This document shows positions 1 through 64,000 of a stretch of 64,000 nt of DNA, in pieces. A program made the position numbers and the translations under genes. The notes beneath the pieces are model-generated. The model made no database searches. It saw only the letters and a program-made list of their open reading frames with translations, and was not told where the DNA came from. Source of the stretch: Knoellia sinensis KCTC 19936 (lineage in GTDB: Bacteria; Actinomycetota; Actinomycetes; Actinomycetales; Dermatophilaceae); the NCBI RefSeq assembly GCF_000768705.1, contig NZ_AVPJ01000017.1:1-64000 (forward strand), written 5' to 3'. The stretch's first letter is position 1. Each line of letters starts with the position of its first letter.

Positions 1-28
1 ACCGAGCCTCCACGAAACTCGGGGCGAT

Positions 29-703
29 TCAGAGCGTCCCCGTGGTGAACGCCAGTTCGTCTTTGGTCAACTCCACCGGGAGCGCCTTCGATAGTTGGCT
101 AGCCAACGATGCGCGCAGCCGTTTGAGGGTCTTCGACTTACCGAGCTGCGCTTCAACTGCGTCGAACAACTTCTTGAAGTCGTCTCTCTCGGTTCCTAGG
201 TCGACAAGCTGCAGGATGTCGTCGAGTGGCGTGCGGCGCCCGTCACGAATGTCGCGGTTAACGGCCGTCGCACTCAGCAGGTTCCAGCCAAATGCCTCTA
301 CCTGGCGGACTGACAATTGACGTTGAATGCCCGACTTGGGGGCTCGGCGGTCGACGCTGAGGGTCTTGTTCGTGTCGAAGGACGCCTCGAGGGAAATCGT
401 CAGAGTGAGTTCACCGGTTGCGGTGTCGACGGTCAGTTCGTCGGGGAAGAGCGCCTTATCCGTCGCATTGAAACCCCGTAGGTCAGCCTCGATGAGCATG
501 GGCTTGTCTGGGTCTGCGAGGTCCTCGAACTGGATGCGGTTGTAGAGCTGACCGGTTGAGGCACCCAGGAGGAGATCGATGCAGCGGAGCACGCTGGACT
601 TCCCAACGTCATTCGGACCAACCAGAATCAGGTGCTTGCGCACCTCGAGCTCAGTCGGAGCGAGACGGCTGTGATTCTTGATTGCGAGTCGCGTGAGTCG
701 CAT
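29..703 (-). CDS. AAA/OLD-type ATPase, N-terminal fragment
   Basis: The 224-residue product starts like an OLD-family or SMC-like AAA ATPase: a short beta-rich lead (MRLTRLAIKNHSR) followed by Walker A GPNDVGKSS at about residues 29-37. Family members are usually 500-700 residues and carry a Toprim nuclease domain, so this protein is truncated; the frame stops at 29 and the window ends just after. A one-base shift near the stop would keep a frame open to the window edge, so a disrupted gene is possible but cannot be judged from about a dozen codons. I place the start at the ATG at 703 because GGGGG lies just upstream; an in-frame ATG at 730 is the alternative. The gene sits in the left island, which is visibly richer in A and T than the core. 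OLD-like ATPases are common defence or mobile-element cargo. Confidence 0.6.
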   Translation of the reverse strand: MRLTRLAIKNHSRLAPTELEVRKHLILVGPNDVGKSSVLRCIDLLLGASTGQLYNRIQFEDLADPDKPMLIEADLRGFNATDKALFPDELTVDTATGELTLTISLEASFDTNKTLSVDRRAPKSGIQRQLSVRQVEAFGWNLLSATAVNRDIRDGRRTPLDDILQLVDLGTERDDFKKLFDAVEAQLGKSKTLKRLRASLASQLSKALPVELTKDELAFTTGTL

Positions 704-927
704 GGATCCCCCGAGAATGATTGAGCCCATGTGCGATCGCCTTGGGCGCGATCACGCTAGCGGTCTTCCATGATCTGGCTCGGGACATTCAGAGATCCCT
801 GCTCATGTTGCGCGGCGACGGAAACGACCATCGGCATGGTCGATTGATGGTGGCCATGTGAAAGTCCGCCGGCCGGGCCTGTCCCTGGGGAGCCGCGGCT
901 GCGCATTGGGAGTCACAGGAGGCCACC
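704..927. other. Intergenic region of the left island
   Basis: No gene is supported between the ATPase start and the Xis-like gene. A short dyad, GACCAT-CGGC-ATGGTC, lies near 829-844. The last bases carry the AGGAGG ribosome binding site of the downstream gene. Confidence 0.5.
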
Positions 928-1119
928 ATGACTCAGACCAGTCGTCGCCAGTACGAGTCGCTCGCGGACGCCGCCGAGCGCACCGGACTCAGCATCCGAA
1001 CCCTTCGGCGTCGGATCGCGATGGGCGAGCTCACCGCCTATCGCGCCGGCCCGCGGGTCATCCGGCTCGATCCCGAGGACGTCGACCGCCTCATGGTCCA
1101 GGTCCCGAACTTCCGCTGA
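928..1119 (+). CDS. Excisionase-like MerR-type HTH protein
   Basis: This 63-residue protein is a single winged-helix/MerR-like DNA-binding domain of the excisionase family (TIGR01764-like). The HTH core RTGLSIRTLRRRIAMGEL lies at about residues 17-34, followed by the characteristic turn YRAGPRVIRLD and an acidic helix (PEDVDRL). Such proteins bend DNA next to attachment sites and direct excision by a tyrosine integrase. The ATG at 928 follows an ideal AGGAGG. The gene lies about 215 bp from the truncated tRNA-Arg sequence, the usual place for xis near an att site. It is clearly homologous to the protein at 62894-63103 at the other end of the window (shared RTLRR, IA.G.L.AYR.GPR..RLD, E.VD.L). 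No integrase accompanies it in the window, so its partner is presumably off the left edge. Confidence 0.85.
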   Translation: MTQTSRRQYESLADAAERTGLSIRTLRRRIAMGELTAYRAGPRVIRLDPEDVDRLMVQVPNFR

Positions 1120-1333
1120 GCTGCCAGCGAAGGAGTGCCCGAGCTCCGCGGTGCCGCACCGCATCGTGAGACGCTGATCTCATCCCCGGACCCCACTCCA
1201 GGCCGGTTTGGGACACGAAACGACACGGCTGGCCTGCGGATATGGCACATATCTGGCACGCCGAGCTGAGTCGTCGATCCAGAGTCAGCGTTTCCGCAGG
1301 TCAGAGCCATTTTTCGAACAGTTTTCGGTGTCC
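1120..1333. other. Island end between xis and attachment site
   Basis: There is no convincing gene here. The stretch contains short A/T-rich repeats (GGCACATATCTGGCAC around 1244-1259) and GACACGAAACGACAC at about 1212-1226. These could be arm-type integrase or Xis sites, by analogy with other tRNA-targeting elements. That role is inference. Confidence 0.35.
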
Positions 1334-1378
1334 CTCCTAAAGAAGGTGTCGCAGGTTCGAATCCTGCCGAGGGCACCA
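1334..1378 (+). other. Truncated tRNA-Arg(CCT) 3' half, island attachment site
   Basis: From the anticodon loop CTCCTAA (1334-1340) to the encoded CCA (1376-1378) the sequence is a good tRNA 3' half: 3' anticodon stem AGAAG, 5-nt variable loop, T arm GCAGG-TTCGAAT-CCTGC, acceptor strand CGAGGGC and discriminator A. Upstream of the loop there is no matching anticodon 5' strand, D arm or 5' acceptor strand. This is the hallmark of the distal attachment site left when an integrative element recombines into a tRNA gene: the complete tRNA should lie beyond the left edge. The crossover probably falls in or near the anticodon loop. Confidence 0.8.
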
Positions 1379-1388
1379 TCTGTCCACG

Positions 1389-4300
1389 TCAGGTCTGGGC
1401 AGGCGAGGCCGCGGGCTGAGTCACCGAAGGCTGGTCGACTGCCGCAGGCTCATCCGGCACAGGACCCGGCTTCCGGGATTTGCCGAACCTCAGGTACAGC
1501 GACGGCACCACGAACAGGTTGAGCAGCGTCGAGGTGATGAGACCGCCCAGGATGACGAGCGCCATCGGGTACTCGATCTCGTGGCCGGGCACGTCGCCCA
1601 TGACGACGAGCGGAACGAGGGCGAGCGCCGTCGCCAACGTCGTCATGAGGATGGGAGCCAGACGCTCCCGGGCGGCCCTGATGACGAGTTCGGGGCCGAA
1701 ACTCATGCCCTCGACCTCTTCGAGGTGCTGGCAGTGGCTGATCATGAGAATGCCGTTGCGAGCGGCGATCCCGAGCACGGTGAAGAGGCCCACGAAGGAG
1801 CCGATCGTCATCGTGCCGCTGGTCAACCACGCTGCAAGAACCCCGCCGACGAGCGCCATCGGCAGCGTGAGCAAGCTCAGGAGGGCGAGCCTCCACCGTC
1901 GGAACGACCCGTAGAGGAGGACGAGGATCGCCAGGAACGCCACGCCGCTGAGTAGCCGGAGCCGCTGGGACGCCGCAGCACGCTCCGTGTCCTCGCCGGT
2001 CACCTCGACGCGGTAGCCCACGGGCAGTTCGACGTTGTTGGCGGCTTCTTTGACGTCCGCTGCGACGTCTGCGAGCGGTCGGCCCTCGACGTTGGCCCCG
2101 ACATCGAGCCTGCGGGAGCCGTCGATGCGGCGGATCATGCTGGGCGTCGAACTCATCTCGACTGCGGCGATGTCCGCCAGCCGCACGGTGCCGCCCGAGG
2201 GCGTGTCGATGAGCATGTCGCGCACGTGATCGGGAGTCCGTCGCGACTCGGGGACGCTCCACACCATGACGTCATAGGCCTTGCCCACGCGGTACACGTC
2301 GGACATCTCCTCGGCGGAGAGGTAGACCGCCGCCTGACGACGGACGTCTCCGGGCTTGAGTCCGACGGCCTGCGCCTTGTCGAGGTCGACCTCCACGACG
2401 AGGTGTGGGATTCGGGTCTGGAGGTCCGTGTGCGGATCCTTGACACCGGGTATGCCGGCAATGGCGTCCTCGATCTCGTGCGCCTTCTCCTCGATGATGT
2501 CGAGGTCGTCCCCGTAGACCCGGACGACGACTGCTTCACCTGCGCCGGTGAGCACCTCGCGGATGCGCTCCTTGAGGTAGGTCTGGACGTCCCTCCGCAG
2601 GCCGGGGTACCCGTCGACCACGGTCTGAACGCGGTTCAGGGTCTGTTCGTAGTCCTCGTCGGGGTCGATGCTGATCCAGTTCTCGACGAAGTAGATCCCA
2701 TAGACCTCGTCACCCATCATCGCCTGCCCGACGTGGGCGCCGAAGTTCCGAACGCCCGGCACTTCGCGCAGCTCGCGACTCGCAGCCCTCGTCACGTCCA
2801 TGGTCTCGTCGTAGGACGCACTCGGCTCGAGGACCCAGTGCATGAGGAAGTCGCGTTCGCGGAACGTGGGCAGGAGGTCCTGACCCAGCCGCGGGACCAC
2901 GGCGATCCCGCCGGCGACAAGGGCCGCCACAACGAGGTATGCGGCGAGCGGACGACGGACGGTGGGCCGCAGAACCTTCGTGTAGGCAGCCTGGGTCCAC
3001 CGCACGATGGGCGGCGGCTTGGGGTCGAGCTTCGCGTTGCGAAGCAGGATCAGCGCCATGGCCGGCGTCGTCGTGATGGCGACGAGCATCGACGCCGCGA
3101 CCGCCAAGGTGTACGAGAAGGCCAGTGGCTGGAAGAACGACCCCATGAGGCCGGTGAGGAAGAAGACGGGGATGGCCGCAGCGAGGATGATCAGGGTCGC
3201 GTAGACGATGGGGCTGCGCACTTCCAGGGATGCCTCGAGCACGATCGACGCGGTCGACCGGGTCCCACCGGCCGCACGGTGCTCACGCAGGCGCCGCACG
3301 ATGTTCTCGACGTCGATGATCGCGTCGTCGACGACGACGCCGACGGCGATGACCAACCCCGCGAGGACCATGGTGTTCGTCGTCTCGCCTCGATGGTGGA
3401 GGACCAGGGCCGCGGCCACGAGCGACAGCGGGATCGCGACGAGCGAAATGACGGCTGTCCTCCACTGGAACAGGAAGAACATGAGCAACACCGCCACCAG
3501 CAGGACCCCCAGCGTGAGGGCCTGGGTGAGGTTCTCGATCGCCAACTCCACGAAGCTCGCCGGCCGGAAGATCGTGGTGTCGATCTCGAGGTCGCCGAGG
3601 GCGGGCTGCATCGTCGCAAGCGTCTCCTCGACCTGACGGGTGACGTCCAGGGTGTTGCCCCATGGGAGCTTCTCGACGATCAGCAGGAGCCCCTCGCCGT
3701 CGTTGATGACGGCGTCGCCGATGAGCAGCTGGTGACCCTTGACGACGTCAGCGACGTCGCCCATCAGCACCGTCCCGCTCGCTTGTCGCTTGATGACGAT
3801 CCCTGAGATGGACTCGGCCGACTCGAGGGGCAACACATGCTGCACCGCCACCCGCTCGCCGGCTGCGTCGACGTACCCCCCGGTCCCGATCTTGGTGCCG
3901 GTCCGGTGCTTGAGCAGGCCCGCATCCGTGCCAGCGGATGCCGCGGTCATCACTTCCTCCTGGGTGACTCCCGCAGCCCGCATGCGCTCAGGGTCGATCT
4001 GGATCTGCCACTGGTTCTTGCGCATGCCCCACACGGCGACATTGGCGACGCCCGGGATCGACATGAGCTGCGGACGGATCTTGTATCGCACGATCGTTGC
4101 CTGCTCGATGAGGTCGATCTTGTCGGACTGCACCCCGATCTTGAGGACCCGGCTTGTCGCGGACAGCGGCTGAAGCACCACGGGAGGGGTCGCCCAACTC
4201 GGAAGCGTCGGCGTGATCGTCTGGATCCGCTCAGCGACAAGGCGTCGAGCCTCGATGATGTCCGTTCCCTTGGTGAAGATGAGTTCGATCGACGACTGCT

Positions 4301-4565
4301 GCGGGATCGACTTCGAGCGCAGCGTCTCCAGCCGCGGCATGCCGGTGAGTCCCTGTTCCATCGGCACCGTGATGAGTTCCTCGACCTCCTGGGCCGACAG
4401 CCCCAGCGCATCGGTCTGCACCTCGACCCGAGGCGGGGCGAACTCAGGGAAGACGTCGATCCTGGTGTCCCTCAGTTGTAGGCCCCCGACCACGAGCATG
4501 GCGATGGAGGCGGCGACAACGATGTAGCGGAAGCGGAGGCTCGCGGTGAGGATGTGACGCATCAT
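1389..4565 (-). CDS. RND efflux permease, heavy-metal-efflux (CusA/CzcA) type
   Basis: This 1058-residue inner-membrane proton antiporter is full length for the RND superfamily. The order is TM1 (about residues 13-30), first periplasmic porter loop (40-340), TM2-TM6, a cytoplasmic linker, TM7, second porter loop and TM8-TM12. TM4 contains VDDAIIDVEN at 412-421, whose acidic residues match the proton-relay position of heavy-metal RND pumps. TM10 carries AARNGILMI. The tail is Pro/Ala-rich. The gene is last in a three-gene operon, 12 nt after the adaptor lipoprotein, and its stop lies 10 bp from the tRNA-Arg attachment remnant. Substrate is unknown; metal cations or biocides are the family's usual substrates. 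Codon use and rarity of the GGCATAC motif suggest acquisition. The start is either of two adjacent ATGs (4565 or 4562). Confidence 0.9.
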   Translation of the reverse strand: MMRHILTASLRFRYIVVAASIAMLVVGGLQLRDTRIDVFPEFAPPRVEVQTDALGLSAQEVEELITVPMEQGLTGMPRLETLRSKSIPQQSSIELIFTKGTDIIEARRLVAERIQTITPTLPSWATPPVVLQPLSATSRVLKIGVQSDKIDLIEQATIVRYKIRPQLMSIPGVANVAVWGMRKNQWQIQIDPERMRAAGVTQEEVMTAASAGTDAGLLKHRTGTKIGTGGYVDAAGERVAVQHVLPLESAESISGIVIKRQASGTVLMGDVADVVKGHQLLIGDAVINDGEGLLLIVEKLPWGNTLDVTRQVEETLATMQPALGDLEIDTTIFRPASFVELAIENLTQALTLGVLLVAVLLMFFLFQWRTAVISLVAIPLSLVAAALVLHHRGETTNTMVLAGLVIAVGVVVDDAIIDVENIVRRLREHRAAGGTRSTASIVLEASLEVRSPIVYATLIILAAAIPVFFLTGLMGSFFQPLAFSYTLAVAASMLVAITTTPAMALILLRNAKLDPKPPPIVRWTQAAYTKVLRPTVRRPLAAYLVVAALVAGGIAVVPRLGQDLLPTFRERDFLMHWVLEPSASYDETMDVTRAASRELREVPGVRNFGAHVGQAMMGDEVYGIYFVENWISIDPDEDYEQTLNRVQTVVDGYPGLRRDVQTYLKERIREVLTGAGEAVVVRVYGDDLDIIEEKAHEIEDAIAGIPGVKDPHTDLQTRIPHLVVEVDLDKAQAVGLKPGDVRRQAAVYLSAEEMSDVYRVGKAYDVMVWSVPESRRTPDHVRDMLIDTPSGGTVRLADIAAVEMSSTPSMIRRIDGSRRLDVGANVEGRPLADVAADVKEAANNVELPVGYRVEVTGEDTERAAASQRLRLLSGVAFLAILVLLYGSFRRWRLALLSLLTLPMALVGGVLAAWLTSGTMTIGSFVGLFTVLGIAARNGILMISHCQHLEEVEGMSFGPELVIRAARERLAPILMTTLATALALVPLVVMGDVPGHEIEYPMALVILGGLITSTLLNLFVVPSLYLRFGKSRKPGPVPDEPAAVDQPSVTQPAASPAQT

Positions 4566-4577
4566 GGCCCGGTACCC

Positions 4578-5000
4578 CTAGTGCCCGCCGCCGACGCCGG
4601 TCTCAGCGCCGTAGAGCTTGATCGCGGCGCGAGTGACGATCCGCGTCCCGCGTGGCGGCCCTGCTGACAGGTTGACGGCGTCGTCCTCGACTCTTGTGAT
4701 GGTGACGGGGACGCGGATGAAGGTCCGCTCCTCCGGGTTCGAGTACACCCAGGGTTTGCCCGTCTTGTCATAGAGCACCGCGGAGTACGGAACTCTGGCG
4801 GGGTCCTCGACGACCACGGTGGTGAGTTCCAGTCGCCGGACCGCGTCCGCTGTGAGGGACAGGGTCTTCGGTGCCGAATCATCAGCGCCATCGACGATGG
4901 TCACTGCCGGAAGCGGCTCGTGTGGGGTCGCCTCGACCGCGGTGCAGCCGGTCGTCACTGCCGCGACCGCCAGGACCACCCACCACGTGGACCTACGCAT
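4578..5000 (-). CDS. Minimal RND adaptor-like lipoprotein
   Basis: This 140-residue lipoprotein has a signal peptide (residues 1-18) and lipobox TTGC with lipidated Cys19. The mature part resembles only the membrane-proximal beta domains of CusB/CzcB-type adaptors: PYSAVLYDKTGKPWVYSNP and RTFIRVPVTI, then a C-terminal KLYGAETGVG like the adaptor end. The coiled-coil hairpin and most of the lipoyl domain are missing. That fits a Gram-positive cell without an outer-membrane channel to dock to. The start ATG at 5000 overlaps the stop of the upstream RND gene by 8 nt (ATGCGTAG), so translation is probably coupled, and the downstream RND starts 12 nt after this stop. It probably sits on the outer face of the membrane and assists the pump; that role is inferred. 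Confidence 0.75.
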   Translation of the reverse strand: MRRSTWWVVLAVAAVTTGCTAVEATPHEPLPAVTIVDGADDSAPKTLSLTADAVRRLELTTVVVEDPARVPYSAVLYDKTGKPWVYSNPEERTFIRVPVTITRVEDDAVNLSAGPPRGTRIVTRAAIKLYGAETGVGGGH

Positions 5001-8000
5001 GGCTGCCCGCTCCCACCGGCCCGTACAGGGAGGCATCGTCGAAGGCATAGTCCTCGACGGCTTCCTCGTGGCTGCCGTACCTGACGGCGAGCGCCGGGAA
5101 CACGAGGACCGAGACCACGCCCATCGTGAGGGCGCCGGAGGCCACCACCACCGCCATGTCCCGGACCGACTCCAAGCCGGGCCTGGCCCCGAGGAGTGCG
5201 ACACCGAGGCCAGCGAGGACCGTGATGACCGTCGCGGGAACCACCGAGCGGGGGGCGGCAGCGAGCGCGTCCACGGGTTCCACCGAGGGTGCGCGTGCGA
5301 GTCGGACCACGGACAGCGCGCTGTGCAACCCGAGCACCGCCACCGCCAGAAGTCCGATGATCGCTCCGACCGTGAGGCCCCCGAGCGCCCAGGCCGCCAC
5401 GAACGCTCCGACCATGCCGAGCGGGATCGCCGCTGCGGCACCGATGGAGGTCCACCAGTTCCTTGTGGCGGCCTGCAGGAGCAACAGCACGCCAATGAGG
5501 GCCAGCACTCCGTAGAGCAGGACGAGGCGCTGGTTCCCGGCGGTATCGGCAGCCTCGGAGCGGACTTCCGCGTGGTATTCCGCCGGAAGCGTCATCTTGG
5601 CCAGATTGGCAGCCACGTCCTCGCGGGCGTCGCCGCTCGTCACGTCCGCGACGATGTTGATCCGACGCTGCACGGACTCCCGCTCGATGAGCGTGGGCTG
5701 CTGGGCCATGGAGATGGTGGCCACGTCACCGAGTGGGACCTGGGCGCCGCTCGGAGTGTCGATGGGAAGGGCGCTGACCTTCTCTGGGCTGTCCCGCAGC
5801 CCCTCGCCACTCCAGACCTGGACGTCGAAGACCTTCTGCTCCTCGAAGATCGCGCCCACCTCGAGGCCGCCGACGAGTGTGGCGGCCTGACGTCGGATGT
5901 CGCCCGGCGTCATGCCGAGGGCTTGCGCCTTGGCCATGTCGACCGTGATCTGGAGATTGTCCTCCGTCGGGATCTCCACGATCCTGGCTCCGGTGACGCC
6001 GTCCGTCTCGGACACGACCGTGAGCGCGTCCTCCGCGGCACTCTGCAGGGTCTCCGGCACCGGTCCGTACACGGACACCACCAGAGGACCTTCTGCCTCG
6101 GGGAGGATCGTCTCGACCCGGCCGTCCAAGTACGTCCCGATGGATGCCTCCAGGCCGCCGGCAGATCGAGCCGCATCCACAGCGTCTGCCGCGACCGCGT
6201 CCCGATCTGCCCGTCCTCGAGGGTGATCCAGAGCTCTCCCGTGTTCGACCCGACGATGCGCTCTCCTTGAACGGCGCGTCCCACGTGACCGCCCACGCCC
6301 GCCACTCCCTCCAGGGTGCGGACGGTTCCGGCGACCGTTCCGAGTGAGGTCGTCAGCGCCTGGGGCGATGTGCCGGCGGGGGCCTCGGCCTTCAGCACGA
6401 GGGTCGGCTCCTTGAAGGCGGGCCGAGTCTCGCGGTCGAGGGTCAGAGCCATCGATGCGGTCGCGGCCAGTCCCACGAGAACCACCGTGACGAGGGCGAC
6501 CGCCGACGACGCCAGCCGTCCGGCCATCGTGGCGATGGGCGACCAGAGCCGCTGCGGCGCGCGGGTCTCGCCGGGGTCGCCGCCCCCGGCGATGAGCGCC
6601 GCCAATGCGGGCGCGACCAGGAGGGCCACGATCAACGAACCGGCTGTCGCGAGCAGGAATCCCGTCGCGGCCTCAGGAAGTGCGGCGCCCGATCGTCCCT
6701 CCAGCAGGAAAACCGGGAGAGCCAGCAGAGCGGCCGCTACCGACGTGTACATGGCGTTGGAACCCAGGCTTCCGTAGGCGCCGCCAACGCGCCGAAGCGG
6801 TGGCAGGTCGCGCGGCATCCGACCGATGGCGTCCACTGCCCCAGTGCCCTGGGCGATGGCGAGCACCGCACCTGCACCGAGTCCGGTCAGGGCGAGCAGG
6901 TTCATGGGCGCGTCACGCAGCCACAGCAGCAGCCACCCGGCCATCCATGCCAGTGCCACCGTCGCAGCCAGCGTCACGACTGGGCGCCAGGATCGGTACA
7001 TGAGGACGGCACCGACCACGACGAGGAGGAGTGTCAGAGCAGCAGCCAGCAGCAGGTTGCGCCCCAGATCCGAGCCATAGTCGGCGGGCCGATAGAGAGA
7101 CGAGTCCATCGTGACCCCGGGGAGACCCGCGGACAGGGTTGCCAGCGCCTGCTCGATCGAGGCACTGACCTCGGCCGTGCTCGTCCCCGGCTGCTTCTCG
7201 ACGACAAGCACGAGACCGGACGTGTCGCCCACGATCCCGTCACCGATGATCGTGGGCGGAGCCTCGACGATCTGTGCGACATCGGCCAGCGTGACTCCTG
7301 CGCCTGTCGCACCCTCCACCGCGATGCGGCCCAGGGCCGCACTGTCGGTGATCGGCGAGACGTGCTGCACGTTGACCCGCTGCTGCGGAAGGTCGAGGAA
7401 GCCACCACGACCCGGAGTCGAGGCCTCGAGGAAGCTCAGGGGCGAGACCCACAACGAGTTCCCCGTCGTGGCGACGAGCTCGTCGAGGGTCACACCATGC
7501 TGCTTCATCCGCACGGGGTCCGCCTGCACCTGCAACTGTCGATCACGCATCCCCCAGACCGCGACGTTGGCCACTCCCTCGACACTCATGAGCTTGGGCC
7601 GAATCGTCCAGCGCGAGAGCACGGAGAGGTCGACGAGTGAGGACTGCTCGGACGACAAACCGATCATCATGACCCGGTTCGCCGCCGACGTCGGCTGCAG
7701 CATCACTGGGGCCTTGGAGGCGTTGGTGAGCAGGGCGCCCTGGGTGAGCCGCTCCTGCACCACCTGCCGCGCGCGGATGGGATCCGTCCCGTCCTCGAAG
7801 GTCATCACGATCGACGAGAGGCCCGGGATGGAGGTCGACGTCATCTGGTCGACCCAGGCCACCCCGCTGAGGAGATTGGACTCGAGGGGAACCGTGACAA
7901 GGTCCTCGACCTCCTGCGCCGAGAGTCCGAGCGCCTCGGACTGCACCTCGACCACGACCGGGGCGAACTCGGGCATGGCCTCAACAGGCGTGCCCCGAAC

Positions 8001-8090
8001 CTGAACCACCCCAAACACGGCGAGCACGAGGGCAATCAGGACGACGAGCACCCGAGACTGAACCCCAACCCTGACAACGCGACCGATCAT
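4993..8090 (-). pseudogene. Second RND permease, frameshifted and TM4-degenerate
   Basis: Two frames together encode one RND protein of about 1032 residues. The first frame reads from ATG 8090 (after GGAGGGGTC) to about 6215; the second continues from about 6208 to the stop at 4993. The 3098-nt span is one base short of a whole number of codons, so a single-base deletion near 6208-6215 (around GACGGGCAGATC on the minus strand) breaks it. A sequencing error is possible. It aligns almost without gaps to its neighbour at 1389-4565, including the start MPEFAP and LGLSAQEVE. Where the neighbour has VDDAIIDVEN, residues 412-421 here read IAQGTGAVDA, so the proton-relay acids are gone; TM10 AARNGILMI is also not conserved. 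Even when intact it may have been an inactive or heteromeric partner subunit. It is the first gene of the operon. Confidence 0.8.
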
Positions 8091-8258
8091 GACCCCTCCA
8101 TAGGTCGAAACCGCGGCGGGCAGGTCAGAGCACACAGTTGTGCCCCGCCATCGTTCCGGAGCGTAGTGATCTGGATCACACGTGGTAATAGCACGTGAGT
8201 GCCCAGCCGATGGTTCAAACGGGGTGGCCCTCAGCGCAACGTCACCGTCGCGCCGAGG
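8091..8258. other. Upstream region of the RND operon
   Basis: This gap holds the RND operon's presumed promoter and the 3' flank of the DsbA-like gene. The palindrome GTGATCTGGATCAC (8167-8180) could bind a regulator. A T-loop-like GGTTCAAAC near 8213 does not extend into a tRNA. Confidence 0.35.
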
Positions 8259-8843
8259 TCAGCCAGACGTCTGGGCCCGCGTGATGAGATCGAGGTAGTC
8301 GTCCGCCGTCGCCGGGCCGCCCAGACCCAGTTGCTGGTCGATGAGCACGAACGGAGTCTGGGTCACCTCCAGCCCCTCGGCCGTCGCCCTGTCTGCGTCG
8401 ACGTCGGCTCGCCTCTCCTGCGACTCCAGGATGGCCGCGGCCCGGCCCTCGTCCAGACCGGCCTCGCCGGCGAGGCGTTGCAGAACCGTCGGCGACTCGA
8501 TATCCGCCCCTTCGATGAACACCGCGGCATACAGCCGCTCGAGGACCGCACCCTGCAAAGCAGGACCGCCCAATGCCAGCCCTTGGGCCACGAGTCGGTG
8601 GGCGTCGGTGGTGTCATGGGCAGGTGGCGTGGCGACCGAGATGAGGATCCCCTCCACCCGGCCCTCCTCCGCAGCTCGCTCGAGCTCGTCTGCGGACGTC
8701 GGCGAACCGGGCAGGGCGCGATGGATCACCAGCACCTCTGACGGCCGCCCGGACTTCGCCACAGCTGCCTCGAGGCGGCGCTTCGCGACGTAGGACCACG
8801 GGTCGATCACGTCGCCCCAGAGTTCACAGTCGAGGGTGGCCAT
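8259..8843 (-). CDS. DsbA/2-hydroxychromene-2-carboxylate isomerase-like thioredoxin-fold protein
   Basis: The 194-residue cytoplasmic protein has the FrnE/DsbA-like fold: a beta strand with the active-site turn at residues 14-19, a long helical insert, and the cis-Pro segment EVTQTPFVLIDQQ near residues 160-172 before the last strand. FrnE-like oxidoreductases have CPWC at the turn, but this protein reads DPWSYVAK, so both catalytic cysteines are missing. A Ser at the second position resembles kappa-class glutathione transferases and HCCA isomerases (SPYS). It may therefore be a thiol-dependent transferase or isomerase rather than a disulfide oxidase. The start ATG 8843 is followed by MATLDCELWGD, where homology begins. 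It stands alone, between the RND operon and a terminator. Confidence 0.75.
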   Translation of the reverse strand: MATLDCELWGDVIDPWSYVAKRRLEAAVAKSGRPSEVLVIHRALPGSPTSADELERAAEEGRVEGILISVATPPAHDTTDAHRLVAQGLALGGPALQGAVLERLYAAVFIEGADIESPTVLQRLAGEAGLDEGRAAAILESQERRADVDADRATAEGLEVTQTPFVLIDQQLGLGGPATADDYLDLITRAQTSG

Positions 8844-8881
8844 CACTCCACTGAACCACACGACCCTGAACCACACGACGA

Positions 8882-8920
8882 CGAACGCCCCCCGGATCCG
8901 AAAGGTCCGGGGGGCGTTCG
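8882..8920 (-). terminator. Hairpin terminator after the NlpC/P60 gene
   Basis: A GC-rich hairpin with arms CGAACGCCCCCCGGATC and GTCCGGGGGGCGTTCG around a 6-nt loop lies 20 bp past the stop of the NlpC/P60 gene. There is no long U tract, as is usual in actinobacteria. Confidence 0.7.
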
Positions 8921-8941
8921 ATCTGGCGTATGCCGTGTGGC

Positions 8942-9754
8942 TCAGTAGCGACGGAACTCCGTCGGCGTGCCGAACATGTTGCGCTCGCTGGACGACTTCC
9001 CGGGCTTGGGCGAGTCGATCATCATGTCGCCGCCGGTGAAGATCCCGACGTGCCACGCAGGGCTGCCGTAGAAGACCAGGTCACCCGGCTTGGGGGTGCT
9101 CACGCGGGTGCCCTGTCGCTGCTGCTGCGATGCGGTGCGGGGCAGGGAGATGCCGGCCTTGCCGTAGACGTACTGCGTGAAACCGGAGCAGTCGAAGCCG
9201 GCGGGGGTCTCGCCGCCATAGACATAGGCGATGCCGAGCAGGCCGCGAGCGATGTTGACGATCTGGCTCGACGACTGACGCACCGCGTTGTTGGTGCTCG
9301 GCTTGGGCGTGGTGGCCTTGGGGGCAGTCGACGTGCGCGAGGTGCTGCGGCTCGTGGACTGCGTCGACGTGGCGCGCTGACGTGCCTCGACGACGCGGCT
9401 CTCACGCGACTGCTCCGCGAGCACGGGGCGAGGCTTGGGCTTCGGCTTCGCCACAACCTTCACGCCGGTGACGCCGACAGCGACACCCTTGGCGGCGGGC
9501 GCCAGGGCCGGGGCGCTGATGGCGGGGGTGCCGGGCGCGGCGACCGGGGCCGCGTCGGTCGACACGGCCGGGGGTGCAGCCTCGGGGGTCGCGGACGCCG
9601 GAAGTGCGAAGGCTGCGACGAGGCCACCGGATGCTGCGAGCACCGCAGAGGCCTTGGCCCCGGTCACACCGGCGCGCGACGCAATCGTGGACAGTTCGGA
9701 GACAGGGTTGTGTCGTCCAGGCGCGCGGTGACGCCCATGAGTGGAGTGAGCCAC
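8942..9754 (-). CDS. Secreted NlpC/P60 cell-wall endopeptidase
   Basis: This 270-residue protein is exported by a long Ala-rich signal peptide (hydrophobic core about 34-53, ending ASA). A Pro/Lys/Ser/Thr-rich linker with KPKPKPRP follows, then a C-terminal NlpC/P60 domain from about residue 160. The catalytic Cys lies in FDCSGF and the His in AWHVGIF. Such enzymes cut D-Glu to meso-DAP bonds in peptidoglycan during growth and division. The GTG start at 9754 follows GAGAGG. A c-di-AMP riboswitch occupies its leader, and its promoter matches that of the next cell-wall gene at 10128-11021. A hairpin terminator follows, so it is probably monocistronic. Confidence 0.92.
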   Translation of the reverse strand: MAHSTHGRHRAPGRHNPVSELSTIASRAGVTGAKASAVLAASGGLVAAFALPASATPEAAPPAVSTDAAPVAAPGTPAISAPALAPAAKGVAVGVTGVKVVAKPKPKPRPVLAEQSRESRVVEARQRATSTQSTSRSTSRTSTAPKATTPKPSTNNAVRQSSSQIVNIARGLLGIAYVYGGETPAGFDCSGFTQYVYGKAGISLPRTASQQQRQGTRVSTPKPGDLVFYGSPAWHVGIFTGGDMMIDSPKPGKSSSERNMFGTPTEFRRY

Positions 9755-9762
9755 GGTGTGAA

Positions 9763-9940
9763 CCTCTCGATGCCTACGAGGTGAGCTGTCGGGTTCGGGC
9801 GAAAGGTTCTGCCCGGCCAGTCGGAACTGGCTTCACCCCAAGGGACGACCCGAGGGTCTGCCCAAAAGTGGGTCCCCCGCTCCTGCCAGCGGTGTGTGGT
9901 GCAGTCGGTGACGGTGGCAGGACTCGGCAATCCGTCGCGA
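9763..9940 (-). promoter_or_regulatory. c-di-AMP (ydaO/yuaA-type) riboswitch
   Basis: The leader of the NlpC/P60 gene contains the conserved blocks of actinobacterial ydaO riboswitches in order on the minus strand: GCCGAGTCCTGCC (9928-9916), GGCAGGAGCGGGGGACCC, TTGGGGTGAAGCC, a variable hairpin CCAGTTCCGACTGG, CGAACCCGACAGCT, and a terminal CTCGTAGGCATCGAG stem just before the Shine-Dalgarno. This closely resembles the Streptomyces rpfA leader as I recall it. These riboswitches lower expression of wall hydrolases when cyclic di-AMP is high. Confidence 0.9.
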
Positions 9941-9972
9941 CAGTTCATCCCAGGGGGAGATGAACCTCGGCC

Positions 9973-10012
9973 ACCGTACCCAATGCTCTGAGCAAAGTCA
10001 CGTTTGGGTCAC
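9973..10012 (-). promoter_or_regulatory. Promoter with GTNAC direct repeats (MtrA-like)
   Basis: On the minus strand TGACTT (10000-9995), a 16-bp spacer and TACGGT (9978-9973) form a promoter just upstream of the riboswitch. The -35 overlaps a direct repeat GTGAC-N6-GTGAC (10012-9997), the 11-bp spaced pattern described for MtrA response-regulator sites near wall-hydrolase genes. An equivalent arrangement occurs at 11057-11096. Confidence 0.6.
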
Positions 10013-10074
10013 GGGCAATCGCGAACTCGTCCAGAAAGGCCCAACCAGTCCGCTTTGGGGCACGCGGCACAGGC

Positions 10075-10109
10075 GAAGGGCGGGAAGGCCATCGGCCTTC
10101 CCGCCCTTC
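10075..10109 (-). terminator. Hairpin terminator after the M15-like gene
   Basis: A perfect 16-bp hairpin (GAAGGGCGGGAAGGCC, loop ATC) lies 18 bp past the stop of the gene at 10128. Confidence 0.75.
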
Positions 10110-10127
10110 AGCGGCGTGCGTTCGGTG

Positions 10128-11021
10128 TCACTCCACCGAGATGTGCACGTGGTCGTAGTGGTTCTGCGTCGCAGACCCACGGTCCTCCATCGCGCGCCAG
10201 CCGGAGGCGCCGGCGAGCCAGATGCGCTGCTTCCAGATGACGTAGGTGATGTTGAGTTCGCTCATGTTGTTGATGGCCCACTGGGCGACGGCGTCACCCT
10301 TGGAGCCGGACACCATGACGTCGACGGCACGGCCGGTGCCGTGGTCCCCGGCACCGGCGCGGTAGCCGCCGATGTTGGTGATGCCGAAGTTCGAGCGGAC
10401 GCCCGAGCAGACCGTCGAGGCGTTGCTGCCGAGACCCTTGGACCGGCACCAGCTGTAGTAGGCGCCGGATCCGGTCCCGGACGGGACCGAGGTCTTCGGG
10501 GAGGTCGACGTCGACCGCTTGGTCGAGGTGGAGCTGGACTCGGACGACCTTGACTCCGACTCCGAGGACTCCGCGGCCGGCTTCTCCACCGGCTTCGGCT
10601 TGGGCTTGGGCTTGGGCTTGGCCACTGCGGTGACACCCTCGGTGCCGGCCTCGACCTTGACGCTCTCGGCCTCGGCGGGCGCCGTCAGGGCGGTCCGCTG
10701 CGCGATCGCGGTGCGACCGGTGCTGCGCGACGTCGAGACGTCAGAGGCAGCCTCGGCGCGGTCCCGGGCCATGAGGGCCGACGTCTGGCCGGACAGCTCG
10801 ATGTCCGAGGGCGCGGCCTGCACGGGGATGGCCACGGCTGCGGCGACACTCGACGCGAGGCCGAGGCCGACGAGGCCCTTGACGGCCGTCGGTCGCGAGA
10901 TCGACGAGATCGAGGCGACATCCGGCAGGCGACGGGTGCGGCCGTTCTCAGCAGCCAGTCGACGTGAAGCGCGGGTTTCGAATTCAGGGGTGTTGCTGGC
11001 AGGGGTTCCAGGGGAAGGCAC
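10128..11021 (-). CDS. Secreted cell-wall protein with M15/LAS-type peptidase-like domain
   Basis: This 297-residue protein has an N-terminal charged stretch, a hydrophobic export segment (about 50-69, ending VQA), a low-complexity linker rich in Ser, Thr and KPKP repeats, and a C-terminal domain from about residue 195. That domain contains DHGTGRAVDVMV and YDHVHISVE, matching the zinc-binding pattern (His, Asp, His-x-His) of LAS/M15-like D,D-peptidases, close to the ARB_07466 C-terminal family. A role in trimming peptidoglycan is likely. The GTG start at 11021 is separated from GAGAGG by an eight-T tract. It shares linker style and promoter with the neighbouring NlpC/P60 gene, so the two are probably co-regulated. 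Catalytic activity is inferred from motifs. Confidence 0.8.
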   Translation of the reverse strand: MPSPGTPASNTPEFETRASRRLAAENGRTRRLPDVASISSISRPTAVKGLVGLGLASSVAAAVAIPVQAAPSDIELSGQTSALMARDRAEAASDVSTSRSTGRTAIAQRTALTAPAEAESVKVEAGTEGVTAVAKPKPKPKPKPVEKPAAESSESESRSSESSSTSTKRSTSTSPKTSVPSGTGSGAYYSWCRSKGLGSNASTVCSGVRSNFGITNIGGYRAGAGDHGTGRAVDVMVSGSKGDAVAQWAINNMSELNITYVIWKQRIWLAGASGWRAMEDRGSATQNHYDHVHISVE

Positions 11022-11056
11022 GAAAAAAAACCTCTCGGTGGATCAGGGGTGTGCCC

Positions 11057-11096
11057 ACCGTAGCCGGGCTACAGGGCGAAGTCACATTCCGGTAAC
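11057..11096 (-). promoter_or_regulatory. Promoter with GTNAC direct repeats, second copy
   Basis: On the minus strand TGACTT (11084-11079), 16 bp, TACGGT (11062-11057), preceded by GTTAC-N6-GTGAC (11096-11081). Hexamers, spacer and repeat spacing match the promoter at 9973-10012. Confidence 0.6.
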
Positions 11097-11197
11097 AGCA
11101 AACTTTCTCGAGGCTGGCGTCGACCCGTGAAGCGTGGACGGGGCACCGTGCAGTGTTCCGTGCTCAGCCCCGCCGGTGGGCTTTGAGGGGCTTGGCG

Positions 11198-11905
11198 TCA
11201 AATGTGACTTGCGCCACGTGCCACGAAGACATGCGAGGCGATGTCGTCGGGCAGGGACACCCCCGACGCTTCGTCGGCCCCCGACAGAGCCGCGATGACG
11301 CGCTCCCCGTCACGCCGCACGACAGCGAGTTGGCCTGGCAGGAGGCCCGCTGCGGTGATGAGGGTCAATGCCTCGTGGTCGACCTGCGCCGGCTCCCCGA
11401 TACGACGCACCGTCACCGTGACCGGCTCCTCGCCCGCGACCTCACTCAGCGTCGACAGGCCGGTCCGGAAGTCTTCGGCCAGGCCCTCCCCGAACTCCTC
11501 GAGCCCGGGGATGGGGTTGCCATAGGGCGACTCCGCGTGGTCGGCCAGCAAGGCGAGGATCTTGCGCTCGACGCGGTCCGACATCACGTGTTCCCACCGG
11601 CAGGCCTCGTCGTGGACGAACTCCCACTCGAGCCCGATGACGTCGACGAGGAGCCGTTCGGCGATGCGGTGCTTGCGCATGACCCGCGTCGCAAGGCGTC
11701 GACCCTCCTCGGAGAGCTCGAGGTGCCGGTCTCCGGCCACGGAGAGCAGGCCGTCACGCTCCATGCGAGCCACCGTCTGCGAGACGGTCGGCCCCGAATG
11801 GCCCAGGCGCTCGGCGATGCGAGCCCGAAGCGGAGTGATGCCCTCCTCCTCGAGCTCGAAGACGGTGCGGAGGTACATCTCCGTGGTGTCGATGAGGTCG
11901 GTCAC
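11198..11905 (-). CDS. dtxR: DtxR/IdeR-family metal-dependent repressor
   Basis: The 235-residue regulator shows the three-part DtxR layout: winged helix (about 1-73), dimerisation/metal-binding domain (74-140) and SH3-like C-terminal domain. The two metal sites are complete at classical positions: Met10, Cys102, Glu105 and His106 in the primary site, and His79, Glu83 and His98 in the ancillary site (MRKHR, HDEACRWEHV). It should bind Fe2+ or Mn2+ and repress uptake or storage genes. The recognition helix is TVSQTVARMERDGL. It is the second gene of an operon, starting 15 nt after the MFS stop. Whether it is the iron (IdeR) or manganese (MntR/SirR) paralogue cannot be told from sequence alone; the full set of DtxR ligands favours an IdeR/DtxR-like metal response. 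Confidence 0.92.
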   Translation of the reverse strand: MTDLIDTTEMYLRTVFELEEEGITPLRARIAERLGHSGPTVSQTVARMERDGLLSVAGDRHLELSEEGRRLATRVMRKHRIAERLLVDVIGLEWEFVHDEACRWEHVMSDRVERKILALLADHAESPYGNPIPGLEEFGEGLAEDFRTGLSTLSEVAGEEPVTVTVRRIGEPAQVDHEALTLITAAGLLPGQLAVVRRDGERVIAALSGADEASGVSLPDDIASHVFVARGASHI

Positions 11906-11920
11906 GCGCCCAGTCTCTCA

Positions 11921-13177
11921 TCACGCCCGGACGGGCTTCGCCGCTGCGCGGCGCGGATCGTATGCCGGGAGCCACCGTGCGAGCCATGGTGCGCCTCCCA
12001 GCACGAGGACTCCGAGGACCACGCAGGCGGGCCCGAGCCCGGCGAGGAGCGTCACGCCACTCACGAGGAGCGGCGCCCCGTTCTGCCCGATGAGCGAGAG
12101 GAACCGCCACACCGACAGGAACTGCGCCCGTCCCGCGACCGGCGCCGCGTCGGCGCCCAGCGTCTGGACGATCCCCGAACCCAGACCGTTGCCGATTCCC
12201 ATGAGGGTGGACACGGCCGCCACGGCGGTGAACCCGTGGGTCAGTGGCAGCAGCACCATGCCTGCGCCGAGGATGACGAGGAAGGGCACGGCCACCCACA
12301 CCCGGCCGAACCGGTCCATGATCGAACCCGCCGGATAGAAGAGGAGCACTTCGGCTCCGCCTGCGATGCCGAAGATCAGCGCGGTCTGGCTGTCCGTGAT
12401 CCCGACCGACTCGGCCCACAGGGGCACGATGACGAACCGGCCCTGACGAGCGGCCCCAATGATGATGACGCCGACTCCGATCGTGAGCACGACCGCCCTG
12501 TGCCGACGGATGACGTCACGCAGTCCGACCCGCTCCGGGCCGCCCCTGCCCGAACCTCCGCTCCACCGGTGTCCCGCACCGGAGTTCGCCGGGTCGATTG
12601 CTGCCGTGTCCGCGTCCCGTAGTCCAACCCAGGCCCAGACCGCGGCGAGGAGACCCGCGACGACCGCCACGGCATACGCGGCCTGTGTTCCCCAGATGGC
12701 GATGATCGGTGCGGCGACGAATGGGCCGACGAACAGGCCGATGCGTTGGACCCCGCCCATCGTCGACATCGCCCGCGCCCGGATCCGGACGGGAGCACGG
12801 GCCGTGAGCCAGGACTGTCTGGCAAGCATGAAGACCGACCCCGTCATGCCCATGAGCCCGATGGCGATGCCGAGCGTGACGAGATTGGGCGCGACCACGG
12901 CGAGAGCCGCACCGACGGCGTCGACCAGCGCCGCGCCGGCCAGTGCACGGCGCTCCCCGATCCGCGCGACGAGCGAACCGGCGGGCAGTGACGACACGAA
13001 CGCGGACATGCCCTCGATGAGGACGAAGGCCGCCGCAACGGCCACGCTCGCGCCCAGGTCCCTCGCGCTGAGGGCCACGACGGGTAGTGCCGCCCCCACC
13101 CCGACGGACCACACGGCGGTGGGTCCGAAGGCTGGCAGCGCGATGCTCCGCAACGAGAAGTCGTCGGTGCCTGTCAC
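11921..13177 (-). CDS. MFS transporter
   Basis: The 418-residue product has 12 predicted membrane helices and the MFS loop 2-3 signature in the form GSLVARIGERRALAG. Substrate is not evident. The chosen start is GTG 13177 (VTGTDDFSLRSI), because homology-like MFS sequence begins there and no upstream ATG gives a better protein. It is the first gene of a two-gene operon with dtxR, so metal-responsive expression or a metal/siderophore-linked substrate is conceivable, but nothing in the protein demonstrates it. It diverges from citA, with about 135 bp between the starts. The coding frame stays open far upstream; that extension is only a shadow of citA. Confidence 0.85.
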   Translation of the reverse strand: MTGTDDFSLRSIALPAFGPTAVWSVGVGAALPVVALSARDLGASVAVAAAFVLIEGMSAFVSSLPAGSLVARIGERRALAGAALVDAVGAALAVVAPNLVTLGIAIGLMGMTGSVFMLARQSWLTARAPVRIRARAMSTMGGVQRIGLFVGPFVAAPIIAIWGTQAAYAVAVVAGLLAAVWAWVGLRDADTAAIDPANSGAGHRWSGGSGRGGPERVGLRDVIRRHRAVVLTIGVGVIIIGAARQGRFVIVPLWAESVGITDSQTALIFGIAGGAEVLLFYPAGSIMDRFGRVWVAVPFLVILGAGMVLLPLTHGFTAVAAVSTLMGIGNGLGSGIVQTLGADAAPVAGRAQFLSVWRFLSLIGQNGAPLLVSGVTLLAGLGPACVVLGVLVLGGAPWLARWLPAYDPRRAAAKPVRA

Positions 13178-13312
13178 GCCGGCAACCCTGACACGTATGT
13201 TGATCGGAAGCGCGGACGGCCCAATTCGATCCGCCGTCAGCCCAACGCCACCCGGTTGGGGGATGCACAATGTTGCTGCCCGACACCGGAAGAACCCGAG
13301 ACGAGGGAACCT

Positions 13313-14455
13313 GTGACATCGCAGTCCGAGACCCAACAGCCCGCCGTTGCCGCGACGCCGGACCCTGACTTCCGGCCCGGTCTGGAGGGCGTCATCGCCT
13401 TCGAGTCCACGATCGCCGAGCCCGACAAGGAAGGTGGCGCGCTGCGATATCGCGGCGTCGACATCAAGGACCTCGTCGGTCGCGTGAGCTTCGGCCAGGT
13501 GTGGGGCCTGCTCGTCGACAACGAGTTCGACCCGGGCCTCCCACCCGCCGAGCCGTTCCCCCTCCCGGTGCACAGCGGCGACATCCGCGTCGACGTCCAG
13601 TCCTCCCTCGCGCAGCTCGCGCCCGTGTGGGGCTTCAAGCCGCTCCTCGACATCGACGCCGCCGAGGCCCGCGACAACCTCGCCCGCGCGTCGGTCATGG
13701 CGCTGTCCTTCATCGGTCAGTCCGCGCACGGCCAGACCACACCGATGGTGCCGCAGGCCCGTGTCGACGAGGGCAAGACCATCGTCGAGCGGTTCATGAT
13801 CCGCTGGCGCGGTGAGCCCGACCCCAAGCACGTCGAGGCCATCGACGCCTACTTCATCTCCGCGGCCGAGCACGGGATGAACGCGTCGACGTTCACCGCA
13901 CGGGTCATCGCGTCGACGGGCGCCGACGTCGCGGCCTGCATGTCGGGCGCCATCGGTGCCCTCTCGGGGCCGCTGCACGGCGGGGCCCCGTCGCGCGCCC
14001 AGCACATGATCGAGGGAGTCGAGCAGTCCGGCGACGCCGAGGCCTATGTCAAGGGTGTCCTCGACCGTGGCGAGCGCCTCATGGGCTTCGGCCACCGTGT
14101 CTATCGCGCCTACGACCCGCGCGCCGCCGTCCTCCGCGACACCTGCAAGCGCCTTGGTGCCCCCCGCTACGAGGTCGCCGCCGAGCTCGAGAAGGCCGCC
14201 ATCGCTGCCCTGGCCGAGCGCTACCCCGAGCGCCGGATGGAGACCAACGTCGACTACTGGGCCGCCGTCCTCCTCGACTTCGCCGACGTCCCCGGCGAGA
14301 TGATGACGCCGCTCTTCGTCGCGGCCCGCACCGCTGGCTGGGCGGCGCACATCCTCGAGCAGAAGGAGACCGGGCGCCTCATCCGCCCGAGCTCGCGCTA
14401 CATCGGCGAGCCCAGCCGTCCCCTCGAGTCCGTGGCCGGCTACCGCGAGAGCTGA
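13313..14455 (+). CDS. citA: Citrate synthase, mycobacterial CitA type
   Basis: This 380-residue enzyme condenses oxaloacetate and acetyl-CoA to citrate at entry to the TCA cycle. All catalytic parts are present: AEHGMNASTF with the first His, GPLHGGAPSRA with the second, MGFGHRVYR for oxaloacetate binding, and the late Asp near VDYWAAVLLD. N-terminal GVIAFESTIAEPDKEGGALRYRG is typical of the second citrate synthase of actinobacteria. The length matches M. tuberculosis CitA (about 373). The GTG at 13313 follows GAGGGAAC; an upstream TTG at 13256 would add an unconvincing Cys-rich leader. The next gene, serC, is its neighbour in related genomes too. Confidence 0.95.
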   Translation: MTSQSETQQPAVAATPDPDFRPGLEGVIAFESTIAEPDKEGGALRYRGVDIKDLVGRVSFGQVWGLLVDNEFDPGLPPAEPFPLPVHSGDIRVDVQSSLAQLAPVWGFKPLLDIDAAEARDNLARASVMALSFIGQSAHGQTTPMVPQARVDEGKTIVERFMIRWRGEPDPKHVEAIDAYFISAAEHGMNASTFTARVIASTGADVAACMSGAIGALSGPLHGGAPSRAQHMIEGVEQSGDAEAYVKGVLDRGERLMGFGHRVYRAYDPRAAVLRDTCKRLGAPRYEVAAELEKAAIAALAERYPERRMETNVDYWAAVLLDFADVPGEMMTPLFVAARTAGWAAHILEQKETGRLIRPSSRYIGEPSRPLESVAGYRES

Positions 14456-14472
14456 GCCCGGACGCACGACCC

Positions 14473-14512
14473 GACTGCACGGCATACGAACGAATTCGTA
14501 TGCCGTGCAGTC
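14473..14512. terminator. Perfect hairpin made of two GGCATACG motifs
   Basis: Arms GACTGCACGGCATACGAA (14473-14490) and their exact complement (14495-14512) enclose a CGAA tetraloop 17 bp past citA. It is a strong terminator and also a head-to-head pair of the genome-wide GGCATAC motif. Confidence 0.75.
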
Positions 14513-14547
14513 CGTTGGGCACATGGCTCACGTCGTCCGGTGGCTGA

Positions 14548-15714
<1,167 letters not shown>

Positions 15715-15731
15715 CCCGCCCGCCTGACCCC

Positions 15732-15785
15732 CGACCTACCGGGCCGGATGTGTCGCGATCGCGACCCTTCCGGCCCGGTAGGTCG
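15732..15785. repeat. Intergenic palindrome, CCTACCGGGCCG family copy 1
   Basis: Perfect 17-bp arms CGACCTACCGGGCCGGA (15732-15748) and complement (15769-15785) surround a 20-nt loop holding the inner palindrome GTCGCGATCGCGAC. It lies just past serC and may terminate it. A second member is at 57055-57102. Confidence 0.75.
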
Positions 15786-15882
15786 TTTATGAGACGGGTC
15801 ACGGGCCCATTCGGCCCTTGGGGTTTCTCCGGGTAACCTTGCGCGGGTGCGCCGACCACGGCGCCACCGGAAGGAGGCTGAC

Positions 15883-17178
15883 ATGGGCGTCAGCAGGCAT
15901 CGGGCGGCACTGGCCGCCCTGAAGACCACGACGGGCAAGCGGATCGCCGGGGCGGTCGCTGCACTCGCCGTGACGTCGACCGGTGTCGCTGCCGTGGCTG
16001 CCACGGAGCCGGCCGCCCAGGCCAAGCCGCGCCTCGTCGTCCCTCCCGTGCCGGTCTACCAGGCGGGCGGCGTCACCACGCTGCCAGCACTGCCGGCTCT
16101 TCCTGCCCTGGAGCTTCCGGACCCCAACGCCACGATCACCCCCGAGTCCCTCGCGGGCGAGCCGCAGACGTGGGGGCTGACCAGCACCGCGAGTGGCATC
16201 CCGGCCCAGGCCATGGCGGCCTACCAGGCGGCGCAGCGACTCCTCGCCCAGGCGGACCCCGGATGCAAGATCGACTGGGCCCTGCTCGCCGGCATCGGCA
16301 AGGTCGAGAGCGACCACGGCCGGTGGGGTCGCAACCTCCTCGACGCGGCCGGTACCGCCGTGCCCGGCATCTTCGGAATTCCCCTGACCGGCGACGGGGT
16401 CGCCCGCATCACAGACTCCGATGGCGGCCGCTACGACCGCGACGTCATCTGGGACCGCGCCGTCGGACCCATGCAGTTCATCCCCGGCACGTGGAAGTCC
16501 GTCGGGGCCGACGGCAACGGCGACGGCAAGCGCGACCCGCAGAACATTGCCGACGCCGCCACCTCGGCGGGCATCTACCTGTGCTCCGGACGAGGGGACC
16601 TCACGCAGCCTGCGGACCTCACCCGGGCAGTGCTCCGCTACAACCACTCGATGGACTACGTCACCAAGGTGACCAGCATCGCGGCGTCGTACCGTTCCGG
16701 CCACAGCGTGGTCCCGGCCACGGCCCTGCCGCCGGGGTATGCCGGCCGCACGCCCTACCTGCCCCCCGCCGGCTCCCAGCCCGGTCCCGCGACCAGCCCG
16801 TCGCCGAGCGCGACCACCTCACCGTCGGCGTCGACGTCACCGAAACCACAGGCCACGTCGGAGCCCTCGCGCTCCACGGCCCCCCAGCCGAAGCCCTCGA
16901 CGGCCGCGCCCCAGCCCACGAAGGCCCCCGCGCCCAAGCCTGTCGTGCCGCTGCCGAAGGTCACCGCGACGCCACTGCCGTCGACCACGGTGGGGGTCGA
17001 CCCGGACCCCTTCTCAGTGGGGGACACGGTGAAGATCACCGCCGGCCAGCACGTCGGCCTGTCCGCCAGGATCCTCAAGGTCGACACGTCCAAGGACACC
17101 GTGACCGTCGCCGTCACCGTGCTCGGCGTCGACATCCCCGTCGTCCTCCCCTACAGCGACGTCGCCCTCGTCCCGTAG
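15883..17178 (+). CDS. Secreted lytic transglycosylase with C-terminal KOW domain
   Basis: This 431-residue exported protein begins with an RR-containing signal region (hydrophobic 20-42). The soluble lytic transglycosylase domain spans about 105-285: catalytic Glu in GIGKVESDHG (Glu142) and the MltB-like AVGPMQFIPGTW (193-204). It cleaves MurNAc-GlcNAc bonds with 1,6-anhydro product formation. A Pro/Ser/Thr linker (about 300-370) leads to a last domain at 373-431, FSVGDTVKITAGQHVGLSA followed by a beta barrel ending in VVLPYSDVALV. This closely resembles the KOW domain of NusG and is unusual in an extracytoplasmic enzyme. The ATG at 15883 follows AAGGAGG. A terminator hairpin follows the gene. 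Confidence 0.9.
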   Translation: MGVSRHRAALAALKTTTGKRIAGAVAALAVTSTGVAAVAATEPAAQAKPRLVVPPVPVYQAGGVTTLPALPALPALELPDPNATITPESLAGEPQTWGLTSTASGIPAQAMAAYQAAQRLLAQADPGCKIDWALLAGIGKVESDHGRWGRNLLDAAGTAVPGIFGIPLTGDGVARITDSDGGRYDRDVIWDRAVGPMQFIPGTWKSVGADGNGDGKRDPQNIADAATSAGIYLCSGRGDLTQPADLTRAVLRYNHSMDYVTKVTSIAASYRSGHSVVPATALPPGYAGRTPYLPPAGSQPGPATSPSPSATTSPSASTSPKPQATSEPSRSTAPQPKPSTAAPQPTKAPAPKPVVPLPKVTATPLPSTTVGVDPDPFSVGDTVKITAGQHVGLSARILKVDTSKDTVTVAVTVLGVDIPVVLPYSDVALVP

Positions 17179-17198
17179 GCCCAGGGGCCTGATCCCGG

Positions 17199-17235
17199 CC
17201 TGACCCGGCACCTGCAGGAGGGGTGCCGGGTCAGG
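17199..17235 (+). terminator. Terminator after the lytic transglycosylase
   Basis: Perfect 14-bp hairpin with arms CCTGACCCGGCACC and GGTGCCGGGTCAGG lies 20 bp past the stop. Confidence 0.75.
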
Positions 17236-17241
17236 TCAGCG

Positions 17242-17303
17242 GTCGAGGTAGTACGAAACGCCGTCCGGCGTCGTGGCGGGACGGCGTTTCGTACTACCTC
17301 GAC
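17242..17303. repeat. Long intergenic palindrome, 25-bp perfect arms
   Basis: Arms 17242-17266 and 17279-17303 are exact complements (they begin GTCGAGGTAGTACG) around a 12-nt loop. It lies between convergent genes, immediately after the preceding terminator. No second copy is in the window. Confidence 0.8.
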
Positions 17304-17341
17304 TGGCGGATCGGTGAACCGATGTGGCGCCCTCGACGAAG

Positions 17342-17402
17342 CGCATTGTGGGGTTCGTGCGTTTGCGACGAAGGAGCAACTGAGCGCGAACCCCACAATG
17401 CG
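17342..17402. repeat. Long intergenic palindrome, 16-bp perfect arms
   Basis: Arms CGCATTGTGGGGTTCG (17342-17357) and their complement (17387-17402) flank a 29-nt loop. It is the third palindrome in this 265-bp convergent gap and probably belongs to the same structural class as the others. Confidence 0.75.
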
Positions 17403-17444
17403 CGGAGTCGAACGTGCGCCGAGAAGCGGCGAGGTGGGCGCGGG

Positions 17445-17531
17445 TCAGGTCAGGACGGCATACGCGATGGCCACGATCACGAGCACGGCCAGGACGCCGA
17501 GCGTCATCCGGCGACGGAAGGCCGGCGTCAT
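17445..17531 (-). CDS. 28-residue membrane peptide coupled to the MFS gene
   Basis: MTPAFRRRMTLGVLAVLVIV plus eight further residues (to LT) encodes a positively charged start and one hydrophobic helix, a typical small single-pass membrane protein. Its ATG overlaps the MFS stop as ATGA, implying translational coupling. It is therefore probably a third product of the marR-MFS operon, perhaps a transporter-associated small protein. No family is recognised. The GGCATAC motif near its end encodes the Tyr-Ala pair as TAT GCC. Confidence 0.6.
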   Translation of the reverse strand: MTPAFRRRMTLGVLAVLVIVAIAYAVLT

Positions 17532-18826
17532 CGGGCCGCCTCCGGGGCCGGCTCGGTGACGGTGTCACGCACCGGGAAGGCCTCGATCGTGATGCGCGGG
17601 GACCGCTGCGACTCGTAGCTCACCCGAACATTCTGCTGCCGGGCGATCCACCACATGACGGCGACCAGCGTGAGACCGATGGCAATGGGTCCGATGGCGA
17701 TCGTCCAGCGGGCGCCCCAAACCTCGCCGATCCAGCCGATGATGGGCGCCCCGATCGGGGTGCCCCCCATGAAGATCGCCATGTAGAGCGCCATGACCCG
17801 GCCACGGACGAGTGGGTCGGTGCGGAGCTGAACCATGGCGTTGGCGGTGGTCAATGCCGTGAGAGCGGCCAGACCGGTGGGAACGAGCGCGAGGGCGAAC
17901 AGGGCATAGGTGGGCGCCAGCGAAGCCGCCGTCGTCGACAGGGTGAAGCCGGCGAGCGAGAAGAGCAGCGTCCGCAGCCGCGGGTTCGCGCGGCGCGCGC
18001 TGAGCAGGGCGGCCGAGAGGGACCCGATCGCCATGATCGAGCCGAGGATGCCGTACTCCGTCGGACCCTTGCCGAACTCCTGCGTCGCCATGAGGGCCGT
18101 CGTCACCTGGAAGTTCATGCCGAAGGTGCCGAGGACGAACACGAGGAGCATGACGACCTGGATGTCCGGCCGGTTCCTGACGTAGTGGATGCCCTCCCGG
18201 ATCGCACCCTTGCCGCGCGTGAGCGGCGCAGGGATCAGTTCGTCCGACCTGAGCAGGAGCAGCGCGACGATGACGAACGCGAACGTGGCGACGTTGACGA
18301 GCAGTGTCCAGCCCGTGCCGTAGAACGCGATCATGAGGCCCGCGACACCGGGCCCGATGAGGCGGCCGGCGTTGAACGAGGCGCTGTTGAGGGCCACGGC
18401 GTTCGCGAGCTTGTCGCGCGGCACCATCTCGGACACGAACGACTGCCGGGCCGGGTTGTCGATCGCGGTGATGACGCCCTGGGTCAGGGCAATGGCATAG
18501 ACCTGCCACAGCGTGGCGACCTCGGCGAGGACGAGGACCGCGAGGACGAGACTCGTCAGGAGCAGCAGCGTCTGCGTCACGAGCATGATCCGGCGCCGGG
18601 GGAACCGGTCCGCGATCGCTCCGGCCCACGGTGCGAGGAGGAGGAACGGGAGGAACTGGAGCCCGGTGACGATGCCGAGAGCCTGACTCGAGTGGTCGGT
18701 GAGCTCGGTGAGGACGAGCCAGTCCTGGGCGACGCGCCCCATCCACGTGCCGACGTTGGACACGAAGGACCCGGCGTAATAGATGCGGTAGTTGCGCTCG
18801 GTGAACGAGGTGAAGGTCGGGCTCAC
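17528..18826 (-). CDS. MFS exporter, MFS_3/EntS-like
   Basis: This 432-residue, 12-helix transporter belongs to the MFS_3 group that includes enterobactin exporter EntS and macrolide pumps. It begins FTERNYRIYYAGSFVSNVGTWM, and has GAIADRFPRRRIML in loop 2-3 and DNPARQSFVSEMVPRDKL after TM4. Its GTG start overlaps the marR stop (GTGA), so it forms an operon with the regulator and the peptide that follows. Export of a drug-like or siderophore-like compound, with MarR as ligand-responsive repressor, is the natural reading, but the substrate is unknown. Confidence 0.9.
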   Translation of the reverse strand: MSPTFTSFTERNYRIYYAGSFVSNVGTWMGRVAQDWLVLTELTDHSSQALGIVTGLQFLPFLLLAPWAGAIADRFPRRRIMLVTQTLLLLTSLVLAVLVLAEVATLWQVYAIALTQGVITAIDNPARQSFVSEMVPRDKLANAVALNSASFNAGRLIGPGVAGLMIAFYGTGWTLLVNVATFAFVIVALLLLRSDELIPAPLTRGKGAIREGIHYVRNRPDIQVVMLLVFVLGTFGMNFQVTTALMATQEFGKGPTEYGILGSIMAIGSLSAALLSARRANPRLRTLLFSLAGFTLSTTAASLAPTYALFALALVPTGLAALTALTTANAMVQLRTDPLVRGRVMALYMAIFMGGTPIGAPIIGWIGEVWGARWTIAIGPIAIGLTLVAVMWWIARQQNVRVSYESQRSPRITIEAFPVRDTVTEPAPEAAR

Positions 18827-19275
18827 TCGTTCGCCACCTTGGTGAGGATCTCGCTCGCACGCAGCAGGATCGCCTGCTCCTCGGGGTCGAGGTTGCTGAC
18901 GCGGACGGCCATCCAGGCGTCACGCTTGCGGCGGGTGTCCTTGAGCGCCTTGCGTGCGTCGTCGGTCAGGGTCACGACGACCTGACGCTTGTCGGTGGGG
19001 TGCGGCGCTCGTTCGACCCAGCCGCGCTCCACGAGACCGCCGACGGTGCGCGTCATGCTCGGCGCACTGACCCTCTCGATCTCGGCCAGTTCACCAGGGC
19101 TCCGCGGAGACTCCTCGAGGCGACACATCACCGAGAACTGGTGCGGCGCAATGGAATCCGTGCTCTCGTAGCGAACCCGGCGCGAGATGCGCATGCAGGC
19201 CAACCGGAGCTCTCCGGCAAGTGAGGACACCGCGGAAGGCCGCAAGGCGGCATACGAACGGGTGTTTTCACTCAT
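18823..19275 (-). CDS. MarR-family transcriptional regulator
   Basis: The 150-residue winged-helix protein has the typical MarR layout: helix for dimerisation, HTH with SAPSMTRTVGGLVERGWVER, and wing HPTDKRQVVVTLTDDARKAL (about residues 70-113). It probably represses its own operon and releases DNA on binding a small ligand. The ATG at 19275 lacks a Shine-Dalgarno, but TAGGCT ends 6 nt before it, so the transcript is probably leaderless. A palindromic operator covers that promoter. Confidence 0.92.
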   Translation of the reverse strand: MSENTRSYAALRPSAVSSLAGELRLACMRISRRVRYESTDSIAPHQFSVMCRLEESPRSPGELAEIERVSAPSMTRTVGGLVERGWVERAPHPTDKRQVVVTLTDDARKALKDTRRKRDAWMAVRVSNLDPEEQAILLRASEILTKVANE

Positions 19276-19276
19276 G

Positions 19277-19308
19277 TACTTAGCCTAACTCATTACTTGT
19301 GCTAAGTA
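19277..19308. promoter_or_regulatory. MarR operator overlapping a leaderless promoter
   Basis: Perfect inverted repeat TACTTAGC (19277-19284) and GCTAAGTA (19301-19308) with 16 bp between, starting one base from the marR start codon. It overlaps the -10 TAGGCT (19287-19282 on the minus strand), so occupancy would block transcription directly. Confidence 0.75.
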
Positions 19309-19383
19309 TTTCCGTCGTCCACGTGGTGACTTCCGAGCGATCTCGTATGCCGTGTGGCCACCGCGCTCGCTAAGGTGCCGCCC

Positions 19384-20877
19384 ATGCCGACTGCCGCACC
19401 TGCCAAGACAGCCGACCCCGCCAAGACCGGGTCCTCAGCGATCGACCGCTACTTCAAGATCACCGAGCGCGGCTCGACGATCAGCCGGGAGGTGCGTGGC
19501 GGGCTCGTCACGTTCTTCACGATGGCCTACATCGTCGTGCTCAACCCGCTCATCCTGGGCTTCGCCCCGGACGCCAACGGGGCGTTCCTCGGCGGTGGAC
19601 CGGGTGACGGGTCCAACCTGCCGGCCATCGCCGCGGGCACCGCCCTCGTCGCCGGACTCCTGACGATCCTCATGGGGGTCGTGGCGAACTTCCCACTCGC
19701 CCTGGCGACCGGGCTGGGCCTCAACGCCTTCGTCGCGTTCGCCGTGGCCTCGCAGATGACGTGGGCCGACGCCATGGGGCTCGTCGTGCTCGAGGGCCTC
19801 ATCATCCTCGTGCTCGTGCTCACGGGCTTCCGCCAAGCGGTCTTCCACGCGGTGCCCAAGCAGCTCAAGGTCGCGATCTCGGTCGGGATCGGCCTCTTCA
19901 TCGCCCTCATCGGCTTCGTCGACGCCGGCTTCGTGCGTCGGACCGCCAACGGCCCCGTGCCCGTCCAGCTCGGTGTCGATGGGTTCCTCGGCGGCTGGCC
20001 GACCTTCGTGTTCGTCGCCGGCCTCATCACGATCATCGTGCTGTGGGTCCGCAAGGTCCGCGGCGCCATCCTCATCGCGATCATCGCGACGACTGTGCTC
20101 GCGATCGTCATCGAGGCGATCGCCAAGATCGGCCCGATGGTCGCCGGCGACAAGGTCAACCCGACCGGTTGGGGCCTCATCGTGCCGACGCTGCCCGACC
20201 AGATCATCGACACCCCGGACCTCGCCACGGTCGGCCAGTTCTCGCTGCTTGGCTCGTTCCAGTCGGTCGGCATCGTCTCGGCCTTCCTGCTGATCTTCAC
20301 GCTGATGCTCGCCGACTTCTTCGACACCATGGGCACGATGACCGCGATCGGTCACGAGGCCGACCTGCTCGACGAGGACGGCCTGCCGCCGAGCACGGAC
20401 CGCATCCTCGTCGTCGACTCCCTGGCTGCCGCCGCCGGTGGTGCAGCAGGTGTCTCGTCGAACACGAGCTACATCGAGTCGGCCTCGGGCGTCGGTGAGG
20501 GTGCGCGCACCGGCCTGGCATCGGTCGTGACCGGGCTGCTCTTCCTCGCCTCGATGGTCTTCGCCCCGCTCATCAAGGTCGTGCCCTCCGAGGCGGCCGT
20601 GCCGGCCCTCGTCCTCGTCGGCTTCCTCATGATGCAGCAGGTCAAGGAGATCGACTGGGACGACGTGGAGATCGCCATCCCGGCCTTCCTCACGATCGTG
20701 CTCATGCCGTTCACCTACTCCATCACCGCGGGCATCGGCGCCGGCTTCGTCGCCTACGTCCTCATCAAGGTCGTGCGCGGCAAGGCTGCCGGGATCCACC
20801 CGCTCATGTGGCTCGTGGCCGGACTCTTCGTCCTCTACTTCGCCATCGACCCCATCAAGACCGCCCTCGGCGTCTGA
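19384..20877 (+). CDS. AzgA-type purine permease (NCS2-like)
   Basis: The 497-residue inner-membrane protein is a proton-coupled purine base transporter of the AzgA subfamily (adenine, guanine, hypoxanthine). Signatures are FFTMAYIVVLNP in TM1, NFPLALATGLGLNAF in TM3, LADFFDTMGTMTAIG in TM8 and SSNTSYIESASGVGEGART near TM10. Length and helix pattern are normal. The ATG at 19384 lies 7 nt after TAAGGT, which can serve as a leaderless -10. An in-frame GTG at 19354 is less likely. It is probably monocistronic, followed by a palindrome before a convergent gene. Confidence 0.9.
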   Translation: MPTAAPAKTADPAKTGSSAIDRYFKITERGSTISREVRGGLVTFFTMAYIVVLNPLILGFAPDANGAFLGGGPGDGSNLPAIAAGTALVAGLLTILMGVVANFPLALATGLGLNAFVAFAVASQMTWADAMGLVVLEGLIILVLVLTGFRQAVFHAVPKQLKVAISVGIGLFIALIGFVDAGFVRRTANGPVPVQLGVDGFLGGWPTFVFVAGLITIIVLWVRKVRGAILIAIIATTVLAIVIEAIAKIGPMVAGDKVNPTGWGLIVPTLPDQIIDTPDLATVGQFSLLGSFQSVGIVSAFLLIFTLMLADFFDTMGTMTAIGHEADLLDEDGLPPSTDRILVVDSLAAAAGGAAGVSSNTSYIESASGVGEGARTGLASVVTGLLFLASMVFAPLIKVVPSEAAVPALVLVGFLMMQQVKEIDWDDVEIAIPAFLTIVLMPFTYSITAGIGAGFVAYVLIKVVRGKAAGIHPLMWLVAGLFVLYFAIDPIKTALGV

Positions 20878-20885
20878 TGGCGTCT

Positions 20886-20964
20886 CCCGACCTTGTGCCC
20901 GAATGGGACACGCTGCGGAGGCCTTCGGCCGACAAAGCGTGTCCCATTCGGGCACAAAGTCGGG
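20886..20964. repeat. Intergenic palindrome, TTTGTGCCC family copy 1
   Basis: 29-nt arms (20886-20914, 20936-20964) contain GTGCCCGAATGGGACACGCT and pair with one mismatch. The loop holds GGAGGCCTTCGGCCGACAA. It separates convergent genes and may terminate both. Relatives lie at 27205-27280 and 56038-56111. Confidence 0.85.
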
Positions 20965-20968
20965 GTTC

Positions 20969-21271
20969 TCAGTGGGCGTCGCTGGCGTTGCCGCGTCCCC
21001 GGCGCACATAGAGCAAACCCACCGTGCCGAGCACGAGCCCGGCGACGCAGGCCCACGGCCACCACGACCGGTCGCCCTCGTGCAGCGCGGGAACCAGCAG
21101 CGTCAGGACGAGCGCCACACCCCACAGGACGAGGCCGATCCCGACGATCCGCTGGGTGGGCACGTGCAAGGCTTCGAGTGCCTCGACCTCGTCAGCGCTC
21201 ACCCGACCCGGACCTGCAGGCGTGGGTATGCCGTCCGCCCGCCGCTCGCTCGATCCCCCGGTCTCGCTCAT
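20969..21271 (-). CDS. DUF2530 two-helix membrane protein
   Basis: This 100-residue protein starts with a polar segment and ends in two hydrophobic helices, IVGIGLVLWGVALVLTLLV and a second one ending GTVGLLYVRRGRG. That is the DUF2530 pattern of small actinobacterial membrane proteins of unknown function. It is the last gene of the csp-DUF3027-DUF2530 operon, starting 7 nt after the DUF3027 stop. In related genomes DUF2530 and DUF3027 are also neighbours. Confidence 0.8.
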   Translation of the reverse strand: MSETGGSSERRADGIPTPAGPGRVSADEVEALEALHVPTQRIVGIGLVLWGVALVLTLLVPALHEGDRSWWPWACVAGLVLGTVGLLYVRRGRGNASDAH

Positions 21272-21278
21272 GGCCGGA

Positions 21279-22019
21279 TCAGACCCGCTCGAGCTCGTTG
21301 TCGTCGAGCACGGGAGGCGCGATGACCTCGGGCTCGGGGGCATCGATGTCCACCTCGGAGTGCGCGCCGCAGCCGTGGTCAAGGCTGACGACGGCGCCGT
21401 CGGACGGAGACCAGGCGTTGGCGCACACGCCGAAAAAAGACCGAAGTGCACCCGCCATCGGGATGAAGAAGCCACAGGACGAGCACGGCGCCGGAGCCTT
21501 CTGCGCCACGGGCGCGTTGGGGCCGTGGTCGCCGTCGTACCAGCGCTGGGCCGCGACCTCGCGCCCCTCGGCGGACAGCACGCGTGGACGCCCGAGGCCG
21601 AGCTCCCAGGCCACGGCGGCATCCTCATCACCCTCGAGACCGGTCGCCTCGAAGCCGGCCTCGAGCAGCGGGTCGTCGTCGACCTTGGGGGTGACGTCGC
21701 CGGGTCCGATGTCCCCGGGAGCCAGCCGGTCGGCATACGGAAGCCACTCGGGTGACAACAGCGCACCGTCACCCGGGACGAGGTTGGTCTCGCAGACGGT
21801 GACGGTCTTGGAGCGCGGCACGCGCGCGACCGTGATCGCCCAGCGCCACCCCGGGTAGGCACCGGCCGTGCACGCGAAGTAGTGCGTCGCGAGCCGGTCC
21901 TCGACCATCTCCATGCCGAGGTGGTCGCCGACGGTCCCTCGCTCGGCGATCGACTCGGCCGCCTCGCGGGCGACCTCGACCGCACCCTTGAGGGTGGCGT
22001 CGGGCTTGAGGGTCGGCAT
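21279..22019 (-). CDS. DUF3027 protein with zinc-binding-like motif
   Basis: The 246-residue soluble protein belongs to DUF3027, a conserved actinobacterial family of unknown function. From memory M. tuberculosis Rv0883c, near serC, belongs here. Recognisable segments are HYFACTAGAYPGWRWAITVA, the central GDIGPGDVTP, and PCSSCGFFIPMAG followed by FGVCANAWSPSDG and DHGCGAHSE. The Cys/His spacing in the last part could bind zinc. Its ATG overlaps the stop of the cold-shock gene (TGATG), so the two are translationally coupled. Confidence 0.85.
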   Translation of the reverse strand: MPTLKPDATLKGAVEVAREAAESIAERGTVGDHLGMEMVEDRLATHYFACTAGAYPGWRWAITVARVPRSKTVTVCETNLVPGDGALLSPEWLPYADRLAPGDIGPGDVTPKVDDDPLLEAGFEATGLEGDEDAAVAWELGLGRPRVLSAEGREVAAQRWYDGDHGPNAPVAQKAPAPCSSCGFFIPMAGALRSFFGVCANAWSPSDGAVVSLDHGCGAHSEVDIDAPEPEVIAPPVLDDNELERV

Positions 22020-22423
22020 CAGGCGTCGAGGTCGTCGGCGACGGCCCGCAGCACCTGCGCGACCTTCTTGCCGTGGCCCTTGTCCGGGTAGTGGCCGCGA
22101 CGCAGCGAGCTCTGCACGGAGTCCAGGAGGGTGATGAGGTCCTCGACGATGACGACCATGTCCTCGGCGGGCTTGCGGTCACGCGCCTTGCGGTTCGCCG
22201 TGACGCTCGCCGCAGGCTCGAGCAGTCGCACGGACAGAGCCTGGGCGCCGCGGCGGCCCTCGACGATGCCGAACTCGATGCGCGCGCCGTTCTTGAGGCT
22301 CGTGACACCCTCGGGGAGCGCGCTCGAGGGCACGAAGACGTCGCCGCCCTCGGTCGGGTCGTCGGTCGAGACGAATCCGAACCCCTTCTCGGAGTCGTAG
22401 AACTTCACCTTGCCAGTAGGCAC
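22019..22423 (-). CDS. Cold-shock domain protein with C-terminal extension
   Basis: The 134-residue protein begins with a cold-shock domain (1-68): GKVKFYDSEKGFGFVSTDD has RNP1, and DVFVPSSAL has RNP2. It should bind single-stranded RNA or DNA. A 65-residue helical tail (DMVVIVEDLITLLDSVQSSL and onward) is absent from short CspA proteins but present in the actinobacterial CspB-like type. GTG 22423 is preferred because GAGGTG lies 4 nt upstream and gives the standard MPTGKVKF start. It is the first gene of a three-gene operon. Two palindromic sites lie in its upstream region. Confidence 0.9.
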   Translation of the reverse strand: MPTGKVKFYDSEKGFGFVSTDDPTEGGDVFVPSSALPEGVTSLKNGARIEFGIVEGRRGAQALSVRLLEPAASVTANRKARDRKPAEDMVVIVEDLITLLDSVQSSLRRGHYPDKGHGKKVAQVLRAVADDLDA

Positions 22424-22569
22424 GGGGCACCTCATGTGATTGCTGCGGGTGGTCCGGAGTGCGGGCATCGCACCTCCGGGCGTACGTGCACAGCGTATCT
22501 GCCTGCACGTATGCCGCGCGCACGCCTTTCCGACGTCGCCACCCCCGTCGGTGGTTGCGTCCGCAGGAT

Positions 22570-22651
22570 TGGTCACCCTGGCGACCAGACCCCCGGACGG
22601 GAGCGGACGGCATACGTGCCGTGTCCGCAGGAATGGTCGCCCCGGCGACCA
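22570..22651. promoter_or_regulatory. Two copies of a TGGTCRCC palindrome between csp and an MFS gene
   Basis: Near-palindrome TGGTCACC-CT-GGCGACCA (22570-22587) and perfect palindrome TGGTCGCC-CC-GGCGACCA (22634-22651) lie 64 bp apart, each preceded by TCCGCAGGA. Position between divergent genes suggests paired operators for an unknown regulator. Confidence 0.5.
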
Positions 22652-22711
22652 GAGTCGCGGGCGCAGGAAACTCGGTTGGTGGGTGTCGGTACCGGGTGCC
22701 AGAGTCTTCAG

Positions 22712-23980
22712 GTGACCGCGACAACCGACCGACCCAAGGTCAGCCTCCGCCAGTTCTGGGCTGACCTCCCCACCCCGGGGCGCTGGTTGCTGTCCACCGT
22801 CGCCATCCAGACCCTCGGGCGCGGGCTGACCCTGCCGTTCACCGTCATCTACATCCACGAGGTCCGCGGCATCGGGCTCGGCACAGCCGGCACCCTCCTC
22901 GCCCTCATCGCCGTCGTCGCTCTGCTCGTCACGGGCCCCGGCGGCTCCCTCACGGATCGCCTCGGCGCGCGGCGCATGCTCATCGCGGGCACGAGCGCCC
23001 AACTCGTCGGGTGCACCATCCTCGCCTTCGCCACCACCGTCCCGATGTTCGTCGCCGGCTTCGTCCTGCTCGGCTTCAACTTCGGCGTCTCGTGGCCGGC
23101 GTTCAACGCCCTCATCGCGTCAGTGGTGTCCGGGCAGCTCCGGCAGCAGTACTTCGGCGTGAACTTCGCGCTCGTCAACCTCGGCATCGGCCTCGGCGGT
23201 GTCGTCGGTGGACTCTTCGTGGACGTGAACGAACCCATGACGTTCACGTGGATCTTCCTCGCCGACGCCCTGAGCATGCTCGTGCCGCTCGGCCTCCTCC
23301 TCGGGCCGTTGCGTCACGTCCACGGCCGAGCCGAGCGACCGGCTGACGCCCCGACCGTCGGCTATCTCGATCTCCTGCGCCGGCCACCAGTGCTGTGGCT
23401 GACGTTCATCACGTTCCTGTGCACCTTCATCGGCTACGGCCAGATCGAGTCAGGCTTCCCGGCCTTCTCGCGTCAGGTCGGCGAGGTGTCGACGCAGGTC
23501 ATCGGGTTCGCCTTCGCGGTCAACACGCTCGTCATCGTGGCGCTCCAGTTCACCGTGCTCAAGGCCGTCACCGGGCGCCGCCGGACCCGCGGCCTCCTGG
23601 TCATGGTGGCGCTCTGGGTCGTGTCGTGGCTCATCCTGGCTGCGGCCGGGTTCGGCCCCGAGACGATGCTCGCCGCGGTCGCCGTCGTCGCCTTCATGGG
23701 CGTCTTCGGTCTCGGTGAGATCTTCATGCAGATCGCCATCCCGGCCATCACCAACGACATGGCCGACGACCACATCCGCGGGCGAGCCAACGCCGTCAAC
23801 GCCGGCGCCTTCCAGGGCGGTGCGATCCTCGGTCCCATCGTCTCGGGCCTCCTGCTCGAGCACGACCTGCCCGTGGCCTTCATCGCGACGATGCTCGGCG
23901 GCCTCGTCGTCATGGCCGTGGCGGTCAGGTTCCTCGAGCGTCAGCTCACCCCGGCCGAGAATGGTGTCACCGCCGGCTGA
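22712..23980 (+). CDS. MFS transporter
   Basis: A 422-residue, 12-helix major facilitator with the loop 2-3 signature GGSLTDRLGARRMLIAG (about residues 75-91) and its C-half counterpart weakly retained. It resembles drug exporters of the MFS_1 group (PITIEDMADDHIRGRANAVN-like loop after TM10). The GTG at 22712 begins VTATTDRPKVSLRQ. The frame extends upstream through csp only as a shadow. It diverges from csp across a region with paired palindromes. Its last 14 bases overlap the 3' end of the convergent galM-like gene. Confidence 0.85.
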   Translation: MTATTDRPKVSLRQFWADLPTPGRWLLSTVAIQTLGRGLTLPFTVIYIHEVRGIGLGTAGTLLALIAVVALLVTGPGGSLTDRLGARRMLIAGTSAQLVGCTILAFATTVPMFVAGFVLLGFNFGVSWPAFNALIASVVSGQLRQQYFGVNFALVNLGIGLGGVVGGLFVDVNEPMTFTWIFLADALSMLVPLGLLLGPLRHVHGRAERPADAPTVGYLDLLRRPPVLWLTFITFLCTFIGYGQIESGFPAFSRQVGEVSTQVIGFAFAVNTLVIVALQFTVLKAVTGRRRTRGLLVMVALWVVSWLILAAAGFGPETMLAAVAVVAFMGVFGLGEIFMQIAIPAITNDMADDHIRGRANAVNAGAFQGGAILGPIVSGLLLEHDLPVAFIATMLGGLVVMAVAVRFLERQLTPAENGVTAG

Positions 23981-24875
23981 TCCCCCAGGTCCCCGTCCAG
24001 GTCTCGCCGGCTGCGAGTTCGAGAAGCGAGTCGCCGGAGTTGAAGGCATTCGGCGGGCACGTCATCGGCTCGACGGCGATGCCGTGCTCCCCCGCCTGGC
24101 CCGCCTCCGCCTTGCCCGAGAACACCTGCGCCCACGGGAGGGCCTGCGCGTCGGCCCACACGTCGACGACGGGGCGCCCGGTCGTTGCCACGGTGACCGT
24201 CCAGCGCCCGTCCACGACGTCCAATCCCGTGTATGCCGTGTCGAGCCGCTGCGTGCCGATCGCCTTCCGCTCCCGGTGGTCGAAGGCCGAGCCCTCGACC
24301 GGTGTGGTCCCGACGGGAATGAGGCGGTCGTCGACCTCGACGAAGTGCGTCGCGGCGATCCGGACCTCGACCTCCTCGACCGGTGCATCGCCGATCGCGA
24401 CGTAGGGATGGGCCCCGTAGCCGAAGGGCACGGTCTCCTCCCCCACGTTCGTCACGCGGACGGTGACGGTGAGACCCTCCGGTGCCACGGCATACGTCGT
24501 CGTGGATTCGAGGTGCCAGTCCCAGCCCGGCTGCGGGAAGAGTCGGTGCCCCACCGTGATGGACGAGTCCGTGCGCTCGACGAGACGCCACGGCGACCAC
24601 CGCACGAGGCCGTGGCTGGCGTTGTGGTGTTCGACCTCGCTGATCGGGAGCTGCCGCTCGACGCCGGCATAGGAGTAGCGGCCGTCGCGGATGCGGTTGG
24701 GCCACGGGATGAGCTGCTGGCCGCGGCCGCTCGTGCAAGGTGCGTCGGCCGCGTAGCCCGCGAGGATCTCCAGGCCGTCGCGCGCCCACTGACGCAGGCC
24801 CCCGCCCACCTCGACGACCGTGAGACTGTCGCGTCCGGACGAGAGGAGCCACTGCTGACCGGTGGGTGACGTCAT
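23967..24875 (-). CDS. Aldose 1-epimerase (galactose mutarotase family)
   Basis: This 302-residue enzyme has the galactose-mutarotase fold and should interconvert alpha and beta anomers of a hexose. Motifs are IPWPNRIRDGRYSY near residue 60 (substrate Arg), NASHGLVRWSPW with one active His, FGYGAHPY with the second, and AVEPMTCPPNAF with the general-base Glu. Such YihR/GalM-like proteins vary in sugar preference. The ATG at 24875 is preceded by TAGATT seven bases upstream, so the mRNA is likely leaderless. Its promoter interlocks with that of the divergent gene at 24910. Confidence 0.9.
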   Translation of the reverse strand: MTSPTGQQWLLSSGRDSLTVVEVGGGLRQWARDGLEILAGYAADAPCTSGRGQQLIPWPNRIRDGRYSYAGVERQLPISEVEHHNASHGLVRWSPWRLVERTDSSITVGHRLFPQPGWDWHLESTTTYAVAPEGLTVTVRVTNVGEETVPFGYGAHPYVAIGDAPVEEVEVRIAATHFVEVDDRLIPVGTTPVEGSAFDHRERKAIGTQRLDTAYTGLDVVDGRWTVTVATTGRPVVDVWADAQALPWAQVFSGKAEAGQAGEHGIAVEPMTCPPNAFNSGDSLLELAAGETWTGTWGISRR

Positions 24876-24882
24876 GACGGCG

Positions 24883-24903
24883 AATCTACGCGGGACGTAC
24901 CGT
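24883..24903. promoter_or_regulatory. Interlocked divergent leaderless promoters
   Basis: Minus-strand -10 TAGATT (24888-24883) serves the epimerase start at 24875; plus-strand -10 TACCGT (24898-24903) serves GTG 24910. A -35-like TGACGG (24875-24880) for the plus promoter lies inside the first codons of the epimerase gene. Confidence 0.5.
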
Positions 24904-24909
24904 GGTGCG

Positions 24910-27198
24910 GTGCAGTCCATTTCCCCGCCAGCGAGCCGCTCCCTCGCCGATGACATTCGCGGACGCTCGGACGAGGAACTCACTGCGCTGCTCGCGGCAC
25001 GGCCCGATCTGGCGCGCCCGGCACCGAGCGACCTGACCGCCCTGGCCGCGCGGAGTTCGACCCGAGCCAGCACTGCCCGGGCCATCGACGCCCTGGACAC
25101 GGCCCACCTGCAGGCGCTCGAGGCGGCAGCGGTGGGCGCCGGTGCCACGACGACCGCCGACCTCACCCGCCGCCTCGGCGCTGACGACCCGACGCTCGTG
25201 GACAACCTGCGCGAGGAGCTGTGGCGAGTCGCCCTTGTCTGGCGCGCACCCGAGGGCCTCGTCGTGACTCGCACGACGCTGGAGGTGCTCGGCGAGTCCG
25301 TGGCGGGCCTCGGCCCCGTCGCGGCGGACCTGCCCGGCGGCGCGGCACCGTCGGACGAGCGCATCCGGGAGATCGCCGCGGACGCGCCACCTCGGGCACG
25401 CGCCATCCTCGACCGGTTGATGTGGGGACCTCCGCTCGGCATCGTGCCGGCCGAGGACAGCCCCGGACGACCCGGCCCGGCCGACGACGGACCACGCTGG
25501 CTGGTGGCCAACGGGTTGGTCCGGGCCATCGCTGCCGACCAGATCGTGCTCCCGCGCGAGGTCGCGTTGGTCCTGCGCGACGGCCTGGTTCACCGGGATC
25601 CGCACCTCGTGCCCCCGTCGGTGACCGGACCCCAGCGCCAGCCGGAGGCAGTCGACGCGGCGGCGGGCGCGTCGGCGAGTGAGGTGCTGGCGCTCCTCGA
25701 CGACCTCCTCGACTCCTGGTCCCAGAACCCGCCGCGAGTCCTCCGCACTGGTGGCCTCGCCGTCCGTGACCTCAAGGCCGCATCGGCGCACCTGGACACG
25801 ACACCCGAGCACACGGCATACCTCGTCGAACTCGCCCTCATCGCAGACCTCGTCGCAGACGACGGCGAAGTGGACCCGCACTGGGTGCCCACCGCGGAGT
25901 ACGACGCGTGGCAGACCGAACCCGGTGGCGAACGCTGGGCGCGACTGGCCCTCGCCTGGCTGTCGACGACCCGCGCGCCTCATCGGGTCGGCTCGCGCAG
26001 TGACGCGTCGGCGGTCGTCAATGCCCTGGGGTCGGACGTGCAGTGGCCCCCCATCCGGTCGCTGCGGCGGGCGGTGCTCGACCTGCTCGGCAGTGTCGAC
26101 GGTGCCATCGCACCGACCGCGGGAGACCTCGCCGAGGCGGTGCGCTGGCATCGACCCCGACGGGTGCCGCGAACGCTCGATGCCGTCGTCGAGGCAGTCC
26201 TGCGCGAAGCATCGTGGCTCGGCATCACCGGTCACGGTGCCCTGAGCGTCGCTGGGCGCGCGCTGCTCGAGAGCGACGGCGAGGTCGATGTCGTGGCCGA
26301 GTCGATCCACCCGCACCTGCCCGCCCCCGTCGACGCGGTGCTGCTGCAGGCGGACCTCACGGCCATCGCGCCCGGCCCGGTCACGGGATCGTTGGCGGCT
26401 TTCCTGCGCATGGTGGCCGACGTCGAGTCCCGGGGCGGTGCGACGGTGCACCGCTTCAGCGAGGACTCGATCCGCCGTTGCCTCGACACGGGATGGACCG
26501 GCGACGACATCCTCGCCGGTCTGCGTGACGCGTCGAGCACCCCGGTGCCCCAGCCCTTGGAATACCTCGTGCGCGACGTCGCCCGCCGACACGGAACGGT
26601 CCGGGTGCGTGGTGTGGGTGCCGTCATCCGGAGCGAGGACGAGGCCGGCCTCGACGTCATGCTCGCCCACAAGCGCTTGGCCCCCATCCAGCTGCGGCGC
26701 ATCGCGCCCACCGTCCTCACGTCGCCGGCCTCGCCGGAGGTCGTCCTCGAGATGCTCCGCGAAGAGGGATTCTCACCCGTCGCCGAGTCCGCGTCCGGTG
26801 TCGTGGCCGTGCCGAGTCGACCGGTTCGCCGGGCCGTGAGGCAGCGAGCGATCGACCCCGCTCTGGTGCAGGCCATCGACCGCGCCCAACTGGGTTCGCT
26901 CGTCGCCGGGCTCCGGGCTGCGGAGTCGCAGGCTCAGGCACGTGCGGCGGGCGCCGCCGGAGGTGGCCGGGTCGGACCGGCGATCCCGGCCAACGACCCG
27001 ACGACCTCGATGGCCGTGCTGCGCGAGGCGATCGCGGACGGACGCGCCGTGTGGCTCGGCTACTCGGACGGCCTCGGCCAGACGCAGCGGATGCTCTTCC
27101 ACCCAGACCGCCTCGACGGCGGCCGCGTCTCCGGAGTCAGCGAGGGCGTCACCCGCACCCTCTCCATCCACCGCATCACCGGCGTCGTCCCCAACTGA
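24910..27198 (+). CDS. Helicase-associated (XPB/Ssl2 N-terminal-like) protein with WYL-like end
   Basis: This 762-residue protein lacks Walker motifs but belongs to the helicase-associated family that accompanies bacterial XPB; from memory M. tuberculosis Rv0862c, beside XPB Rv0861c, is the relative. The N-terminal part (DDIRGRSDEELTALLAARPD) and middle LEYLVRDVARRHGTVRVR...GAVIRSEDEA resemble the XPB/Ssl2 N-terminal domain. The last 75 residues, VLREAIADGRAVWLGYSDG to TLSIHRITGVVPN, look like a WYL ligand- or nucleic-acid-binding domain. The GTG start at 24910 fits a leaderless -10. The XPB gene at 28903 lies on the same strand two genes on. A role in DNA repair is inferred. Confidence 0.85.
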   Translation: MQSISPPASRSLADDIRGRSDEELTALLAARPDLARPAPSDLTALAARSSTRASTARAIDALDTAHLQALEAAAVGAGATTTADLTRRLGADDPTLVDNLREELWRVALVWRAPEGLVVTRTTLEVLGESVAGLGPVAADLPGGAAPSDERIREIAADAPPRARAILDRLMWGPPLGIVPAEDSPGRPGPADDGPRWLVANGLVRAIAADQIVLPREVALVLRDGLVHRDPHLVPPSVTGPQRQPEAVDAAAGASASEVLALLDDLLDSWSQNPPRVLRTGGLAVRDLKAASAHLDTTPEHTAYLVELALIADLVADDGEVDPHWVPTAEYDAWQTEPGGERWARLALAWLSTTRAPHRVGSRSDASAVVNALGSDVQWPPIRSLRRAVLDLLGSVDGAIAPTAGDLAEAVRWHRPRRVPRTLDAVVEAVLREASWLGITGHGALSVAGRALLESDGEVDVVAESIHPHLPAPVDAVLLQADLTAIAPGPVTGSLAAFLRMVADVESRGGATVHRFSEDSIRRCLDTGWTGDDILAGLRDASSTPVPQPLEYLVRDVARRHGTVRVRGVGAVIRSEDEAGLDVMLAHKRLAPIQLRRIAPTVLTSPASPEVVLEMLREEGFSPVAESASGVVAVPSRPVRRAVRQRAIDPALVQAIDRAQLGSLVAGLRAAESQAQARAAGAAGGGRVGPAIPANDPTTSMAVLREAIADGRAVWLGYSDGLGQTQRMLFHPDRLDGGRVSGVSEGVTRTLSIHRITGVVPN

Positions 27199-27204
27199 GG
27201 GGAT

Positions 27205-27280
27205 CGACTTTGTGCCCCATTGGGACACGATGAGGGAGGCCTTCGGCCGACGAAGCGTGTCCCAATGGGGCACAAAGTCG
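27205..27280. repeat. Intergenic palindrome, TTTGTGCCC family copy 2
   Basis: Perfect 25-bp arms (27205-27229, 27256-27280) hold TTTGTGCCCCATTGGGACAC. The loop has GGAGGCCTTCGGCCGACGAAG, nearly identical to copy 1. Where arm bases differ from copy 1, both arms have changed together. It lies between convergent genes. Confidence 0.85.
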
Positions 27281-27288
27281 GCGGCGTG

Positions 27289-28239
27289 TCAGTCCGTGGA
27301 GAAAGCCGGGGTGAGCGCGCGGACGACAGCGGAGGGCGACGGACGGCCGAGCTGCTGCGCCATCCACGCACTCGTCGTGAGCAGCGCCTCCAGGTCCACA
27401 CCCGTGCGCACGCCCGCACCCTCCATCGCCCACACGAGGTCCTCGGTCGCGAGGTTGCCCGTGGCGCTCTCGGCGTAGGGGCATCCACCGAGTCCACCTG
27501 CCGACGAGTCGACGACCGTCACGCCGCGCCGCAGTGCCACGAGCGTGTTGCTCAGCGCCTGGCCGTAGGTGTCGTGGAAGTGCACGCCGATCCGGTCGAC
27601 ACCGATCCCCCTGTCCCCCAACGCATCCAGCAGCTGCGCCACGTGGCCGGACGTCGCGACGCCGATGGTGTCACCCAGCGAGAGCTGGTCGCAGCCGAGC
27701 TCCATGAGTCGTTCGGACACGTCGACGACCTGCTGCACCGGCACCGGTCCCTCCCACGGGTCACCGAAGCACATCGACACATAGCCGCGCACCCACAGTC
27801 CAGACTCTTGCGCCCGCTCCACGACGGGCCTGAACATCTCGATGGACTCGTCGACGGTCCGGTTGAGGTTCTTGCGGGCAAAGGTCTCGGTGGCGCTGCC
27901 GAAGATCGCGACTGCGCCGACACCGGCCTCGAGAGCGCGGTCGAGGCCGCGCTCGTTGGGCACGAGCACGGGGCGCTTCGGACCGAGGCCCTCGTCGCCG
28001 AGGAGTCCCAGGACCTCACTGGCGTCGGCGAGCTGCGGCACCCACTGCGGGTTGACGAACGAGGTCGTCTCGATGGTGGCCAACCCAGCCGCCGCCATCC
28101 TGCGGATGAACTCCGCCTTGACCTCGGCGGGAACGATCGACTTCTCGTTCTGCAGACCATCCCGGGCGCCGACCTCATAGATGGTGATCTCAGCGGGGAG
28201 GGTCGAGTCGGCCTCGACCTGAGGGGTGCGCATGCTCAT
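27289..28239 (-). CDS. Hydroxymethylglutaryl-CoA lyase family enzyme
   Basis: The 316-residue TIM-barrel enzyme should cleave HMG-CoA to acetyl-CoA and acetoacetate in leucine degradation, or act on a related acyl-CoA. The DRE-TIM signature appears as EVGARDGLQNEK near residue 22, SFVNPQWVPQ follows, the metal-binding HFHDTYGQAL lies at about 217, and GLGGCPYAESATGN carries the active-site Cys loop. Length is normal. Start ATG 28239 is chosen; ATG 28233 is possible. No other leucine-pathway genes are adjacent. It sits between the XPB-associated gene and the proline-rich membrane gene. Confidence 0.9.
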   Translation of the reverse strand: MSMRTPQVEADSTLPAEITIYEVGARDGLQNEKSIVPAEVKAEFIRRMAAAGLATIETTSFVNPQWVPQLADASEVLGLLGDEGLGPKRPVLVPNERGLDRALEAGVGAVAIFGSATETFARKNLNRTVDESIEMFRPVVERAQESGLWVRGYVSMCFGDPWEGPVPVQQVVDVSERLMELGCDQLSLGDTIGVATSGHVAQLLDALGDRGIGVDRIGVHFHDTYGQALSNTLVALRRGVTVVDSSAGGLGGCPYAESATGNLATEDLVWAMEGAGVRTGVDLEALLTTSAWMAQQLGRPSPSAVVRALTPAFSTD

Positions 28240-28325
28240 GCCTGATGATGGCACGCCCCTCCGATGGGCCAGCGGACCACCGGACCGAGGCCCCCGCACC
28301 ACGGGCGCCGGGATACCTTGTCGCC

Positions 28326-28896
28326 ATGAGCGAGAACGACAAGGACCCGCAGCCGGGCGAGTTCACGGATCCGACGGCCAACCCGGAGTGGACTGCGCCC
28401 CAGCCTCCACAGAGTCCTCCCACGGAGCAGATTCCACAGGGCTCCGGCGAACCCGACGTTCCCTCCGCACCCGATGTGCCACCGGCACCGCCTGCTCCTG
28501 TCGCTCCACAGAGCCCGTATGCCGCGACGCCGCCTCCGCCGCCCGTCGACCCTTACGCCGCGCCCCAGCCGTCGTACGACCCGTACGCCGCACCCCAGCC
28601 GCAGTACGACCCCTACGCCCCGCCCCAGCCGCAGTACGACCCCTACGCCGCGAGCGGTGCGCAGGCAGCGCAGGGCGGCTACCCGGCATACCAGGCTCCC
28701 GGTCAGTGGCAGGGGCAGCCGGCGGCCTACGGAGCCCCGCCGCCGCAGAACACCAGCGCGCATGACCAAGTGGGGCTGGGTCGTCTTCGGCATCAGCATT
28801 GCGCTCAGCATCATCGGGATCATCGCGTTCATTGCGTTCGGCGCCTCGGGCGCGTTCGACGGCACCGGCACCTACGACTCCGACCCCACCTTCTGA
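28326..28896 (+). pseudogene. Proline-rich single-pass membrane protein, probably frameshifted
   Basis: The frame from ATG 28326 encodes a hydrophilic, Pro/Gln/Tyr-rich segment with three decapeptide repeats of type DPYAAPQPQY. It then runs past 28761 into a meaningless Arg/His-rich tail ending at 28910. A second frame beginning at ATG 28762 encodes MTKWGWVVFGISIALSIIGI and 24 more residues: one transmembrane helix and an acidic tail. The expected protein is the proline-rich domain joined to this helix, which needs a one-base shift near GCGCGCATG. Either the gene carries a one-base insertion (or error), or a separate 44-residue membrane protein overlaps it. TACCTT lies 6 nt before the ATG, so it is probably leaderless. 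Confidence 0.55.
28548..28652 (+). repeat. 30-bp coding tandem repeat
   Basis: Three full units (28548-28577, 28578-28607, 28608-28637) and half a fourth, each starting GACCC(T/G/C)TACGCC, encode the DPYAAPQPQY repeats. Confidence 0.85.
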
Positions 28897-28902
28897 GGTC
28901 GC

Positions 28903-30540
28903 GTGACTGACGGCGCACTCATCGTCCAGAGCGACAAGACGCTCCTCCTCGAGGTCGACCACCCTCGATCTGCCGAGGCGCGCCGGGCGATCGCGCCGTT
29001 CGCCGAGCTCGAACGGGCGCCCGAGCACATCCACACCTATCGGATCACTCCACTGGGCCTGTGGAACGCTCGGGCGGCTGGTCACGACGCCGAGCAGGTC
29101 GTCGACGCCCTGGTCACGCACAGCCGCTACCCGGTGCCGCACGCCCTGCTCATCGACGTGGCCGACACGATGGCCCGCTACGGCCGACTCACGCTCCTCA
29201 AGGACGACGACGGCCGGCTGGTGTTGCGCAGCACCGATCGCGCCGTACTCGCAGAAGTGTTGCGGCACAAACGGATCAAGCCCCTCATCGGTGAGCACCT
29301 CGATGAGGACAACGTCGTCGTCCACCCGAGCGAGCGCGGCCACCTCAAGCAGGAGCTCCTCAAGGTCGGCTGGCCCGCGGAGGACGAAGCGGGCTACGTC
29401 GACGGTGAGGCCCACCAGATCGACCTCGACCAGAGCGAGGGGTGGTCCCTGCGGCCCTACCAGGAGCAGGCGGTCGACGGCTTCTGGGACGGCGGCTCGG
29501 GCGTCGTCGTCCTCCCGTGCGGCGCGGGCAAGACCCTCGTCGGTGCGGGCGCCATGGCCAAGGCCTCGGCGACGACCCTGATCCTCGTGACCAACACGGT
29601 CTCGGCCCGGCAGTGGAAGGACGAGCTGCTCCGCCGCACGAGCCTCACCGAGGACGAGATCGGTGAGTACTCCGGCGCCCGCAAGGAGATTCGCCCGGTC
29701 ACGATCGCGACCTACCAAGTGCTGACGACCCGTCGCAAGGGCGTCTACACGCACCTCGACCTGCTCGACGCGCGCGACTGGGGCCTCGTCGTCTATGACG
29801 AGGTCCACCTGCTGCCGGCGCCGATCTTCCGCATGACCGCCGACCTCCAGGCCCGCCGCAGGCTCGGTCTCACCGCGACGCTCGTGCGCGAGGACGGACT
29901 CGAGTCCGATGTCTTCTCCCTCATCGGACCCAAGCGGTTCGACGCACCGTGGAAGGACATCGAGGCGCAGGGCTACATCGCTCCCGCCGACTGCGTCGAA
30001 GTCCGGGTCACGCTTCCCGACGGACAGCGGATGGCGTATGCCGTCGCTGACGCCGAGGACCGCTACCGCCTCGCCTCCTGCTCGGACGCCAAGCTGCCCG
30101 TGGTGGAGAAGCTCGTGGCTCGGCACCGGGGTGAGCCGACGCTCGTCATCGGCCAGTACCTCGACCAACTGGACGAACTCGCCGGTCGGCTCGACGCCGA
30201 CGTCATCACGGGCGAGACGACCGTGGCCGAGCGGCAACGCCTTTTTGGTGCGTTCCGCACGGGCCAGATCGACCTGCTGGTCGTTTCCAAGGTCGCGAAC
30301 TTCTCCATCGACCTGCCCGAGGCCAGTGTCGCCATCCAGGTGTCGGGGACGTTCGGGTCCCGGCAGGAGGAGGCGCAGCGGCTCGGTCGCGTGCTGCGGC
30401 CCAAGGGTGACGGCCGGACGGCGCACTTCTACACCGTCGTGGCGCGCGACACCGTCGACGCCGAGTTCGCCGCGCACCGGCAGCGTTTCCTCGCCGAGCA
30501 GGGCTACGCCTACCGCATCATCGACGCTTCCGATCTCTGA
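28903..30540 (+). CDS. xpb: DNA repair helicase XPB (ERCC3-like)
   Basis: This 545-residue superfamily 2 helicase unwinds DNA 3' to 5' with ATP. The N-terminal region (1-190) is the XPB damage-recognition-like domain. Walker A is PCGAGKT at about 205-211, the DExH box is YDEVHLLPA near 300, motif III LTATLVREDG includes the XPB RED motif, and motif VI QEEAQRLGRVLRPK is near 490. The HHH-like QRMAYAVADAEDRYR segment matches the thumb region. The GTG start is six bases past the stop of the membrane-protein gene. Bacterial XPB is nearly confined to actinobacteria and a few others and usually travels with a helicase-associated protein, here at 24910-27198. Confidence 0.93.
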   Translation: MTDGALIVQSDKTLLLEVDHPRSAEARRAIAPFAELERAPEHIHTYRITPLGLWNARAAGHDAEQVVDALVTHSRYPVPHALLIDVADTMARYGRLTLLKDDDGRLVLRSTDRAVLAEVLRHKRIKPLIGEHLDEDNVVVHPSERGHLKQELLKVGWPAEDEAGYVDGEAHQIDLDQSEGWSLRPYQEQAVDGFWDGGSGVVVLPCGAGKTLVGAGAMAKASATTLILVTNTVSARQWKDELLRRTSLTEDEIGEYSGARKEIRPVTIATYQVLTTRRKGVYTHLDLLDARDWGLVVYDEVHLLPAPIFRMTADLQARRRLGLTATLVREDGLESDVFSLIGPKRFDAPWKDIEAQGYIAPADCVEVRVTLPDGQRMAYAVADAEDRYRLASCSDAKLPVVEKLVARHRGEPTLVIGQYLDQLDELAGRLDADVITGETTVAERQRLFGAFRTGQIDLLVVSKVANFSIDLPEASVAIQVSGTFGSRQEEAQRLGRVLRPKGDGRTAHFYTVVARDTVDAEFAAHRQRFLAEQGYAYRIIDASDL

Positions 30541-30545
30541 CTGAA

Positions 30546-30616
30546 CCTCGACTGATTGCCCGTTCGGCCAGTGAGGAGCGCAGCGACGAACTGGCCGAAC
30601 GGGCAATCAGTCGAGG
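30546..30616. repeat. Long intergenic palindrome after xpb
   Basis: Perfect 27-bp arms (30546-30572 and 30590-30616, starting CCTCGACTGATTGCCCG) flank a 17-nt loop just past the xpb stop. It is probably a terminator and is the longest perfect dyad in the window. Confidence 0.8.
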
Positions 30617-30712
30617 TCGGGTGAGGGGTGACCCGGAGCGGACCCCGAGGGCGACCCTGAAAGGTGGGCGGACGGCATACGCCGCTGGCTTCGGCGTGTG
30701 ACCGTTTGCACC

Positions 30713-31339
30713 ATGACGCAGCAGCCGCAGGGGAACCCGACCACCCAGCCCACCCGCTTCCGGGTGCGCCAGAAGGTGACGATGATGGTCAACCGCTACG
30801 AGATCCACGGGGTCGGAGCGGACGGCACCGAGCTGGGGCTGTGGGGCTTCGCGCAACAGAAGCGGATGGCGTTCAAGGAGCAGGTGACGTTCTACGCCGA
30901 CGCGGGCAAAAGCCAGCCGGTGTTTGGGTTCAAGGCGCGCACTCGCATGGACCTCGGCGCGACCTATGATGTGACCGACGCTGCGGGACAACCGATCGGG
31001 CAGTTTCGCAAGGACTTCGGCAGGTCGCTGCTGCGCTCGACGTGGCACCTCACGATGCCGGACGGTCGGGTGGCGCTGGGCCGCGAGCGCAATCAGAACG
31101 TCGCCATCGCCCGTCGGGTCTGGGACCTCGTCCCCATCGTTGGTGAGATTCCCGTGCCCTTCCTCTTCCACTTCGACTTCGCCCTTCCCGACGGCCAGGT
31201 CGTTCTGACCAGCACCAAGAGGCCGGCACTGCGTGACGTCTACGAGGTCGACCTCCCGCTGCTCGACGGGGGACAGCCCATCGACTGGCGCGTCGGGGCC
31301 GCCATGGCCGTCGCCCTCGACGCCCTTCAGTCCCGGTGA
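30713..31339 (+). CDS. LURP-one-related / tubby-like beta-barrel protein
   Basis: The 208-residue soluble protein has the LURP-one (DUF567) pattern, the tubby/scramblase-like beta barrel: RVRQKVTMMVNRYEI, VTFYADAGKSQPVFGFKAR, ATYDVTDAAGQPIGQFRKDF, and a final hydrophobic strand LPVFLFHFDF-like followed by DVYEVDLP. Prokaryotic members have no firm biochemical role; lipid or membrane association is proposed for the fold. ATG 30713 is used; five upstream codons from GTG 30698 are possible. The gene is flanked by the xpb palindrome and the toxin-antitoxin operator. Confidence 0.75.
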   Translation: MTQQPQGNPTTQPTRFRVRQKVTMMVNRYEIHGVGADGTELGLWGFAQQKRMAFKEQVTFYADAGKSQPVFGFKARTRMDLGATYDVTDAAGQPIGQFRKDFGRSLLRSTWHLTMPDGRVALGRERNQNVAIARRVWDLVPIVGEIPVPFLFHFDFALPDGQVVLTSTKRPALRDVYEVDLPLLDGGQPIDWRVGAAMAVALDALQSR

Positions 31340-31347
31340 GGGCCCAG

Positions 31348-31369
31348 TCATGCCATGTCCGTGGCATGA
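31348..31369. promoter_or_regulatory. Toxin-antitoxin operator
   Basis: Perfect dyad TCATGCCA (31348-31355), spacer TGTCCG, TGGCATGA (31362-31369), with another half site TGGCATGG at 31373-31380 on the start codon. It is the expected autoregulatory site of the antitoxin-toxin complex. Confidence 0.7.
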
Positions 31370-31376
31370 TGGTGGC

Positions 31377-31616
31377 ATGGCACGCACGCGAGTTAGCACG
31401 ACCGTCGACGAAGAGTTGCTCGACGCGGCGAGGCGCGCCATGCCCGACGCCCGCGACAGTTCACTCCTCGAGGCCGCGCTCGAGGCGCTCCTGCGCACCC
31501 ACCGGGACACCGAGATCGACGCGGCATACGCGAAGGCCTACGCGGAGCAACCGTTGGACGAGGCGGACGCCTGGGGTGACCTCGCCGCCTGGCGCGAAGC
31601 CGCCGGCACACGGTGA
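31377..31616 (+). CDS. Antitoxin, ribbon-helix-helix type
   Basis: This 79-residue protein begins ARTRVSTTVDEELLDAARR, a beta strand followed by the first helix of a ribbon-helix-helix DNA-binding domain. The acidic C-terminal half (EQPLDEADAWGDLAAW) is typical of the toxin-neutralising tail. It overlaps the toxin gene by four bases (GTGA) and lies just after a palindromic operator, the standard arrangement for an autoregulated type II antitoxin. Confidence 0.85.
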   Translation: MARTRVSTTVDEELLDAARRAMPDARDSSLLEAALEALLRTHRDTEIDAAYAKAYAEQPLDEADAWGDLAAWREAAGTR

Positions 31617-31936
31617 ACACCACACAGCGGGGCGAGGTGTGGTGGTGCGAGACACCGCATTTCCCACGCCGGCCGGTGATTCTGCTGTCCAGATCCGCGG
31701 CGGTGCACGGACTCGGACGGACCTTGGTCGCCCCTTGCACCACGACGATCCGTGGCCTCCCGAGCGAGGTCGAGCTCGATCCGGGCTCGGACCCCGTCCC
31801 GCTCGAGTGCGTTGCCGCTCTCGACGCCGTCGAGTCGGTGTCGGTCGCCACTCTGGTCGAGCGCATCGGTCGGCTCAGCGATGCCCGGATGTCGGAGATC
31901 TGTCGAGCCCTGGGTGTCGCCGTGGCCTGCGGCTGA
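31613..31936 (+). CDS. MazF/PemK-family endoribonuclease toxin
   Basis: The 107-residue product has the MazF/PemK beta-barrel signature: RGEVWWCETPHFPRRPVILLSR at the start, VAPCTTTIRGLPSEVEL in the centre (conserved Thr and Arg of the RNA-binding face), and a C-terminal region AALDAVESVSVATLVERIGRLSD. It should cut mRNA at a short sequence when the labile antitoxin is degraded. The GTG start overlaps the antitoxin stop, coupling translation so that antitoxin is made first. Length is normal and there is no sign of decay. Confidence 0.88.
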   Translation: MNTTQRGEVWWCETPHFPRRPVILLSRSAAVHGLGRTLVAPCTTTIRGLPSEVELDPGSDPVPLECVAALDAVESVSVATLVERIGRLSDARMSEICRALGVAVACG

Positions 31937-32017
31937 GCGGCCGGCGTCGCCGAAGCGACGGACGAGCACACGGCATACGTCCAGCGAACTCCCAGACTCG
32001 GGGCCGAAACTGGACCG

Positions 32018-32731
32018 GTGAGTACCAACGGAACCACCCCCGAGGCCACCCTGCTCGTCGTCGAGGACGAGCCCAACATCCGCGAGCTCCTCGCGACGTC
32101 GCTGCGCTTCGCCGGGTTCGAGGTCCACACCGCGGGCACCGGCGGCGACGCAGTCAAGCTCGCCGACGAGCACCACCCCGACCTCTGCGTCCTGGACGTC
32201 ATGCTCCCCGACATGGACGGCTTCGACGTGACCCGCCGCCTGCGCGAGTCCGGTCGCCACGTCCCCATCGTCTTCGTCACCGCGCGCGACTCGATCGACG
32301 ACAAGATCAAGGGCCTCACCGTCGGCGGCGACGACTACGTCACCAAGCCCTTCAGCCTCGAGGAGGTCGTGGCCCGCATCCGCGCCGTCCTGCGGCGCAC
32401 TCGCGGCGAAGTCGACGACAGTGCCGCACTGCGCTTCGAGGACCTCGAACTCGACGAGGACAGCCACGAGGTGCGTCGCGCCGGCCGCGTCATCGAGACG
32501 AGCCCGACGGAGTTCAAGCTGCTCCGCTACCTCATGCTCAACCCCAACCGGGTGCTCTCCAAGGCGCAGATCCTGGACCACGTCTGGGAGTACGACTTCC
32601 GCGGCGAGAGCGGCATCGTCGAGTCGTACATCTCCTACCTCCGTCGCAAGATCGACACCGAGGGCCTGCCGCCGCTCATCCACACCAAGCGTGGCGTCGG
32701 CTACGTCCTGCGCCTGCCGCCGCAGACCTGA
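32018..32731 (+). CDS. OmpR/PhoB-family response regulator (MprA-like position)
   Basis: This 237-residue regulator has a receiver domain (about 10-125) with acidic pair ED at 16-17, phospho-acceptor Asp60 (CVLDVMLPD), Thr at VTARD and Lys at VTKPF. A winged-helix DNA-binding domain follows (140-235; RRKIDTEGLPPLIHTKRGVGYVL). The stop overlaps the kinase start (TGATG), so the pair is co-translated. With the kinase and HtrA protease behind it, the gene order equals mycobacterial mprA-mprB-pepD, which controls envelope stress; the receiver sequence itself also resembles TrcR/PhoP-type regulators, so orthology is not certain. Confidence 0.92.
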   Translation: MSTNGTTPEATLLVVEDEPNIRELLATSLRFAGFEVHTAGTGGDAVKLADEHHPDLCVLDVMLPDMDGFDVTRRLRESGRHVPIVFVTARDSIDDKIKGLTVGGDDYVTKPFSLEEVVARIRAVLRRTRGEVDDSAALRFEDLELDEDSHEVRRAGRVIETSPTEFKLLRYLMLNPNRVLSKAQILDHVWEYDFRGESGIVESYISYLRRKIDTEGLPPLIHTKRGVGYVLRLPPQT

Positions 32732-34191
32732 TGACCAGCACGCCCGCGTCCCGAGCCGTGGTCGAGCGGCTGGAGGCAATGCCCCTGCGCGTGCGACTCG
32801 TGGCCATCGTCCTGGTCGTCCTCACGGGTGCCCTGCTGTTCACGAACCTCATGACGGCCTACCTCACGCAACGTGACCTCATGGGGCGCGTTGACGCCGA
32901 GCTCAAGGGCGTGGCAGAACCCGTTGCGCGACAGGCACTTGGGGACTTGCGCCGCGATGCCGACGTGACACCCACCAACTACGCCTTCGCCCTCATCCCG
33001 GTCAATGGCGGCCAGCAAACGACGGTGAACCCGACCGGTGAATCCATCCGCCCCGACCTCCCCCAACTGACGCTCGAAGACGTGCGAGTCGAGAAGGGCC
33101 AGCCCTTCACGGTCGGGTCGAGGGATGGTGACCTCTCATGGCGCTTCATCGCCGGCACCGTCAATGAGGGCCAGGCGATCTTCGCTGTCGGCGTTCCACT
33201 GCGCACCGTCAAGCAGACGGTGACGCGACTCCTCGTGACGACGGGATTGCTCAGCGCTCTGGTCCTCGCCGGATCCGCACTGCTGGGTTGGTATGCCGTC
33301 CGCCGGGCTTTCCGTCCCCTCTCCGAGATCGAGGACACCGCCGCTGCGATCGCCGGTGGCGACCTCACGAGGCGAATGCCAGTGCGGGAGGCCGACGACG
33401 AGGTGACGTCCCTGTCACGCAGCCTCAACGCCATGCTCGCCCAGATCGAGGCCTCGTTCGCCGTCCGAGAGGCGTCCGAGGATCGCATGCGGCAGTTCGT
33501 CGCCGACGCCAGCCATGAGCTGCGCACCCCCCTGGCGACCGTGCGCGGCTACGCCGAGTTGCACCGGCAGGGCGCCATCTCGAGCCCCGCCGACACGAGC
33601 GCCGCGATGGAGCGCATCGAGTCGGAGTCTGGCCGCATGAGCGGACTCGTCGAGGACCTGCTCACCCTGGCCCGTCTCGACGAGGAGCCGACGGCCTCGA
33701 TGGGCGAGGTCGACCTCACCGTCCTCGCCGCCGACGCCACGGCCGACGCTCGTGTCCGAGCCCCCGAACGTCGCATCACGTTGGTCGGCCTCGCCGGTCC
33801 GCTGTCGGCCACCCCCGTCTGGGGATCCGAGGCTCGACTCCGTCAGGTGGTGACCAACCTCGTCGCCAACGCCATGCGGCATACGCCTCAGGGGACGTCC
33901 ATCGAACTGGCCGTGGGCACAGACGGCACTGACGGTGTCGTCGAAGTCCGCGACCACGGCGAAGGAATCCCTTCTGGCACAGCACATCGCGTCTTCGAGC
34001 GCTTCTACCGCTCCGACCCCTCACGCGGTCGCATCGCCGGCGGCGGGAATGGGCTCGGACTCGCAATCGTGGCCGCCATCGTGGCCGCCCATCACGGCCG
34101 AGTGGGTGTCCAGGAGACGGCCGGCGGAGGAGCAACCTTTGTGATCCGCATTCCCACAGGCGGCTCACAGCCTCGACCCAGCACCCCTTGA
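32731..34191 (+). CDS. Sensor histidine kinase (MprB-like)
   Basis: The 486-residue kinase has TM1 (about 22-43), an extracytoplasmic sensor loop (44-160), TM2 (166-188), HAMP (190-242), dimerisation helix with phospho-accepting His262 in FVADASHELRTPLATVRGY, and an ATPase domain with N box NLVANAMRH, G1 RDHGEGIP, F box ERFYRSDPSR and G2 GNGLGLAIV. It should autophosphorylate and pass phosphate to the regulator encoded upstream, with which it overlaps by one base. The sensor loop lacks cysteines and has no recognised ligand domain. Confidence 0.92.
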   Translation: MTSTPASRAVVERLEAMPLRVRLVAIVLVVLTGALLFTNLMTAYLTQRDLMGRVDAELKGVAEPVARQALGDLRRDADVTPTNYAFALIPVNGGQQTTVNPTGESIRPDLPQLTLEDVRVEKGQPFTVGSRDGDLSWRFIAGTVNEGQAIFAVGVPLRTVKQTVTRLLVTTGLLSALVLAGSALLGWYAVRRAFRPLSEIEDTAAAIAGGDLTRRMPVREADDEVTSLSRSLNAMLAQIEASFAVREASEDRMRQFVADASHELRTPLATVRGYAELHRQGAISSPADTSAAMERIESESGRMSGLVEDLLTLARLDEEPTASMGEVDLTVLAADATADARVRAPERRITLVGLAGPLSATPVWGSEARLRQVVTNLVANAMRHTPQGTSIELAVGTDGTDGVVEVRDHGEGIPSGTAHRVFERFYRSDPSRGRIAGGGNGLGLAIVAAIVAAHHGRVGVQETAGGGATFVIRIPTGGSQPRPSTP

Positions 34192-34238
34192 GGTCAAGGC
34201 ACTTGAGTGGGCCGTGCCAGTTCGATGAAGGAGAAACG

Positions 34239-35714
34239 ATGAGCAGCAACGAGACCGGACAGCCGGCGAGCACGGCCCGCGAGGGATCCGGCGACGCTGC
34301 CCGAGACTCGACGCAGCAGCTCCCGCAGCAGGCAGCGCCATCGCAGCCGGCACGGCCGCAGCAACAGGCCGGGCCATCGGAGCAGTCGCCCGAGGCAGTG
34401 CCGTCGCAGCGGCCCGCGGAGGCCCCGCGGTCTCCCTACGCGTCGCCTTCGTCCCAGCCCGCGCCGACCACTTGGTACGGCGCCCACGAACCCGCCGGAC
34501 CGGTGTTCCCCCCGCCACCGGCCCCCGGGGCAGCCCCGTCGAACCCCGAACCGCAGCCGCGTCAGCGGCGTCGGACCGGGGAGCTCTTCGCCGTGGCTGC
34601 GCTGACCGCCGCACTCGCGTCGGGCGGCACCTACGCCGCGACCCAGCTGGGGTCGCAGGACACGCAGAACCCCTCCTCTGCGTCGTCCTCCCCCAGCCTG
34701 GGTCGTGGCTCGGGGTCGGCACCGGTGACGCAGGGCAACCCGCAGGCGCCGAACTGGACCGCGACCGCGGCAGCCGTCTCACCGAGTGTCGTCGCCATCA
34801 AGACCGACAGCGGTGAGGGCTCCGGCGTCATCATTGACGACGAGGGCCACGTGCTCACCAACAACCATGTCGTCGCCGGCGCCCGGGAGCTTTCGGTGAC
34901 GCTCACCGACGGTCGCACCTTCAGCGCCGACATCCAGGGCACCGACCCCCGCACCGACCTGGCCGTCGTGACGATTGGGGACGCACCCGACGACCTCAGG
35001 CCCGTCTCGATCGGCAACTCGGACGACCTCAAGGTGGGCGACCCGGTCATGGCAGTCGGCAACCCACTCGGGCTCGCGGGCACCGTGACGACGGGCATCG
35101 TCAGCGCCCTCAACCGGCCGGTGACCACAGAGGCCGTGCAGGGCCAGCCGCAGCAGCAGAACCCCTTCGGCAACCGAATCCCGGGCCAGCAGCAGGGCGG
35201 CGAGCCCGTCGTCACCAACGCGATCCAGACCTCGGCCGCGATCAACCCCGGCAACAGTGGTGGGGCGCTCGTGAACGCGAGCGGAGAGCTCGTCGGCATC
35301 AACACCTCGATCGCCTCCCTCGGCGGATCCGGTGGATCGAGCGGCAACATCGGCATCGGCTTCGCGATCCCGGTCAAGGAGGCGGCGAGCATCGCCGACC
35401 AGCTCATCAAGACGGGCAAGGCCCAGCACGCCTACCTCGGCGTCGCCCCGGCCAACGGGACGGCGTCGGACGGCAGCGCGACGCGCTCCGGTGCCCAGAT
35501 CCGGACGGTCTCACCCGGCACCCCCGCCGAGAAGGCCGGGCTCAAGGTCGGCGACGTCATCACCGAGGTCAACGGAGAGCGGGTCGACTCTGCCGAGTCC
35601 CTCGTCGCCCACATCCGCGAACACGCCGTCGGTGACACCGTGAAGCTCACCGTCCTGCGCGACAACAAGAGCCAGGAACTGTCGGCGACCCTGGTTGCCA
35701 CCCCATCGAGCTGA
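34239..35714 (+). CDS. Membrane-anchored HtrA/PepD-type serine protease
   Basis: The 491-residue envelope protease has a long cytoplasmic Gln/Pro/Ser-rich tail (1-110), a membrane anchor (114-135, ELFAVAALTAALASGGTYAA), a trypsin-like domain with catalytic His210 (LTNNHVVAG), Asp240 (DPRTDLAVV) and Ser340 (NPGNSGGALVN), and one PDZ domain (about 400-488). It degrades or refolds damaged exported proteins. ATG 34239 follows AAGGAGAAACG. It lies 47 nt after the kinase, so the three genes form an MprAB-PepD-like envelope-stress operon, ended by the hairpin at 35775. Confidence 0.93.
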   Translation: MSSNETGQPASTAREGSGDAARDSTQQLPQQAAPSQPARPQQQAGPSEQSPEAVPSQRPAEAPRSPYASPSSQPAPTTWYGAHEPAGPVFPPPPAPGAAPSNPEPQPRQRRRTGELFAVAALTAALASGGTYAATQLGSQDTQNPSSASSSPSLGRGSGSAPVTQGNPQAPNWTATAAAVSPSVVAIKTDSGEGSGVIIDDEGHVLTNNHVVAGARELSVTLTDGRTFSADIQGTDPRTDLAVVTIGDAPDDLRPVSIGNSDDLKVGDPVMAVGNPLGLAGTVTTGIVSALNRPVTTEAVQGQPQQQNPFGNRIPGQQQGGEPVVTNAIQTSAAINPGNSGGALVNASGELVGINTSIASLGGSGGSSGNIGIGFAIPVKEAASIADQLIKTGKAQHAYLGVAPANGTASDGSATRSGAQIRTVSPGTPAEKAGLKVGDVITEVNGERVDSAESLVAHIREHAVGDTVKLTVLRDNKSQELSATLVATPSS

Positions 35715-35774
35715 TCACCGGCTCGAACCCCGTCTGACACTCAGAAGGGCACGCCACCACCTGAGTGATGCGGT

Positions 35775-35805
35775 GAGTACCCCGACTCATGGAGTCGGGG
35801 TACTC
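35775..35805 (+). terminator. Terminator after the HtrA gene
   Basis: Perfect 14-bp hairpin GAGTACCCCGACTC, loop ATG, 60 bp past the stop and just before the DUF2339 start. Confidence 0.75.
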
Positions 35806-35824
35806 GTCGTTCCATGCTGAGTCC

Positions 35825-37696
35825 ATGAGCACTCAGCTGCAGGACGTGCGGCGCCTCGAAGTCGAGTTCGCCGATGCGATGAACCGGATGTATGCCGTGG
35901 GCAACGGGCTCGCCCGGATGCGCGCCTCCCTCGAGATGGACTCGTCGACCGCACCTGTGGCGGCCAGCCCGATGACCACCGCCACCGCGCCCGAGCCGAC
36001 CCCCCAGCCCGCGCCGCACGCCGCAACCAGCCCCGCGACCGTGCCTGCGCCCAGTGCCCCGGCGCCCACGGCCAGCCCCGCGCGTGCCGCCTTCCCCACC
36101 CGCCAACCGGTGCCGTCCTGGTGGCAGCGGGAGGGCGCCGTGACCAAGATCCTCGCCCTCGCGGGCGCGGTCGTCACCCTCATCGGCGTGGCCATGCTCC
36201 TCGCCCTCGCGATGCAGCAGGGATGGTTCGTCCCCGAGCTGCGAGTTGCCCTGGGCGTCCTGCTCGCTGTCGGCCTCGTCGTCGCCGGACACGTCGTCCG
36301 CTCCCGCGAGACCTCACGAGGTCGCTCGAGTGCCGCTCCGGTCGCCCTCGCAGCCACCGGGTATGCCGCCGGCTACCTCGACGTCGTCGCGATCACGACC
36401 GTCTATGGCTGGGTCCCCCGCGTGGCCGGCCTCGCCATCGGCGCCGTGATCGCCGTGAGCGGTCTGCTGCTCGCCCGTCGTTGGGACCGCCAACTCCTCG
36501 GCGTCATCACCGTCCTCGGCGCGACGTTCCTCGCGCCCGTGGTCACCGAGAAGTTCGGGGACGAGGTCTCGCTCTTCGTCGTCGTGCTCTCTGCAGCTGC
36601 TCTCCTCGCCAAGGGAGACCGTGGCTGGCCGATGCTGGCGCTGGCTCGCACCGTCCCCGCGAGCGCCGCCGTGCTGATCGGCGTCGCGGTCTCCGCCGGA
36701 GAGGGCCAGCCGTCCAAGGTCGCCATCGTCGCTGCGGCCGCACTGGCCCTCCTCGCGCTCGTCGGTGCCATCTCGGCCGGTCGCTTCAACGGTGGTGACC
36801 TCGTCGGCAGCGCCACTGTGGCGGCATCCTCGATTGCGCTCCTCACGTCCGTCGGAGTCCACGGCGAGACCCTCCGCACCACCGGCCTCGCCCTCGTCGC
36901 GGTGGCGTTCGCTGTGGCCCTTGCCATCACGTCTCGCGGCCCCGTCGGACCTGTGCCGACCCCGCTCGCAGCGACCATCGGCGGCGTCTCCGGGGTCTCC
37001 GCACTCCTCGCCGTATTGAGCGGCGCCCCGGAGCGCTGGGTCGTCACCGGCATCCTGCTCACGGCCTTGGGGTATGCCGCGGCGGCAGTCACGACCCGGT
37101 CTCGCGTCACCTTGTGGATCGCCGCCGGAACGGCTGCTGTCGCGTCCATCGCCTATCTCGCGCACCCCACGGCGTACTTCTCCTTCTGGGAAGCAGGTAG
37201 GCATGACGAGGTCACGGCACTGCTCGACAGCGCGATCGCCGGAGGCGTCGCCGCGCTCGGCGCCTGGGGTGTCGACGTCGTTCGTGGCGTCCCGGCGGAC
37301 CTGCGCCGCACCACGCGCATCGCGGCCCTCATCGCCGGGCTGGCCACGTCGGCAGTCGCCGTCGTCTCCGTCGGCCTGCTCGTCGGCGAGGCGCTTGACG
37401 TCCCCGCTGCAGGGTTCATCGCCGGACACGCGCTGGCCACGGTGCTGTGGATGCTCACCTCTGCGTGGCTCCTGCTGCACGGCCTCAAGGCCGAAGCGCA
37501 TCGCGAACTGGCGCTCCGGCTCGGCCTGGGGCTCGCCGCCGTGAGCGTCGGGAAGCTGTTCCTCTTCGACCTCGCGACCCTCGACGGTGTGTGGCGGGTG
37601 GTGGCCTTCATCGTCACCGGACTGCTGCTGCTGGCGAGCGGGACGGCATACGCGAGGGCTTTGGAACGGACGCGGCCGCCGGCGGCGACCGCCTGA
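35825..37696 (+). CDS. DUF2339-like polytopic membrane protein
   Basis: This 623-residue protein has a short helical N-terminus (QLQDVRRLEVEFADAMNRM), a Pro/Ala/Thr linker (about 40-100), the conserved WWQREGAVTKILALAGAVVTLIG opening segment of DUF2339, and then some 16-18 hydrophobic helices to the end. A late cytoplasmic HRELALRLGLGLAAVSVGKLFLFDL and the preceding helix are the best-conserved part of the family. Function is unknown. The ATG at 35825 lies 20 nt past the HtrA terminator, so the gene has its own promoter. Three GGCATAC motifs occur within it, all read as Tyr-Ala codons. Confidence 0.8.
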   Translation: MSTQLQDVRRLEVEFADAMNRMYAVGNGLARMRASLEMDSSTAPVAASPMTTATAPEPTPQPAPHAATSPATVPAPSAPAPTASPARAAFPTRQPVPSWWQREGAVTKILALAGAVVTLIGVAMLLALAMQQGWFVPELRVALGVLLAVGLVVAGHVVRSRETSRGRSSAAPVALAATGYAAGYLDVVAITTVYGWVPRVAGLAIGAVIAVSGLLLARRWDRQLLGVITVLGATFLAPVVTEKFGDEVSLFVVVLSAAALLAKGDRGWPMLALARTVPASAAVLIGVAVSAGEGQPSKVAIVAAAALALLALVGAISAGRFNGGDLVGSATVAASSIALLTSVGVHGETLRTTGLALVAVAFAVALAITSRGPVGPVPTPLAATIGGVSGVSALLAVLSGAPERWVVTGILLTALGYAAAAVTTRSRVTLWIAAGTAAVASIAYLAHPTAYFSFWEAGRHDEVTALLDSAIAGGVAALGAWGVDVVRGVPADLRRTTRIAALIAGLATSAVAVVSVGLLVGEALDVPAAGFIAGHALATVLWMLTSAWLLLHGLKAEAHRELALRLGLGLAAVSVGKLFLFDLATLDGVWRVVAFIVTGLLLLASGTAYARALERTRPPAATA

Positions 37697-37708
37697 GAGA
37701 CTTCCCGC

Positions 37709-38353
37709 ATGAAGCGGGAGGAGTTGTGGGACGAGGCCGTGCGTGTTGTCAGGGGTGACCTGCACGGCCTCGTCTCCGTACGCGAGGACCTCGAGCGACG
37801 GTGGTCCGAGCCGCACCGCGGCTACCACGACCTGCGCCATCTCGACGAGGTCCTTGCCGCCCTCGGCGAGCTTCGGGGCGGCGCCCTCGACACGGATGAC
37901 GAGTGGGCGAGTGTCGTCCTCGCGGCGTGGTTCCACGACGCGATCTACGACGTGAGGGCACCTGCCGACAACGAACGGCTGAGCGCCGAGCTCGCCCGAG
38001 AAGCGCTGTCACCCCATGGGATCGGCGACGACGTGGTCGCCACCGTCGCAGCCCTCGTGGAAGCCTCTGCCACCCACGACGTCAGCGTCAGCAGCGGCCC
38101 GCATGCAGCCTTCCACGACGCAGATCTGTGGATCCTCGCCGCTCCAGAGTCCCGGTTCGACGCCTACTGCGCCGACGTGCGACGGGAGTATGCCGAGGTG
38201 CCGGACACGGCATACGCAGAAGGTCGCACGGCAATCCTCAGCCCGTTCCTGGAGCGCGCGTCCATCTATCGCACTGCCCTCGCCCGGGAGGCATGGGAAC
38301 CGCAGGCGCGCCTCAACCTTCGCCGCGAACTCGCCCGTCTCCACCTCCACTGA
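37709..38353 (+). CDS. HD-domain metal-dependent phosphohydrolase
   Basis: The 214-residue cytoplasmic protein matches the predicted HD-phosphohydrolase family with YHDLRHLDEVLAALGEL near residue 37 and the HD doublet in LAAWFHDAIYD at about 74. Further ligands are likely in LVEASATHDV and FHDADLWILAAP. Substrate is unknown; a nucleotide or phospho-metabolite is usual. It begins 12 nt after the DUF2339 gene, suggesting co-transcription. It ends 3 nt before a palindrome shared with the convergent DedA gene. Confidence 0.8.
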   Translation: MKREELWDEAVRVVRGDLHGLVSVREDLERRWSEPHRGYHDLRHLDEVLAALGELRGGALDTDDEWASVVLAAWFHDAIYDVRAPADNERLSAELAREALSPHGIGDDVVATVAALVEASATHDVSVSSGPHAAFHDADLWILAAPESRFDAYCADVRREYAEVPDTAYAEGRTAILSPFLERASIYRTALAREAWEPQARLNLRRELARLHLH

Positions 38354-38355
38354 TT

Positions 38356-38409
38356 CCGCAACGTCAGCGTCAACGGTCGTGAGAGGAGCCGTTCACGCTG
38401 ACGTTGCGG
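38356..38409. repeat. Palindrome, AACGTCAGCGT family copy 1, overlapping dedA
   Basis: 21-nt arms (38356-38376, 38389-38409; CCGCAACGTCAGCGTCAACG...) pair with one mismatch around a 12-nt loop. The right part encodes the last 13 residues of the DedA protein. A relative lies at 45858-45905. Confidence 0.8.
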
Positions 38410-39002
38410 CGCGGGTGGGCGCGGCTGAGGAGGCGGTCGACGATGAGTCCGAGGGTTGCGGCGAAGGCGATGCCGGCAACCGCGCCCAGCAGGGGGTTCG
38501 CCTCGACCCAGTGGCCGGCCAGGGCGCCGATGGCGACGCTGTAGGACGCCCAGGTCACCGCCGCGATGGCCGACAGGAGGACGAACCGCCCACGCGAGAA
38601 CGTCCCTGCTCCTGCGGTGACGTTGACCGCCACGCGTCCGACGGGGATGTAGCGCGCGACGACGATCGCGAGCCCACCGCGGCGGTCAAGCTCGTGTTCG
38701 GCTCGGCGGAAGGCCGACCGCAGCTTCGGGCGCGGGCTGTCCCGCAGCCGACGCAGGCCCGATCGCCGAGCAACGGTGAACGTGAGGTTGTCACCGATGA
38801 AGGCTCCCAGCGCAGCCACGACTCCCAGCGCGATGAGATGCGGAGACCCGTGGGCCGCCCCGAATGCGGCCAAAGTGATGATGACCGACTCGCTGGGGAC
38901 CGGTGGAAGGAGCGCGTCGAACGTCGCGAGCAGGAAGAGTGCCGGCAACACCCAGAGGGCGGCGGCGTTGTCCTGGATCAGGCTGGTGATCGTCTCGAGC
39001 AC
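38370..39002 (-). CDS. DedA-family membrane protein
   Basis: This 210-residue inner-membrane protein belongs to the DedA/SNARE-associated family, now linked to undecaprenyl-phosphate or phospholipid flipping. It shows the entry motif FDALLPPVPSESVI (two Pro and the Glu in a re-entrant loop), GAFIGDNLTFTVARRSG, and the second motif VVARYIPVGRVAVNVTAGAG with the key Arg residues. The GTG at 39002 follows GGGGGAG. Its last 13 codons (NVSVNGSSHDR) come from the palindromic repeat at 38356-38409, so the repeat has contributed coding sequence. Confidence 0.9.
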   Translation of the reverse strand: MLETITSLIQDNAAALWVLPALFLLATFDALLPPVPSESVIITLAAFGAAHGSPHLIALGVVAALGAFIGDNLTFTVARRSGLRRLRDSPRPKLRSAFRRAEHELDRRGGLAIVVARYIPVGRVAVNVTAGAGTFSRGRFVLLSAIAAVTWASYSVAIGALAGHWVEANPLLGAVAGIAFAATLGLIVDRLLSRAHPRRNVSVNGSSHDR

Positions 39003-39140
39003 GCGAATCTCCCCCGGTGGCAATGGCATTGGCGAGGTCTGGGGCGGTCGCCCCTGCCTGCTCACCTCAACCTAGGCGCGTCGGCGTGTTCCCTCCATCG
39101 GGTTTCTCCCCTGCGCACCCCTGAGCCGTCCGAGGGTCTC

Positions 39141-39893
39141 TCAGTGGTGGAGGCCTGCGGCCGACCCTGAGTCGCCGAGATGGCTCATCAGCGGCCACCA
39201 GTGGCGCATCGCGAGTCGTTCCTGTTGTTCGGGAGCCGGGCACCACTCCCCCGTGACGGGCGCCGACTCAGGTGCGCGGACGGCATACACGGTGAAGCAG
39301 GCGAACGGGACCGGCCACGGGTAGTGAGCGTCGGGCTGGCGCACGACGTTGCGGACGTAGCCGAGGACGGAATGGGGAGCGGACGGCATACCGAGCTCGT
39401 TGAGGAGCGCATCGACCGCGTCTTCCGGCGCCTCCCCGGCGGCGAGAGTGCGGCTCGGCAGATCGACGCCGTCTCCGTCCGGCCGGGGAACGACGAGCAG
39501 CCCGTCCACACCGTGCACCGCCACGCGGACCAGGACGGTCATCGGCGGCGCACTGTCCTGACGCGACGCGATGACGTCCGCGCGACTCCCGGAGGGAAGC
39601 CACGCCGGCTCACGCGTGGAGACCACGACCCGCTCGTGCTTGCGCTTGGGAATCCGCAAACCGCTGTCCCGCAACCGTTTCAGGAGTTCGCGACCGGCGA
39701 TGGGTTCGGCACCCGCGGCGACGACCGCGGCATACCGCTCCTCCGGCACGTCGTAGTGGTCACCCTCGAAGCCGCGCCTCGGGATGCCCGCACGGGCGGC
39801 GAAGTCGTGGAGTTCCTCGATCGACGTGTCACTCACCAGGTGCGACCACAGCCGTCCGTAGGCCGGCCAGGCAGGCGGGTCGATGAGGAGCAT
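39141..39893 (-). CDS. DUF4031 protein with degenerate Nudix-like C-terminus
   Basis: The 250-residue product starts with a full DUF4031 domain (about 1-85: IDPPAWPAYGRLWSHLVSDT, ARAGIPRRGFEGDHYDVPEER). The rest resembles a Nudix hydrolase fold: VRVAVHGVDGLLVVPRPDG then a Nudix-box region GEAPEDAVDALLNELGM, where the canonical REXXEEXG has become ALLNELG. Metal-dependent hydrolysis is therefore doubtful. The ATG at 39893 has no Shine-Dalgarno but TACGAT ends 6 nt upstream, formed by a GGCATACGAT motif. Function is unknown. Confidence 0.75.
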   Translation of the reverse strand: MLLIDPPAWPAYGRLWSHLVSDTSIEELHDFAARAGIPRRGFEGDHYDVPEERYAAVVAAGAEPIAGRELLKRLRDSGLRIPKRKHERVVVSTREPAWLPSGSRADVIASRQDSAPPMTVLVRVAVHGVDGLLVVPRPDGDGVDLPSRTLAAGEAPEDAVDALLNELGMPSAPHSVLGYVRNVVRQPDAHYPWPVPFACFTVYAVRAPESAPVTGEWCPAPEQQERLAMRHWWPLMSHLGDSGSAAGLHH

Positions 39894-40020
39894 TCCGTGA
39901 TCGTATGCCGCCCTCCCTCACCCGAGCCTGTGGATAAGTCCGCGGCCGTTGTGGCGATTTTGCCTAGCGTCGTCGTCAGTGGTCGCACCACCGGGTGCGA
40001 CGCCGACAAGGGGAGCAGAC

Positions 40021-40311
40021 ATGGCAGCCCAGTTCCAGGTCGACACCGAGCGCATCCAGGCCGCGTCCGGTGACATCGCCCGCATCGCGAGTGAGATCGA
40101 GGGTCAGGTCGCGCAGATGCTGAGCAGGCTCACAGCCCTGCAGGACGCGTGGAAGGGCGGCGCCGCCACCCAGTTCCACGGTGTCGTCACGCAGTGGCAG
40201 GGCACCCAGAGGCAGGTGCAGACCTCGCTCGACTCGATCGGTCAGGTGCTCGGGGCTGCGGGCGCGCAGTACGCCGAGACGGAGGCGGCCAACATGCGGA
40301 TGTTCAGCTGA
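40021..40311 (+). CDS. Lone WXG100 (ESAT-6-like) protein
   Basis: This 96-residue helical-hairpin protein has the WXG turn in DAWKGGAAT (Trp44 region), flanked by heptad-rich helices. Its tail, GAQYAETEAANMRMFS, contains a YxxxE signal of the type used by ESX/type VII secretion. ATG 40021 follows GGGGAGCAGAC. Such proteins usually occur as tandem pairs beside EccC ATPases; here neither a partner nor any secretion component is nearby, so it is either secreted by a distant ESX system or works as an orphan homodimer. A terminator follows at 40348. Confidence 0.88.
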   Translation: MAAQFQVDTERIQAASGDIARIASEIEGQVAQMLSRLTALQDAWKGGAATQFHGVVTQWQGTQRQVQTSLDSIGQVLGAAGAQYAETEAANMRMFS

Positions 40312-40347
40312 CCCTGCTCGCACGGCAGGTTCTCCCCCGACACCGGC

Positions 40348-40380
40348 GGCGGGTGCGACACCCCTGAGGTCGCACCCGCC
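40348..40380. terminator. Bidirectional terminator between convergent genes
   Basis: Hairpin GGCGGGTGCGA / TCGCACCCGCC with CACCCCTGAGG loop between the WXG100 gene and the convergent ABC permease. Confidence 0.7.
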
Positions 40381-40401
40381 ACCGGCTGGTTCAGTTGCCC
40401 G

Positions 40402-42945
40402 TCACTCGGTCGTGACGGCTCGCAGGATGTCGAGCTTCGAGGCCCGCCAGCCCGGCCACCAGGCGGCGATGATGCCGACGAGACCGGCGAGTGCGACGAA
40501 GAGACCAAGTTGCGGCCACGGCACCGCGAGGACGTCGATGCCGTCGTCCGCGAGCGATCGCTGGAGGGCGACGCCGAACGCCACGCCGAGTCCGATGCCG
40601 AGCGCAGCACCGAGCAACGCGATGACGATGGACTCGAGACGGAGCATCCGCTTGAGCTGTCGCCGGCTCAGACCCACCGCTCGCAGCAGACCGATCTCCT
40701 TGGTCCGCTCGATGACCGACAGGGCGAGGGTGTTGATGATCCCGAGGATGGCGATGATGACGGCGAGGCCGAGCAGCGCATAGATGAGATAGAGCATCTG
40801 GTTGATCTGCGCCCGCTGCTCGTCGGCGAACTCGCCCTGGTCCTTGACCGTGACGACCGGCAGGTCCGCGAGCGCCTTGTCGAGGTCACGTCCCACCTGA
40901 GCGGCAGCCGCGCCGCTCTCGCGGGTGATGAAGGCGTAGGAGTCGGTCTTCGCGCCACCGAGTGACTCGAGGGCTGGGAGGCTCAGGAGGTAGTCGGAGG
41001 ACAGCAGGGCCGAGTCACCATGGATCGCGCCGACCGTGAACGGCTTCGTCGTCCCACCGCGCGTGAGGTCAATGGTCGACCCGACGGAGAGCTTGTCCGT
41101 CGTGGCGAGTTCCTCCGCCACGGACACGGTCGTCGTCGTGAGGTCGGCGAGCCTGCCCTCGACCATCGGCGTCGGTCCGAGCACACCGATGTGGCTGGGG
41201 TCGATGCCCGTGACCTGACGGTCCTCGCCCTTGACCTTCACCTGGTCCCAGCGGAAGGCGGCGACCTCGTCGACCCCCGGGACGGCCGCGAGCTCCTCGG
41301 TCACCTCGGTCGAGAACGGTGTCCCGACGGCGCTCGACACGACGTAGTCCGCGACGAACTCCTTCTCGACGGCCTTGTCGATGCTCGCCTTCGCACTGGC
41401 ACCGAAGACCGCCATCATCGACACGAGCGTCACCCCGATCATGAGGGCCGAGGCCGTGGCGCCAGTGCGGCGCGGGTTGCGCTGCGCGTTCTGCTGCGCC
41501 ATGAGCCCGACCGCCCCGAACGTCTTGCGATAGAGCCACCCGATGGCGGCGATGACCGGCCGTCCGACGATCGGGCTGATGAGCGCCATGCCGAGGACGA
41601 CTCCGAGGATGCCTCCCCCGACCCAGTAGGTCGGGCTTGGGACGTCGGCGAACAACCCGGCCGCGAGCAGGCCCGCACCCAGCGCCGTGAGGATGGTGCC
41701 GACGATGGTCCTGCCCCGCATGCCGCTCTCGGCGAGGATCGCGTCGTCGCGCATGGCCGCGACCGGCGGGACCTTGCCCGCCTTGCGTGCTGGCAGGTAG
41801 GCCGCGACCAGTGTCACAACAAGACCGACGACGAGCGAGACGACGATCGTGCGCGGCGAGATGATGAGGGACTGGCCACTGAGGTCCAGGCCGAACTGGC
41901 CGAAGAGCACGCGGATGCCCATCGCGATGACGACACCCAGGCCGAGCCCGATGATCGACCCGATGAGGCCGATGACACTCGCCTCGAAGAGGACCGACCG
42001 GGCCACCTGGCGACGCGTCGACCCCAGCGCTCGGAACAGCGCGAGCTCGCGGGACCGTTGCGCCACAAGGATGCTGAACGTGTTGACGATGAGGAAGGAC
42101 CCCACGACCAGTGCCACACCGGCAAAGATCAGCAGGAACGTCGTGATGAAGCCGAGTGCCTCCTGGATGTCCGACGCGGCAGCCTTGGCAGCGGCGTCGC
42201 CCGTCACGGCCTCGACGTCCTTGGGGAGCTTTGCCGCGACGGCGTCACGCAGTTCGGCCTGACTCGTCCCGTCGGCTGCCGACACCCAGATGTCGGTGTA
42301 GGTGTCATTGCCGTCCATGAAGAGCCGACGGGCCTCTCCCGTGTCGAAAATCGACAGGCTCGCACCGGCAGTGCCGCCGTCCATGTGCGCGATACCGACG
42401 AGCTTCGCCTGGATGCGGGGCTCGGCGCCGGAGCTGACGAGGTTGACCTTCTCGCCGATGAGGTAGCCGGCCTTCTCGGCGGTCTTCTCATCGACCACGA
42501 CTTCACCACCGGCTGTGGGCCAGCGCCCCGCGTTGAGCGTCAGGGGCTCCAGCCCCTTGGCGGCAGGGCCGTCGGTGAAGTTGATGCCGATGCCGGGAGG
42601 ACCGAAACCGCCGATGAGCTTGCCGTCCTTGCCGACGACGAAGGTGCCGAAGTTCGTGATGTTGCCGTCGGCTCGTGCGGCTCCGGGCACGTCCGCGAGC
42701 TCCTTCACGAGCGAGCCCGGAAGCGTCGCGGACGACGGTTGCGACTCGATGTCGACGTCACCCGCGACCGGGCGGACGACGACGTCGCCGACGCTGCTGT
42801 TCATGATCGAGTCGAAGCTGCGACCCAGGGTGTCCGTGAAGACGAAGGAGCCGGCGACGAACGCGACTCCGAGGATGATGGCGAAGGCGCTCATGAACAG
42901 CCGCAACTTGCGGGCCATGAGGCTCTTCCAGCTGGCGCGAAGCAT
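40402..42945 (-). CDS. ABC transporter permease, FtsX/MacB type
   Basis: This 847-residue permease contains two FtsX domains. Four N-terminal-half helices (one at 17-38, three around 270-390) enclose an extracytoplasmic MacB-like domain, and a second set repeats this in the C-half after the linker AMRDDAILAESGMRGR. Signature segments are RSRELALFRALGSTRRQVARSVLFEA and ERTKEIGLLRAVGLSRRQLKRMLRLES, the coupling helices that contact the ATPase. Such exporters move lipids, peptides or drugs by mechanotransmission. It starts 3 nt after the ATPase stop and is the second gene of a two-gene operon. Substrate is unknown. Confidence 0.92.
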   Translation of the reverse strand: MLRASWKSLMARKLRLFMSAFAIILGVAFVAGSFVFTDTLGRSFDSIMNSSVGDVVVRPVAGDVDIESQPSSATLPGSLVKELADVPGAARADGNITNFGTFVVGKDGKLIGGFGPPGIGINFTDGPAAKGLEPLTLNAGRWPTAGGEVVVDEKTAEKAGYLIGEKVNLVSSGAEPRIQAKLVGIAHMDGGTAGASLSIFDTGEARRLFMDGNDTYTDIWVSAADGTSQAELRDAVAAKLPKDVEAVTGDAAAKAAASDIQEALGFITTFLLIFAGVALVVGSFLIVNTFSILVAQRSRELALFRALGSTRRQVARSVLFEASVIGLIGSIIGLGLGVVIAMGIRVLFGQFGLDLSGQSLIISPRTIVVSLVVGLVVTLVAAYLPARKAGKVPPVAAMRDDAILAESGMRGRTIVGTILTALGAGLLAAGLFADVPSPTYWVGGGILGVVLGMALISPIVGRPVIAAIGWLYRKTFGAVGLMAQQNAQRNPRRTGATASALMIGVTLVSMMAVFGASAKASIDKAVEKEFVADYVVSSAVGTPFSTEVTEELAAVPGVDEVAAFRWDQVKVKGEDRQVTGIDPSHIGVLGPTPMVEGRLADLTTTTVSVAEELATTDKLSVGSTIDLTRGGTTKPFTVGAIHGDSALLSSDYLLSLPALESLGGAKTDSYAFITRESGAAAAQVGRDLDKALADLPVVTVKDQGEFADEQRAQINQMLYLIYALLGLAVIIAILGIINTLALSVIERTKEIGLLRAVGLSRRQLKRMLRLESIVIALLGAALGIGLGVAFGVALQRSLADDGIDVLAVPWPQLGLFVALAGLVGIIAAWWPGWRASKLDILRAVTTE

Positions 42946-42948
42946 GGG

Positions 42949-43746
42949 TCAGCCCTGCACCTTCGCGTCGACGTGCTTCGCGTCCAGGCTCTTCATCGTC
43001 TCGAGGATGCGCTCGGGTGTGGGCTCGCGCAGCTCGGTGACGATGCGGCCGTCGGCCAAGAAGACGACGCGGTCGGTCCAGCTGGCGGCGCCGGGGTCAT
43101 GGGTGACCATGACGATCGTCTGCCCGAAGTCGTCGACCGAGCGACGGAGGAACCCGAGGACCTCGGCACCCGAGGTCGAGTCGAGGTTGCCGGTCGGCTC
43201 GTCGGCGAAGATGATCTCCGGCCGGCTCACGAGAGCGCGGGCGCAGGCCACGCGCTGCTGCTGTCCACCCGACAGCTCACCGGGGCGGTGGCCCAGTCGG
43301 TCACCCAGGCCGACAGTGGCGATGACGTGGTCGTACCAAGCACGGTCCGGCTTGCGCCCGGCGATCGACAACGGCAGGAGGATGTTCTCCTCGGCGTTCA
43401 GGGTCGGGATGAGGTTGAACGACTGGAAAACGAATCCGATGTGGTCGCGCCGGACCTTGGTGAGGTCCTTCTCCTTGAGCGTCGTCAGCTCGATCGCGCC
43501 CAGCTGCACCGACCCTCGGGTCACCGAGTCGAGCCCAGCCGCGCAGTGCATGAGCGTGGACTTGCCGGACCCGGACGGGCCCATGATCGCGGTGAACTCC
43601 CCCGCCGCGATGTCGAGGCTCACGCCCTTGAGGGCGGTGACGGCGGTGTCGCCGGAGCCGTAGGTCTTCACGAGGTCGGTGACGCGGGCAGCCGTCTTCG
43701 GCGGCGCGGTGGTGTCGCGGCGTTCCTGAGCAAGGTCGGTGGTCAT
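42949..43746 (-). CDS. ABC transporter ATP-binding protein, LolD/MacB type
   Basis: The 265-residue ATPase partner of the permease has Walker A GPSGSGKST, Q loop in VFQSFNLIPTL, signature LSGGQQQRVACARAL, Walker B IIFADEPTGNLDS and H loop VTHDP. The EPTGNLDS form is characteristic of the MacB/LolD/FtsE class that pairs with FtsX-type permeases. ATG 43746 has no Shine-Dalgarno; TAGCGT ends seven bases upstream, so the operon is probably transcribed as a leaderless mRNA. Confidence 0.93.
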   Translation of the reverse strand: MTTDLAQERRDTTAPPKTAARVTDLVKTYGSGDTAVTALKGVSLDIAAGEFTAIMGPSGSGKSTLMHCAAGLDSVTRGSVQLGAIELTTLKEKDLTKVRRDHIGFVFQSFNLIPTLNAEENILLPLSIAGRKPDRAWYDHVIATVGLGDRLGHRPGELSGGQQQRVACARALVSRPEIIFADEPTGNLDSTSGAEVLGFLRRSVDDFGQTIVMVTHDPGAASWTDRVVFLADGRIVTELREPTPERILETMKSLDAKHVDAKVQG

Positions 43747-43850
43747 GGTGACAACGCTAGGTGGGCGGACGGCATACGCGCTCTGGGTTTTCACCCGGAG
43801 GCGACCCTGAATCAACCCCGAACCGGGAACCTCACGCCGCGTCGGCACCC

Positions 43851-43920
43851 ATCGGTCGGGGGTTGTGTGACAGGTCGGGGTGCGAGGACCTCCCGACCCA
43901 TCACACGACCCCCGACCGGT
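43851..43920. repeat. Long imperfect intergenic palindrome
   Basis: 29-nt arms (43851-43879, 43892-43920; core CGGTCGGGGGT) pair with about four differences, some of them G-U compatible. It lies between the ABC operon promoter and the groEL terminator. Confidence 0.7.
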
Positions 43921-43934
43921 GGTCCAAGAACGCC

Positions 43935-43970
43935 GAAGGGCGGCCCCCCGTTTCCGGGAGACCGCCCTTC
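43935..43970 (-). terminator. groEL terminator
   Basis: Hairpin GAAGGGCGG...CCGCCCTTC (43935-43970), 33 bp past the groEL stop. Confidence 0.75.
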
Positions 43971-44002
43971 TTGGCGTATGCCGTGTGGTTCCGATCAGGA
44001 GA

Positions 44003-45712
<1,710 letters not shown>

Positions 45713-45753
45713 TCATGCGCGCGTGCCGACCCTCACCGGATCTGGCCTTGAAT

Positions 45754-45780
45754 TTGTCACTCTCATGGTGAGAGTGCTAA
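45754..45780. promoter_or_regulatory. CIRCE element (distal to 45789 copy)
   Basis: TTGTCACTC-N9-GAGTGCTAA matches the HrcA operator TTAGCACTC-N9-GAGTGCTAA closely; about 125 bp upstream of groEL. Confidence 0.92.
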
Positions 45781-45788
45781 CGCCATTA

Positions 45789-45815
45789 TTGGCACTCTCG
45801 CCATGAGAGTGCAAA
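45789..45815. promoter_or_regulatory. Second CIRCE element
   Basis: TTGGCACTC-N9-GAGTGCAAA, separated by 8 bp from the first CIRCE, gives a tandem HrcA operator. Confidence 0.9.
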
Positions 45816-45857
45816 CGACTGCCGTATGCCGTCCGCCCACCTCCCGCGCCCACCTCG

Positions 45858-45905
45858 CCACGTCAGCGTCAACGGTTGCAAGAACAGCCGTCGACGCTGA
45901 CGTGG
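45858..45905. repeat. Palindrome, ACGTCAGCGT family copy 2
   Basis: 18-nt arms CCACGTCAGCGTCAACGG (45858-45875) and 45888-45905 with one G-T difference around a 12-nt loop. It lies between divergent genes here, unlike copy 1 at 38356. Confidence 0.8.
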
Positions 45906-46000
45906 TGGGGTGGGCCGGTCGTCATCGTGCTCGACCCTTGACACAGTGACTCGTCGGGAGGAGGTTGAGAGCCTTCGATCGTGTGATACGGGGAGTTCTC

Positions 46001-49000
46001 ATGCGTCAGTCGCGTCTGGTCATGCTCGCTGTTCCTACGTTGGTCGCCGGGTTGCTGCTCGGCGCCGGACCTGCCTCGTCGGCGCCACCGGGCGATCGGC
46101 TCGACGTCTATGAGGGCACGTTGTCGACCGGCCAGATCGACGAGCTGGTCGCACTCGGCGTCGACCGCCATGACCTCCGGCTGAACCGAGTGCAGGGTGC
46201 CAGCGGCGCCAAGGCGGAGGTCCGTGTCGAGGCGATCCTCAGTGACGCCCAGGCACGCGGCCTGGCCCGCAAGGGGGTCGAGATGAAGCCCAAGAAGGTC
46301 AAGGGTCAGACGGCCAGTGAGCGCGCGACCGCCGCCGCGGCCGAGGGCTACGAGGTGTTCAACACCTACCTCGGCACTACTGGCATCAAGGCGGAGTACG
46401 AACAGGCGGCCAGGGCCAATCCGACGATCGCCAAGGCGATGAGCATCGGCAAGACCACCAACGGCACCGACATCATCGCCCTCAAGGTCAGCAAGAACGC
46501 CGCCCGACAGAAGGACGGTCTCAAGCCCGCAGTCCTCTACATGGGTGCCCAGCATGCCCGTGAGTGGATCACTCCGGAGATGAACCGCCGGCTGATGCAT
46601 CACGTCCTCGACAACTACGGCAGCGACTCACGCATCACCAGGCTGGTCGACAGCACCGAGTTGTGGTTCGTGCCGGTCGCGAATCCTGACGGTTACGACT
46701 TCACCTTCACCGAGGGCAACCGGCTCTGGCGCAAGAACCTCCGCGACAACAACGGCGACGGCACCATCGCCCCCGGAGACGGCGTCGACCTCAACCGGAA
46801 CTACGCGACGAAGTGGGGCTACGACAACGAAGGTTCGTCGCCCGCCCCCGGCAGCGAGACCTATCGCGGACCGTCGCCCAACTCCGAGCCGGAGTCCAAG
46901 GCCCTGGACGGGCTCGTGGGGCGCGTGGGCTTCGAGTTCATGGTCAACTACCACTCGGCCGCCGAGTTGCTGCTCTACGGCACCGGCTGGCAGGTCTCCA
47001 CACCCACGCCGGACGACGTCATCTATGAGGCGATGGCCGGCGACGACGCCGAACCGGCGGTGCCGGGCTACGACCCCGACATCTCGGCTGAGCTCTACAC
47101 GACCAACGGCGACACCGACACCCACATGACCGAGCGCCACGGCACCTTGGGGTTCACCCCCGAGATGTCCACGTGCGAGGCCGCCTCCGACTCCGTGCCG
47201 GACGACGAGTGGTTGGCCGAGGACTGCGCCAGTGGGTTCAACTTCCCCGACGACGAAGGCCTCGTCCAGACCGAGTTCCTCAAGAACATCCCGTTCGCCC
47301 TGTCGGTGGCAGCCTCCGCCCACGACCCGGACGACCCCGCCTCGGTGGTGGGACGTGACGCGGCACCGTTCGTCATGGACACCTTCGAGGTGTCGCACGG
47401 CGCCTCGCAGGAGGTCGCCGTGACGGCCAAGCGGTCGCTGCGCAACCGGAACTTCCACTACCGCGTCAACGGTGGCCCGGCACGGACGGCGGCCGCCCCC
47501 GAGTGGGCTGGCGGTGAGCGCTACGGCGACGAGAACGACGACTACTACGCCGAGTTCCGTGGGACGGTCCCCGGCGCTCGTGCGGGTGACCGCGTGGAGG
47601 CGTGGTTCACCGGAGTCGAGACCGCGCAGGGCAATGGCACGGCCGGGCGCGTCGAGAGCGAGCACATGACCTACACGGTCGAGGACTCCACTCCCGGCGA
47701 TGTTCTCGTCATCGCGGACGAGGACTACAAGGGCGTCAACCCGACCTACCCGGCCGGGACGAACGCACCCAAGTACGCCGCCCAACACGTGGCCGCACTC
47801 GAAGCCGCGGGCTACGACGCCGACGTCTGGGACATCGACGCCCAGGGAGTGCCCCACCACCTGGGCGTGCTCGGTCACTACGACGCGGTGCTCTGGTACC
47901 TCGGCGACAACCGCCTCACGCAGGATGCCGAGGACGAGCGGATCAACACCCCCTTCGGCCCGTTGCCCGACATCGCCGTCGCCGAGCGGGCGCAGTACCT
48001 CACCCTGGCGGTGCGGGACTACCTCAACGAGGGCGGCAAGCTGATCCACTCGGGTGAGACCGCGCAGTACTCCGGCCTCCCGGGCATCGGCGACGCGGTC
48101 GGTGGCCTCTTCTACGGACTCAACGGCGACCCGGAGGCGGAGTGCGTGATCTCGTCCTTGCCGGGCTTCTTCGAGGACTGCCTGATTCTGGCCGACGACT
48201 TCAGGCAGTACTACCTCGGCGCCTTCACCCGCACGAGCACCGCGGATGCCGGGGGCGTCTCGGGCACGGCGGAGCCGCTCGACGGCTATGAGGGCACGTT
48301 CGGTGGCCCCGTGGTCACTGGCGCCAACCCGCTCGACGAGGCGGGCGTGTTCCAGCCGACGAGCGACGTGCTGCCGGTGGCAGACTTCCCGCAGTTCGCC
48401 AGCCGGGGCGCTCTCGAGTACGCCGCCGCCGGAGTCGACCCGTTCGCCCCGGTCGAGGGCACTCGGTACGCCGGCGCCGTGCATGCCGACTCGTCGTACA
48501 TGCGGCTGTCGAAGACGGTCGACCTCAGTGCGGCCAGTGCCGCCCAGCTTCGGTTCCAGATCTCGATCAACACCGAGCCGTCCTACGACAACGTCATCGT
48601 CGAAGCCCGCTCAGCCGGGCAGGACAACTGGACGACGTTGCCGGACCTCAACGGTGGAACCCAGACGGATCCGCCCGCCGAGTGCGAGCCGGATGGGTTC
48701 CTGCTGGGCATGCACCCGTTCCTGGCCCACTACCTGGCCGGGCCCGGCTGCACCCAGCCGGGGAGCAGCGGCACGTGGAACTCGTTCACCGGCTCCACCG
48801 ATGGATGGCACCAGGCAGCGTTCGACCTGTCCGGCTTCCTCGGCGACTCGGTCGAACTCTCGATCAGCTACGTGACCGACCCCGCGACCGGTGGCATCGG
48901 AGCCTTCGTCGACGACACGCACGTGGTGGTCGACGGCGTCGACTCCGCCGATGGGTTCGAGGGTGCGACCAGCACCTGGACCGTCGGCGGGCCGCCGGAG

Positions 49001-49180
49001 GGTAGTGCGCCGAACCAGGGCAACTGGGTGTTCTCGGAGAGATTGATCCAGTCGTTCGCCGCCACCTCGACCGCGGACAGCGTGCTCCTCGGCTTCGGAC
49101 TCGAACAGCTGAGCACTGATGCCCAACGTTCGACTCTGCTGCGACAGGCACTCGGCGGCCTGTTGACCGACCAGCGCTGA
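46001..49180 (+). CDS. Large secreted M14 zinc carboxypeptidase
   Basis: The 1059-residue exported enzyme has a signal peptide (1-28, ending ASSA), a pro-like segment (30-115) and an M14 carboxypeptidase domain (about 120-450). Zinc ligands are His185 and Glu188 (GAQHAREW) and His318 (NYHSAAE). Substrate Arg and Asn lie in DLNRNYATKWG, and the catalytic Glu is Glu388 in FTPEMST. The second half is a long beta-rich region: an Ig-like part, a segment DVLVIADEDYKG to GGKLIHSGETAQYS resembling a Rossmann/GATase-like fold, and a jelly-roll-like region near 790-1000. The cell probably uses it to digest external peptides. ATG 46001 follows CGGGGAG. No GGCATAC motif lies in its 3.2 kb. Confidence 0.9.
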   Translation: MRQSRLVMLAVPTLVAGLLLGAGPASSAPPGDRLDVYEGTLSTGQIDELVALGVDRHDLRLNRVQGASGAKAEVRVEAILSDAQARGLARKGVEMKPKKVKGQTASERATAAAAEGYEVFNTYLGTTGIKAEYEQAARANPTIAKAMSIGKTTNGTDIIALKVSKNAARQKDGLKPAVLYMGAQHAREWITPEMNRRLMHHVLDNYGSDSRITRLVDSTELWFVPVANPDGYDFTFTEGNRLWRKNLRDNNGDGTIAPGDGVDLNRNYATKWGYDNEGSSPAPGSETYRGPSPNSEPESKALDGLVGRVGFEFMVNYHSAAELLLYGTGWQVSTPTPDDVIYEAMAGDDAEPAVPGYDPDISAELYTTNGDTDTHMTERHGTLGFTPEMSTCEAASDSVPDDEWLAEDCASGFNFPDDEGLVQTEFLKNIPFALSVAASAHDPDDPASVVGRDAAPFVMDTFEVSHGASQEVAVTAKRSLRNRNFHYRVNGGPARTAAAPEWAGGERYGDENDDYYAEFRGTVPGARAGDRVEAWFTGVETAQGNGTAGRVESEHMTYTVEDSTPGDVLVIADEDYKGVNPTYPAGTNAPKYAAQHVAALEAAGYDADVWDIDAQGVPHHLGVLGHYDAVLWYLGDNRLTQDAEDERINTPFGPLPDIAVAERAQYLTLAVRDYLNEGGKLIHSGETAQYSGLPGIGDAVGGLFYGLNGDPEAECVISSLPGFFEDCLILADDFRQYYLGAFTRTSTADAGGVSGTAEPLDGYEGTFGGPVVTGANPLDEAGVFQPTSDVLPVADFPQFASRGALEYAAAGVDPFAPVEGTRYAGAVHADSSYMRLSKTVDLSAASAAQLRFQISINTEPSYDNVIVEARSAGQDNWTTLPDLNGGTQTDPPAECEPDGFLLGMHPFLAHYLAGPGCTQPGSSGTWNSFTGSTDGWHQAAFDLSGFLGDSVELSISYVTDPATGGIGAFVDDTHVVVDGVDSADGFEGATSTWTVGGPPEGSAPNQGNWVFSERLIQSFAATSTADSVLLGFGLEQLSTDAQRSTLLRQALGGLLTDQR

Positions 49181-49185
49181 CGGCT

Positions 49186-49217
49186 CTGCCCGCGACCCCT
49201 GAGGCGGTCGCGGGCAG
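49186..49217 (+). terminator. Terminator after the M14 peptidase gene
   Basis: Hairpin CTGCCCGCGACC / GGTCGCGGGCAG with CCCTGAGGC loop, 6 bp past the stop and before a convergent gene; may act both ways. Confidence 0.75.
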
Positions 49218-49235
49218 GTCGTCCAGAGTGAGTCC

Positions 49236-50240
49236 TCAGGCGGCGGCGCAGGGATCGACGCCCGGCTGACCCGGGCGCTCGATGCCACGCTCGTCGAGGA
49301 TCGACTCGAGCAGGGTCGGCTTCGCGGGCATGATGCCGTCGGCACAGGTGTCGATCATGGCGTTGTAGGTCGCGGCGTCGTCAGGTGCCGAACCCGAGAA
49401 CCAGACGTGCACGGCATACCCATCGTTGTGGGCTCGCTGCACGAAAGCGCGCGTGGCGACCGGAATCCCCGCGAAGGTGACGGGCACCTGGAAGGCGACC
49501 GTCCCCTCCGGCGGTTTCACGCCCAAGAGGAAGTAGTTGATCATCGCGTTGCGCGCCGCTGACATCGGCACCTGCGGCGCGCGCTGGTGGAAGTCGGCGA
49601 GAGCCGCGTCGTTGAACGAGCCGACGATGAGATCGGTGCGCCCACTCTTGTTGAGGAGGTCGGCGAGCAGGGTGCCGGTGCGGATGAACGAGGCCGTGTC
49701 CGCGTCGCTCGTCCCCTTGATCTCGATGTTGATGGGCGTGGTGGGGAACGCGCGCAGGACTTCCTTGAGGGTGGGAACCCGGAAGTCCTTGTTCTTGTAG
49801 CCGTCGACCTTCGGCTTGCCGAATCGCGCTCCGCGCAGGGTGTATGCCGTCCGGTCGAGTCCGTGGACCGCGCTGCGCCCCGGGACGAACCAGTGCGCGG
49901 CGTCGAGGGCCTGGACCTCGTCGAGCGTCTTGTCGACGACGCGTCCGGTGCCGTTGGTCGTCTCGTCGACGGTCGCGTTGTGCATGACGACGACCTGGCC
50001 GTCCTGCGTGGACTGGACGTCGATCTCGAGCATGTCGGAGCCGAGGGCCACGGCACGCTTGAACGCGTACATCGTGTTCATCGGCGCCTCGTGCTCACCG
50101 CCGGAGTGCGCCATGTTGAGGACGCGCTGCTCGAGCCACGGGTTCGTGTCAGCGGCCGCGGCGGGGACGGCGGTCACGCTCGCAGTGACGGCCAGAGCGG
50201 CGGTGGACAGGAGGACCGGGAGCAGGCGACGTCGGCGCAT
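49236..50240 (-). CDS. Secreted glycerophosphodiester phosphodiesterase family protein
   Basis: This 334-residue exported protein has a signal peptide (1-33, ending PAAAA) and a GDPD TIM barrel. Active-site segments are NMAHSGGEHEAPMNT (usually HRG..EN), EIDVQSTQDGQVVVMHNATVDETTNG with metal-binding Glu, Asp and the catalytic His, and NIEIKGT. Such enzymes release glycerol 3-phosphate from lipid or teichoic-acid diesters. The Gly to Ser change after the first His is unusual but the other residues are intact. TAGCGT lies seven bases before ATG 50240, implying a leaderless mRNA. Confidence 0.88.
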   Translation of the reverse strand: MRRRRLLPVLLSTAALAVTASVTAVPAAAADTNPWLEQRVLNMAHSGGEHEAPMNTMYAFKRAVALGSDMLEIDVQSTQDGQVVVMHNATVDETTNGTGRVVDKTLDEVQALDAAHWFVPGRSAVHGLDRTAYTLRGARFGKPKVDGYKNKDFRVPTLKEVLRAFPTTPINIEIKGTSDADTASFIRTGTLLADLLNKSGRTDLIVGSFNDAALADFHQRAPQVPMSAARNAMINYFLLGVKPPEGTVAFQVPVTFAGIPVATRAFVQRAHNDGYAVHVWFSGSAPDDAATYNAMIDTCADGIMPAKPTLLESILDERGIERPGQPGVDPCAAA

Positions 50241-50401
50241 GGACGCGACGCTAGTGTGCCGAGCCGGTCTCCGGGTGCCGACTGAGTGAACGTTCTTCGT
50301 TCTTCCGCGAATCGGCAGCGGTCGCGTGTGCCGCGTCCTGGGCACATCGTCCTCATGTCCAAAGCCGAGCCAAACCGAACTCGGACACGGATACTGGACA
50401 C

Positions 50402-50878
50402 ATGGGTGCACCGACTGCCTGGGTTGCCTCCTCGACGACAGACCTCGATCGTGCGGCCGTGCTGCTGCATGCGTTCAACACGGAGTACGACGACCCGACA
50501 CCGGCGCCGCCCGTGCTCGCCCAGCGGCTGACGGCCCTGACGGCTGAGGACGAGGTCATCGTTCTGCTGGCACGGGCCGCGGAGAACGCACCGGCCGAGG
50601 GTGTGGCCGTCCTGCGCATTCACGCCTCGGTGTGGAGCCTCGCGTCCGAGGCCTACCTCGCCGAGCTCTACGTCTCCCCCGACCTGCGCGGCCAAGGTCT
50701 GGGTCGGGCGCTCTTGGCCCTGGCCCTCGACACGGGTCGCGAGAACGGCGCCGACTACGCCATGGTGGTCACCAGCGCCGACGACGTGTCGGCCCAGTTC
50801 GCCTATCGCGCAGCGGGATTCAGGACCACTGAGGGTGAGGGTGGCCCGGAGCTGATCGCCTTCGAGCGCGACCTCTGA
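50402..50878 (+). CDS. GNAT-family N-acetyltransferase
   Basis: The 158-residue protein has the GNAT fold with acetyl-CoA-binding motif A in LYVSPDLRGQGLGRALLALAL at about residues 96-116, preceded by the beta4 strand AYLAEL and followed by motif B DVSAQFAYRAAGFRTT. The acceptor substrate is not predictable. GATACT ends six bases before the ATG, consistent with a leaderless start. It is a single gene between two minus-strand units. Confidence 0.88.
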   Translation: MGAPTAWVASSTTDLDRAAVLLHAFNTEYDDPTPAPPVLAQRLTALTAEDEVIVLLARAAENAPAEGVAVLRIHASVWSLASEAYLAELYVSPDLRGQGLGRALLALALDTGRENGADYAMVVTSADDVSAQFAYRAAGFRTTEGEGGPELIAFERDL

Positions 50879-50912
50879 ACCGAGTCGGTCGGATCACCGT
50901 TCAGGAGCCCGA

Positions 50913-51362
50913 CTATCTGGGATCCACGCCTCGCTCGCGTGCGAGACGACGTTCCTTCTCCCAGTTCTGTTCGGGTCGGGCGACCATCATCCAGAGGCCC
51001 AGGAACGGCAGTGTCACGGCAAGGAGAAGCATGGCGCCGAGGGCCACCTCACCCCGCGACCCCACGTCCCCCATGGAACCGCGGTACGCGAAGGCCAATG
51101 CCGCACCGGCACCCATGACCACGAACCACGCGCCCGCACCAAAACTGCGCAACGGCCTCGGCCCGATGCTCATCGAGCCGACGATCACAGTTGCTCCGAG
51201 CAGGAACAACCCGACACCCAGGAGCAGAGGACCCTGCAGTCGGTCCTCCCACTCCTCGAGAGCCTCGGTGAAGGTCAGCACCGTAATCAGGGCGAACATG
51301 CCCGTCACCAGTCGGTGCTTCAGGACGGGCGTGATGAACGTCCGCCGCTCGTGCTTTCCCAC
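50913..51362 (-). CDS. Small four-helix membrane protein
   Basis: About 149 residues with four hydrophobic helices: RLVTGMFALITVLTFTEAL, GPLLLGVGLFLLGATVIVG, AGAWFVVMGAGAALAFA and ALGAMLLLAVTLPFLGLWMMV. A charged tail follows (NWEKERRLARERGVDPR). No family is recognised; similar small proteins occur widely in actinobacteria. GTG 51362 lies after GAGGA with 8-nt spacing; ATG 51389 would add nine residues without a ribosome binding site. It shares the strand with the next genes but is separated from them by a terminator. Confidence 0.65.
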   Translation of the reverse strand: MGKHERRTFITPVLKHRLVTGMFALITVLTFTEALEEWEDRLQGPLLLGVGLFLLGATVIVGSMSIGPRPLRSFGAGAWFVVMGAGAALAFAYRGSMGDVGSRGEVALGAMLLLAVTLPFLGLWMMVARPEQNWEKERRLARERGVDPR

Positions 51363-51393
51363 GCGCGGATCCTCGCACAGGTTGGCCATGCCC

Positions 51394-51414
51394 AACGCCG
51401 GCCGAGCCGGCGTT
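51394..51414 (-). terminator. Terminator overlapping the stop of the gene at 51413
   Basis: Perfect 9-bp hairpin AACGCCGGC-CGA-GCCGGCGTT that runs into the TAA of the upstream minus-strand gene. Confidence 0.6.
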
Positions 51415-51877
51415 AGAGCTCGGGAGTGTGACCCGTGAACGTTGCCCGCATCGTGCCGTCGGCCTCCGACGACACCGGGTCGTCGAGGTCGGCAACGAAC
51501 ACCGCAACCATCGACCGGGCCGGATTGGACTCGGCCTCGGCCAGCACGACGCGCCAGGCGGCCAGGTTGGGGTGGTCGACCTCGGTGCACGCCTCGGCTG
51601 GCGCGAGCGACTCGATCGCCGCGGCCAGCTGCGAGAGGGACACGTCGAGCGTCGCCGTCGACCCGTCGTGCTTCAACACCGTTGCGAGCACCACGGCCGG
51701 CAGCCCGTGCCGCCCACCCGGCAGGTTGACGTGACCGAACGCCCACTCGGGAGAGCTGGAGGCCGGACTGAGCCCGACGGCATACGCGACAGGAGGGCGC
51801 CAGCCCTCGATCTTCGCGGCGAGGTGGTCCTTGATGGCCGCAAGGCCATCGGGCGTGCTCCAGTCGAGCTCGCTCAC
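51413..51877 (-). CDS. Conserved hypothetical protein
   Basis: The 154-residue soluble acidic protein starts MSELDWSTPDGLAAIKDHLA and contains YAVGLSPASSSPEWAFGHVN and HPNLAAWRVVLAEAESNPA. The alternation suggests a mixed alpha/beta fold; no catalytic motif or signal peptide is visible. I do not recognise the family. It begins 4 nt after the DUF3263 stop, so the two form an operon. Confidence 0.7.
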   Translation of the reverse strand: MSELDWSTPDGLAAIKDHLAAKIEGWRPPVAYAVGLSPASSSPEWAFGHVNLPGGRHGLPAVVLATVLKHDGSTATLDVSLSQLAAAIESLAPAEACTEVDHPNLAAWRVVLAEAESNPARSMVAVFVADLDDPVSSEADGTMRATFTGHTPEL

Positions 51878-51881
51878 GGCG

Positions 51882-52184
51882 TCAGCCCTGGGGCTGCAGT
51901 CCGAGGCGACGAGCCGAGCGGGCGCGCTGACGGGTGGCGCGCTGACGGCGCAGGCGCTTGACGAGCATGGGGTCGTGCTCGAGCGCGACCGGGTTGTCGA
52001 TGAGGGCGTTGAGCACCTGGTAGTAGCGCGTCGGGCTCATGTCGAAGAGCTCCTTGATCGCCGACTCCTTGGACCCGGCGTACTTCCACCACTGGCGCTC
52101 GAAGTCGATGATCTGGCGGTCTCGGTCACTCAGCTCAATCTTGGGCTCAGTGGCCTCGTCAATGCTCTCGTGGGCGGCGTTCAC
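51882..52184 (-). CDS. DUF3263 protein
   Basis: About 100 residues with the DUF3263 core LSDRDRQIIDFERQWWKYAGSKE and DMSPTRYYQVLNALIDNPVAL, a small helix-turn-helix-like actinobacterial domain. A basic tail (RLRRQRATRQRARSARRLG) could contact nucleic acid. Function is unknown. GTG 52184 follows GAAGGG at good spacing; an in-frame GTG at 52220 would add twelve residues. It is the first gene of a pair with the hypothetical at 51413. Confidence 0.8.
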   Translation of the reverse strand: MNAAHESIDEATEPKIELSDRDRQIIDFERQWWKYAGSKESAIKELFDMSPTRYYQVLNALIDNPVALEHDPMLVKRLRRQRATRQRARSARRLGLQPQG

Positions 52185-52307
52185 GTTCGACCCTTCTCGT
52201 GTGACGGCTGCGTCCGCCACTCTAACGGCCGAATGACATCACTGTCATTCGCCCTCGGCGTGTTCGCTGGACCTGCTCTCGGCGTGGCGACTCAGGCGCC
52301 CCACGAG

Positions 52308-52970
52308 TCACAGTGGCCCCCCGAGCAGGTATGCCGTGAGGTCGCTGACGCTGTCGACGACCGTATCCGGACCGGTCGCCTCCAAGGCGTCGCGTTCGCC
52401 CGCACCCCAGGTGACGGCGACCGCACTCATGCCCGCTGCCCGGGCCGCAAGCATGTCGACCGTCGCGTCCCCGACATAGACCGCCCGGCTGGGTTCGACA
52501 CCGACCCGGGCGGCCGCCGCGAGGAGCGGTTCGGGCTCCGGCTTGTGCTTCGCCGTGTCCTCGAGCCCGCCGGCGACGTCGATGAGGTGGTCGATGCCGA
52601 CCCCGACGAGGGCAAGCCGCGCGGTGTCGCGGCGCTTGCTCGTGACGACGTGGAGGTCCGCGCCCGCCCCGGTGAGGGTCGTGAGCATCTCGGGCACGCC
52701 GGCATACCGCTCGATGAGTCGCGAGGTGTTGGCGAGGTTCCACTCCCGATAGGTGCGGTCGAGGTCATGCCCGCGGTCCGGGTCCTCCTCGAGCAGGGCC
52801 GCAAGGAGGGGGCGCCCAATCCACGCGCGTGCCCGGGCCTCTTCGACCTCCTCGCCGAGAACCTCGCGGAACGCGTGCTGATAGCTCGCGACGATGAGCG
52901 GGATCGTGTTGGCGAGGGTGCCATCGAGGTCGAAGAAGATCGTCTTCCAGCGGAGGGAACTCACCCGCAC
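52308..52970 (-). CDS. HAD-family phosphatase, phosphoglycolate-phosphatase-like
   Basis: This 220-residue HAD hydrolase has nucleophile motif I FFDLDGTLANT, motif II in HVVTSKRRDT, Lys motif III in KHKPEPEPLL and motif IV VYVGDATVDMLAARAAG. The cap is helical (about 20-90), as in Gph/PpaX enzymes, so small phosphorylated metabolites are likely substrates. The GTG at 52970 follows GAGGAT; GTG 52964 is a close alternative. No operon partner is apparent. Confidence 0.88.
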   Translation of the reverse strand: MRVSSLRWKTIFFDLDGTLANTIPLIVASYQHAFREVLGEEVEEARARAWIGRPLLAALLEEDPDRGHDLDRTYREWNLANTSRLIERYAGVPEMLTTLTGAGADLHVVTSKRRDTARLALVGVGIDHLIDVAGGLEDTAKHKPEPEPLLAAAARVGVEPSRAVYVGDATVDMLAARAAGMSAVAVTWGAGERDALEATGPDTVVDSVSDLTAYLLGGPL

Positions 52971-52986
52971 ATCCTCGCCGGTCCGG

Positions 52987-53853
52987 TCAGGAGGCCGCGG
53001 ACGGGGTCTTGGGCCAGGCGTTGGGCCGGCAGCCCCCGAGACTGATCGACTGCTGCAGCATCACCGGCGCGGGCGCCCCGGCCTTGGGACAGCTGACGTG
53101 GCCGCGCCCGAGGAAGTGACCGACCTCGTGATTGACCATGTAGGCGCGGTAGTCGCCGAGATCGTCATAGGTCGGCGTCATGAGCAGCCACCGGTCCGAG
53201 TTCAGCACGATGTTGCGCTGGGCGGCGCAACTCCACTTGCCCCCGACCTTCAGTGGCGCGCACATCCTGTTGGTCGTCGGTGGCGATGCGACGTGGACGA
53301 CGAAGTCGGCCTTGGCCGGGTCGGCCACCGCAGCGAAGCTCGCGCCCTTGTGTCCGGTCCATCCCCGTGGGTCGTTGAGGATGGCGTGGACCTGCTGTGC
53401 GACGTCGTCGGGATCGGCCTTGACGCCGCCCTCGACCTTCACGACGAATTCGTGCACGGTGGCGGTCTTGGAGCCCGCTGGCTTGGCCCACGTCGACGTC
53501 GTGAACTTCCCCGAGCCCACGAGCCCGGATCGGAGGATGCCGGTCGACGTCGTCGATTTCACCGATGGCGAGGTTGTGGGTCTCGGCGTGGCCGACGGGG
53601 GTGGTGAGGGCTTCGCGGCCGGGCTTGTCGGAGTGGTCGGCGAGGGCGTGGCATTGCTCGCCGTGCTTGACGCCAAGGGCGCCGGGGGCTTCGTCACGGG
53701 TCGGGCATCGCTCACCACCGCCCGGATCGTGAGGGCGATGAGCAGCACCGCGAGCACGACGAGGATGAGGACGACACGGCGTCCACGCACGGTGAGCACC
53801 ATCGGCGGCTCGCCGCGCGAGTCCGGCCTCCTTGCCGTGTGCGCACGTGTCAC
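52987..53853 (-). CDS. Secreted or membrane-anchored DUF3152 zincin-like protein
   Basis: The 288-residue protein has one N-terminal membrane helix (about 24-45, VVLILVVLAVLLIALTIRAV), a Ser/Thr/Pro linker (50-105) and a DUF3152 domain. That domain contains NHEVGHFLGRGHVSCP, an HExxHxxxxxH zinc motif of the metzincin/zincin kind, preceded by NIVLNSDRW and followed by CPKAGAPAPVMLQQS with a Met that could form the Met-turn. An extracytoplasmic metalloprotease is a reasonable prediction although the family is uncharacterised. GTG 53853 is used; ATG 53802 is an alternative. Confidence 0.85.
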   Translation of the reverse strand: MTRAHTARRPDSRGEPPMVLTVRGRRVVLILVVLAVLLIALTIRAVVSDARPVTKPPAPLASSTASNATPSPTTPTSPAAKPSPPPSATPRPTTSPSVKSTTSTGILRSGLVGSGKFTTSTWAKPAGSKTATVHEFVVKVEGGVKADPDDVAQQVHAILNDPRGWTGHKGASFAAVADPAKADFVVHVASPPTTNRMCAPLKVGGKWSCAAQRNIVLNSDRWLLMTPTYDDLGDYRAYMVNHEVGHFLGRGHVSCPKAGAPAPVMLQQSISLGGCRPNAWPKTPSAAS

Positions 53854-53934
53854 ACGGTCATCACACCAGCGTCCGTGGCTGGAGCCGGGGATCCTCGCTC
53901 CCCTCGGTGGGTCGCGGACTCCGTCGGGTCTGCG

Positions 53935-54351
53935 TCAGCGCGAGACGGTCTCGATGCCGAGGCTGTCGAGGAGTTCGACCACCCGGCCCCGGATCTCGTC
54001 GCGGATCGGGCGCACCGACTCGACGCCCTTGCCGGCCGGGTCCTCCAGCACCCAGTCCTCGTAGCGCTTCCCGGGGAAGATCGGGCACGCGTCTCCACAG
54101 CCCATCGTGATGACGACGTCGGACGCCTGCACGGCCTCGGTCGTGAGCACCTTGGGTGAGGCCGCAGTGATGTCGATGCCCTCCTCCGACATCGCCTCGA
54201 CGGCAGCCGGGTTCACCAGGTCGGCGGGCGCACTCCCGGCCGAGCGGACCTCGACCTGACCGCCACCCAGGGCTTCGAGGTAGCCGGCGGCCATCTGCGA
54301 GCGCCCCGCGTTGTGGACGCAGACGAAGAGGACGGAGGGCCGGGCGCTCAT
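53935..54351 (-). CDS. arsC: Arsenate reductase, LMW-phosphatase type
   Basis: This 138-residue enzyme has the low-molecular-weight phosphatase loop FVCVHNAGRSQ with Cys11, and the pair Cys85/Cys89 in MGCGDACP that relays the disulfide in thioredoxin- or mycothiol-linked ArsC. It reduces arsenate to arsenite. Its ATG overlaps the aquaporin stop (ATGA), and it is the last gene of a three-gene arsenic operon. A mycothiol/mycoredoxin electron donor is likely from the lineage but not shown by sequence. Confidence 0.93.
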   Translation of the reverse strand: MSARPSVLFVCVHNAGRSQMAAGYLEALGGGQVEVRSAGSAPADLVNPAAVEAMSEEGIDITAASPKVLTTEAVQASDVVITMGCGDACPIFPGKRYEDWVLEDPAGKGVESVRPIRDEIRGRVVELLDSLGIETVSR

Positions 54352-55031
54352 GACTGTTCCTTCGGTTCGAGGCGGGGTTCGAGAACAAACAAATGTATGC
54401 CGGCCAGCCCGAATCCGACGCCCGTCACCTGGGCGGCGAGGAAGGGCAGGACGTGGGCGGGCGTGATGCCGGCAAAGGTGTCACTGAACATCCTCGCGAT
54501 GGTGACGGCCGGGTTGGCGAAGGACGTCGACGAGGTGAACCAGTAGGCCGCGAGAATCCAGGCCGCGACGAGCCACGGGGCACGATCACCCCGGCCCCCG
54601 CGACTCACATGGCCGACGACGAGGACGAGCCCGGCCGTGGCAACGATCTCCCCAACCCATTGCCCCACACCGGTTCTCGGCTTGTCGGAGAAGTGCAGCG
54701 GGGCGAGTTCATACATGAGGTTCGCGAGCGCGACGCCGAGCACTCCCCCGGCAACCTGTGCCACGGCATACCCGGGGAAATGGGACCACGGGAGGTCGCG
54801 ACGAACCGCCTGGGCGAGCGAGACGGCAGGGTTGAAGTGCGCCCCACTCACCGGCGCGATGACGGCGATGAGGACCGCGAGGGCTGCGACGGTGGCGACG
54901 GCGTTGGCGAGCAACTGGAGGCCGACGTCATGGGTGAGCCGCTCCGCCATGATGCCGGAGCCGACGATAGCCGCGAGGAGCCCCGCGGTGCCGACGGCTT
55001 CGGCGGCGAGCGCCCGAGGGAGTGGGGTCAC
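54348..55031 (-). CDS. MIP/aquaporin channel of the arsenic operon (AqpS-like)
   Basis: The 227-residue membrane channel has six helices and two NPA half-helices, AHFNPAVSLA (about 69-78) and FANPAVTIARM (about 178-188). Its place between arsI/cadI and arsC matches Sinorhizobium aqpS, where the channel lets arsenite made by ArsC flow out down its gradient. There is no ArsB or Acr3 pump nearby. GTG 55031 overlaps the preceding stop as GTGA, so this start is chosen over TTG 55040. Confidence 0.9.
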   Translation of the reverse strand: MTPLPRALAAEAVGTAGLLAAIVGSGIMAERLTHDVGLQLLANAVATVAALAVLIAVIAPVSGAHFNPAVSLAQAVRRDLPWSHFPGYAVAQVAGGVLGVALANLMYELAPLHFSDKPRTGVGQWVGEIVATAGLVLVVGHVSRGGRGDRAPWLVAAWILAAYWFTSSTSFANPAVTIARMFSDTFAGITPAHVLPFLAAQVTGVGFGLAGIHLFVLEPRLEPKEQS

Positions 55032-55537
55032 GCGCAGCAACCCGATGCGCAGCAGGCGTCCTCGGCGGTTGCGCTGGCCTTCTCGCCGGAGATGTCAAGG
55101 ACCTCGAGGCTGGCCGTGGCGGGGCGGGCGTCGGCGGGATTCTCGTCCTTGACGGTGTAGACCTCCCACGGTGCGCCGGCCGGGTCGTGGACCCAGACCT
55201 TGTCCTGCAAGGCGTAGCAGCAGGTGGTGTCGTTCTCGTCGAAGGCGGCGAGCCCGGCAGCGGCGAAGCGGTCGCGGGCAGCGGCGACACCCTCGACGGA
55301 CGAGACCTCGACGCCGAGGTGGTTGAGGGCGCCTGCTGCCCCGGCCCCCGGGGTGTCCTCGGACGTCTCGATGAGGACGAGCTTGAGGGGAGGCTCCGCG
55401 ACGGCGAAGTTGGCGTAGCCGGGGCGACGCTTGGCGGGCTCGACCCCGAACATGGCGCTGTAGAAGGCGATCGACGCCTCGAGGTCGGTGACGTTGAGCG
55501 CCAGCTGGACCCGCGAGGCCGTGGCTGCGGTGGTCAT
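55028..55537 (-). CDS. ArsI/CadI vicinal-oxygen-chelate lyase
   Basis: The 169-residue VOC-fold protein matches ArsI (C-As lyase that demethylates trivalent methylarsonous acid) and the related CadI. Features are VQLALNVTDLEASIAFYSAM at the start, LNHLGVEV with a metal-binding His, and the vicinal cysteine pair in ENDTTCCYALQDKVWVHDP, then EVYTV with a metal Glu. The C-terminus EDACCASGCCA is Cys-rich and may hold arsenite or cadmium. It is the first gene of the operon, divergent from arsR. ArsI and CadI cannot be separated by motif alone; the context favours an arsenic role. Confidence 0.88.
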   Translation of the reverse strand: MTTAATASRVQLALNVTDLEASIAFYSAMFGVEPAKRRPGYANFAVAEPPLKLVLIETSEDTPGAGAAGALNHLGVEVSSVEGVAAARDRFAAAGLAAFDENDTTCCYALQDKVWVHDPAGAPWEVYTVKDENPADARPATASLEVLDISGEKASATAEDACCASGCCA

Positions 55538-55556
55538 GGTGCAAGCCTTCCCGTAG

Positions 55557-55620
55557 ATTGATGCGCATCGATGTTGGTCGATGGGTGAAGTGAACTCCAT
55601 ATATCGATGAACGTCAATAT
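55557..55620. promoter_or_regulatory. ArsR operator region of the divergent ars promoters
   Basis: Two dyads lie between the divergent genes: ATTGATGCGCATCGAT (55557-55572) and ATATCGATGAACGTCAATAT (55601-55620). Each is nearly palindromic and they share the half site ATYGATG, as expected for two ArsR dimers. Confidence 0.65.
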
Positions 55621-55671
55621 CTAGGAGGGCATGATGGAACGCGGCACCTCCAGCCGATCGAGAGGGACGAG

Positions 55672-56025
55672 ATGACGACCGTGAAGTCTGCCCCCACGAT
55701 GCTCGCGACGATCGCGGAGCCGTGCTGCGGCATCACCACGCCGGGGGGCCTGACGCGTGAACAGGCCGAGACCAGCGCCGTCCTGCTCAAGGCGGTCGCC
55801 GACCCGGTGCGCCTGCGCCTGCTCAGCATCATTCGTGACAGTGAGGGCGGCGAGGCCTGCGTCTGCGATCTCACACCTGCGGTCGGCCTGGCGCAGCCGA
55901 CGGTGAGCCACCACCTCAAGGTGCTCGCCGAGGCCGGGCTCATCGAACGGGAGAAGCGGGGCACGTGGGCGTGGTATCGCCTGGTGCCGGGTCGGCTCGA
56001 CGACGTCCGAGCCATCTTCGGCTGA
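55672..56025 (+). CDS. arsR: ArsR-family arsenic-responsive repressor
   Basis: This 117-residue winged-helix repressor has VADPVRLRLLSIIRDSEGGEACVCDL, whose Cys-x-Cys in the alpha3 helix is the arsenite site of classical ArsR, and AEPCCG near the N-terminus that may supply more thiols. The recognition helix is LAQPTVSHHLKVLAEAGL, and the wing is KRGTWAWYRLVPGR. ATG 55672 follows GAGGGACG. Divergent transcription from the arsI-aqp-arsC operon implies one operator region controlling both. Confidence 0.92.
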   Translation: MTTVKSAPTMLATIAEPCCGITTPGGLTREQAETSAVLLKAVADPVRLRLLSIIRDSEGGEACVCDLTPAVGLAQPTVSHHLKVLAEAGLIEREKRGTWAWYRLVPGRLDDVRAIFG

Positions 56026-56037
56026 AGCCCCCCTCTG

Positions 56038-56111
56038 CACTTATTGCCCGATTGGGACATGACCCGTCGGCCGAAGGCATCCGTGGCCATGTCCCATTCG
56101 GGCAATAAGTG
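56038..56111. repeat. Intergenic palindrome, TTTGTGCCC family copy 3 (inverted loop)
   Basis: 24-nt arms (56038-56061, 56088-56111; TTATTGCCCGATTGGGACAT) pair with one mismatch. The loop has GTCGGCCGAAGGC, the reverse complement of the loop in copies 1 and 2. It lies between convergent genes. Confidence 0.85.
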
Positions 56112-56117
56112 GCAGGT

Positions 56118-56612
56118 TCAGGCGGCGTCTGCGACGAGGGCTTCGTCGAGCTGGCCGACAGCTTGGCGCAGCCCCTCCTCCATCCCCATGCCGATGACCT
56201 TCTCCAAGTCCTCGGCAGAGCCGTAGACGGTCGTCGCCGAGACCCTGGTCCCGCCATCGCGCTCGACGAACTCGACCACGGTCTCACCCACAGGCATCCC
56301 CTCGGACGGGTTCCCCTCGGCGTCGGCGAACCCGTCCGTGTATTCGAGGCGACTCGTCGGTTCGACCGTGGCGATGTCCCAGAAGCCGCCGAACTTCTCA
56401 CCCTCGGGTGAGGTCATGTAGTAGTTGACGCGGCCACCGGGCCGGAGATCGTGGGACGTGACGGTGAGCGGGTATCCGGGCGGGCCGAACCAGCGCTCGA
56501 GCTGGCGCGGGTCGGTCCAGAAGTCCCAGATCCGCGCGACGGGCGCCGGGAAGTCGCACGTGACGACGATCGAGCGCTCGTTGCTGTTGGTCGTGATGTC
56601 CGTGACTGGCAT
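56118..56612 (-). CDS. SRPBCC/AHSA1-family protein
   Basis: The 164-residue protein has the helix-grip START-like fold: DFPAPVARIWDFWTDPRQLERWFGPPGYP at the front, GGRVNYYMTSPEGEKFGGFW in the middle and a long C-terminal helix MGMGMEEGLRQAVGQLDEAL-like. The cavity usually binds a hydrophobic ligand. ATG 56612 follows AAGGAG. It starts 4 nt after an ArsR-type regulator; arsR-AHSA1 pairs of this kind are common in actinobacteria and their ligand is unknown. Confidence 0.88.
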   Translation of the reverse strand: MPVTDITTNSNERSIVVTCDFPAPVARIWDFWTDPRQLERWFGPPGYPLTVTSHDLRPGGRVNYYMTSPEGEKFGGFWDIATVEPTSRLEYTDGFADAEGNPSEGMPVGETVVEFVERDGGTRVSATTVYGSAEDLEKVIGMGMEEGLRQAVGQLDEALVADAA

Positions 56613-56616
56613 GGTC

Positions 56617-56994
56617 CTACTCCTTCTCTGTGGTGGGTCCTGCAACGTCCGGAGCCGTGGCCGACTCGACCAGAAGGTCATCGAGGCGACCGATGCGGCC
56701 ACGCCATACGGCTTCGAGTTCGCTGAGCATCGGGGCGACCGACCGGAGGGCCTCCACCTCGCCAGTCGCGAGTGACTCACGGCCGCTGCGGCGCTTGCTG
56801 ACCAGACCAGCCCGCTCGAGCACCGCGACGTGCTTCTGCACGGCCGCGAAGCTCATGTCGTAGTTGCGAGCGAGCGCGGAGACCGAGTGTTCGCCCGCCA
56901 GCACCCGGCGCAGGATGTCGCGTCGCGTGCTGTCGGCAAGGGCGTGGAAGAAGGCGTCTGCCCGCTTCTCGTCCTCGTCACTCGCCCTGGCCAT
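56617..56994 (-). CDS. ArsR/SdpR-like transcriptional regulator
   Basis: The 125-residue winged-helix repressor starts with FFHALADSTRRDILRRVLAGEHSVSALARNYDMSFAAVQKHVAVLERAGLV split over helices 2-5. It lacks the metal-binding cysteines of arsenic sensors, so it belongs to the SdpR-like branch usually paired with AHSA1 proteins. ATG 56994 follows AGGAGG. A perfect palindrome directly upstream is its likely operator, giving autoregulation of the two-gene operon. Confidence 0.9.
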   Translation of the reverse strand: MARASDEDEKRADAFFHALADSTRRDILRRVLAGEHSVSALARNYDMSFAAVQKHVAVLERAGLVSKRRSGRESLATGEVEALRSVAPMLSELEAVWRGRIGRLDDLLVESATAPDVAGPTTEKE

Positions 56995-57001
56995 GCCTCC
57001 T

Positions 57002-57027
57002 AACCTACAACCAAATGGTTGTAGGTT
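57002..57027. promoter_or_regulatory. Operator of the arsR-AHSA1 operon
   Basis: Perfect inverted repeat AACCTACAACCA (57002-57013) and TGGTTGTAGGTT (57016-57027) with a 2-bp centre, next to the AGGAGG of the regulator gene. Confidence 0.8.
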
Positions 57028-57054
57028 GTCAACCCCTGCCCTGCTTCCCCGCGA

Positions 57055-57102
57055 CCTACCGGGCCGTCAGGGTCGCGATCACAGCACTTACGGCCCGGTA
57101 GG
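57055..57102. repeat. Intergenic palindrome, CCTACCGGGCCG family copy 2
   Basis: Perfect 13-bp arms CCTACCGGGCCGT (57055-57067) and 57090-57102. The loop keeps GTCGCGATC as in copy 1 at 15732. It sits between divergent genes. Confidence 0.7.
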
Positions 57103-57134
57103 GCGGGGTGCAGGCCCGGGGATAGGTTTACGGT

Positions 57135-57815
57135 GTGACCCCGCCGCGGCCGCTCGTCGAGATCGTCCATCCGTCGTGGGCGCAGGCTCTGGCGCCGGTG
57201 GAGCCCACGCTCACGGAACTTGGCGAGTTCCTCCGCGCGGAGCTCGCCTCCGGTCGCGGCTACCTTCCCGACGGATCCCACATCCTCCGGGCGTTCGAGC
57301 AGCCCCTCGACGACGTCCGCGTCCTCATCGTGGGTCAGGACCCCTACCCGACGCCGGGCCACGCGATCGGACTGAGCTTCGCCGTCGCCCCGGACGTCCG
57401 CCCCATCCCCCGCAGCCTCGTCAACATCTACACCGAACTCCAGTCCGACCTCGGAGTCCAAGCGCCCACCAGCGGCGACCTCACCCCGTGGGCTGAGCGT
57501 GGCGTCCTCCTCCTCAACCGGGTCCTCACGGTTCGCCCGGGCACGCCCGCGAGCCACCGCGGCAAGGGCTGGGAACAGGTCACCGATTGCGCCATCGACG
57601 CCCTCGTCGCCCGCGGGGGCCCTCTCGTCGCGATCCTGTGGGGCAGGGACGCTCGCGCCCTGCGAAGCCGTCTGGACGGCATACCGTGTGTGGAAAGCCC
57701 ACATCCCTCGCCACTGTCGGCGCGGTCCGGCTTCTTCGGGTCGCGACCGTTCAGCCAAGCAAACTCCCTCCTCGATCAGCAGGGAGCCCAACCCCTCGAC
57801 TGGAGACTCCCGTGA
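57135..57815 (+). CDS. ung: Uracil-DNA glycosylase, family 1
   Basis: This 226-residue repair enzyme removes uracil from DNA. It has motif 1 [17 protein letters not shown] with catalytic Asp69, the Phe stacking site in LSFAV, the uracil-recognition Asn in [10 protein letters not shown], and motif [13 protein letters not shown] with the catalytic His. GTG 57135 lacks a Shine-Dalgarno; TAGGTT ends six bases upstream, so the mRNA is probably leaderless. Its stop overlaps the next gene's start (GTGA), forming an operon. Confidence 0.95.
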
Positions 57816-58636
57816 CCCCCGGCCCACAGACCGAAGCACGCGTCTGGTGCAGTTTCGTCGCCATCGGAGATTCGTTCACCGAGGGCATGTCGGACCCCGA
57901 CCCCGAGACCGACGACGCCTTCATCGGCTGGGCCGACCGTCTGGCGGAGTCACTGAGCGAGCTCGCCGAACTCGAGCACCTGCCCTTCCAGTACGCCAAC
58001 CTCGCGGTCCGCGGACGCCTTCTCGACGACGTCGTCGGAACGCAGCTCGATCAGGCCCTCGCGATGTCCCCCGACCTCGTCTCCATGGTCGGCGGCGGGA
58101 ACGACCTGCTGCGTCCGGGCGTCGACACCAACGCCCTCATGAACACCCTCGAAGAGGCCGTGATCCGGTTGCGGCAGAGTGGTGCTGACGTCCTCCTCGC
58201 GACACCCGCCGACCCGCAGGACGCCGGCCTCCTCAAACCCCTCCGCGGTCGGCACGCGGTCCACACGGCAAACATCTTCACCATCGCGCAGCGCCACGGC
58301 TGCTACGTCCTCAACCTCTGGGGCATGCCCGCGCTGCGCGACATGCGGCTCTGGGCCGACGACCGGATCCACCTCACGACCGAGGGCCACCGCCGCGTGT
58401 CCCTGGCCGCCCTCACCTCGCTCGGCCACGCGACGGACGAGGACGACTGGCGCACACCCCTGCCGCCCGGCGATGCCACGACCCGCGCGCAGGAGTTGCG
58501 GGCCCACGCAGTGTGGGCCCGCACGCACCTCGCGCCGTGGGTGCAACGCCGCATGAAGGGTCAGTCCAGCGGTGACCACCTCGACCCGAAGCGCCCTGAG
58601 CTCTCGCCGATGCGCCCGTTCGTCGACGGTCCCTGA
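57812..58636 (+). CDS. SGNH/GDSL-family hydrolase
   Basis: The 274-residue protein has block [13 protein letters not shown] (nucleophile Ser21), block II with Gly near AVRGRLLDD, block [13 protein letters not shown], and block [12 protein letters not shown] carrying the Asp and His of the triad. No signal peptide is visible, so it probably acts in the cytoplasm as an esterase or deacetylase of unknown substrate. The GTG start overlaps the ung stop by four bases. The last 60 residues are basic and unstructured-looking. Confidence 0.9.
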
Positions 58637-58678
58637 GGCCTGTCACGAGCGGCTGTGGCGGGCGTTACAGTCGCCGGT

Positions 58679-59839
58679 ATGCCGGTCACTCGCCTCATGC
58701 CCTCCTCCGAGGGTGACGATCTCATCGCCCTCACCCGCGAGATCTGCGCCAAGGAGCTGCGCCCGCGGGTCGACGACGCCGAGCGCGCCGCTGCTGAAGG
58801 CGAGTCCTTCCCGACCGAGGTGTTCCGGACCTTGGGTCAGGCTGGGCTCCTCTCCCTCCCGCACCCCGAGGAGCACGGCGGTGGTGGCCAGCCCTACGAG
58901 GTCTATCTCCAGGTCGTCGAGGAGATCGCGTCGGCGTGGATGAGTGTCGCGGTGGGGGTGTCGGTGCACTCGCTCACGGCCTATCCCGTGACGGCGTTCG
59001 GGACGCCGGAGCAGCAGGCGGCCCTCCTGCCGGGGATGCTGTCCGGCGACACCCTCGGGGCCTACGCCCTGTCCGAGCCCCTGGCCGGTTCTGACGTCGG
59101 CTCGATGACAACGCGAGCGACGCGCGAAGGTGACGGGACGGCATACGCGATCAAGGGCCGCAAGGCCTGGATCAGCCACGCCGGGCATGCCGACTACTAC
59201 ACGACCTTCGCCCGCACCTCCGACGACGGCGGACGCGGGATCTCGTGCTTCATCGTGCCCGCTGGTTCGGACGCCATGACGTTCGGGACACCGGAGAAGA
59301 AGATGGGTCTGCACTGCGACACGGTGCGCGAGGTGATCTTCGAGGGCGTCCCCGTCGACGAGGCGAACCGCATCGGCGACGAGGGTCAGGGCATGGCGAT
59401 CGCACTCTCCGCGCTCGACGCCGGACGGCTCGGGATCGCTGCTGGCGCGACGGGACTCGCACAGTCGGCGCTCGACGTGGCTGCGGCCTATGCCCAGGAG
59501 CGAGAGCAGTTCGGGCGGGCGATCGCGTCGAACCAGGGACTGGCCTTCCTCATCGCGGACATGGAAGCCGCCGTCTCGGGTGCGCGCGCTGCCTATCTGT
59601 ATGCCGCGCGCCTCAAGGACGCAGGCCGTCCCTTCTCCAAGGAGGCGGCGGTGGCCAAGCTGCTCGCCACCGACGCGGCGATGAAGGTGACGACGGACGC
59701 CGTGCAGGTGCTCGGCGGCGCGGGCTACACCCAGGACTTCCCGGTGGAGCGGATGTTCCGCGAGGCCAAGGTGACCCAGATCTTCGAGGGGACCAACCAG
59801 ATCCAGCGCCTCGTCATCAGCCGTCACGTCCTGCGCTGA
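58679..59839 (+). CDS. Acyl-CoA dehydrogenase
   Basis: This 386-residue FAD enzyme introduces a trans-2 double bond in acyl-CoA during beta-oxidation or branched-chain degradation. Signatures are YALSEPLAGSDVGSM (flavin and substrate site), KAWISHAGHADYY, and the C-terminal REAKVTQIFEGTNQIQRLVI containing the catalytic Glu of short/medium-chain types. It is close to short-chain or branched-chain dehydrogenases. TACAGT ends seven bases before ATG 58679, a leaderless start. It follows the SGNH gene by 42 bp. Confidence 0.93.
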   Translation: MPVTRLMPSSEGDDLIALTREICAKELRPRVDDAERAAAEGESFPTEVFRTLGQAGLLSLPHPEEHGGGGQPYEVYLQVVEEIASAWMSVAVGVSVHSLTAYPVTAFGTPEQQAALLPGMLSGDTLGAYALSEPLAGSDVGSMTTRATREGDGTAYAIKGRKAWISHAGHADYYTTFARTSDDGGRGISCFIVPAGSDAMTFGTPEKKMGLHCDTVREVIFEGVPVDEANRIGDEGQGMAIALSALDAGRLGIAAGATGLAQSALDVAAAYAQEREQFGRAIASNQGLAFLIADMEAAVSGARAAYLYAARLKDAGRPFSKEAAVAKLLATDAAMKVTTDAVQVLGGAGYTQDFPVERMFREAKVTQIFEGTNQIQRLVISRHVLR

Positions 59840-59915
59840 CCGGGCTCTGCGGCGCTGGTGGGGCCAGACGCGCAACTGAGTGCGCCCTTGGCCCCAGCTG
59901 AGCCCGGGAACGTCA

Positions 59916-59944
59916 GACCGGGCCGTCTCATACACGGCCCGGTC
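59916..59944. terminator. Terminator between convergent genes
   Basis: Hairpin GACCGGGCCGT / ACGGCCCGGTC with CTCATAC loop. A weaker dyad (GGGGCCA...TGGCCCC) lies before it near 59860-59895. Confidence 0.7.
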
Positions 59945-60014
59945 ACCTCTTTATAGGTGGGCAACCGGACCCAGCCGGTGACCGACACGCGTCCCCCGGG
60001 CAAACGGCGATGGA

Positions 60015-61358
60015 TCAGTCGGGGTCGCGCGAGATGCCGGGCAGCAAGGTGTCACCGGCGCGCAGTGCGTCGAGGGCGCCAGGGTGCTCGCCCACGAACT
60101 CCAGCCCCTTGTGCCGGTAGCGCCAGATCTGGAAGGCGCCGACACCCCACAGCAGGAACTGCACCGACATCGCGACCTTGAAGTCCGTGAGCGTGTAGGT
60201 CTCCGGCCCCGCCGGCGCCCGCTGGTCGAGGATGATGCCGATCGCGGCCATGGTCACGAGCGATGCGAAGAACCCGCCGATGTTGATGACGCCGGTGGCG
60301 CGCCCCAGCCGGTCGGAGGGGTGGAAGCTACGGGCGAGGTCGAAGCCGACCATGGACCCGGGGCCGCCGCACCCCGTCACGCACACGAGAAGTACGAGCA
60401 GGGGCATCGGCGCCGGCCCGGGCCAGAGCAGCACGACCGCCCAGGTGCTCGCGATCACCGTGACGATGACGAGCACGATCTGCGACCGGCGGTAGGGCAA
60501 CCGGCCGGTGAGGTGCCCGATGATCGGCCCGGCGAACATCGAGGCCACCGTGAGCGTGATGAGCAGCGAGCCGGCCGCCGTCGGGCTGAGCCCCTGACCG
60601 GACACGAGGAACGGGTAGCCCCACAGCATCGTGAAGACCGTTGCGCCGAACTGCCCCGTGAAGTGGATCCACATGCCGAGGCGTGTCCCCGGGTTGCCCC
60701 ACACCTCCCCCAGCGTGCGGGCCAGCGCGCGCACCTTGATCTTCTCGACGGCCATGCCGGTGTAGGGCGAGTCCTTGACGAAGAGGAAGAGGGCAATCGA
60801 CAGCAGCGCCCCCACTGCGGCCGGGATGCCGAAGGCCCTCTCCCAGCCATAGTTGCTCAGAGCGGCGGCAAGCGGTGTGGCCGCAGCGACCGCGCCGAGC
60901 TGCCCGACCATCCCGCTGAGCTGGGTGATCACCGGTGCTTGCTTGACCCGGAACCACAACGCGACCAGACGCAGCATCGACGTGAAGATCATGGCGTCGC
61001 CGATTCCGAGGAGGACGCGCGCCGCAAGACCCACCCCGTACGTCCCCGCGAACGCGAACCACAACTGGCCGGCGGAGATCAGGGCCAGCCCGATGAGGAG
61101 CAGGCGACGCGACCCGAAGCGGTCCAGGAGGACACCCACGGGAATCTGCATGCCGGCATACACGACGAGCTGGAGGACCGTGAACGTCGCGAGTTGCGAC
61201 GCGGTGATCTGGAACCGTTCTGCCGCAACGATTCCAGCGACACCGAGCGACGTGCGGTGGAAGACCGCGACCGTGTAGACGGCGAGGGCGACCAGCCAGA
61301 TGACCCACGCGCGCCGCCGACCGATGTCGTGGATCTGCCGCTGGAGAGGTCGCGTCAC
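60015..61358 (-). CDS. MFS transporter
   Basis: The 447-residue, 12-helix transporter has VAVFHRTSLGVAG in TM1-loop, loop 2-3 GVLLDRFGSRRLLLIGL and RVLLGIGDAMIFTSML in TM4-5. It belongs to a group of MFS proteins common in actinobacteria without known substrate. The C-terminal tail (RHKGLEFVGEHPGALDALRAG) is cytoplasmic. The GTG at 61358 lies six bases past TAGCAT, so the transcript is probably leaderless. It diverges from the tRNA-Thr gene and is the last core gene before the right island. Confidence 0.88.
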   Translation of the reverse strand: MTRPLQRQIHDIGRRRAWVIWLVALAVYTVAVFHRTSLGVAGIVAAERFQITASQLATFTVLQLVVYAGMQIPVGVLLDRFGSRRLLLIGLALISAGQLWFAFAGTYGVGLAARVLLGIGDAMIFTSMLRLVALWFRVKQAPVITQLSGMVGQLGAVAAATPLAAALSNYGWERAFGIPAAVGALLSIALFLFVKDSPYTGMAVEKIKVRALARTLGEVWGNPGTRLGMWIHFTGQFGATVFTMLWGYPFLVSGQGLSPTAAGSLLITLTVASMFAGPIIGHLTGRLPYRRSQIVLVIVTVIASTWAVVLLWPGPAPMPLLVLLVCVTGCGGPGSMVGFDLARSFHPSDRLGRATGVINIGGFFASLVTMAAIGIILDQRAPAGPETYTLTDFKVAMSVQFLLWGVGAFQIWRYRHKGLEFVGEHPGALDALRAGDTLLPGISRDPD

Positions 61359-61503
61359 CGCTCAATGCTATTGACGATTCCCGTATGCCGTCCGCGCCGC
61401 TCCGTGCCCAGCCACCTGGCTCCGTGTGGTCGGGAATGGGACTCGAGCCGAGTGGCAGGTAAAGTTCGGGGCGCCGTCGGGGGCGTACTGCTCGCCGACG
61501 CGT

Positions 61504-61576
61504 GCTGGCGTGGCGCAATTGGTAGCGCACCTGTCTTGTAAACAGGTGGTTGAGAGTTCGAGTCTCTTCGCCAGCT
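61504..61576 (+). tRNA. tRNA-Thr(TGT)
   Basis: A complete cloverleaf: acceptor GCTGGCG with CGCCAGC, D arm around GGCGCAATTGGTAGCGC, anticodon stem-loop CCTGT-CTTGTAA-ACAGG with anticodon TGT (reads ACA), T arm GAGAG-TTCGAGT-CTCTT, discriminator T. CCA is not encoded. A tyrosine integrase gene follows, so its 3' end is the likely attachment site of the right island. Confidence 0.93.
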
Positions 61577-61585
61577 CTGTGCTTG

Positions 61586-61605
61586 AGGGGCCCGATAGTG
61601 CCCCT
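61586..61605 (+). terminator. tRNA-Thr terminator
   Basis: Hairpin AGGGGC-CCGATAGT-GCCCCT nine bases past the tRNA. Confidence 0.6.
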
Positions 61606-61754
61606 GACCTGCGGTCTTGTCACCATGAGTGACGAGGCGAAGCGCGGACACGAGTGGACATCTGAGGGCACGATTTCACTCTGGGATCGCACAGGGATCG
61701 CACAAAACGAGCACCTGGCCCAGTGCTTGGTAGGCGTATCAGTCGGGGACCGAC

Positions 61755-62897
61755 ATGGTGGGTAAGGCCAACCACAGAGGGTTCGGCTATCTGCGCCGGA
61801 TGTCATCGAAGAGATGGCAGGCGAGCTACCAGGGCCCAGATCTCGGTCGACACAAGGCTCCGCACACGTTCGTCAGCAAGGGCGACGCCGAGGCGTGGCT
61901 GGCCGCTGAACGCGCGCTCATCTCCTCGGGTCAATGGTCGCCTCCTGCGCTGCGACGCTCCGACGACCCTGACTCGGTGACATTCGAGGTCTACGCCCGC
62001 ACGTGGCTGCGGGACAGGCGGCTCAAGCCGCGGACGCGTGAGGGCTACGAGCACCTGCTGCAGCGTTACCTCCTGGACGACTTCGGCTCGCTGGCGCTCA
62101 CGAAGATCACTCCTGCGACGGTGCGCGCTTGGTGGGGGCAGTTGGACGAGGCCACACCCACGGTCAACGCGCGCGCCTACTCCCTGCTCAAGGCGATCAT
62201 GAATACCGCGGTTGCCGACGAGGAGATCGTGGCCAACCCGTGCCGAATCAGGTCGGCGACCTCGGTTCCGCGGGCCCGCGAGATCCGCCCTGCGTCCATC
62301 GACGAGCTCTCGGTGATCGTGGCGAACCTGCCGGAGAACCGGCGTGCCATTGCGTTGCTCTGCTCGTGGTGCGCGATGCGGATTGGCGAGGTGCTGGAGC
62401 TCCGTCGCAAGGACGTCGATCTCGCGAAAAAGGTTGTGCGCGTGGAGCGCTCAGTGGCGTGGGTCGCCGGCAAACCCATCGTCGGGTCTCCCAAGTCGGC
62501 GGCGGGGCGTCGGGTTGTGTCGATCCCGCCGCACGTTGTCCCGGCACTGAAGGAGCATCTGGACCGGTTCGTGTCGCGAGGTCAGGAGTCGCTGCTGTTT
62601 CCCGCCATGGACGGGACGAGCCATCTGCAGCCAACCGTCTTCCACGACGCCTTCAGCAAGGCCCGCGCCGTCGCCGGACGGGAGGACCTCAGGGTTCACG
62701 ACCTACGGCACACGGGCGCGACACTGGCCGCGATGACCGGCGCGACGTTGGCTGAATTGCAGCAGAGGCTTGGCCACTCATCCGTGGGTGCGGCTCTGCG
62801 CTACCAGCACGCGGCGGCAGGCCGGGACGCCGCCATCGCCGAGGCCCTGAGCCGGATGGTCGAGCCACCGGAACCCCGTGGTGCCGTTGACGACTAG
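61755..62897 (+). CDS. Tyrosine recombinase (integrase) of the right island
   Basis: The 380-residue phage-type integrase has an N-terminal arm-binding region (1-70, GFGYLRRMSSKRWQASYQGPD), a SAM-like core-binding domain (about 75-165, TFEVYARTWLRDRRLKPRT) and a catalytic domain. Catalytic residues are Arg in CAMRIGEVLELR, Lys in the KSAAGRR hairpin, His-x-x-Arg in VHDLRHTGATLAAM, His in LGHSS and nucleophile Tyr in ALRYQHAA. It should recombine the tRNA-Thr 3' end with the element's attP. Its ATG lies 178 bp past the tRNA. Its last four bases overlap the convergent xis gene. Confidence 0.94.
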   Translation: MVGKANHRGFGYLRRMSSKRWQASYQGPDLGRHKAPHTFVSKGDAEAWLAAERALISSGQWSPPALRRSDDPDSVTFEVYARTWLRDRRLKPRTREGYEHLLQRYLLDDFGSLALTKITPATVRAWWGQLDEATPTVNARAYSLLKAIMNTAVADEEIVANPCRIRSATSVPRAREIRPASIDELSVIVANLPENRRAIALLCSWCAMRIGEVLELRRKDVDLAKKVVRVERSVAWVAGKPIVGSPKSAAGRRVVSIPPHVVPALKEHLDRFVSRGQESLLFPAMDGTSHLQPTVFHDAFSKARAVAGREDLRVHDLRHTGATLAAMTGATLAELQQRLGHSSVGAALRYQHAAAGRDAAIAEALSRMVEPPEPRGAVDD

Positions 62898-63103
62898 CGG
62901 CCACCGCGTGCGGTGGACACCGGCGCCAGCAGTGCGTCGACTTCTTCGACGTCGAGACGCAGGAGGCGCGGACCCGTCCGGTATGCCTCCAGCCGACCGG
63001 CCGCAATCCACCGCCGCAGCGTCCGGGTGTCAACGGCCAACCGATCGGCTGCAGACTGCAGAGTCTCATAGCGCCGACGGCGGGGAGCAACGTTGTGCCT
63101 CAT
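62894..63103 (-). CDS. Excisionase-like MerR-type HTH protein
   Basis: The 69-residue product starts MRHNVAPRRRRYETLQSAAD and contains the HTH LAVDTRTLRRWIAAGRLEAY followed by RTGPRLLRLDVEEVDALL, the Xis/MerR-like domain. ATG 63103 follows GGAGG; longer frames to 63166 lack a ribosome binding site. It is a homologue of the protein at 928-1119. The convergent orientation to int, overlapping by four bases, is unusual because int and xis normally run together, so opposing transcription could limit both. Confidence 0.85.
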   Translation of the reverse strand: MRHNVAPRRRRYETLQSAADRLAVDTRTLRRWIAAGRLEAYRTGPRLLRLDVEEVDALLAPVSTARGGR

Positions 63104-63642
63104 CCTGAACCTCCATGTCACTTCCAACACGAGGGCCCGGGGGCGCTTTCCACCGCCCGCCCGCATGGGCCCACGTCAGGCCGGCTGAAGTCGAAAGATC
63201 GACGGCACGACCCCGTCCTTGGCCACCACCCCACCCGCAGAACAGACGCCCTCTGACGTGCGGCTTTGTCATTGCCGGGTGCGCTGGCGGACAAGGCACC
63301 GTGGGAGACCGCGATCGACCCCGACTCGTCTTGAGATGTTGCGCGAGGTGGTGCACGAAATCTCGATGCCAAGAGATCTGCCGGCTGTCCGGTGGAACCG
63401 GTTCATTACGAGGGACTTGAGGGGGCGCTTGCAAGCGGGCTGGGCGCTCTCCCCCCGCACGAACCGGACGATCTGACCGCCTCCGCGCCGGCCAGATCGA
63501 GCGGTCGTGTGCAAAAAATGTGCAACAACGGCGCGACAGCCCTGCTCCGCGAGCAGTGAGGCACACTGGGCTGAGCGGCGGAAGGCGCCTCCGTGTGCTT
63601 CGAAGTTCTATCGCACCCACCCGAGCCACCCCGGCACTTGCC
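63104..63642. other. 539-bp non-coding stretch in the right island
   Basis: No reading frame here has a plausible start, composition or motif, on either strand; the open frames are Arg/Pro-rich shadows. The stretch includes an A/T-rich patch, CAAAAAATGTGCAACA, around 63513-63528. It might hold the xis promoter and island regulatory sites, but I see no clear repeat or terminator. Confidence 0.5.
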
Positions 63643-64000
63643 TCAGCTCACCACCAGTTCCATCAGTTTTGAGTAGCTGTCCGCGATGTCGTATCTCACC
63701 TGACCTTCGAACTTGGTGTTGACCTCGGCGAAGAACTTGCGTGCGCACTCGATCTTCGCGTCCTCGACACCCTTCAACTGGAGCGTCGACAGAGACCCCT
63801 TCGTTTCAGCGACGAAGTACACGTGCTTGACGGAGCCTTCGGTGAACGCGATCGCCCAGTCGGGGTTGTAGTCGCCGACGGGCGTCGGGATGAAGAACCC
63901 GCGAGGCAGCTTGGCGTAGACGGCAACTTCCTTGCTCGTGTCCAACTCGGTCACGAACTCCCGCTCGATCTTCGAATCCGTGACCACGTAGTCGTAGACG
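63643..64000 (-). CDS. res: Type III restriction enzyme Res subunit, C-terminus (partial)
   Basis: The frame is open to the window edge and reads [20 protein letters not shown], then [21 protein letters not shown] and YFVAETKGS, ending near KIECARKFF. This is the C-terminal endonuclease domain of type III Res proteins, with the PD-(D/E)xK residues as PD in NPDWA and E-x-K in ETKG. The helicase part should lie beyond 64000. Res works with a Mod methyltransferase, also expected off the edge. The lower GC and place behind an integrase fit island cargo. Confidence 0.85.

Follow-up and report, generated by a model that had tools for sequence, protein, structure and literature searches.

The 4.0 Mb genome of Knoellia sinensis carries the non-palindromic 8-mer CGGCATAC 2,485 times, divided almost equally between the strands (1,234/1,251), and we consider it an even bet that this word tags self-DNA in the manner of uptake sequences, being kept by molecular drive and having inverted copies used as terminators. 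The window, i.e., the entire stretch of 64,000 nt that was analyzed, contains 53 copies of the core GGCATAC when both strands are counted (27 forward, 26 reverse), in agreement with the original prediction of about 52 evenly split copies. The 6–7 copies that it had derived from base composition correspond to a computed 6.8; a third-order Markov model trained on the window yields 4.3 and 100 dinucleotide shuffles yield 2.1 (maximum 7), and the over-representation had been understated. Almost all of these copies are CGGCATAC (27/25 by strand), for which the expectation is 1.9 copies, dropping to 0.3 when the model is built from sequence with the sites masked. The proposed extension to (A/C)CGGCATACG held for A (ACGGCATACG, 19 copies) but not for C (CCGGCATACG, 1 copy). 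The positions within the window are as follows:

2450..62987, no strand, span of all 53 GGCATAC copies (52 being CGGCATAC)
14480..14505, inverted pair (GGCATAC copies + 14481-14487 and - 14498-14504), predicted terminator-like hairpin 24 nt past a predicted stop codon
38188..38215, inverted pair (GGCATAC copies - 38188-38194 and + 38209-38215), not wholly intergenic
2450..2456, -, GGCATAC copy
8526..8532, +, GGCATAC copy
8928..8934, -, GGCATAC copy
11960..11966, -, GGCATAC copy
12671..12677, +, GGCATAC copy
16737..16743, -, GGCATAC copy
17457..17463, +, GGCATAC copy
19249..19255, +, GGCATAC copy
19345..19351, -, GGCATAC copy
21226..21232, -, GGCATAC copy
21732..21738, +, GGCATAC copy
22509..22515, -, GGCATAC copy
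22609..22615, +, GGCATAC copy
24231..24237, -, GGCATAC copy
24489..24495, +, GGCATAC copy
25815..25821, +, GGCATAC copy
28517..28523, -, GGCATAC copy
28685..28691, +, GGCATAC copy
30036..30042, -, GGCATAC copy
30674..30680, +, GGCATAC copy
31523..31529, +, GGCATAC copy
31972..31978, +, GGCATAC copy
33291..33297, -, GGCATAC copy
33878..33884, +, GGCATAC copy
35890..35896, -, GGCATAC copy
36361..36367, -, GGCATAC copy
37072..37078, -, GGCATAC copy
37645..37651, +, GGCATAC copy
39282..39288, +, GGCATAC copy
39385..39391, +, GGCATAC copy
39729..39735, +, GGCATAC copy
39903..39909, -, GGCATAC copy
43771..43777, +, GGCATAC copy
43976..43982, -, GGCATAC copy
45824..45830, -, GGCATAC copy
49413..49419, +, GGCATAC copy
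49842..49848, -, GGCATAC copy
51779..51785, +, GGCATAC copy
52329..52335, -, GGCATAC copy
52701..52707, +, GGCATAC copy
54395..54401, -, GGCATAC copy
54765..54771, +, GGCATAC copy
57678..57684, +, GGCATAC copy
58677..58683, -, GGCATAC copy
59140..59146, +, GGCATAC copy
59599..59605, -, GGCATAC copy
61155..61161, +, GGCATAC copy
61383..61389, -, GGCATAC copy
62981..62987, -, GGCATAC copy

The enrichment is neither a local effect nor a product of short-range composition, the two outcomes that would have spoken against the original prediction. Genome-wide, the reversed word used as a control occurs only 68 times, and the summed count of the 24 words that differ from CGGCATAC by one mismatch equals background. 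In a sample of 464 kb, comprising the window and 20 further stretches of the same genome, 294 copies were found, compared to 13.1 and 53.7 predicted by third- and fourth-order models, respectively. An extension of approximately 11 bp is confined to the upstream side, with A at -11 and -1, and the extended form in this genome reads roughly A-G-G-Y-G-R-S-C-G-S-A-CGGCATAC-S. Spacing is no more even than random (CV 0.895 vs 0.926 +/- 0.046). No orientation bias along the chromosome was detected, with samples of 20 kb being roughly balanced as well, which upholds the earlier argument against an oriented Chi or KOPS signal; an apparent strand switch on contig 1 was discounted because 6 samples of that contig proved to be balanced. 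The two site-poorest of 40 stretches from this genome carry mobile genes (TniQ, IS), an observation that concerns these two stretches only.

Copies are found within as well as between genes, at a density of 1.23 per kb in intergenic regions and 0.51 per kb in genes as delimited by our own gene caller. Predicted genes harbor 371 of 534 sampled copies, in all six reading frames and both orientations, each frame being enriched for the word, with rare codons in use. That the word forces such codons had been proposed for TAT in Tyr-Ala and for GCA before TAC, and both cases were borne out in 861 kb: TAT encodes Tyr before GCC in 173/202 instances in motif context vs 84/262 elsewhere, and GCA encodes Ala before TAC in 114/195 vs 4/327. 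The same applies to ATA for Ile after GGC (37/119 vs 2/511). Selection (or drive) acts on the DNA, as had been suggested. Of 180 sites that were aligned, 129 are identical in congeners, compared to 30% of control 8-mers.

Sites in close proximity (≤70 bp) are predominantly inverted (34 pairs, vs 3 direct ones), and 21 of the 24 intergenic inverted pairs are located 3–98 nt past a stop codon, the other 3 lying in divergent gaps. Judged by their sequence, the pairs that follow stop codons are predicted to form terminator-like hairpins. More generally, 72 of 163 intergenic copies fall within 60 nt past a stop codon. Viral contigs were also scanned for inverted pairs, which yielded 3 contigs; their GC content of 38–54% does not match the hosts considered here.

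Beyond this genome, 186 genomes of the Dermatophilaceae were examined and, using cut-offs set in this analysis, classified as rich (107), intermediate (17), or poor (62) in the word. Summed over the rich genomes, 101,351 forward and 101,042 reverse copies were counted. In 25 of the 53 genera of the family, all genomes examined carry the tag, while single species within otherwise rich genera are at background level (G128, G149, and G092). None of 392 other genomes of the phylum was clearly rich, and within the genomes searched, the abundance of the word is restricted to the family. A text search of the literature for the word itself returned a Ralstonia paper, at title level.

Two lineages use changed words, i.e., dialects: CGGCATCC in G033 (180 copies vs 19.5 expected in 180 kb) and CG(G/T/C)CATAC in G034 (182 vs 21.3 expected in 140 kb), the latter being present also at a Flexivirga caeni locus. 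The excess of inverted over direct pairs is weak in these genomes (8 vs 3 in G033, 10 vs 7 in G034). Further candidate dialects, CGGCGTAC, CGCCGTAC, and similar words in G069, G128, and G031, were left out of this tally, as were the CGNCGTAC variants, because loci from Nocardioides, a member of another family, contain CGGCGTAC as well (58 copies vs 13.9 expected).

Since the word is frequent, direction-bearing, family-wide, and paired as hairpins after genes, it looks like a self-DNA tag for natural transformation, and comparison places it nearer to uptake sequences (DUS/USS) than to HIP1, Chi, or KOPS. A receptor of the competence machinery, at the surface or the wall, would recognize the word in its double-stranded form, and word-bearing fragments from relatives would be taken up and recombined more often. 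Through molecular drive, such an uptake bias would propagate and preserve copies, both genic and intergenic, with close inverted copies being reused as transcription terminators. According to excerpts of PMC3630211 and PMC1852404, the DUS of the Neisseriaceae is likewise a short non-palindromic word with many copies, terminator-forming inverted pairs, and lineage dialects (the last described in PMC3630211), and five genomes of that family lack an obvious DUS, comparable to the poor genomes found here. Terminator hairpins formed by close complementary uptake signals are described for Neisseria and Pasteurellaceae in excerpts of PMC1852404 and PMC13020248, and the USS of the Pasteurellaceae is a short repeated word too; however, word and organisms are unrelated to ours, and the uptake preference for USS is established, whereas for the present word it is a prediction. 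The reverse complement of the word with its commonest flank, GTATGCCGTC, has ATGCCGTC in common with the DUS ATGCCGTCTGAA, most likely by chance. In contrast to the DUS, the word occurs in GC-rich Actinobacteria, and type IVa PilT scored above the cut-off in just 2 of the 186 genomes, weaker matches resembling TadA-type ATPases; uptake through a type IVa pilus was rejected on this basis. Copy number, occurrence on both strands, inverted pairs after stop codons, dialects, and the presence of ComEA and ComEC are shared with known uptake-sequence systems, but the type IVa pilus machinery is not.

In the actinobacterium Micrococcus luteus, according to excerpts of PMC6370729, competence relies on Flp pili together with ComEA and ComEC; the K. 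sinensis genome carries ComEA, ComEC, and a Flp/Tad cluster. Yet none of ComEC, ComEA, Flp, and DUF4244 separates rich from poor genomes, which argues against the uptake-sequence reading. ComEC was matched in 56 of 59 drawn genomes, rich and poor alike, with the 3 misses being draft genomes of 58–95% completeness. By eye, ComEA did not differ between 6 rich and 5 poor loci, being of the usual make in all 11 (one of the 5 poor genomes has a changed word). The DUF4244 pilin is nearly universal (100/107 rich, 57/62 poor) and was rejected as a determinant, as was the Flp pilus, whose presence fails to track the word: the Flp pilin had no match in 3 of 9 Knoellia genomes, although these are rich, and across the family it was matched in 64/107 rich and 20/62 poor genomes (raw counts that ignore descent). 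Among the competence and pilus proteins examined (ComEC, ComEA, Flp, DUF4244, and PilT), no receptor candidate emerged, and competence in this family was not reported among the literature matches listed.

The original prediction had instead likened the word to HIP1 of cyanobacteria. A conserved DNA methyltransferase, perhaps with linked mismatch repair, would then create and keep the sites, an explanation that we regard as unlikely, albeit the least unlikely of the alternatives. It is favored by the occurrence of an abundant 8-mer across a lineage with losses and by the alternates and extensions that are known for HIPs as well (excerpts of PMC4390886), and the K. sinensis genome encodes enzymes with PF01555 (2 matches) and PF07669 (5 matches). 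However, HIP1 and the alternates named by Elhai (2015) are palindromes linked to methyltransferases, as stated in excerpts of PMC4390886, whereas CGGCATAC is not self-complementary, its extension is one-sided, and the hairpin pairs after stop codons would be left unexplained. Moreover, in a search that comprised two methyltransferase families, PF01555 and PF07669, the former was found in 41/107 rich and 28/62 poor genomes. Among the 9 Knoellia genomes, 4 lack PF01555 and 2 lack PF07669, and one (G007) has 2,982 copies of the word without either; these absences led us to reject both families as a requirement, but methylation by enzymes of other families, such as PF00145, PF02086, or PF02384, may occur. 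Overall, the original prediction is partly supported: over-representation, missing orientation, and DNA-level selection (or drive) stand, but the assignment to the HIP1 kind finds no support.

Two further alternatives appear somewhat less likely still, and equally so. Chi is a sharp asymmetric 8-mer, and a sharp non-palindromic word kept across the family would fit the look of such a recombination hotspot, at which an end-resecting nuclease (e.g., RecBCD, AdnAB, or AddAB) would act. RecC, to which the nuclease search was confined, was matched in 0 of 9 Knoellia genomes as well as in 46/107 rich and 36/62 poor genomes, and a RecBCD Chi was rejected on this distribution; the balanced strands, the intergenic enrichment, and the inverted pairs after genes are not expected of a Chi-like site either. 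A chromosome-architecture protein, i.e., a nucleoid or segregation factor binding thousands of sites, would account for the placement on both strands of the whole genome and for conservation at the DNA level, but not readily for the background counts in single species of rich genera, the sharpness of 8 bp, or the low counts in the two mobile stretches.

The spread of a transcription terminator or RNA element through multiplication is very improbable: it would suit the inverted pairs after stop codons, but it is largely refuted by the many genic copies in six frames and both orientations, and only 68 of the 534 sampled copies are part of close inverted pairs. Codon or composition bias, for which the fit of the word to frequent dipeptides like Tyr-Ala might speak, is practically negligible, being refuted by the use of rarer codons, the failure of third- and fourth-order models, and the higher intergenic density.

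As for the uptake-sequence reading, excerpts of a 2016 review (PMC5031613) place sequence-tagged DNA uptake in two families, the Pasteurellaceae and the Neisseriaceae, both Gram-negative. The word may represent a third origin and the first in Gram-positives, an independently evolved system in the Intrasporangiaceae/Dermatophilaceae with a receptor that does not belong to a type IVa pilus, lineage dialects, and repeated losses; we hold this fuller claim to be slightly less probable than even. If true, it would provide an independent system in which to study how specificity in uptake arises, drifts, and disappears, with word-free species of rich genera and lineages with altered words available for comparison, and it would suggest that natural transformation occurs in a group for which the literature matches listed contain no such reports. 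Even if the uptake-sequence reading is wrong, a sharp 8-mer with thousands of copies across a family would call for a novel conserved DNA-binding protein.

The heptamer GGCATAC/GTATGCC occurs 53 times in the window, 27 and 26 times on the two strands, in close agreement with the evenly split set of about 52 copies in the original prediction, and the 6-7 copies expected there from base composition compare with a computed 6.8. The over-representation persists when the window is modelled as a third-order Markov chain, which predicts 4.3 copies (dinucleotide shuffling, 2.1), and it extends across the genome, in which the non-palindromic 8-mer containing the heptamer, CGGCATAC (hereafter the word), is present 2,485 times (1,234 forward, 1,251 reverse), compared with 68 copies of the reversed word used as a control. 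Within 464 kb of this genome (the window and 20 further stretches), the word was the top 8-mer, with 294 copies against 13.1 (order 3) or 53.7 (order 4) expected, expectations that are inflated by the word's own copies (the window value falls from 1.9 to 0.3 once sites are masked).

The 24 one-mismatch neighbours of the word sum to 315 observed against approximately 320 expected, and the core is therefore sharp; the largest excesses were found for CGGCCTAC (40 versus 19.3) and CGGCGTAC (26 versus 15.9). At 293 sites, adenine is preferred at positions -1 (59%) and -11 (45%), and 112 unpaired intergenic sites show an upstream preference of approximately A-G-G-(C/T)-G-(G/A)-S-C-G-S-A before the core. 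Within genes, A at -11 is weaker yet present (36-39% in the two commonest frames, where this is by reckoning a third codon position). Samples of 20 or 40 kb from 18 further genomes (255 sites, 2 to 31 per genome) revealed the same core with differing flanks, for instance with G instead of A at -1 in the genomes G072, G139 and G023.

As originally proposed, copies lie both in genes (371, 0.51 per kb) and between them (163, 1.23 per kb), as assigned by a simple custom caller on 861 kb of the genome, in which any missed genes would be scored as intergenic. All six reading frames exceed the codon-based expectation (observed/expected: 173/9.4, 114/4.7, 37/0.4, 22/3.5, 14/0.8, 11/0.06), and rare synonymous codons do occur mainly within the word. 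Together with the intergenic density, this indicates that the word acts as DNA, in line with the earlier suggestion that selection seems to operate at that level. Alignments with five of eight congeners (81-84% DNA identity) covered 180 sites of the window, of which 129 were unchanged, compared with 4,015 of 13,189 8-mers of the same composition; the sites are maintained. Since 51 sites were window-only and 16 relative-only, the window lies on the rich side.

Adjacent copies no more than 70 bp apart form 34 inverted and 3 direct pairs. Of the inverted pairs, 10 overlap genes at least in part and 24 are intergenic, with predicted hairpin energies of about -12 to -45 kcal/mol; for 21 of the latter, a stop codon is found 3-98 nt upstream, and only 3 fall within divergent gaps, even though such gaps make up 36.6 of the 117.4 kb classed as intergenic. 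We infer that these pairs terminate transcription. Forming close inverted pairs after genes is a property shared with the uptake signals of Neisseria and Pasteurellaceae, for which closely spaced complementary copies within terminators are described in part of PMC1852404, while a section of a 2026 survey of prokaryote terminators (PMC13020248) reports uptake words in both groups.

A second dispersed element, around CGACTTTGTGCCC..TTGGGAC, is like REP or BIME elements; ACTTTGTGCC matched 26 times in 861 kb of the genome, including three copies in the window:

20951-20960, minus strand, copy of the second dispersed element
27207-27216, plus strand, copy of the second dispersed element
27269-27278, minus strand, copy of the second dispersed element

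Further copies lie in the sampled stretches L010, L012, L022, L027, L073, L081 and others; at least 8 inverted pairs are spaced 48-62 bp apart, often adjoined by an GGCCGAAGGCC-type palindrome. About 3 kb past the window end, a PF01555 DNA methyltransferase match was found (contig C9:67265-68320, 676 aa open frame).

Among 186 family genomes, 107 were rich in the word, 62 poor and 17 intermediate, with cut-offs set by eye at 120 or more copies per Mb for rich and fewer than 35 for poor genomes; in the intermediate G022 and G097, the count merely equals that of the reversed word. This control, CATACGGC, is imperfect in some rich genomes, being itself raised to 453-578 copies in G090 (578), G091, G093, G023 and G110. 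At the level of the 53 genera, 25 were all rich, 16 all poor and 12 mixed or intermediate, and poor species also occur within otherwise rich genera (G128, G149 and the 89% complete G092). In a phylum sample of 396 genomes, 4 of them from the family, no clearly rich genome was seen by eye among the 392 others; the highest density there, again by eye, was that of the distant G478, whose 1.8 Mb contain 161 copies alongside 30 of the reversed word, although the classes are not transferable to lower-GC genomes, in which the background is higher. Outside the family, 22 genomes of the same order showed no enrichment for CGGCATACG. The word was also counted in 14 named loci of presumed family members (9-22 kb each) that surround the neighbouring gene for an XPB-type helicase: it was numerous in MAG PHYC1 (27 copies), Flexivirga caeni (16), an Ornithinimicrobium (14), Arsenicicoccus bolidensis (11) and Segeticoccus (6), sparse in a Pedococcus (4; lineage looked up as Intrasporangiaceae), Phycicoccus Soil748 (2) and MAG AUS1 (2), and absent from Janibacter indicus, Kribbia, Piscicoccus, Kineosphaera, Luteipulveratus and Arsenicicoccus piscis. 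The name of the family derives in part from these neighbours.

Some family genomes carry a changed word. G033 has a single CGGCATAC in 180 kb and 180 copies of CGGCATCC (19.5 expected), 90 per strand, while in 140 kb of G034, CGTCATAC (80), CGGCATAC (53) and CGCCATAC (49) exceed expectations of 6.8, 9.1 and 5.5; base 3 is similarly loosened in the Flexivirga caeni locus. Close pairs are 8 inverted to 3 direct in G033 and 10 to 7 in G034, and the hairpin habit is therefore weaker in both. Elsewhere among the poor genomes, with about 4-47 kb sampled from each, no word of such pattern came first, and there were weak excesses of CGGCCTAC in G030 (15 versus 2.6) and CGGCATCC in G009 (16 versus 6.0). 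A repeat array may be present in two G030 samples (L040, L041; 40 kb), where ACCGTCGAA and AGTTCGACG reach 28 and 30 copies against an expectation of about 1. CGNCGTAC-type words in G069, G128 and G031 were rejected as changed words and excluded from the count because Nocardioides loci also show CGGCGTAC. More than one family of Actinobacteria shows an excess of words of the GGCGTACG/CGGCGTAC type (Nocardioides loci L139, L148, L157, L174 and L186; samples from G069, G128 and G031), GGCGTACG reaching 67 versus 13.8 expected in 108 kb of Nocardioides.

With regard to possible readers, rich and poor genomes were not separated by ComEC, ComEA, the DUF4244 pilin, the Flp pilin, type IVa PilT, RecC or two methyltransferase families. 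The Flp pilin was matched more often in rich (64 of 107) than in poor genomes (20 of 62), uncorrected for descent, and had no match in three rich congeners. A RecBCD-Chi system is rejected on the lack of orientation bias and on the distribution of RecC, which is patchy in the family (89 of 186 genomes) and matched in 0 of 9 genomes of the genus. The HIP1-type label of the original prediction fails, as the word is not a palindrome. For an uptake sequence, the chief weakness is that competence machinery is found in poor genomes as well. Five Neisseriaceae genomes without obvious DUS are mentioned in part of PMC3630211, and tag loss within a tagged family therefore has precedent. Among the matches listed for the word and for uptake sequences in Actinobacteria or the family, with subscription literature sparsely covered, there was no report of the word. 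In contrast to known uptake sequences (DUS/USS), no pilus or receptor among the proteins examined tracks the word and type IVa pili are nearly absent; in part because of this pilus feature, we class it as a putative and not as a proven uptake sequence.

Among 40 stretches of the K. sinensis genome (up to 20 kb each), two are very poor in sites, L019 (2 sites) and L023 (1), the next lowest having 8. L019 (C4:1-20000) encodes TniQ, with oxidoreductase, aquaporin, ArsR-type/phosphatase fusion and methyltransferase genes nearby, and is possibly a Tn7-like element carrying arsenic genes; L023 (C7:1-20000, 65% GC) encodes IS4 and IS110 transposases, a pRiA4b ORF3-like protein and a Hint-domain protein. 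The scarcity of sites in these stretches, of which there are only two, fits a self tag. In most features visible in the sequence the word resembles an uptake sequence.
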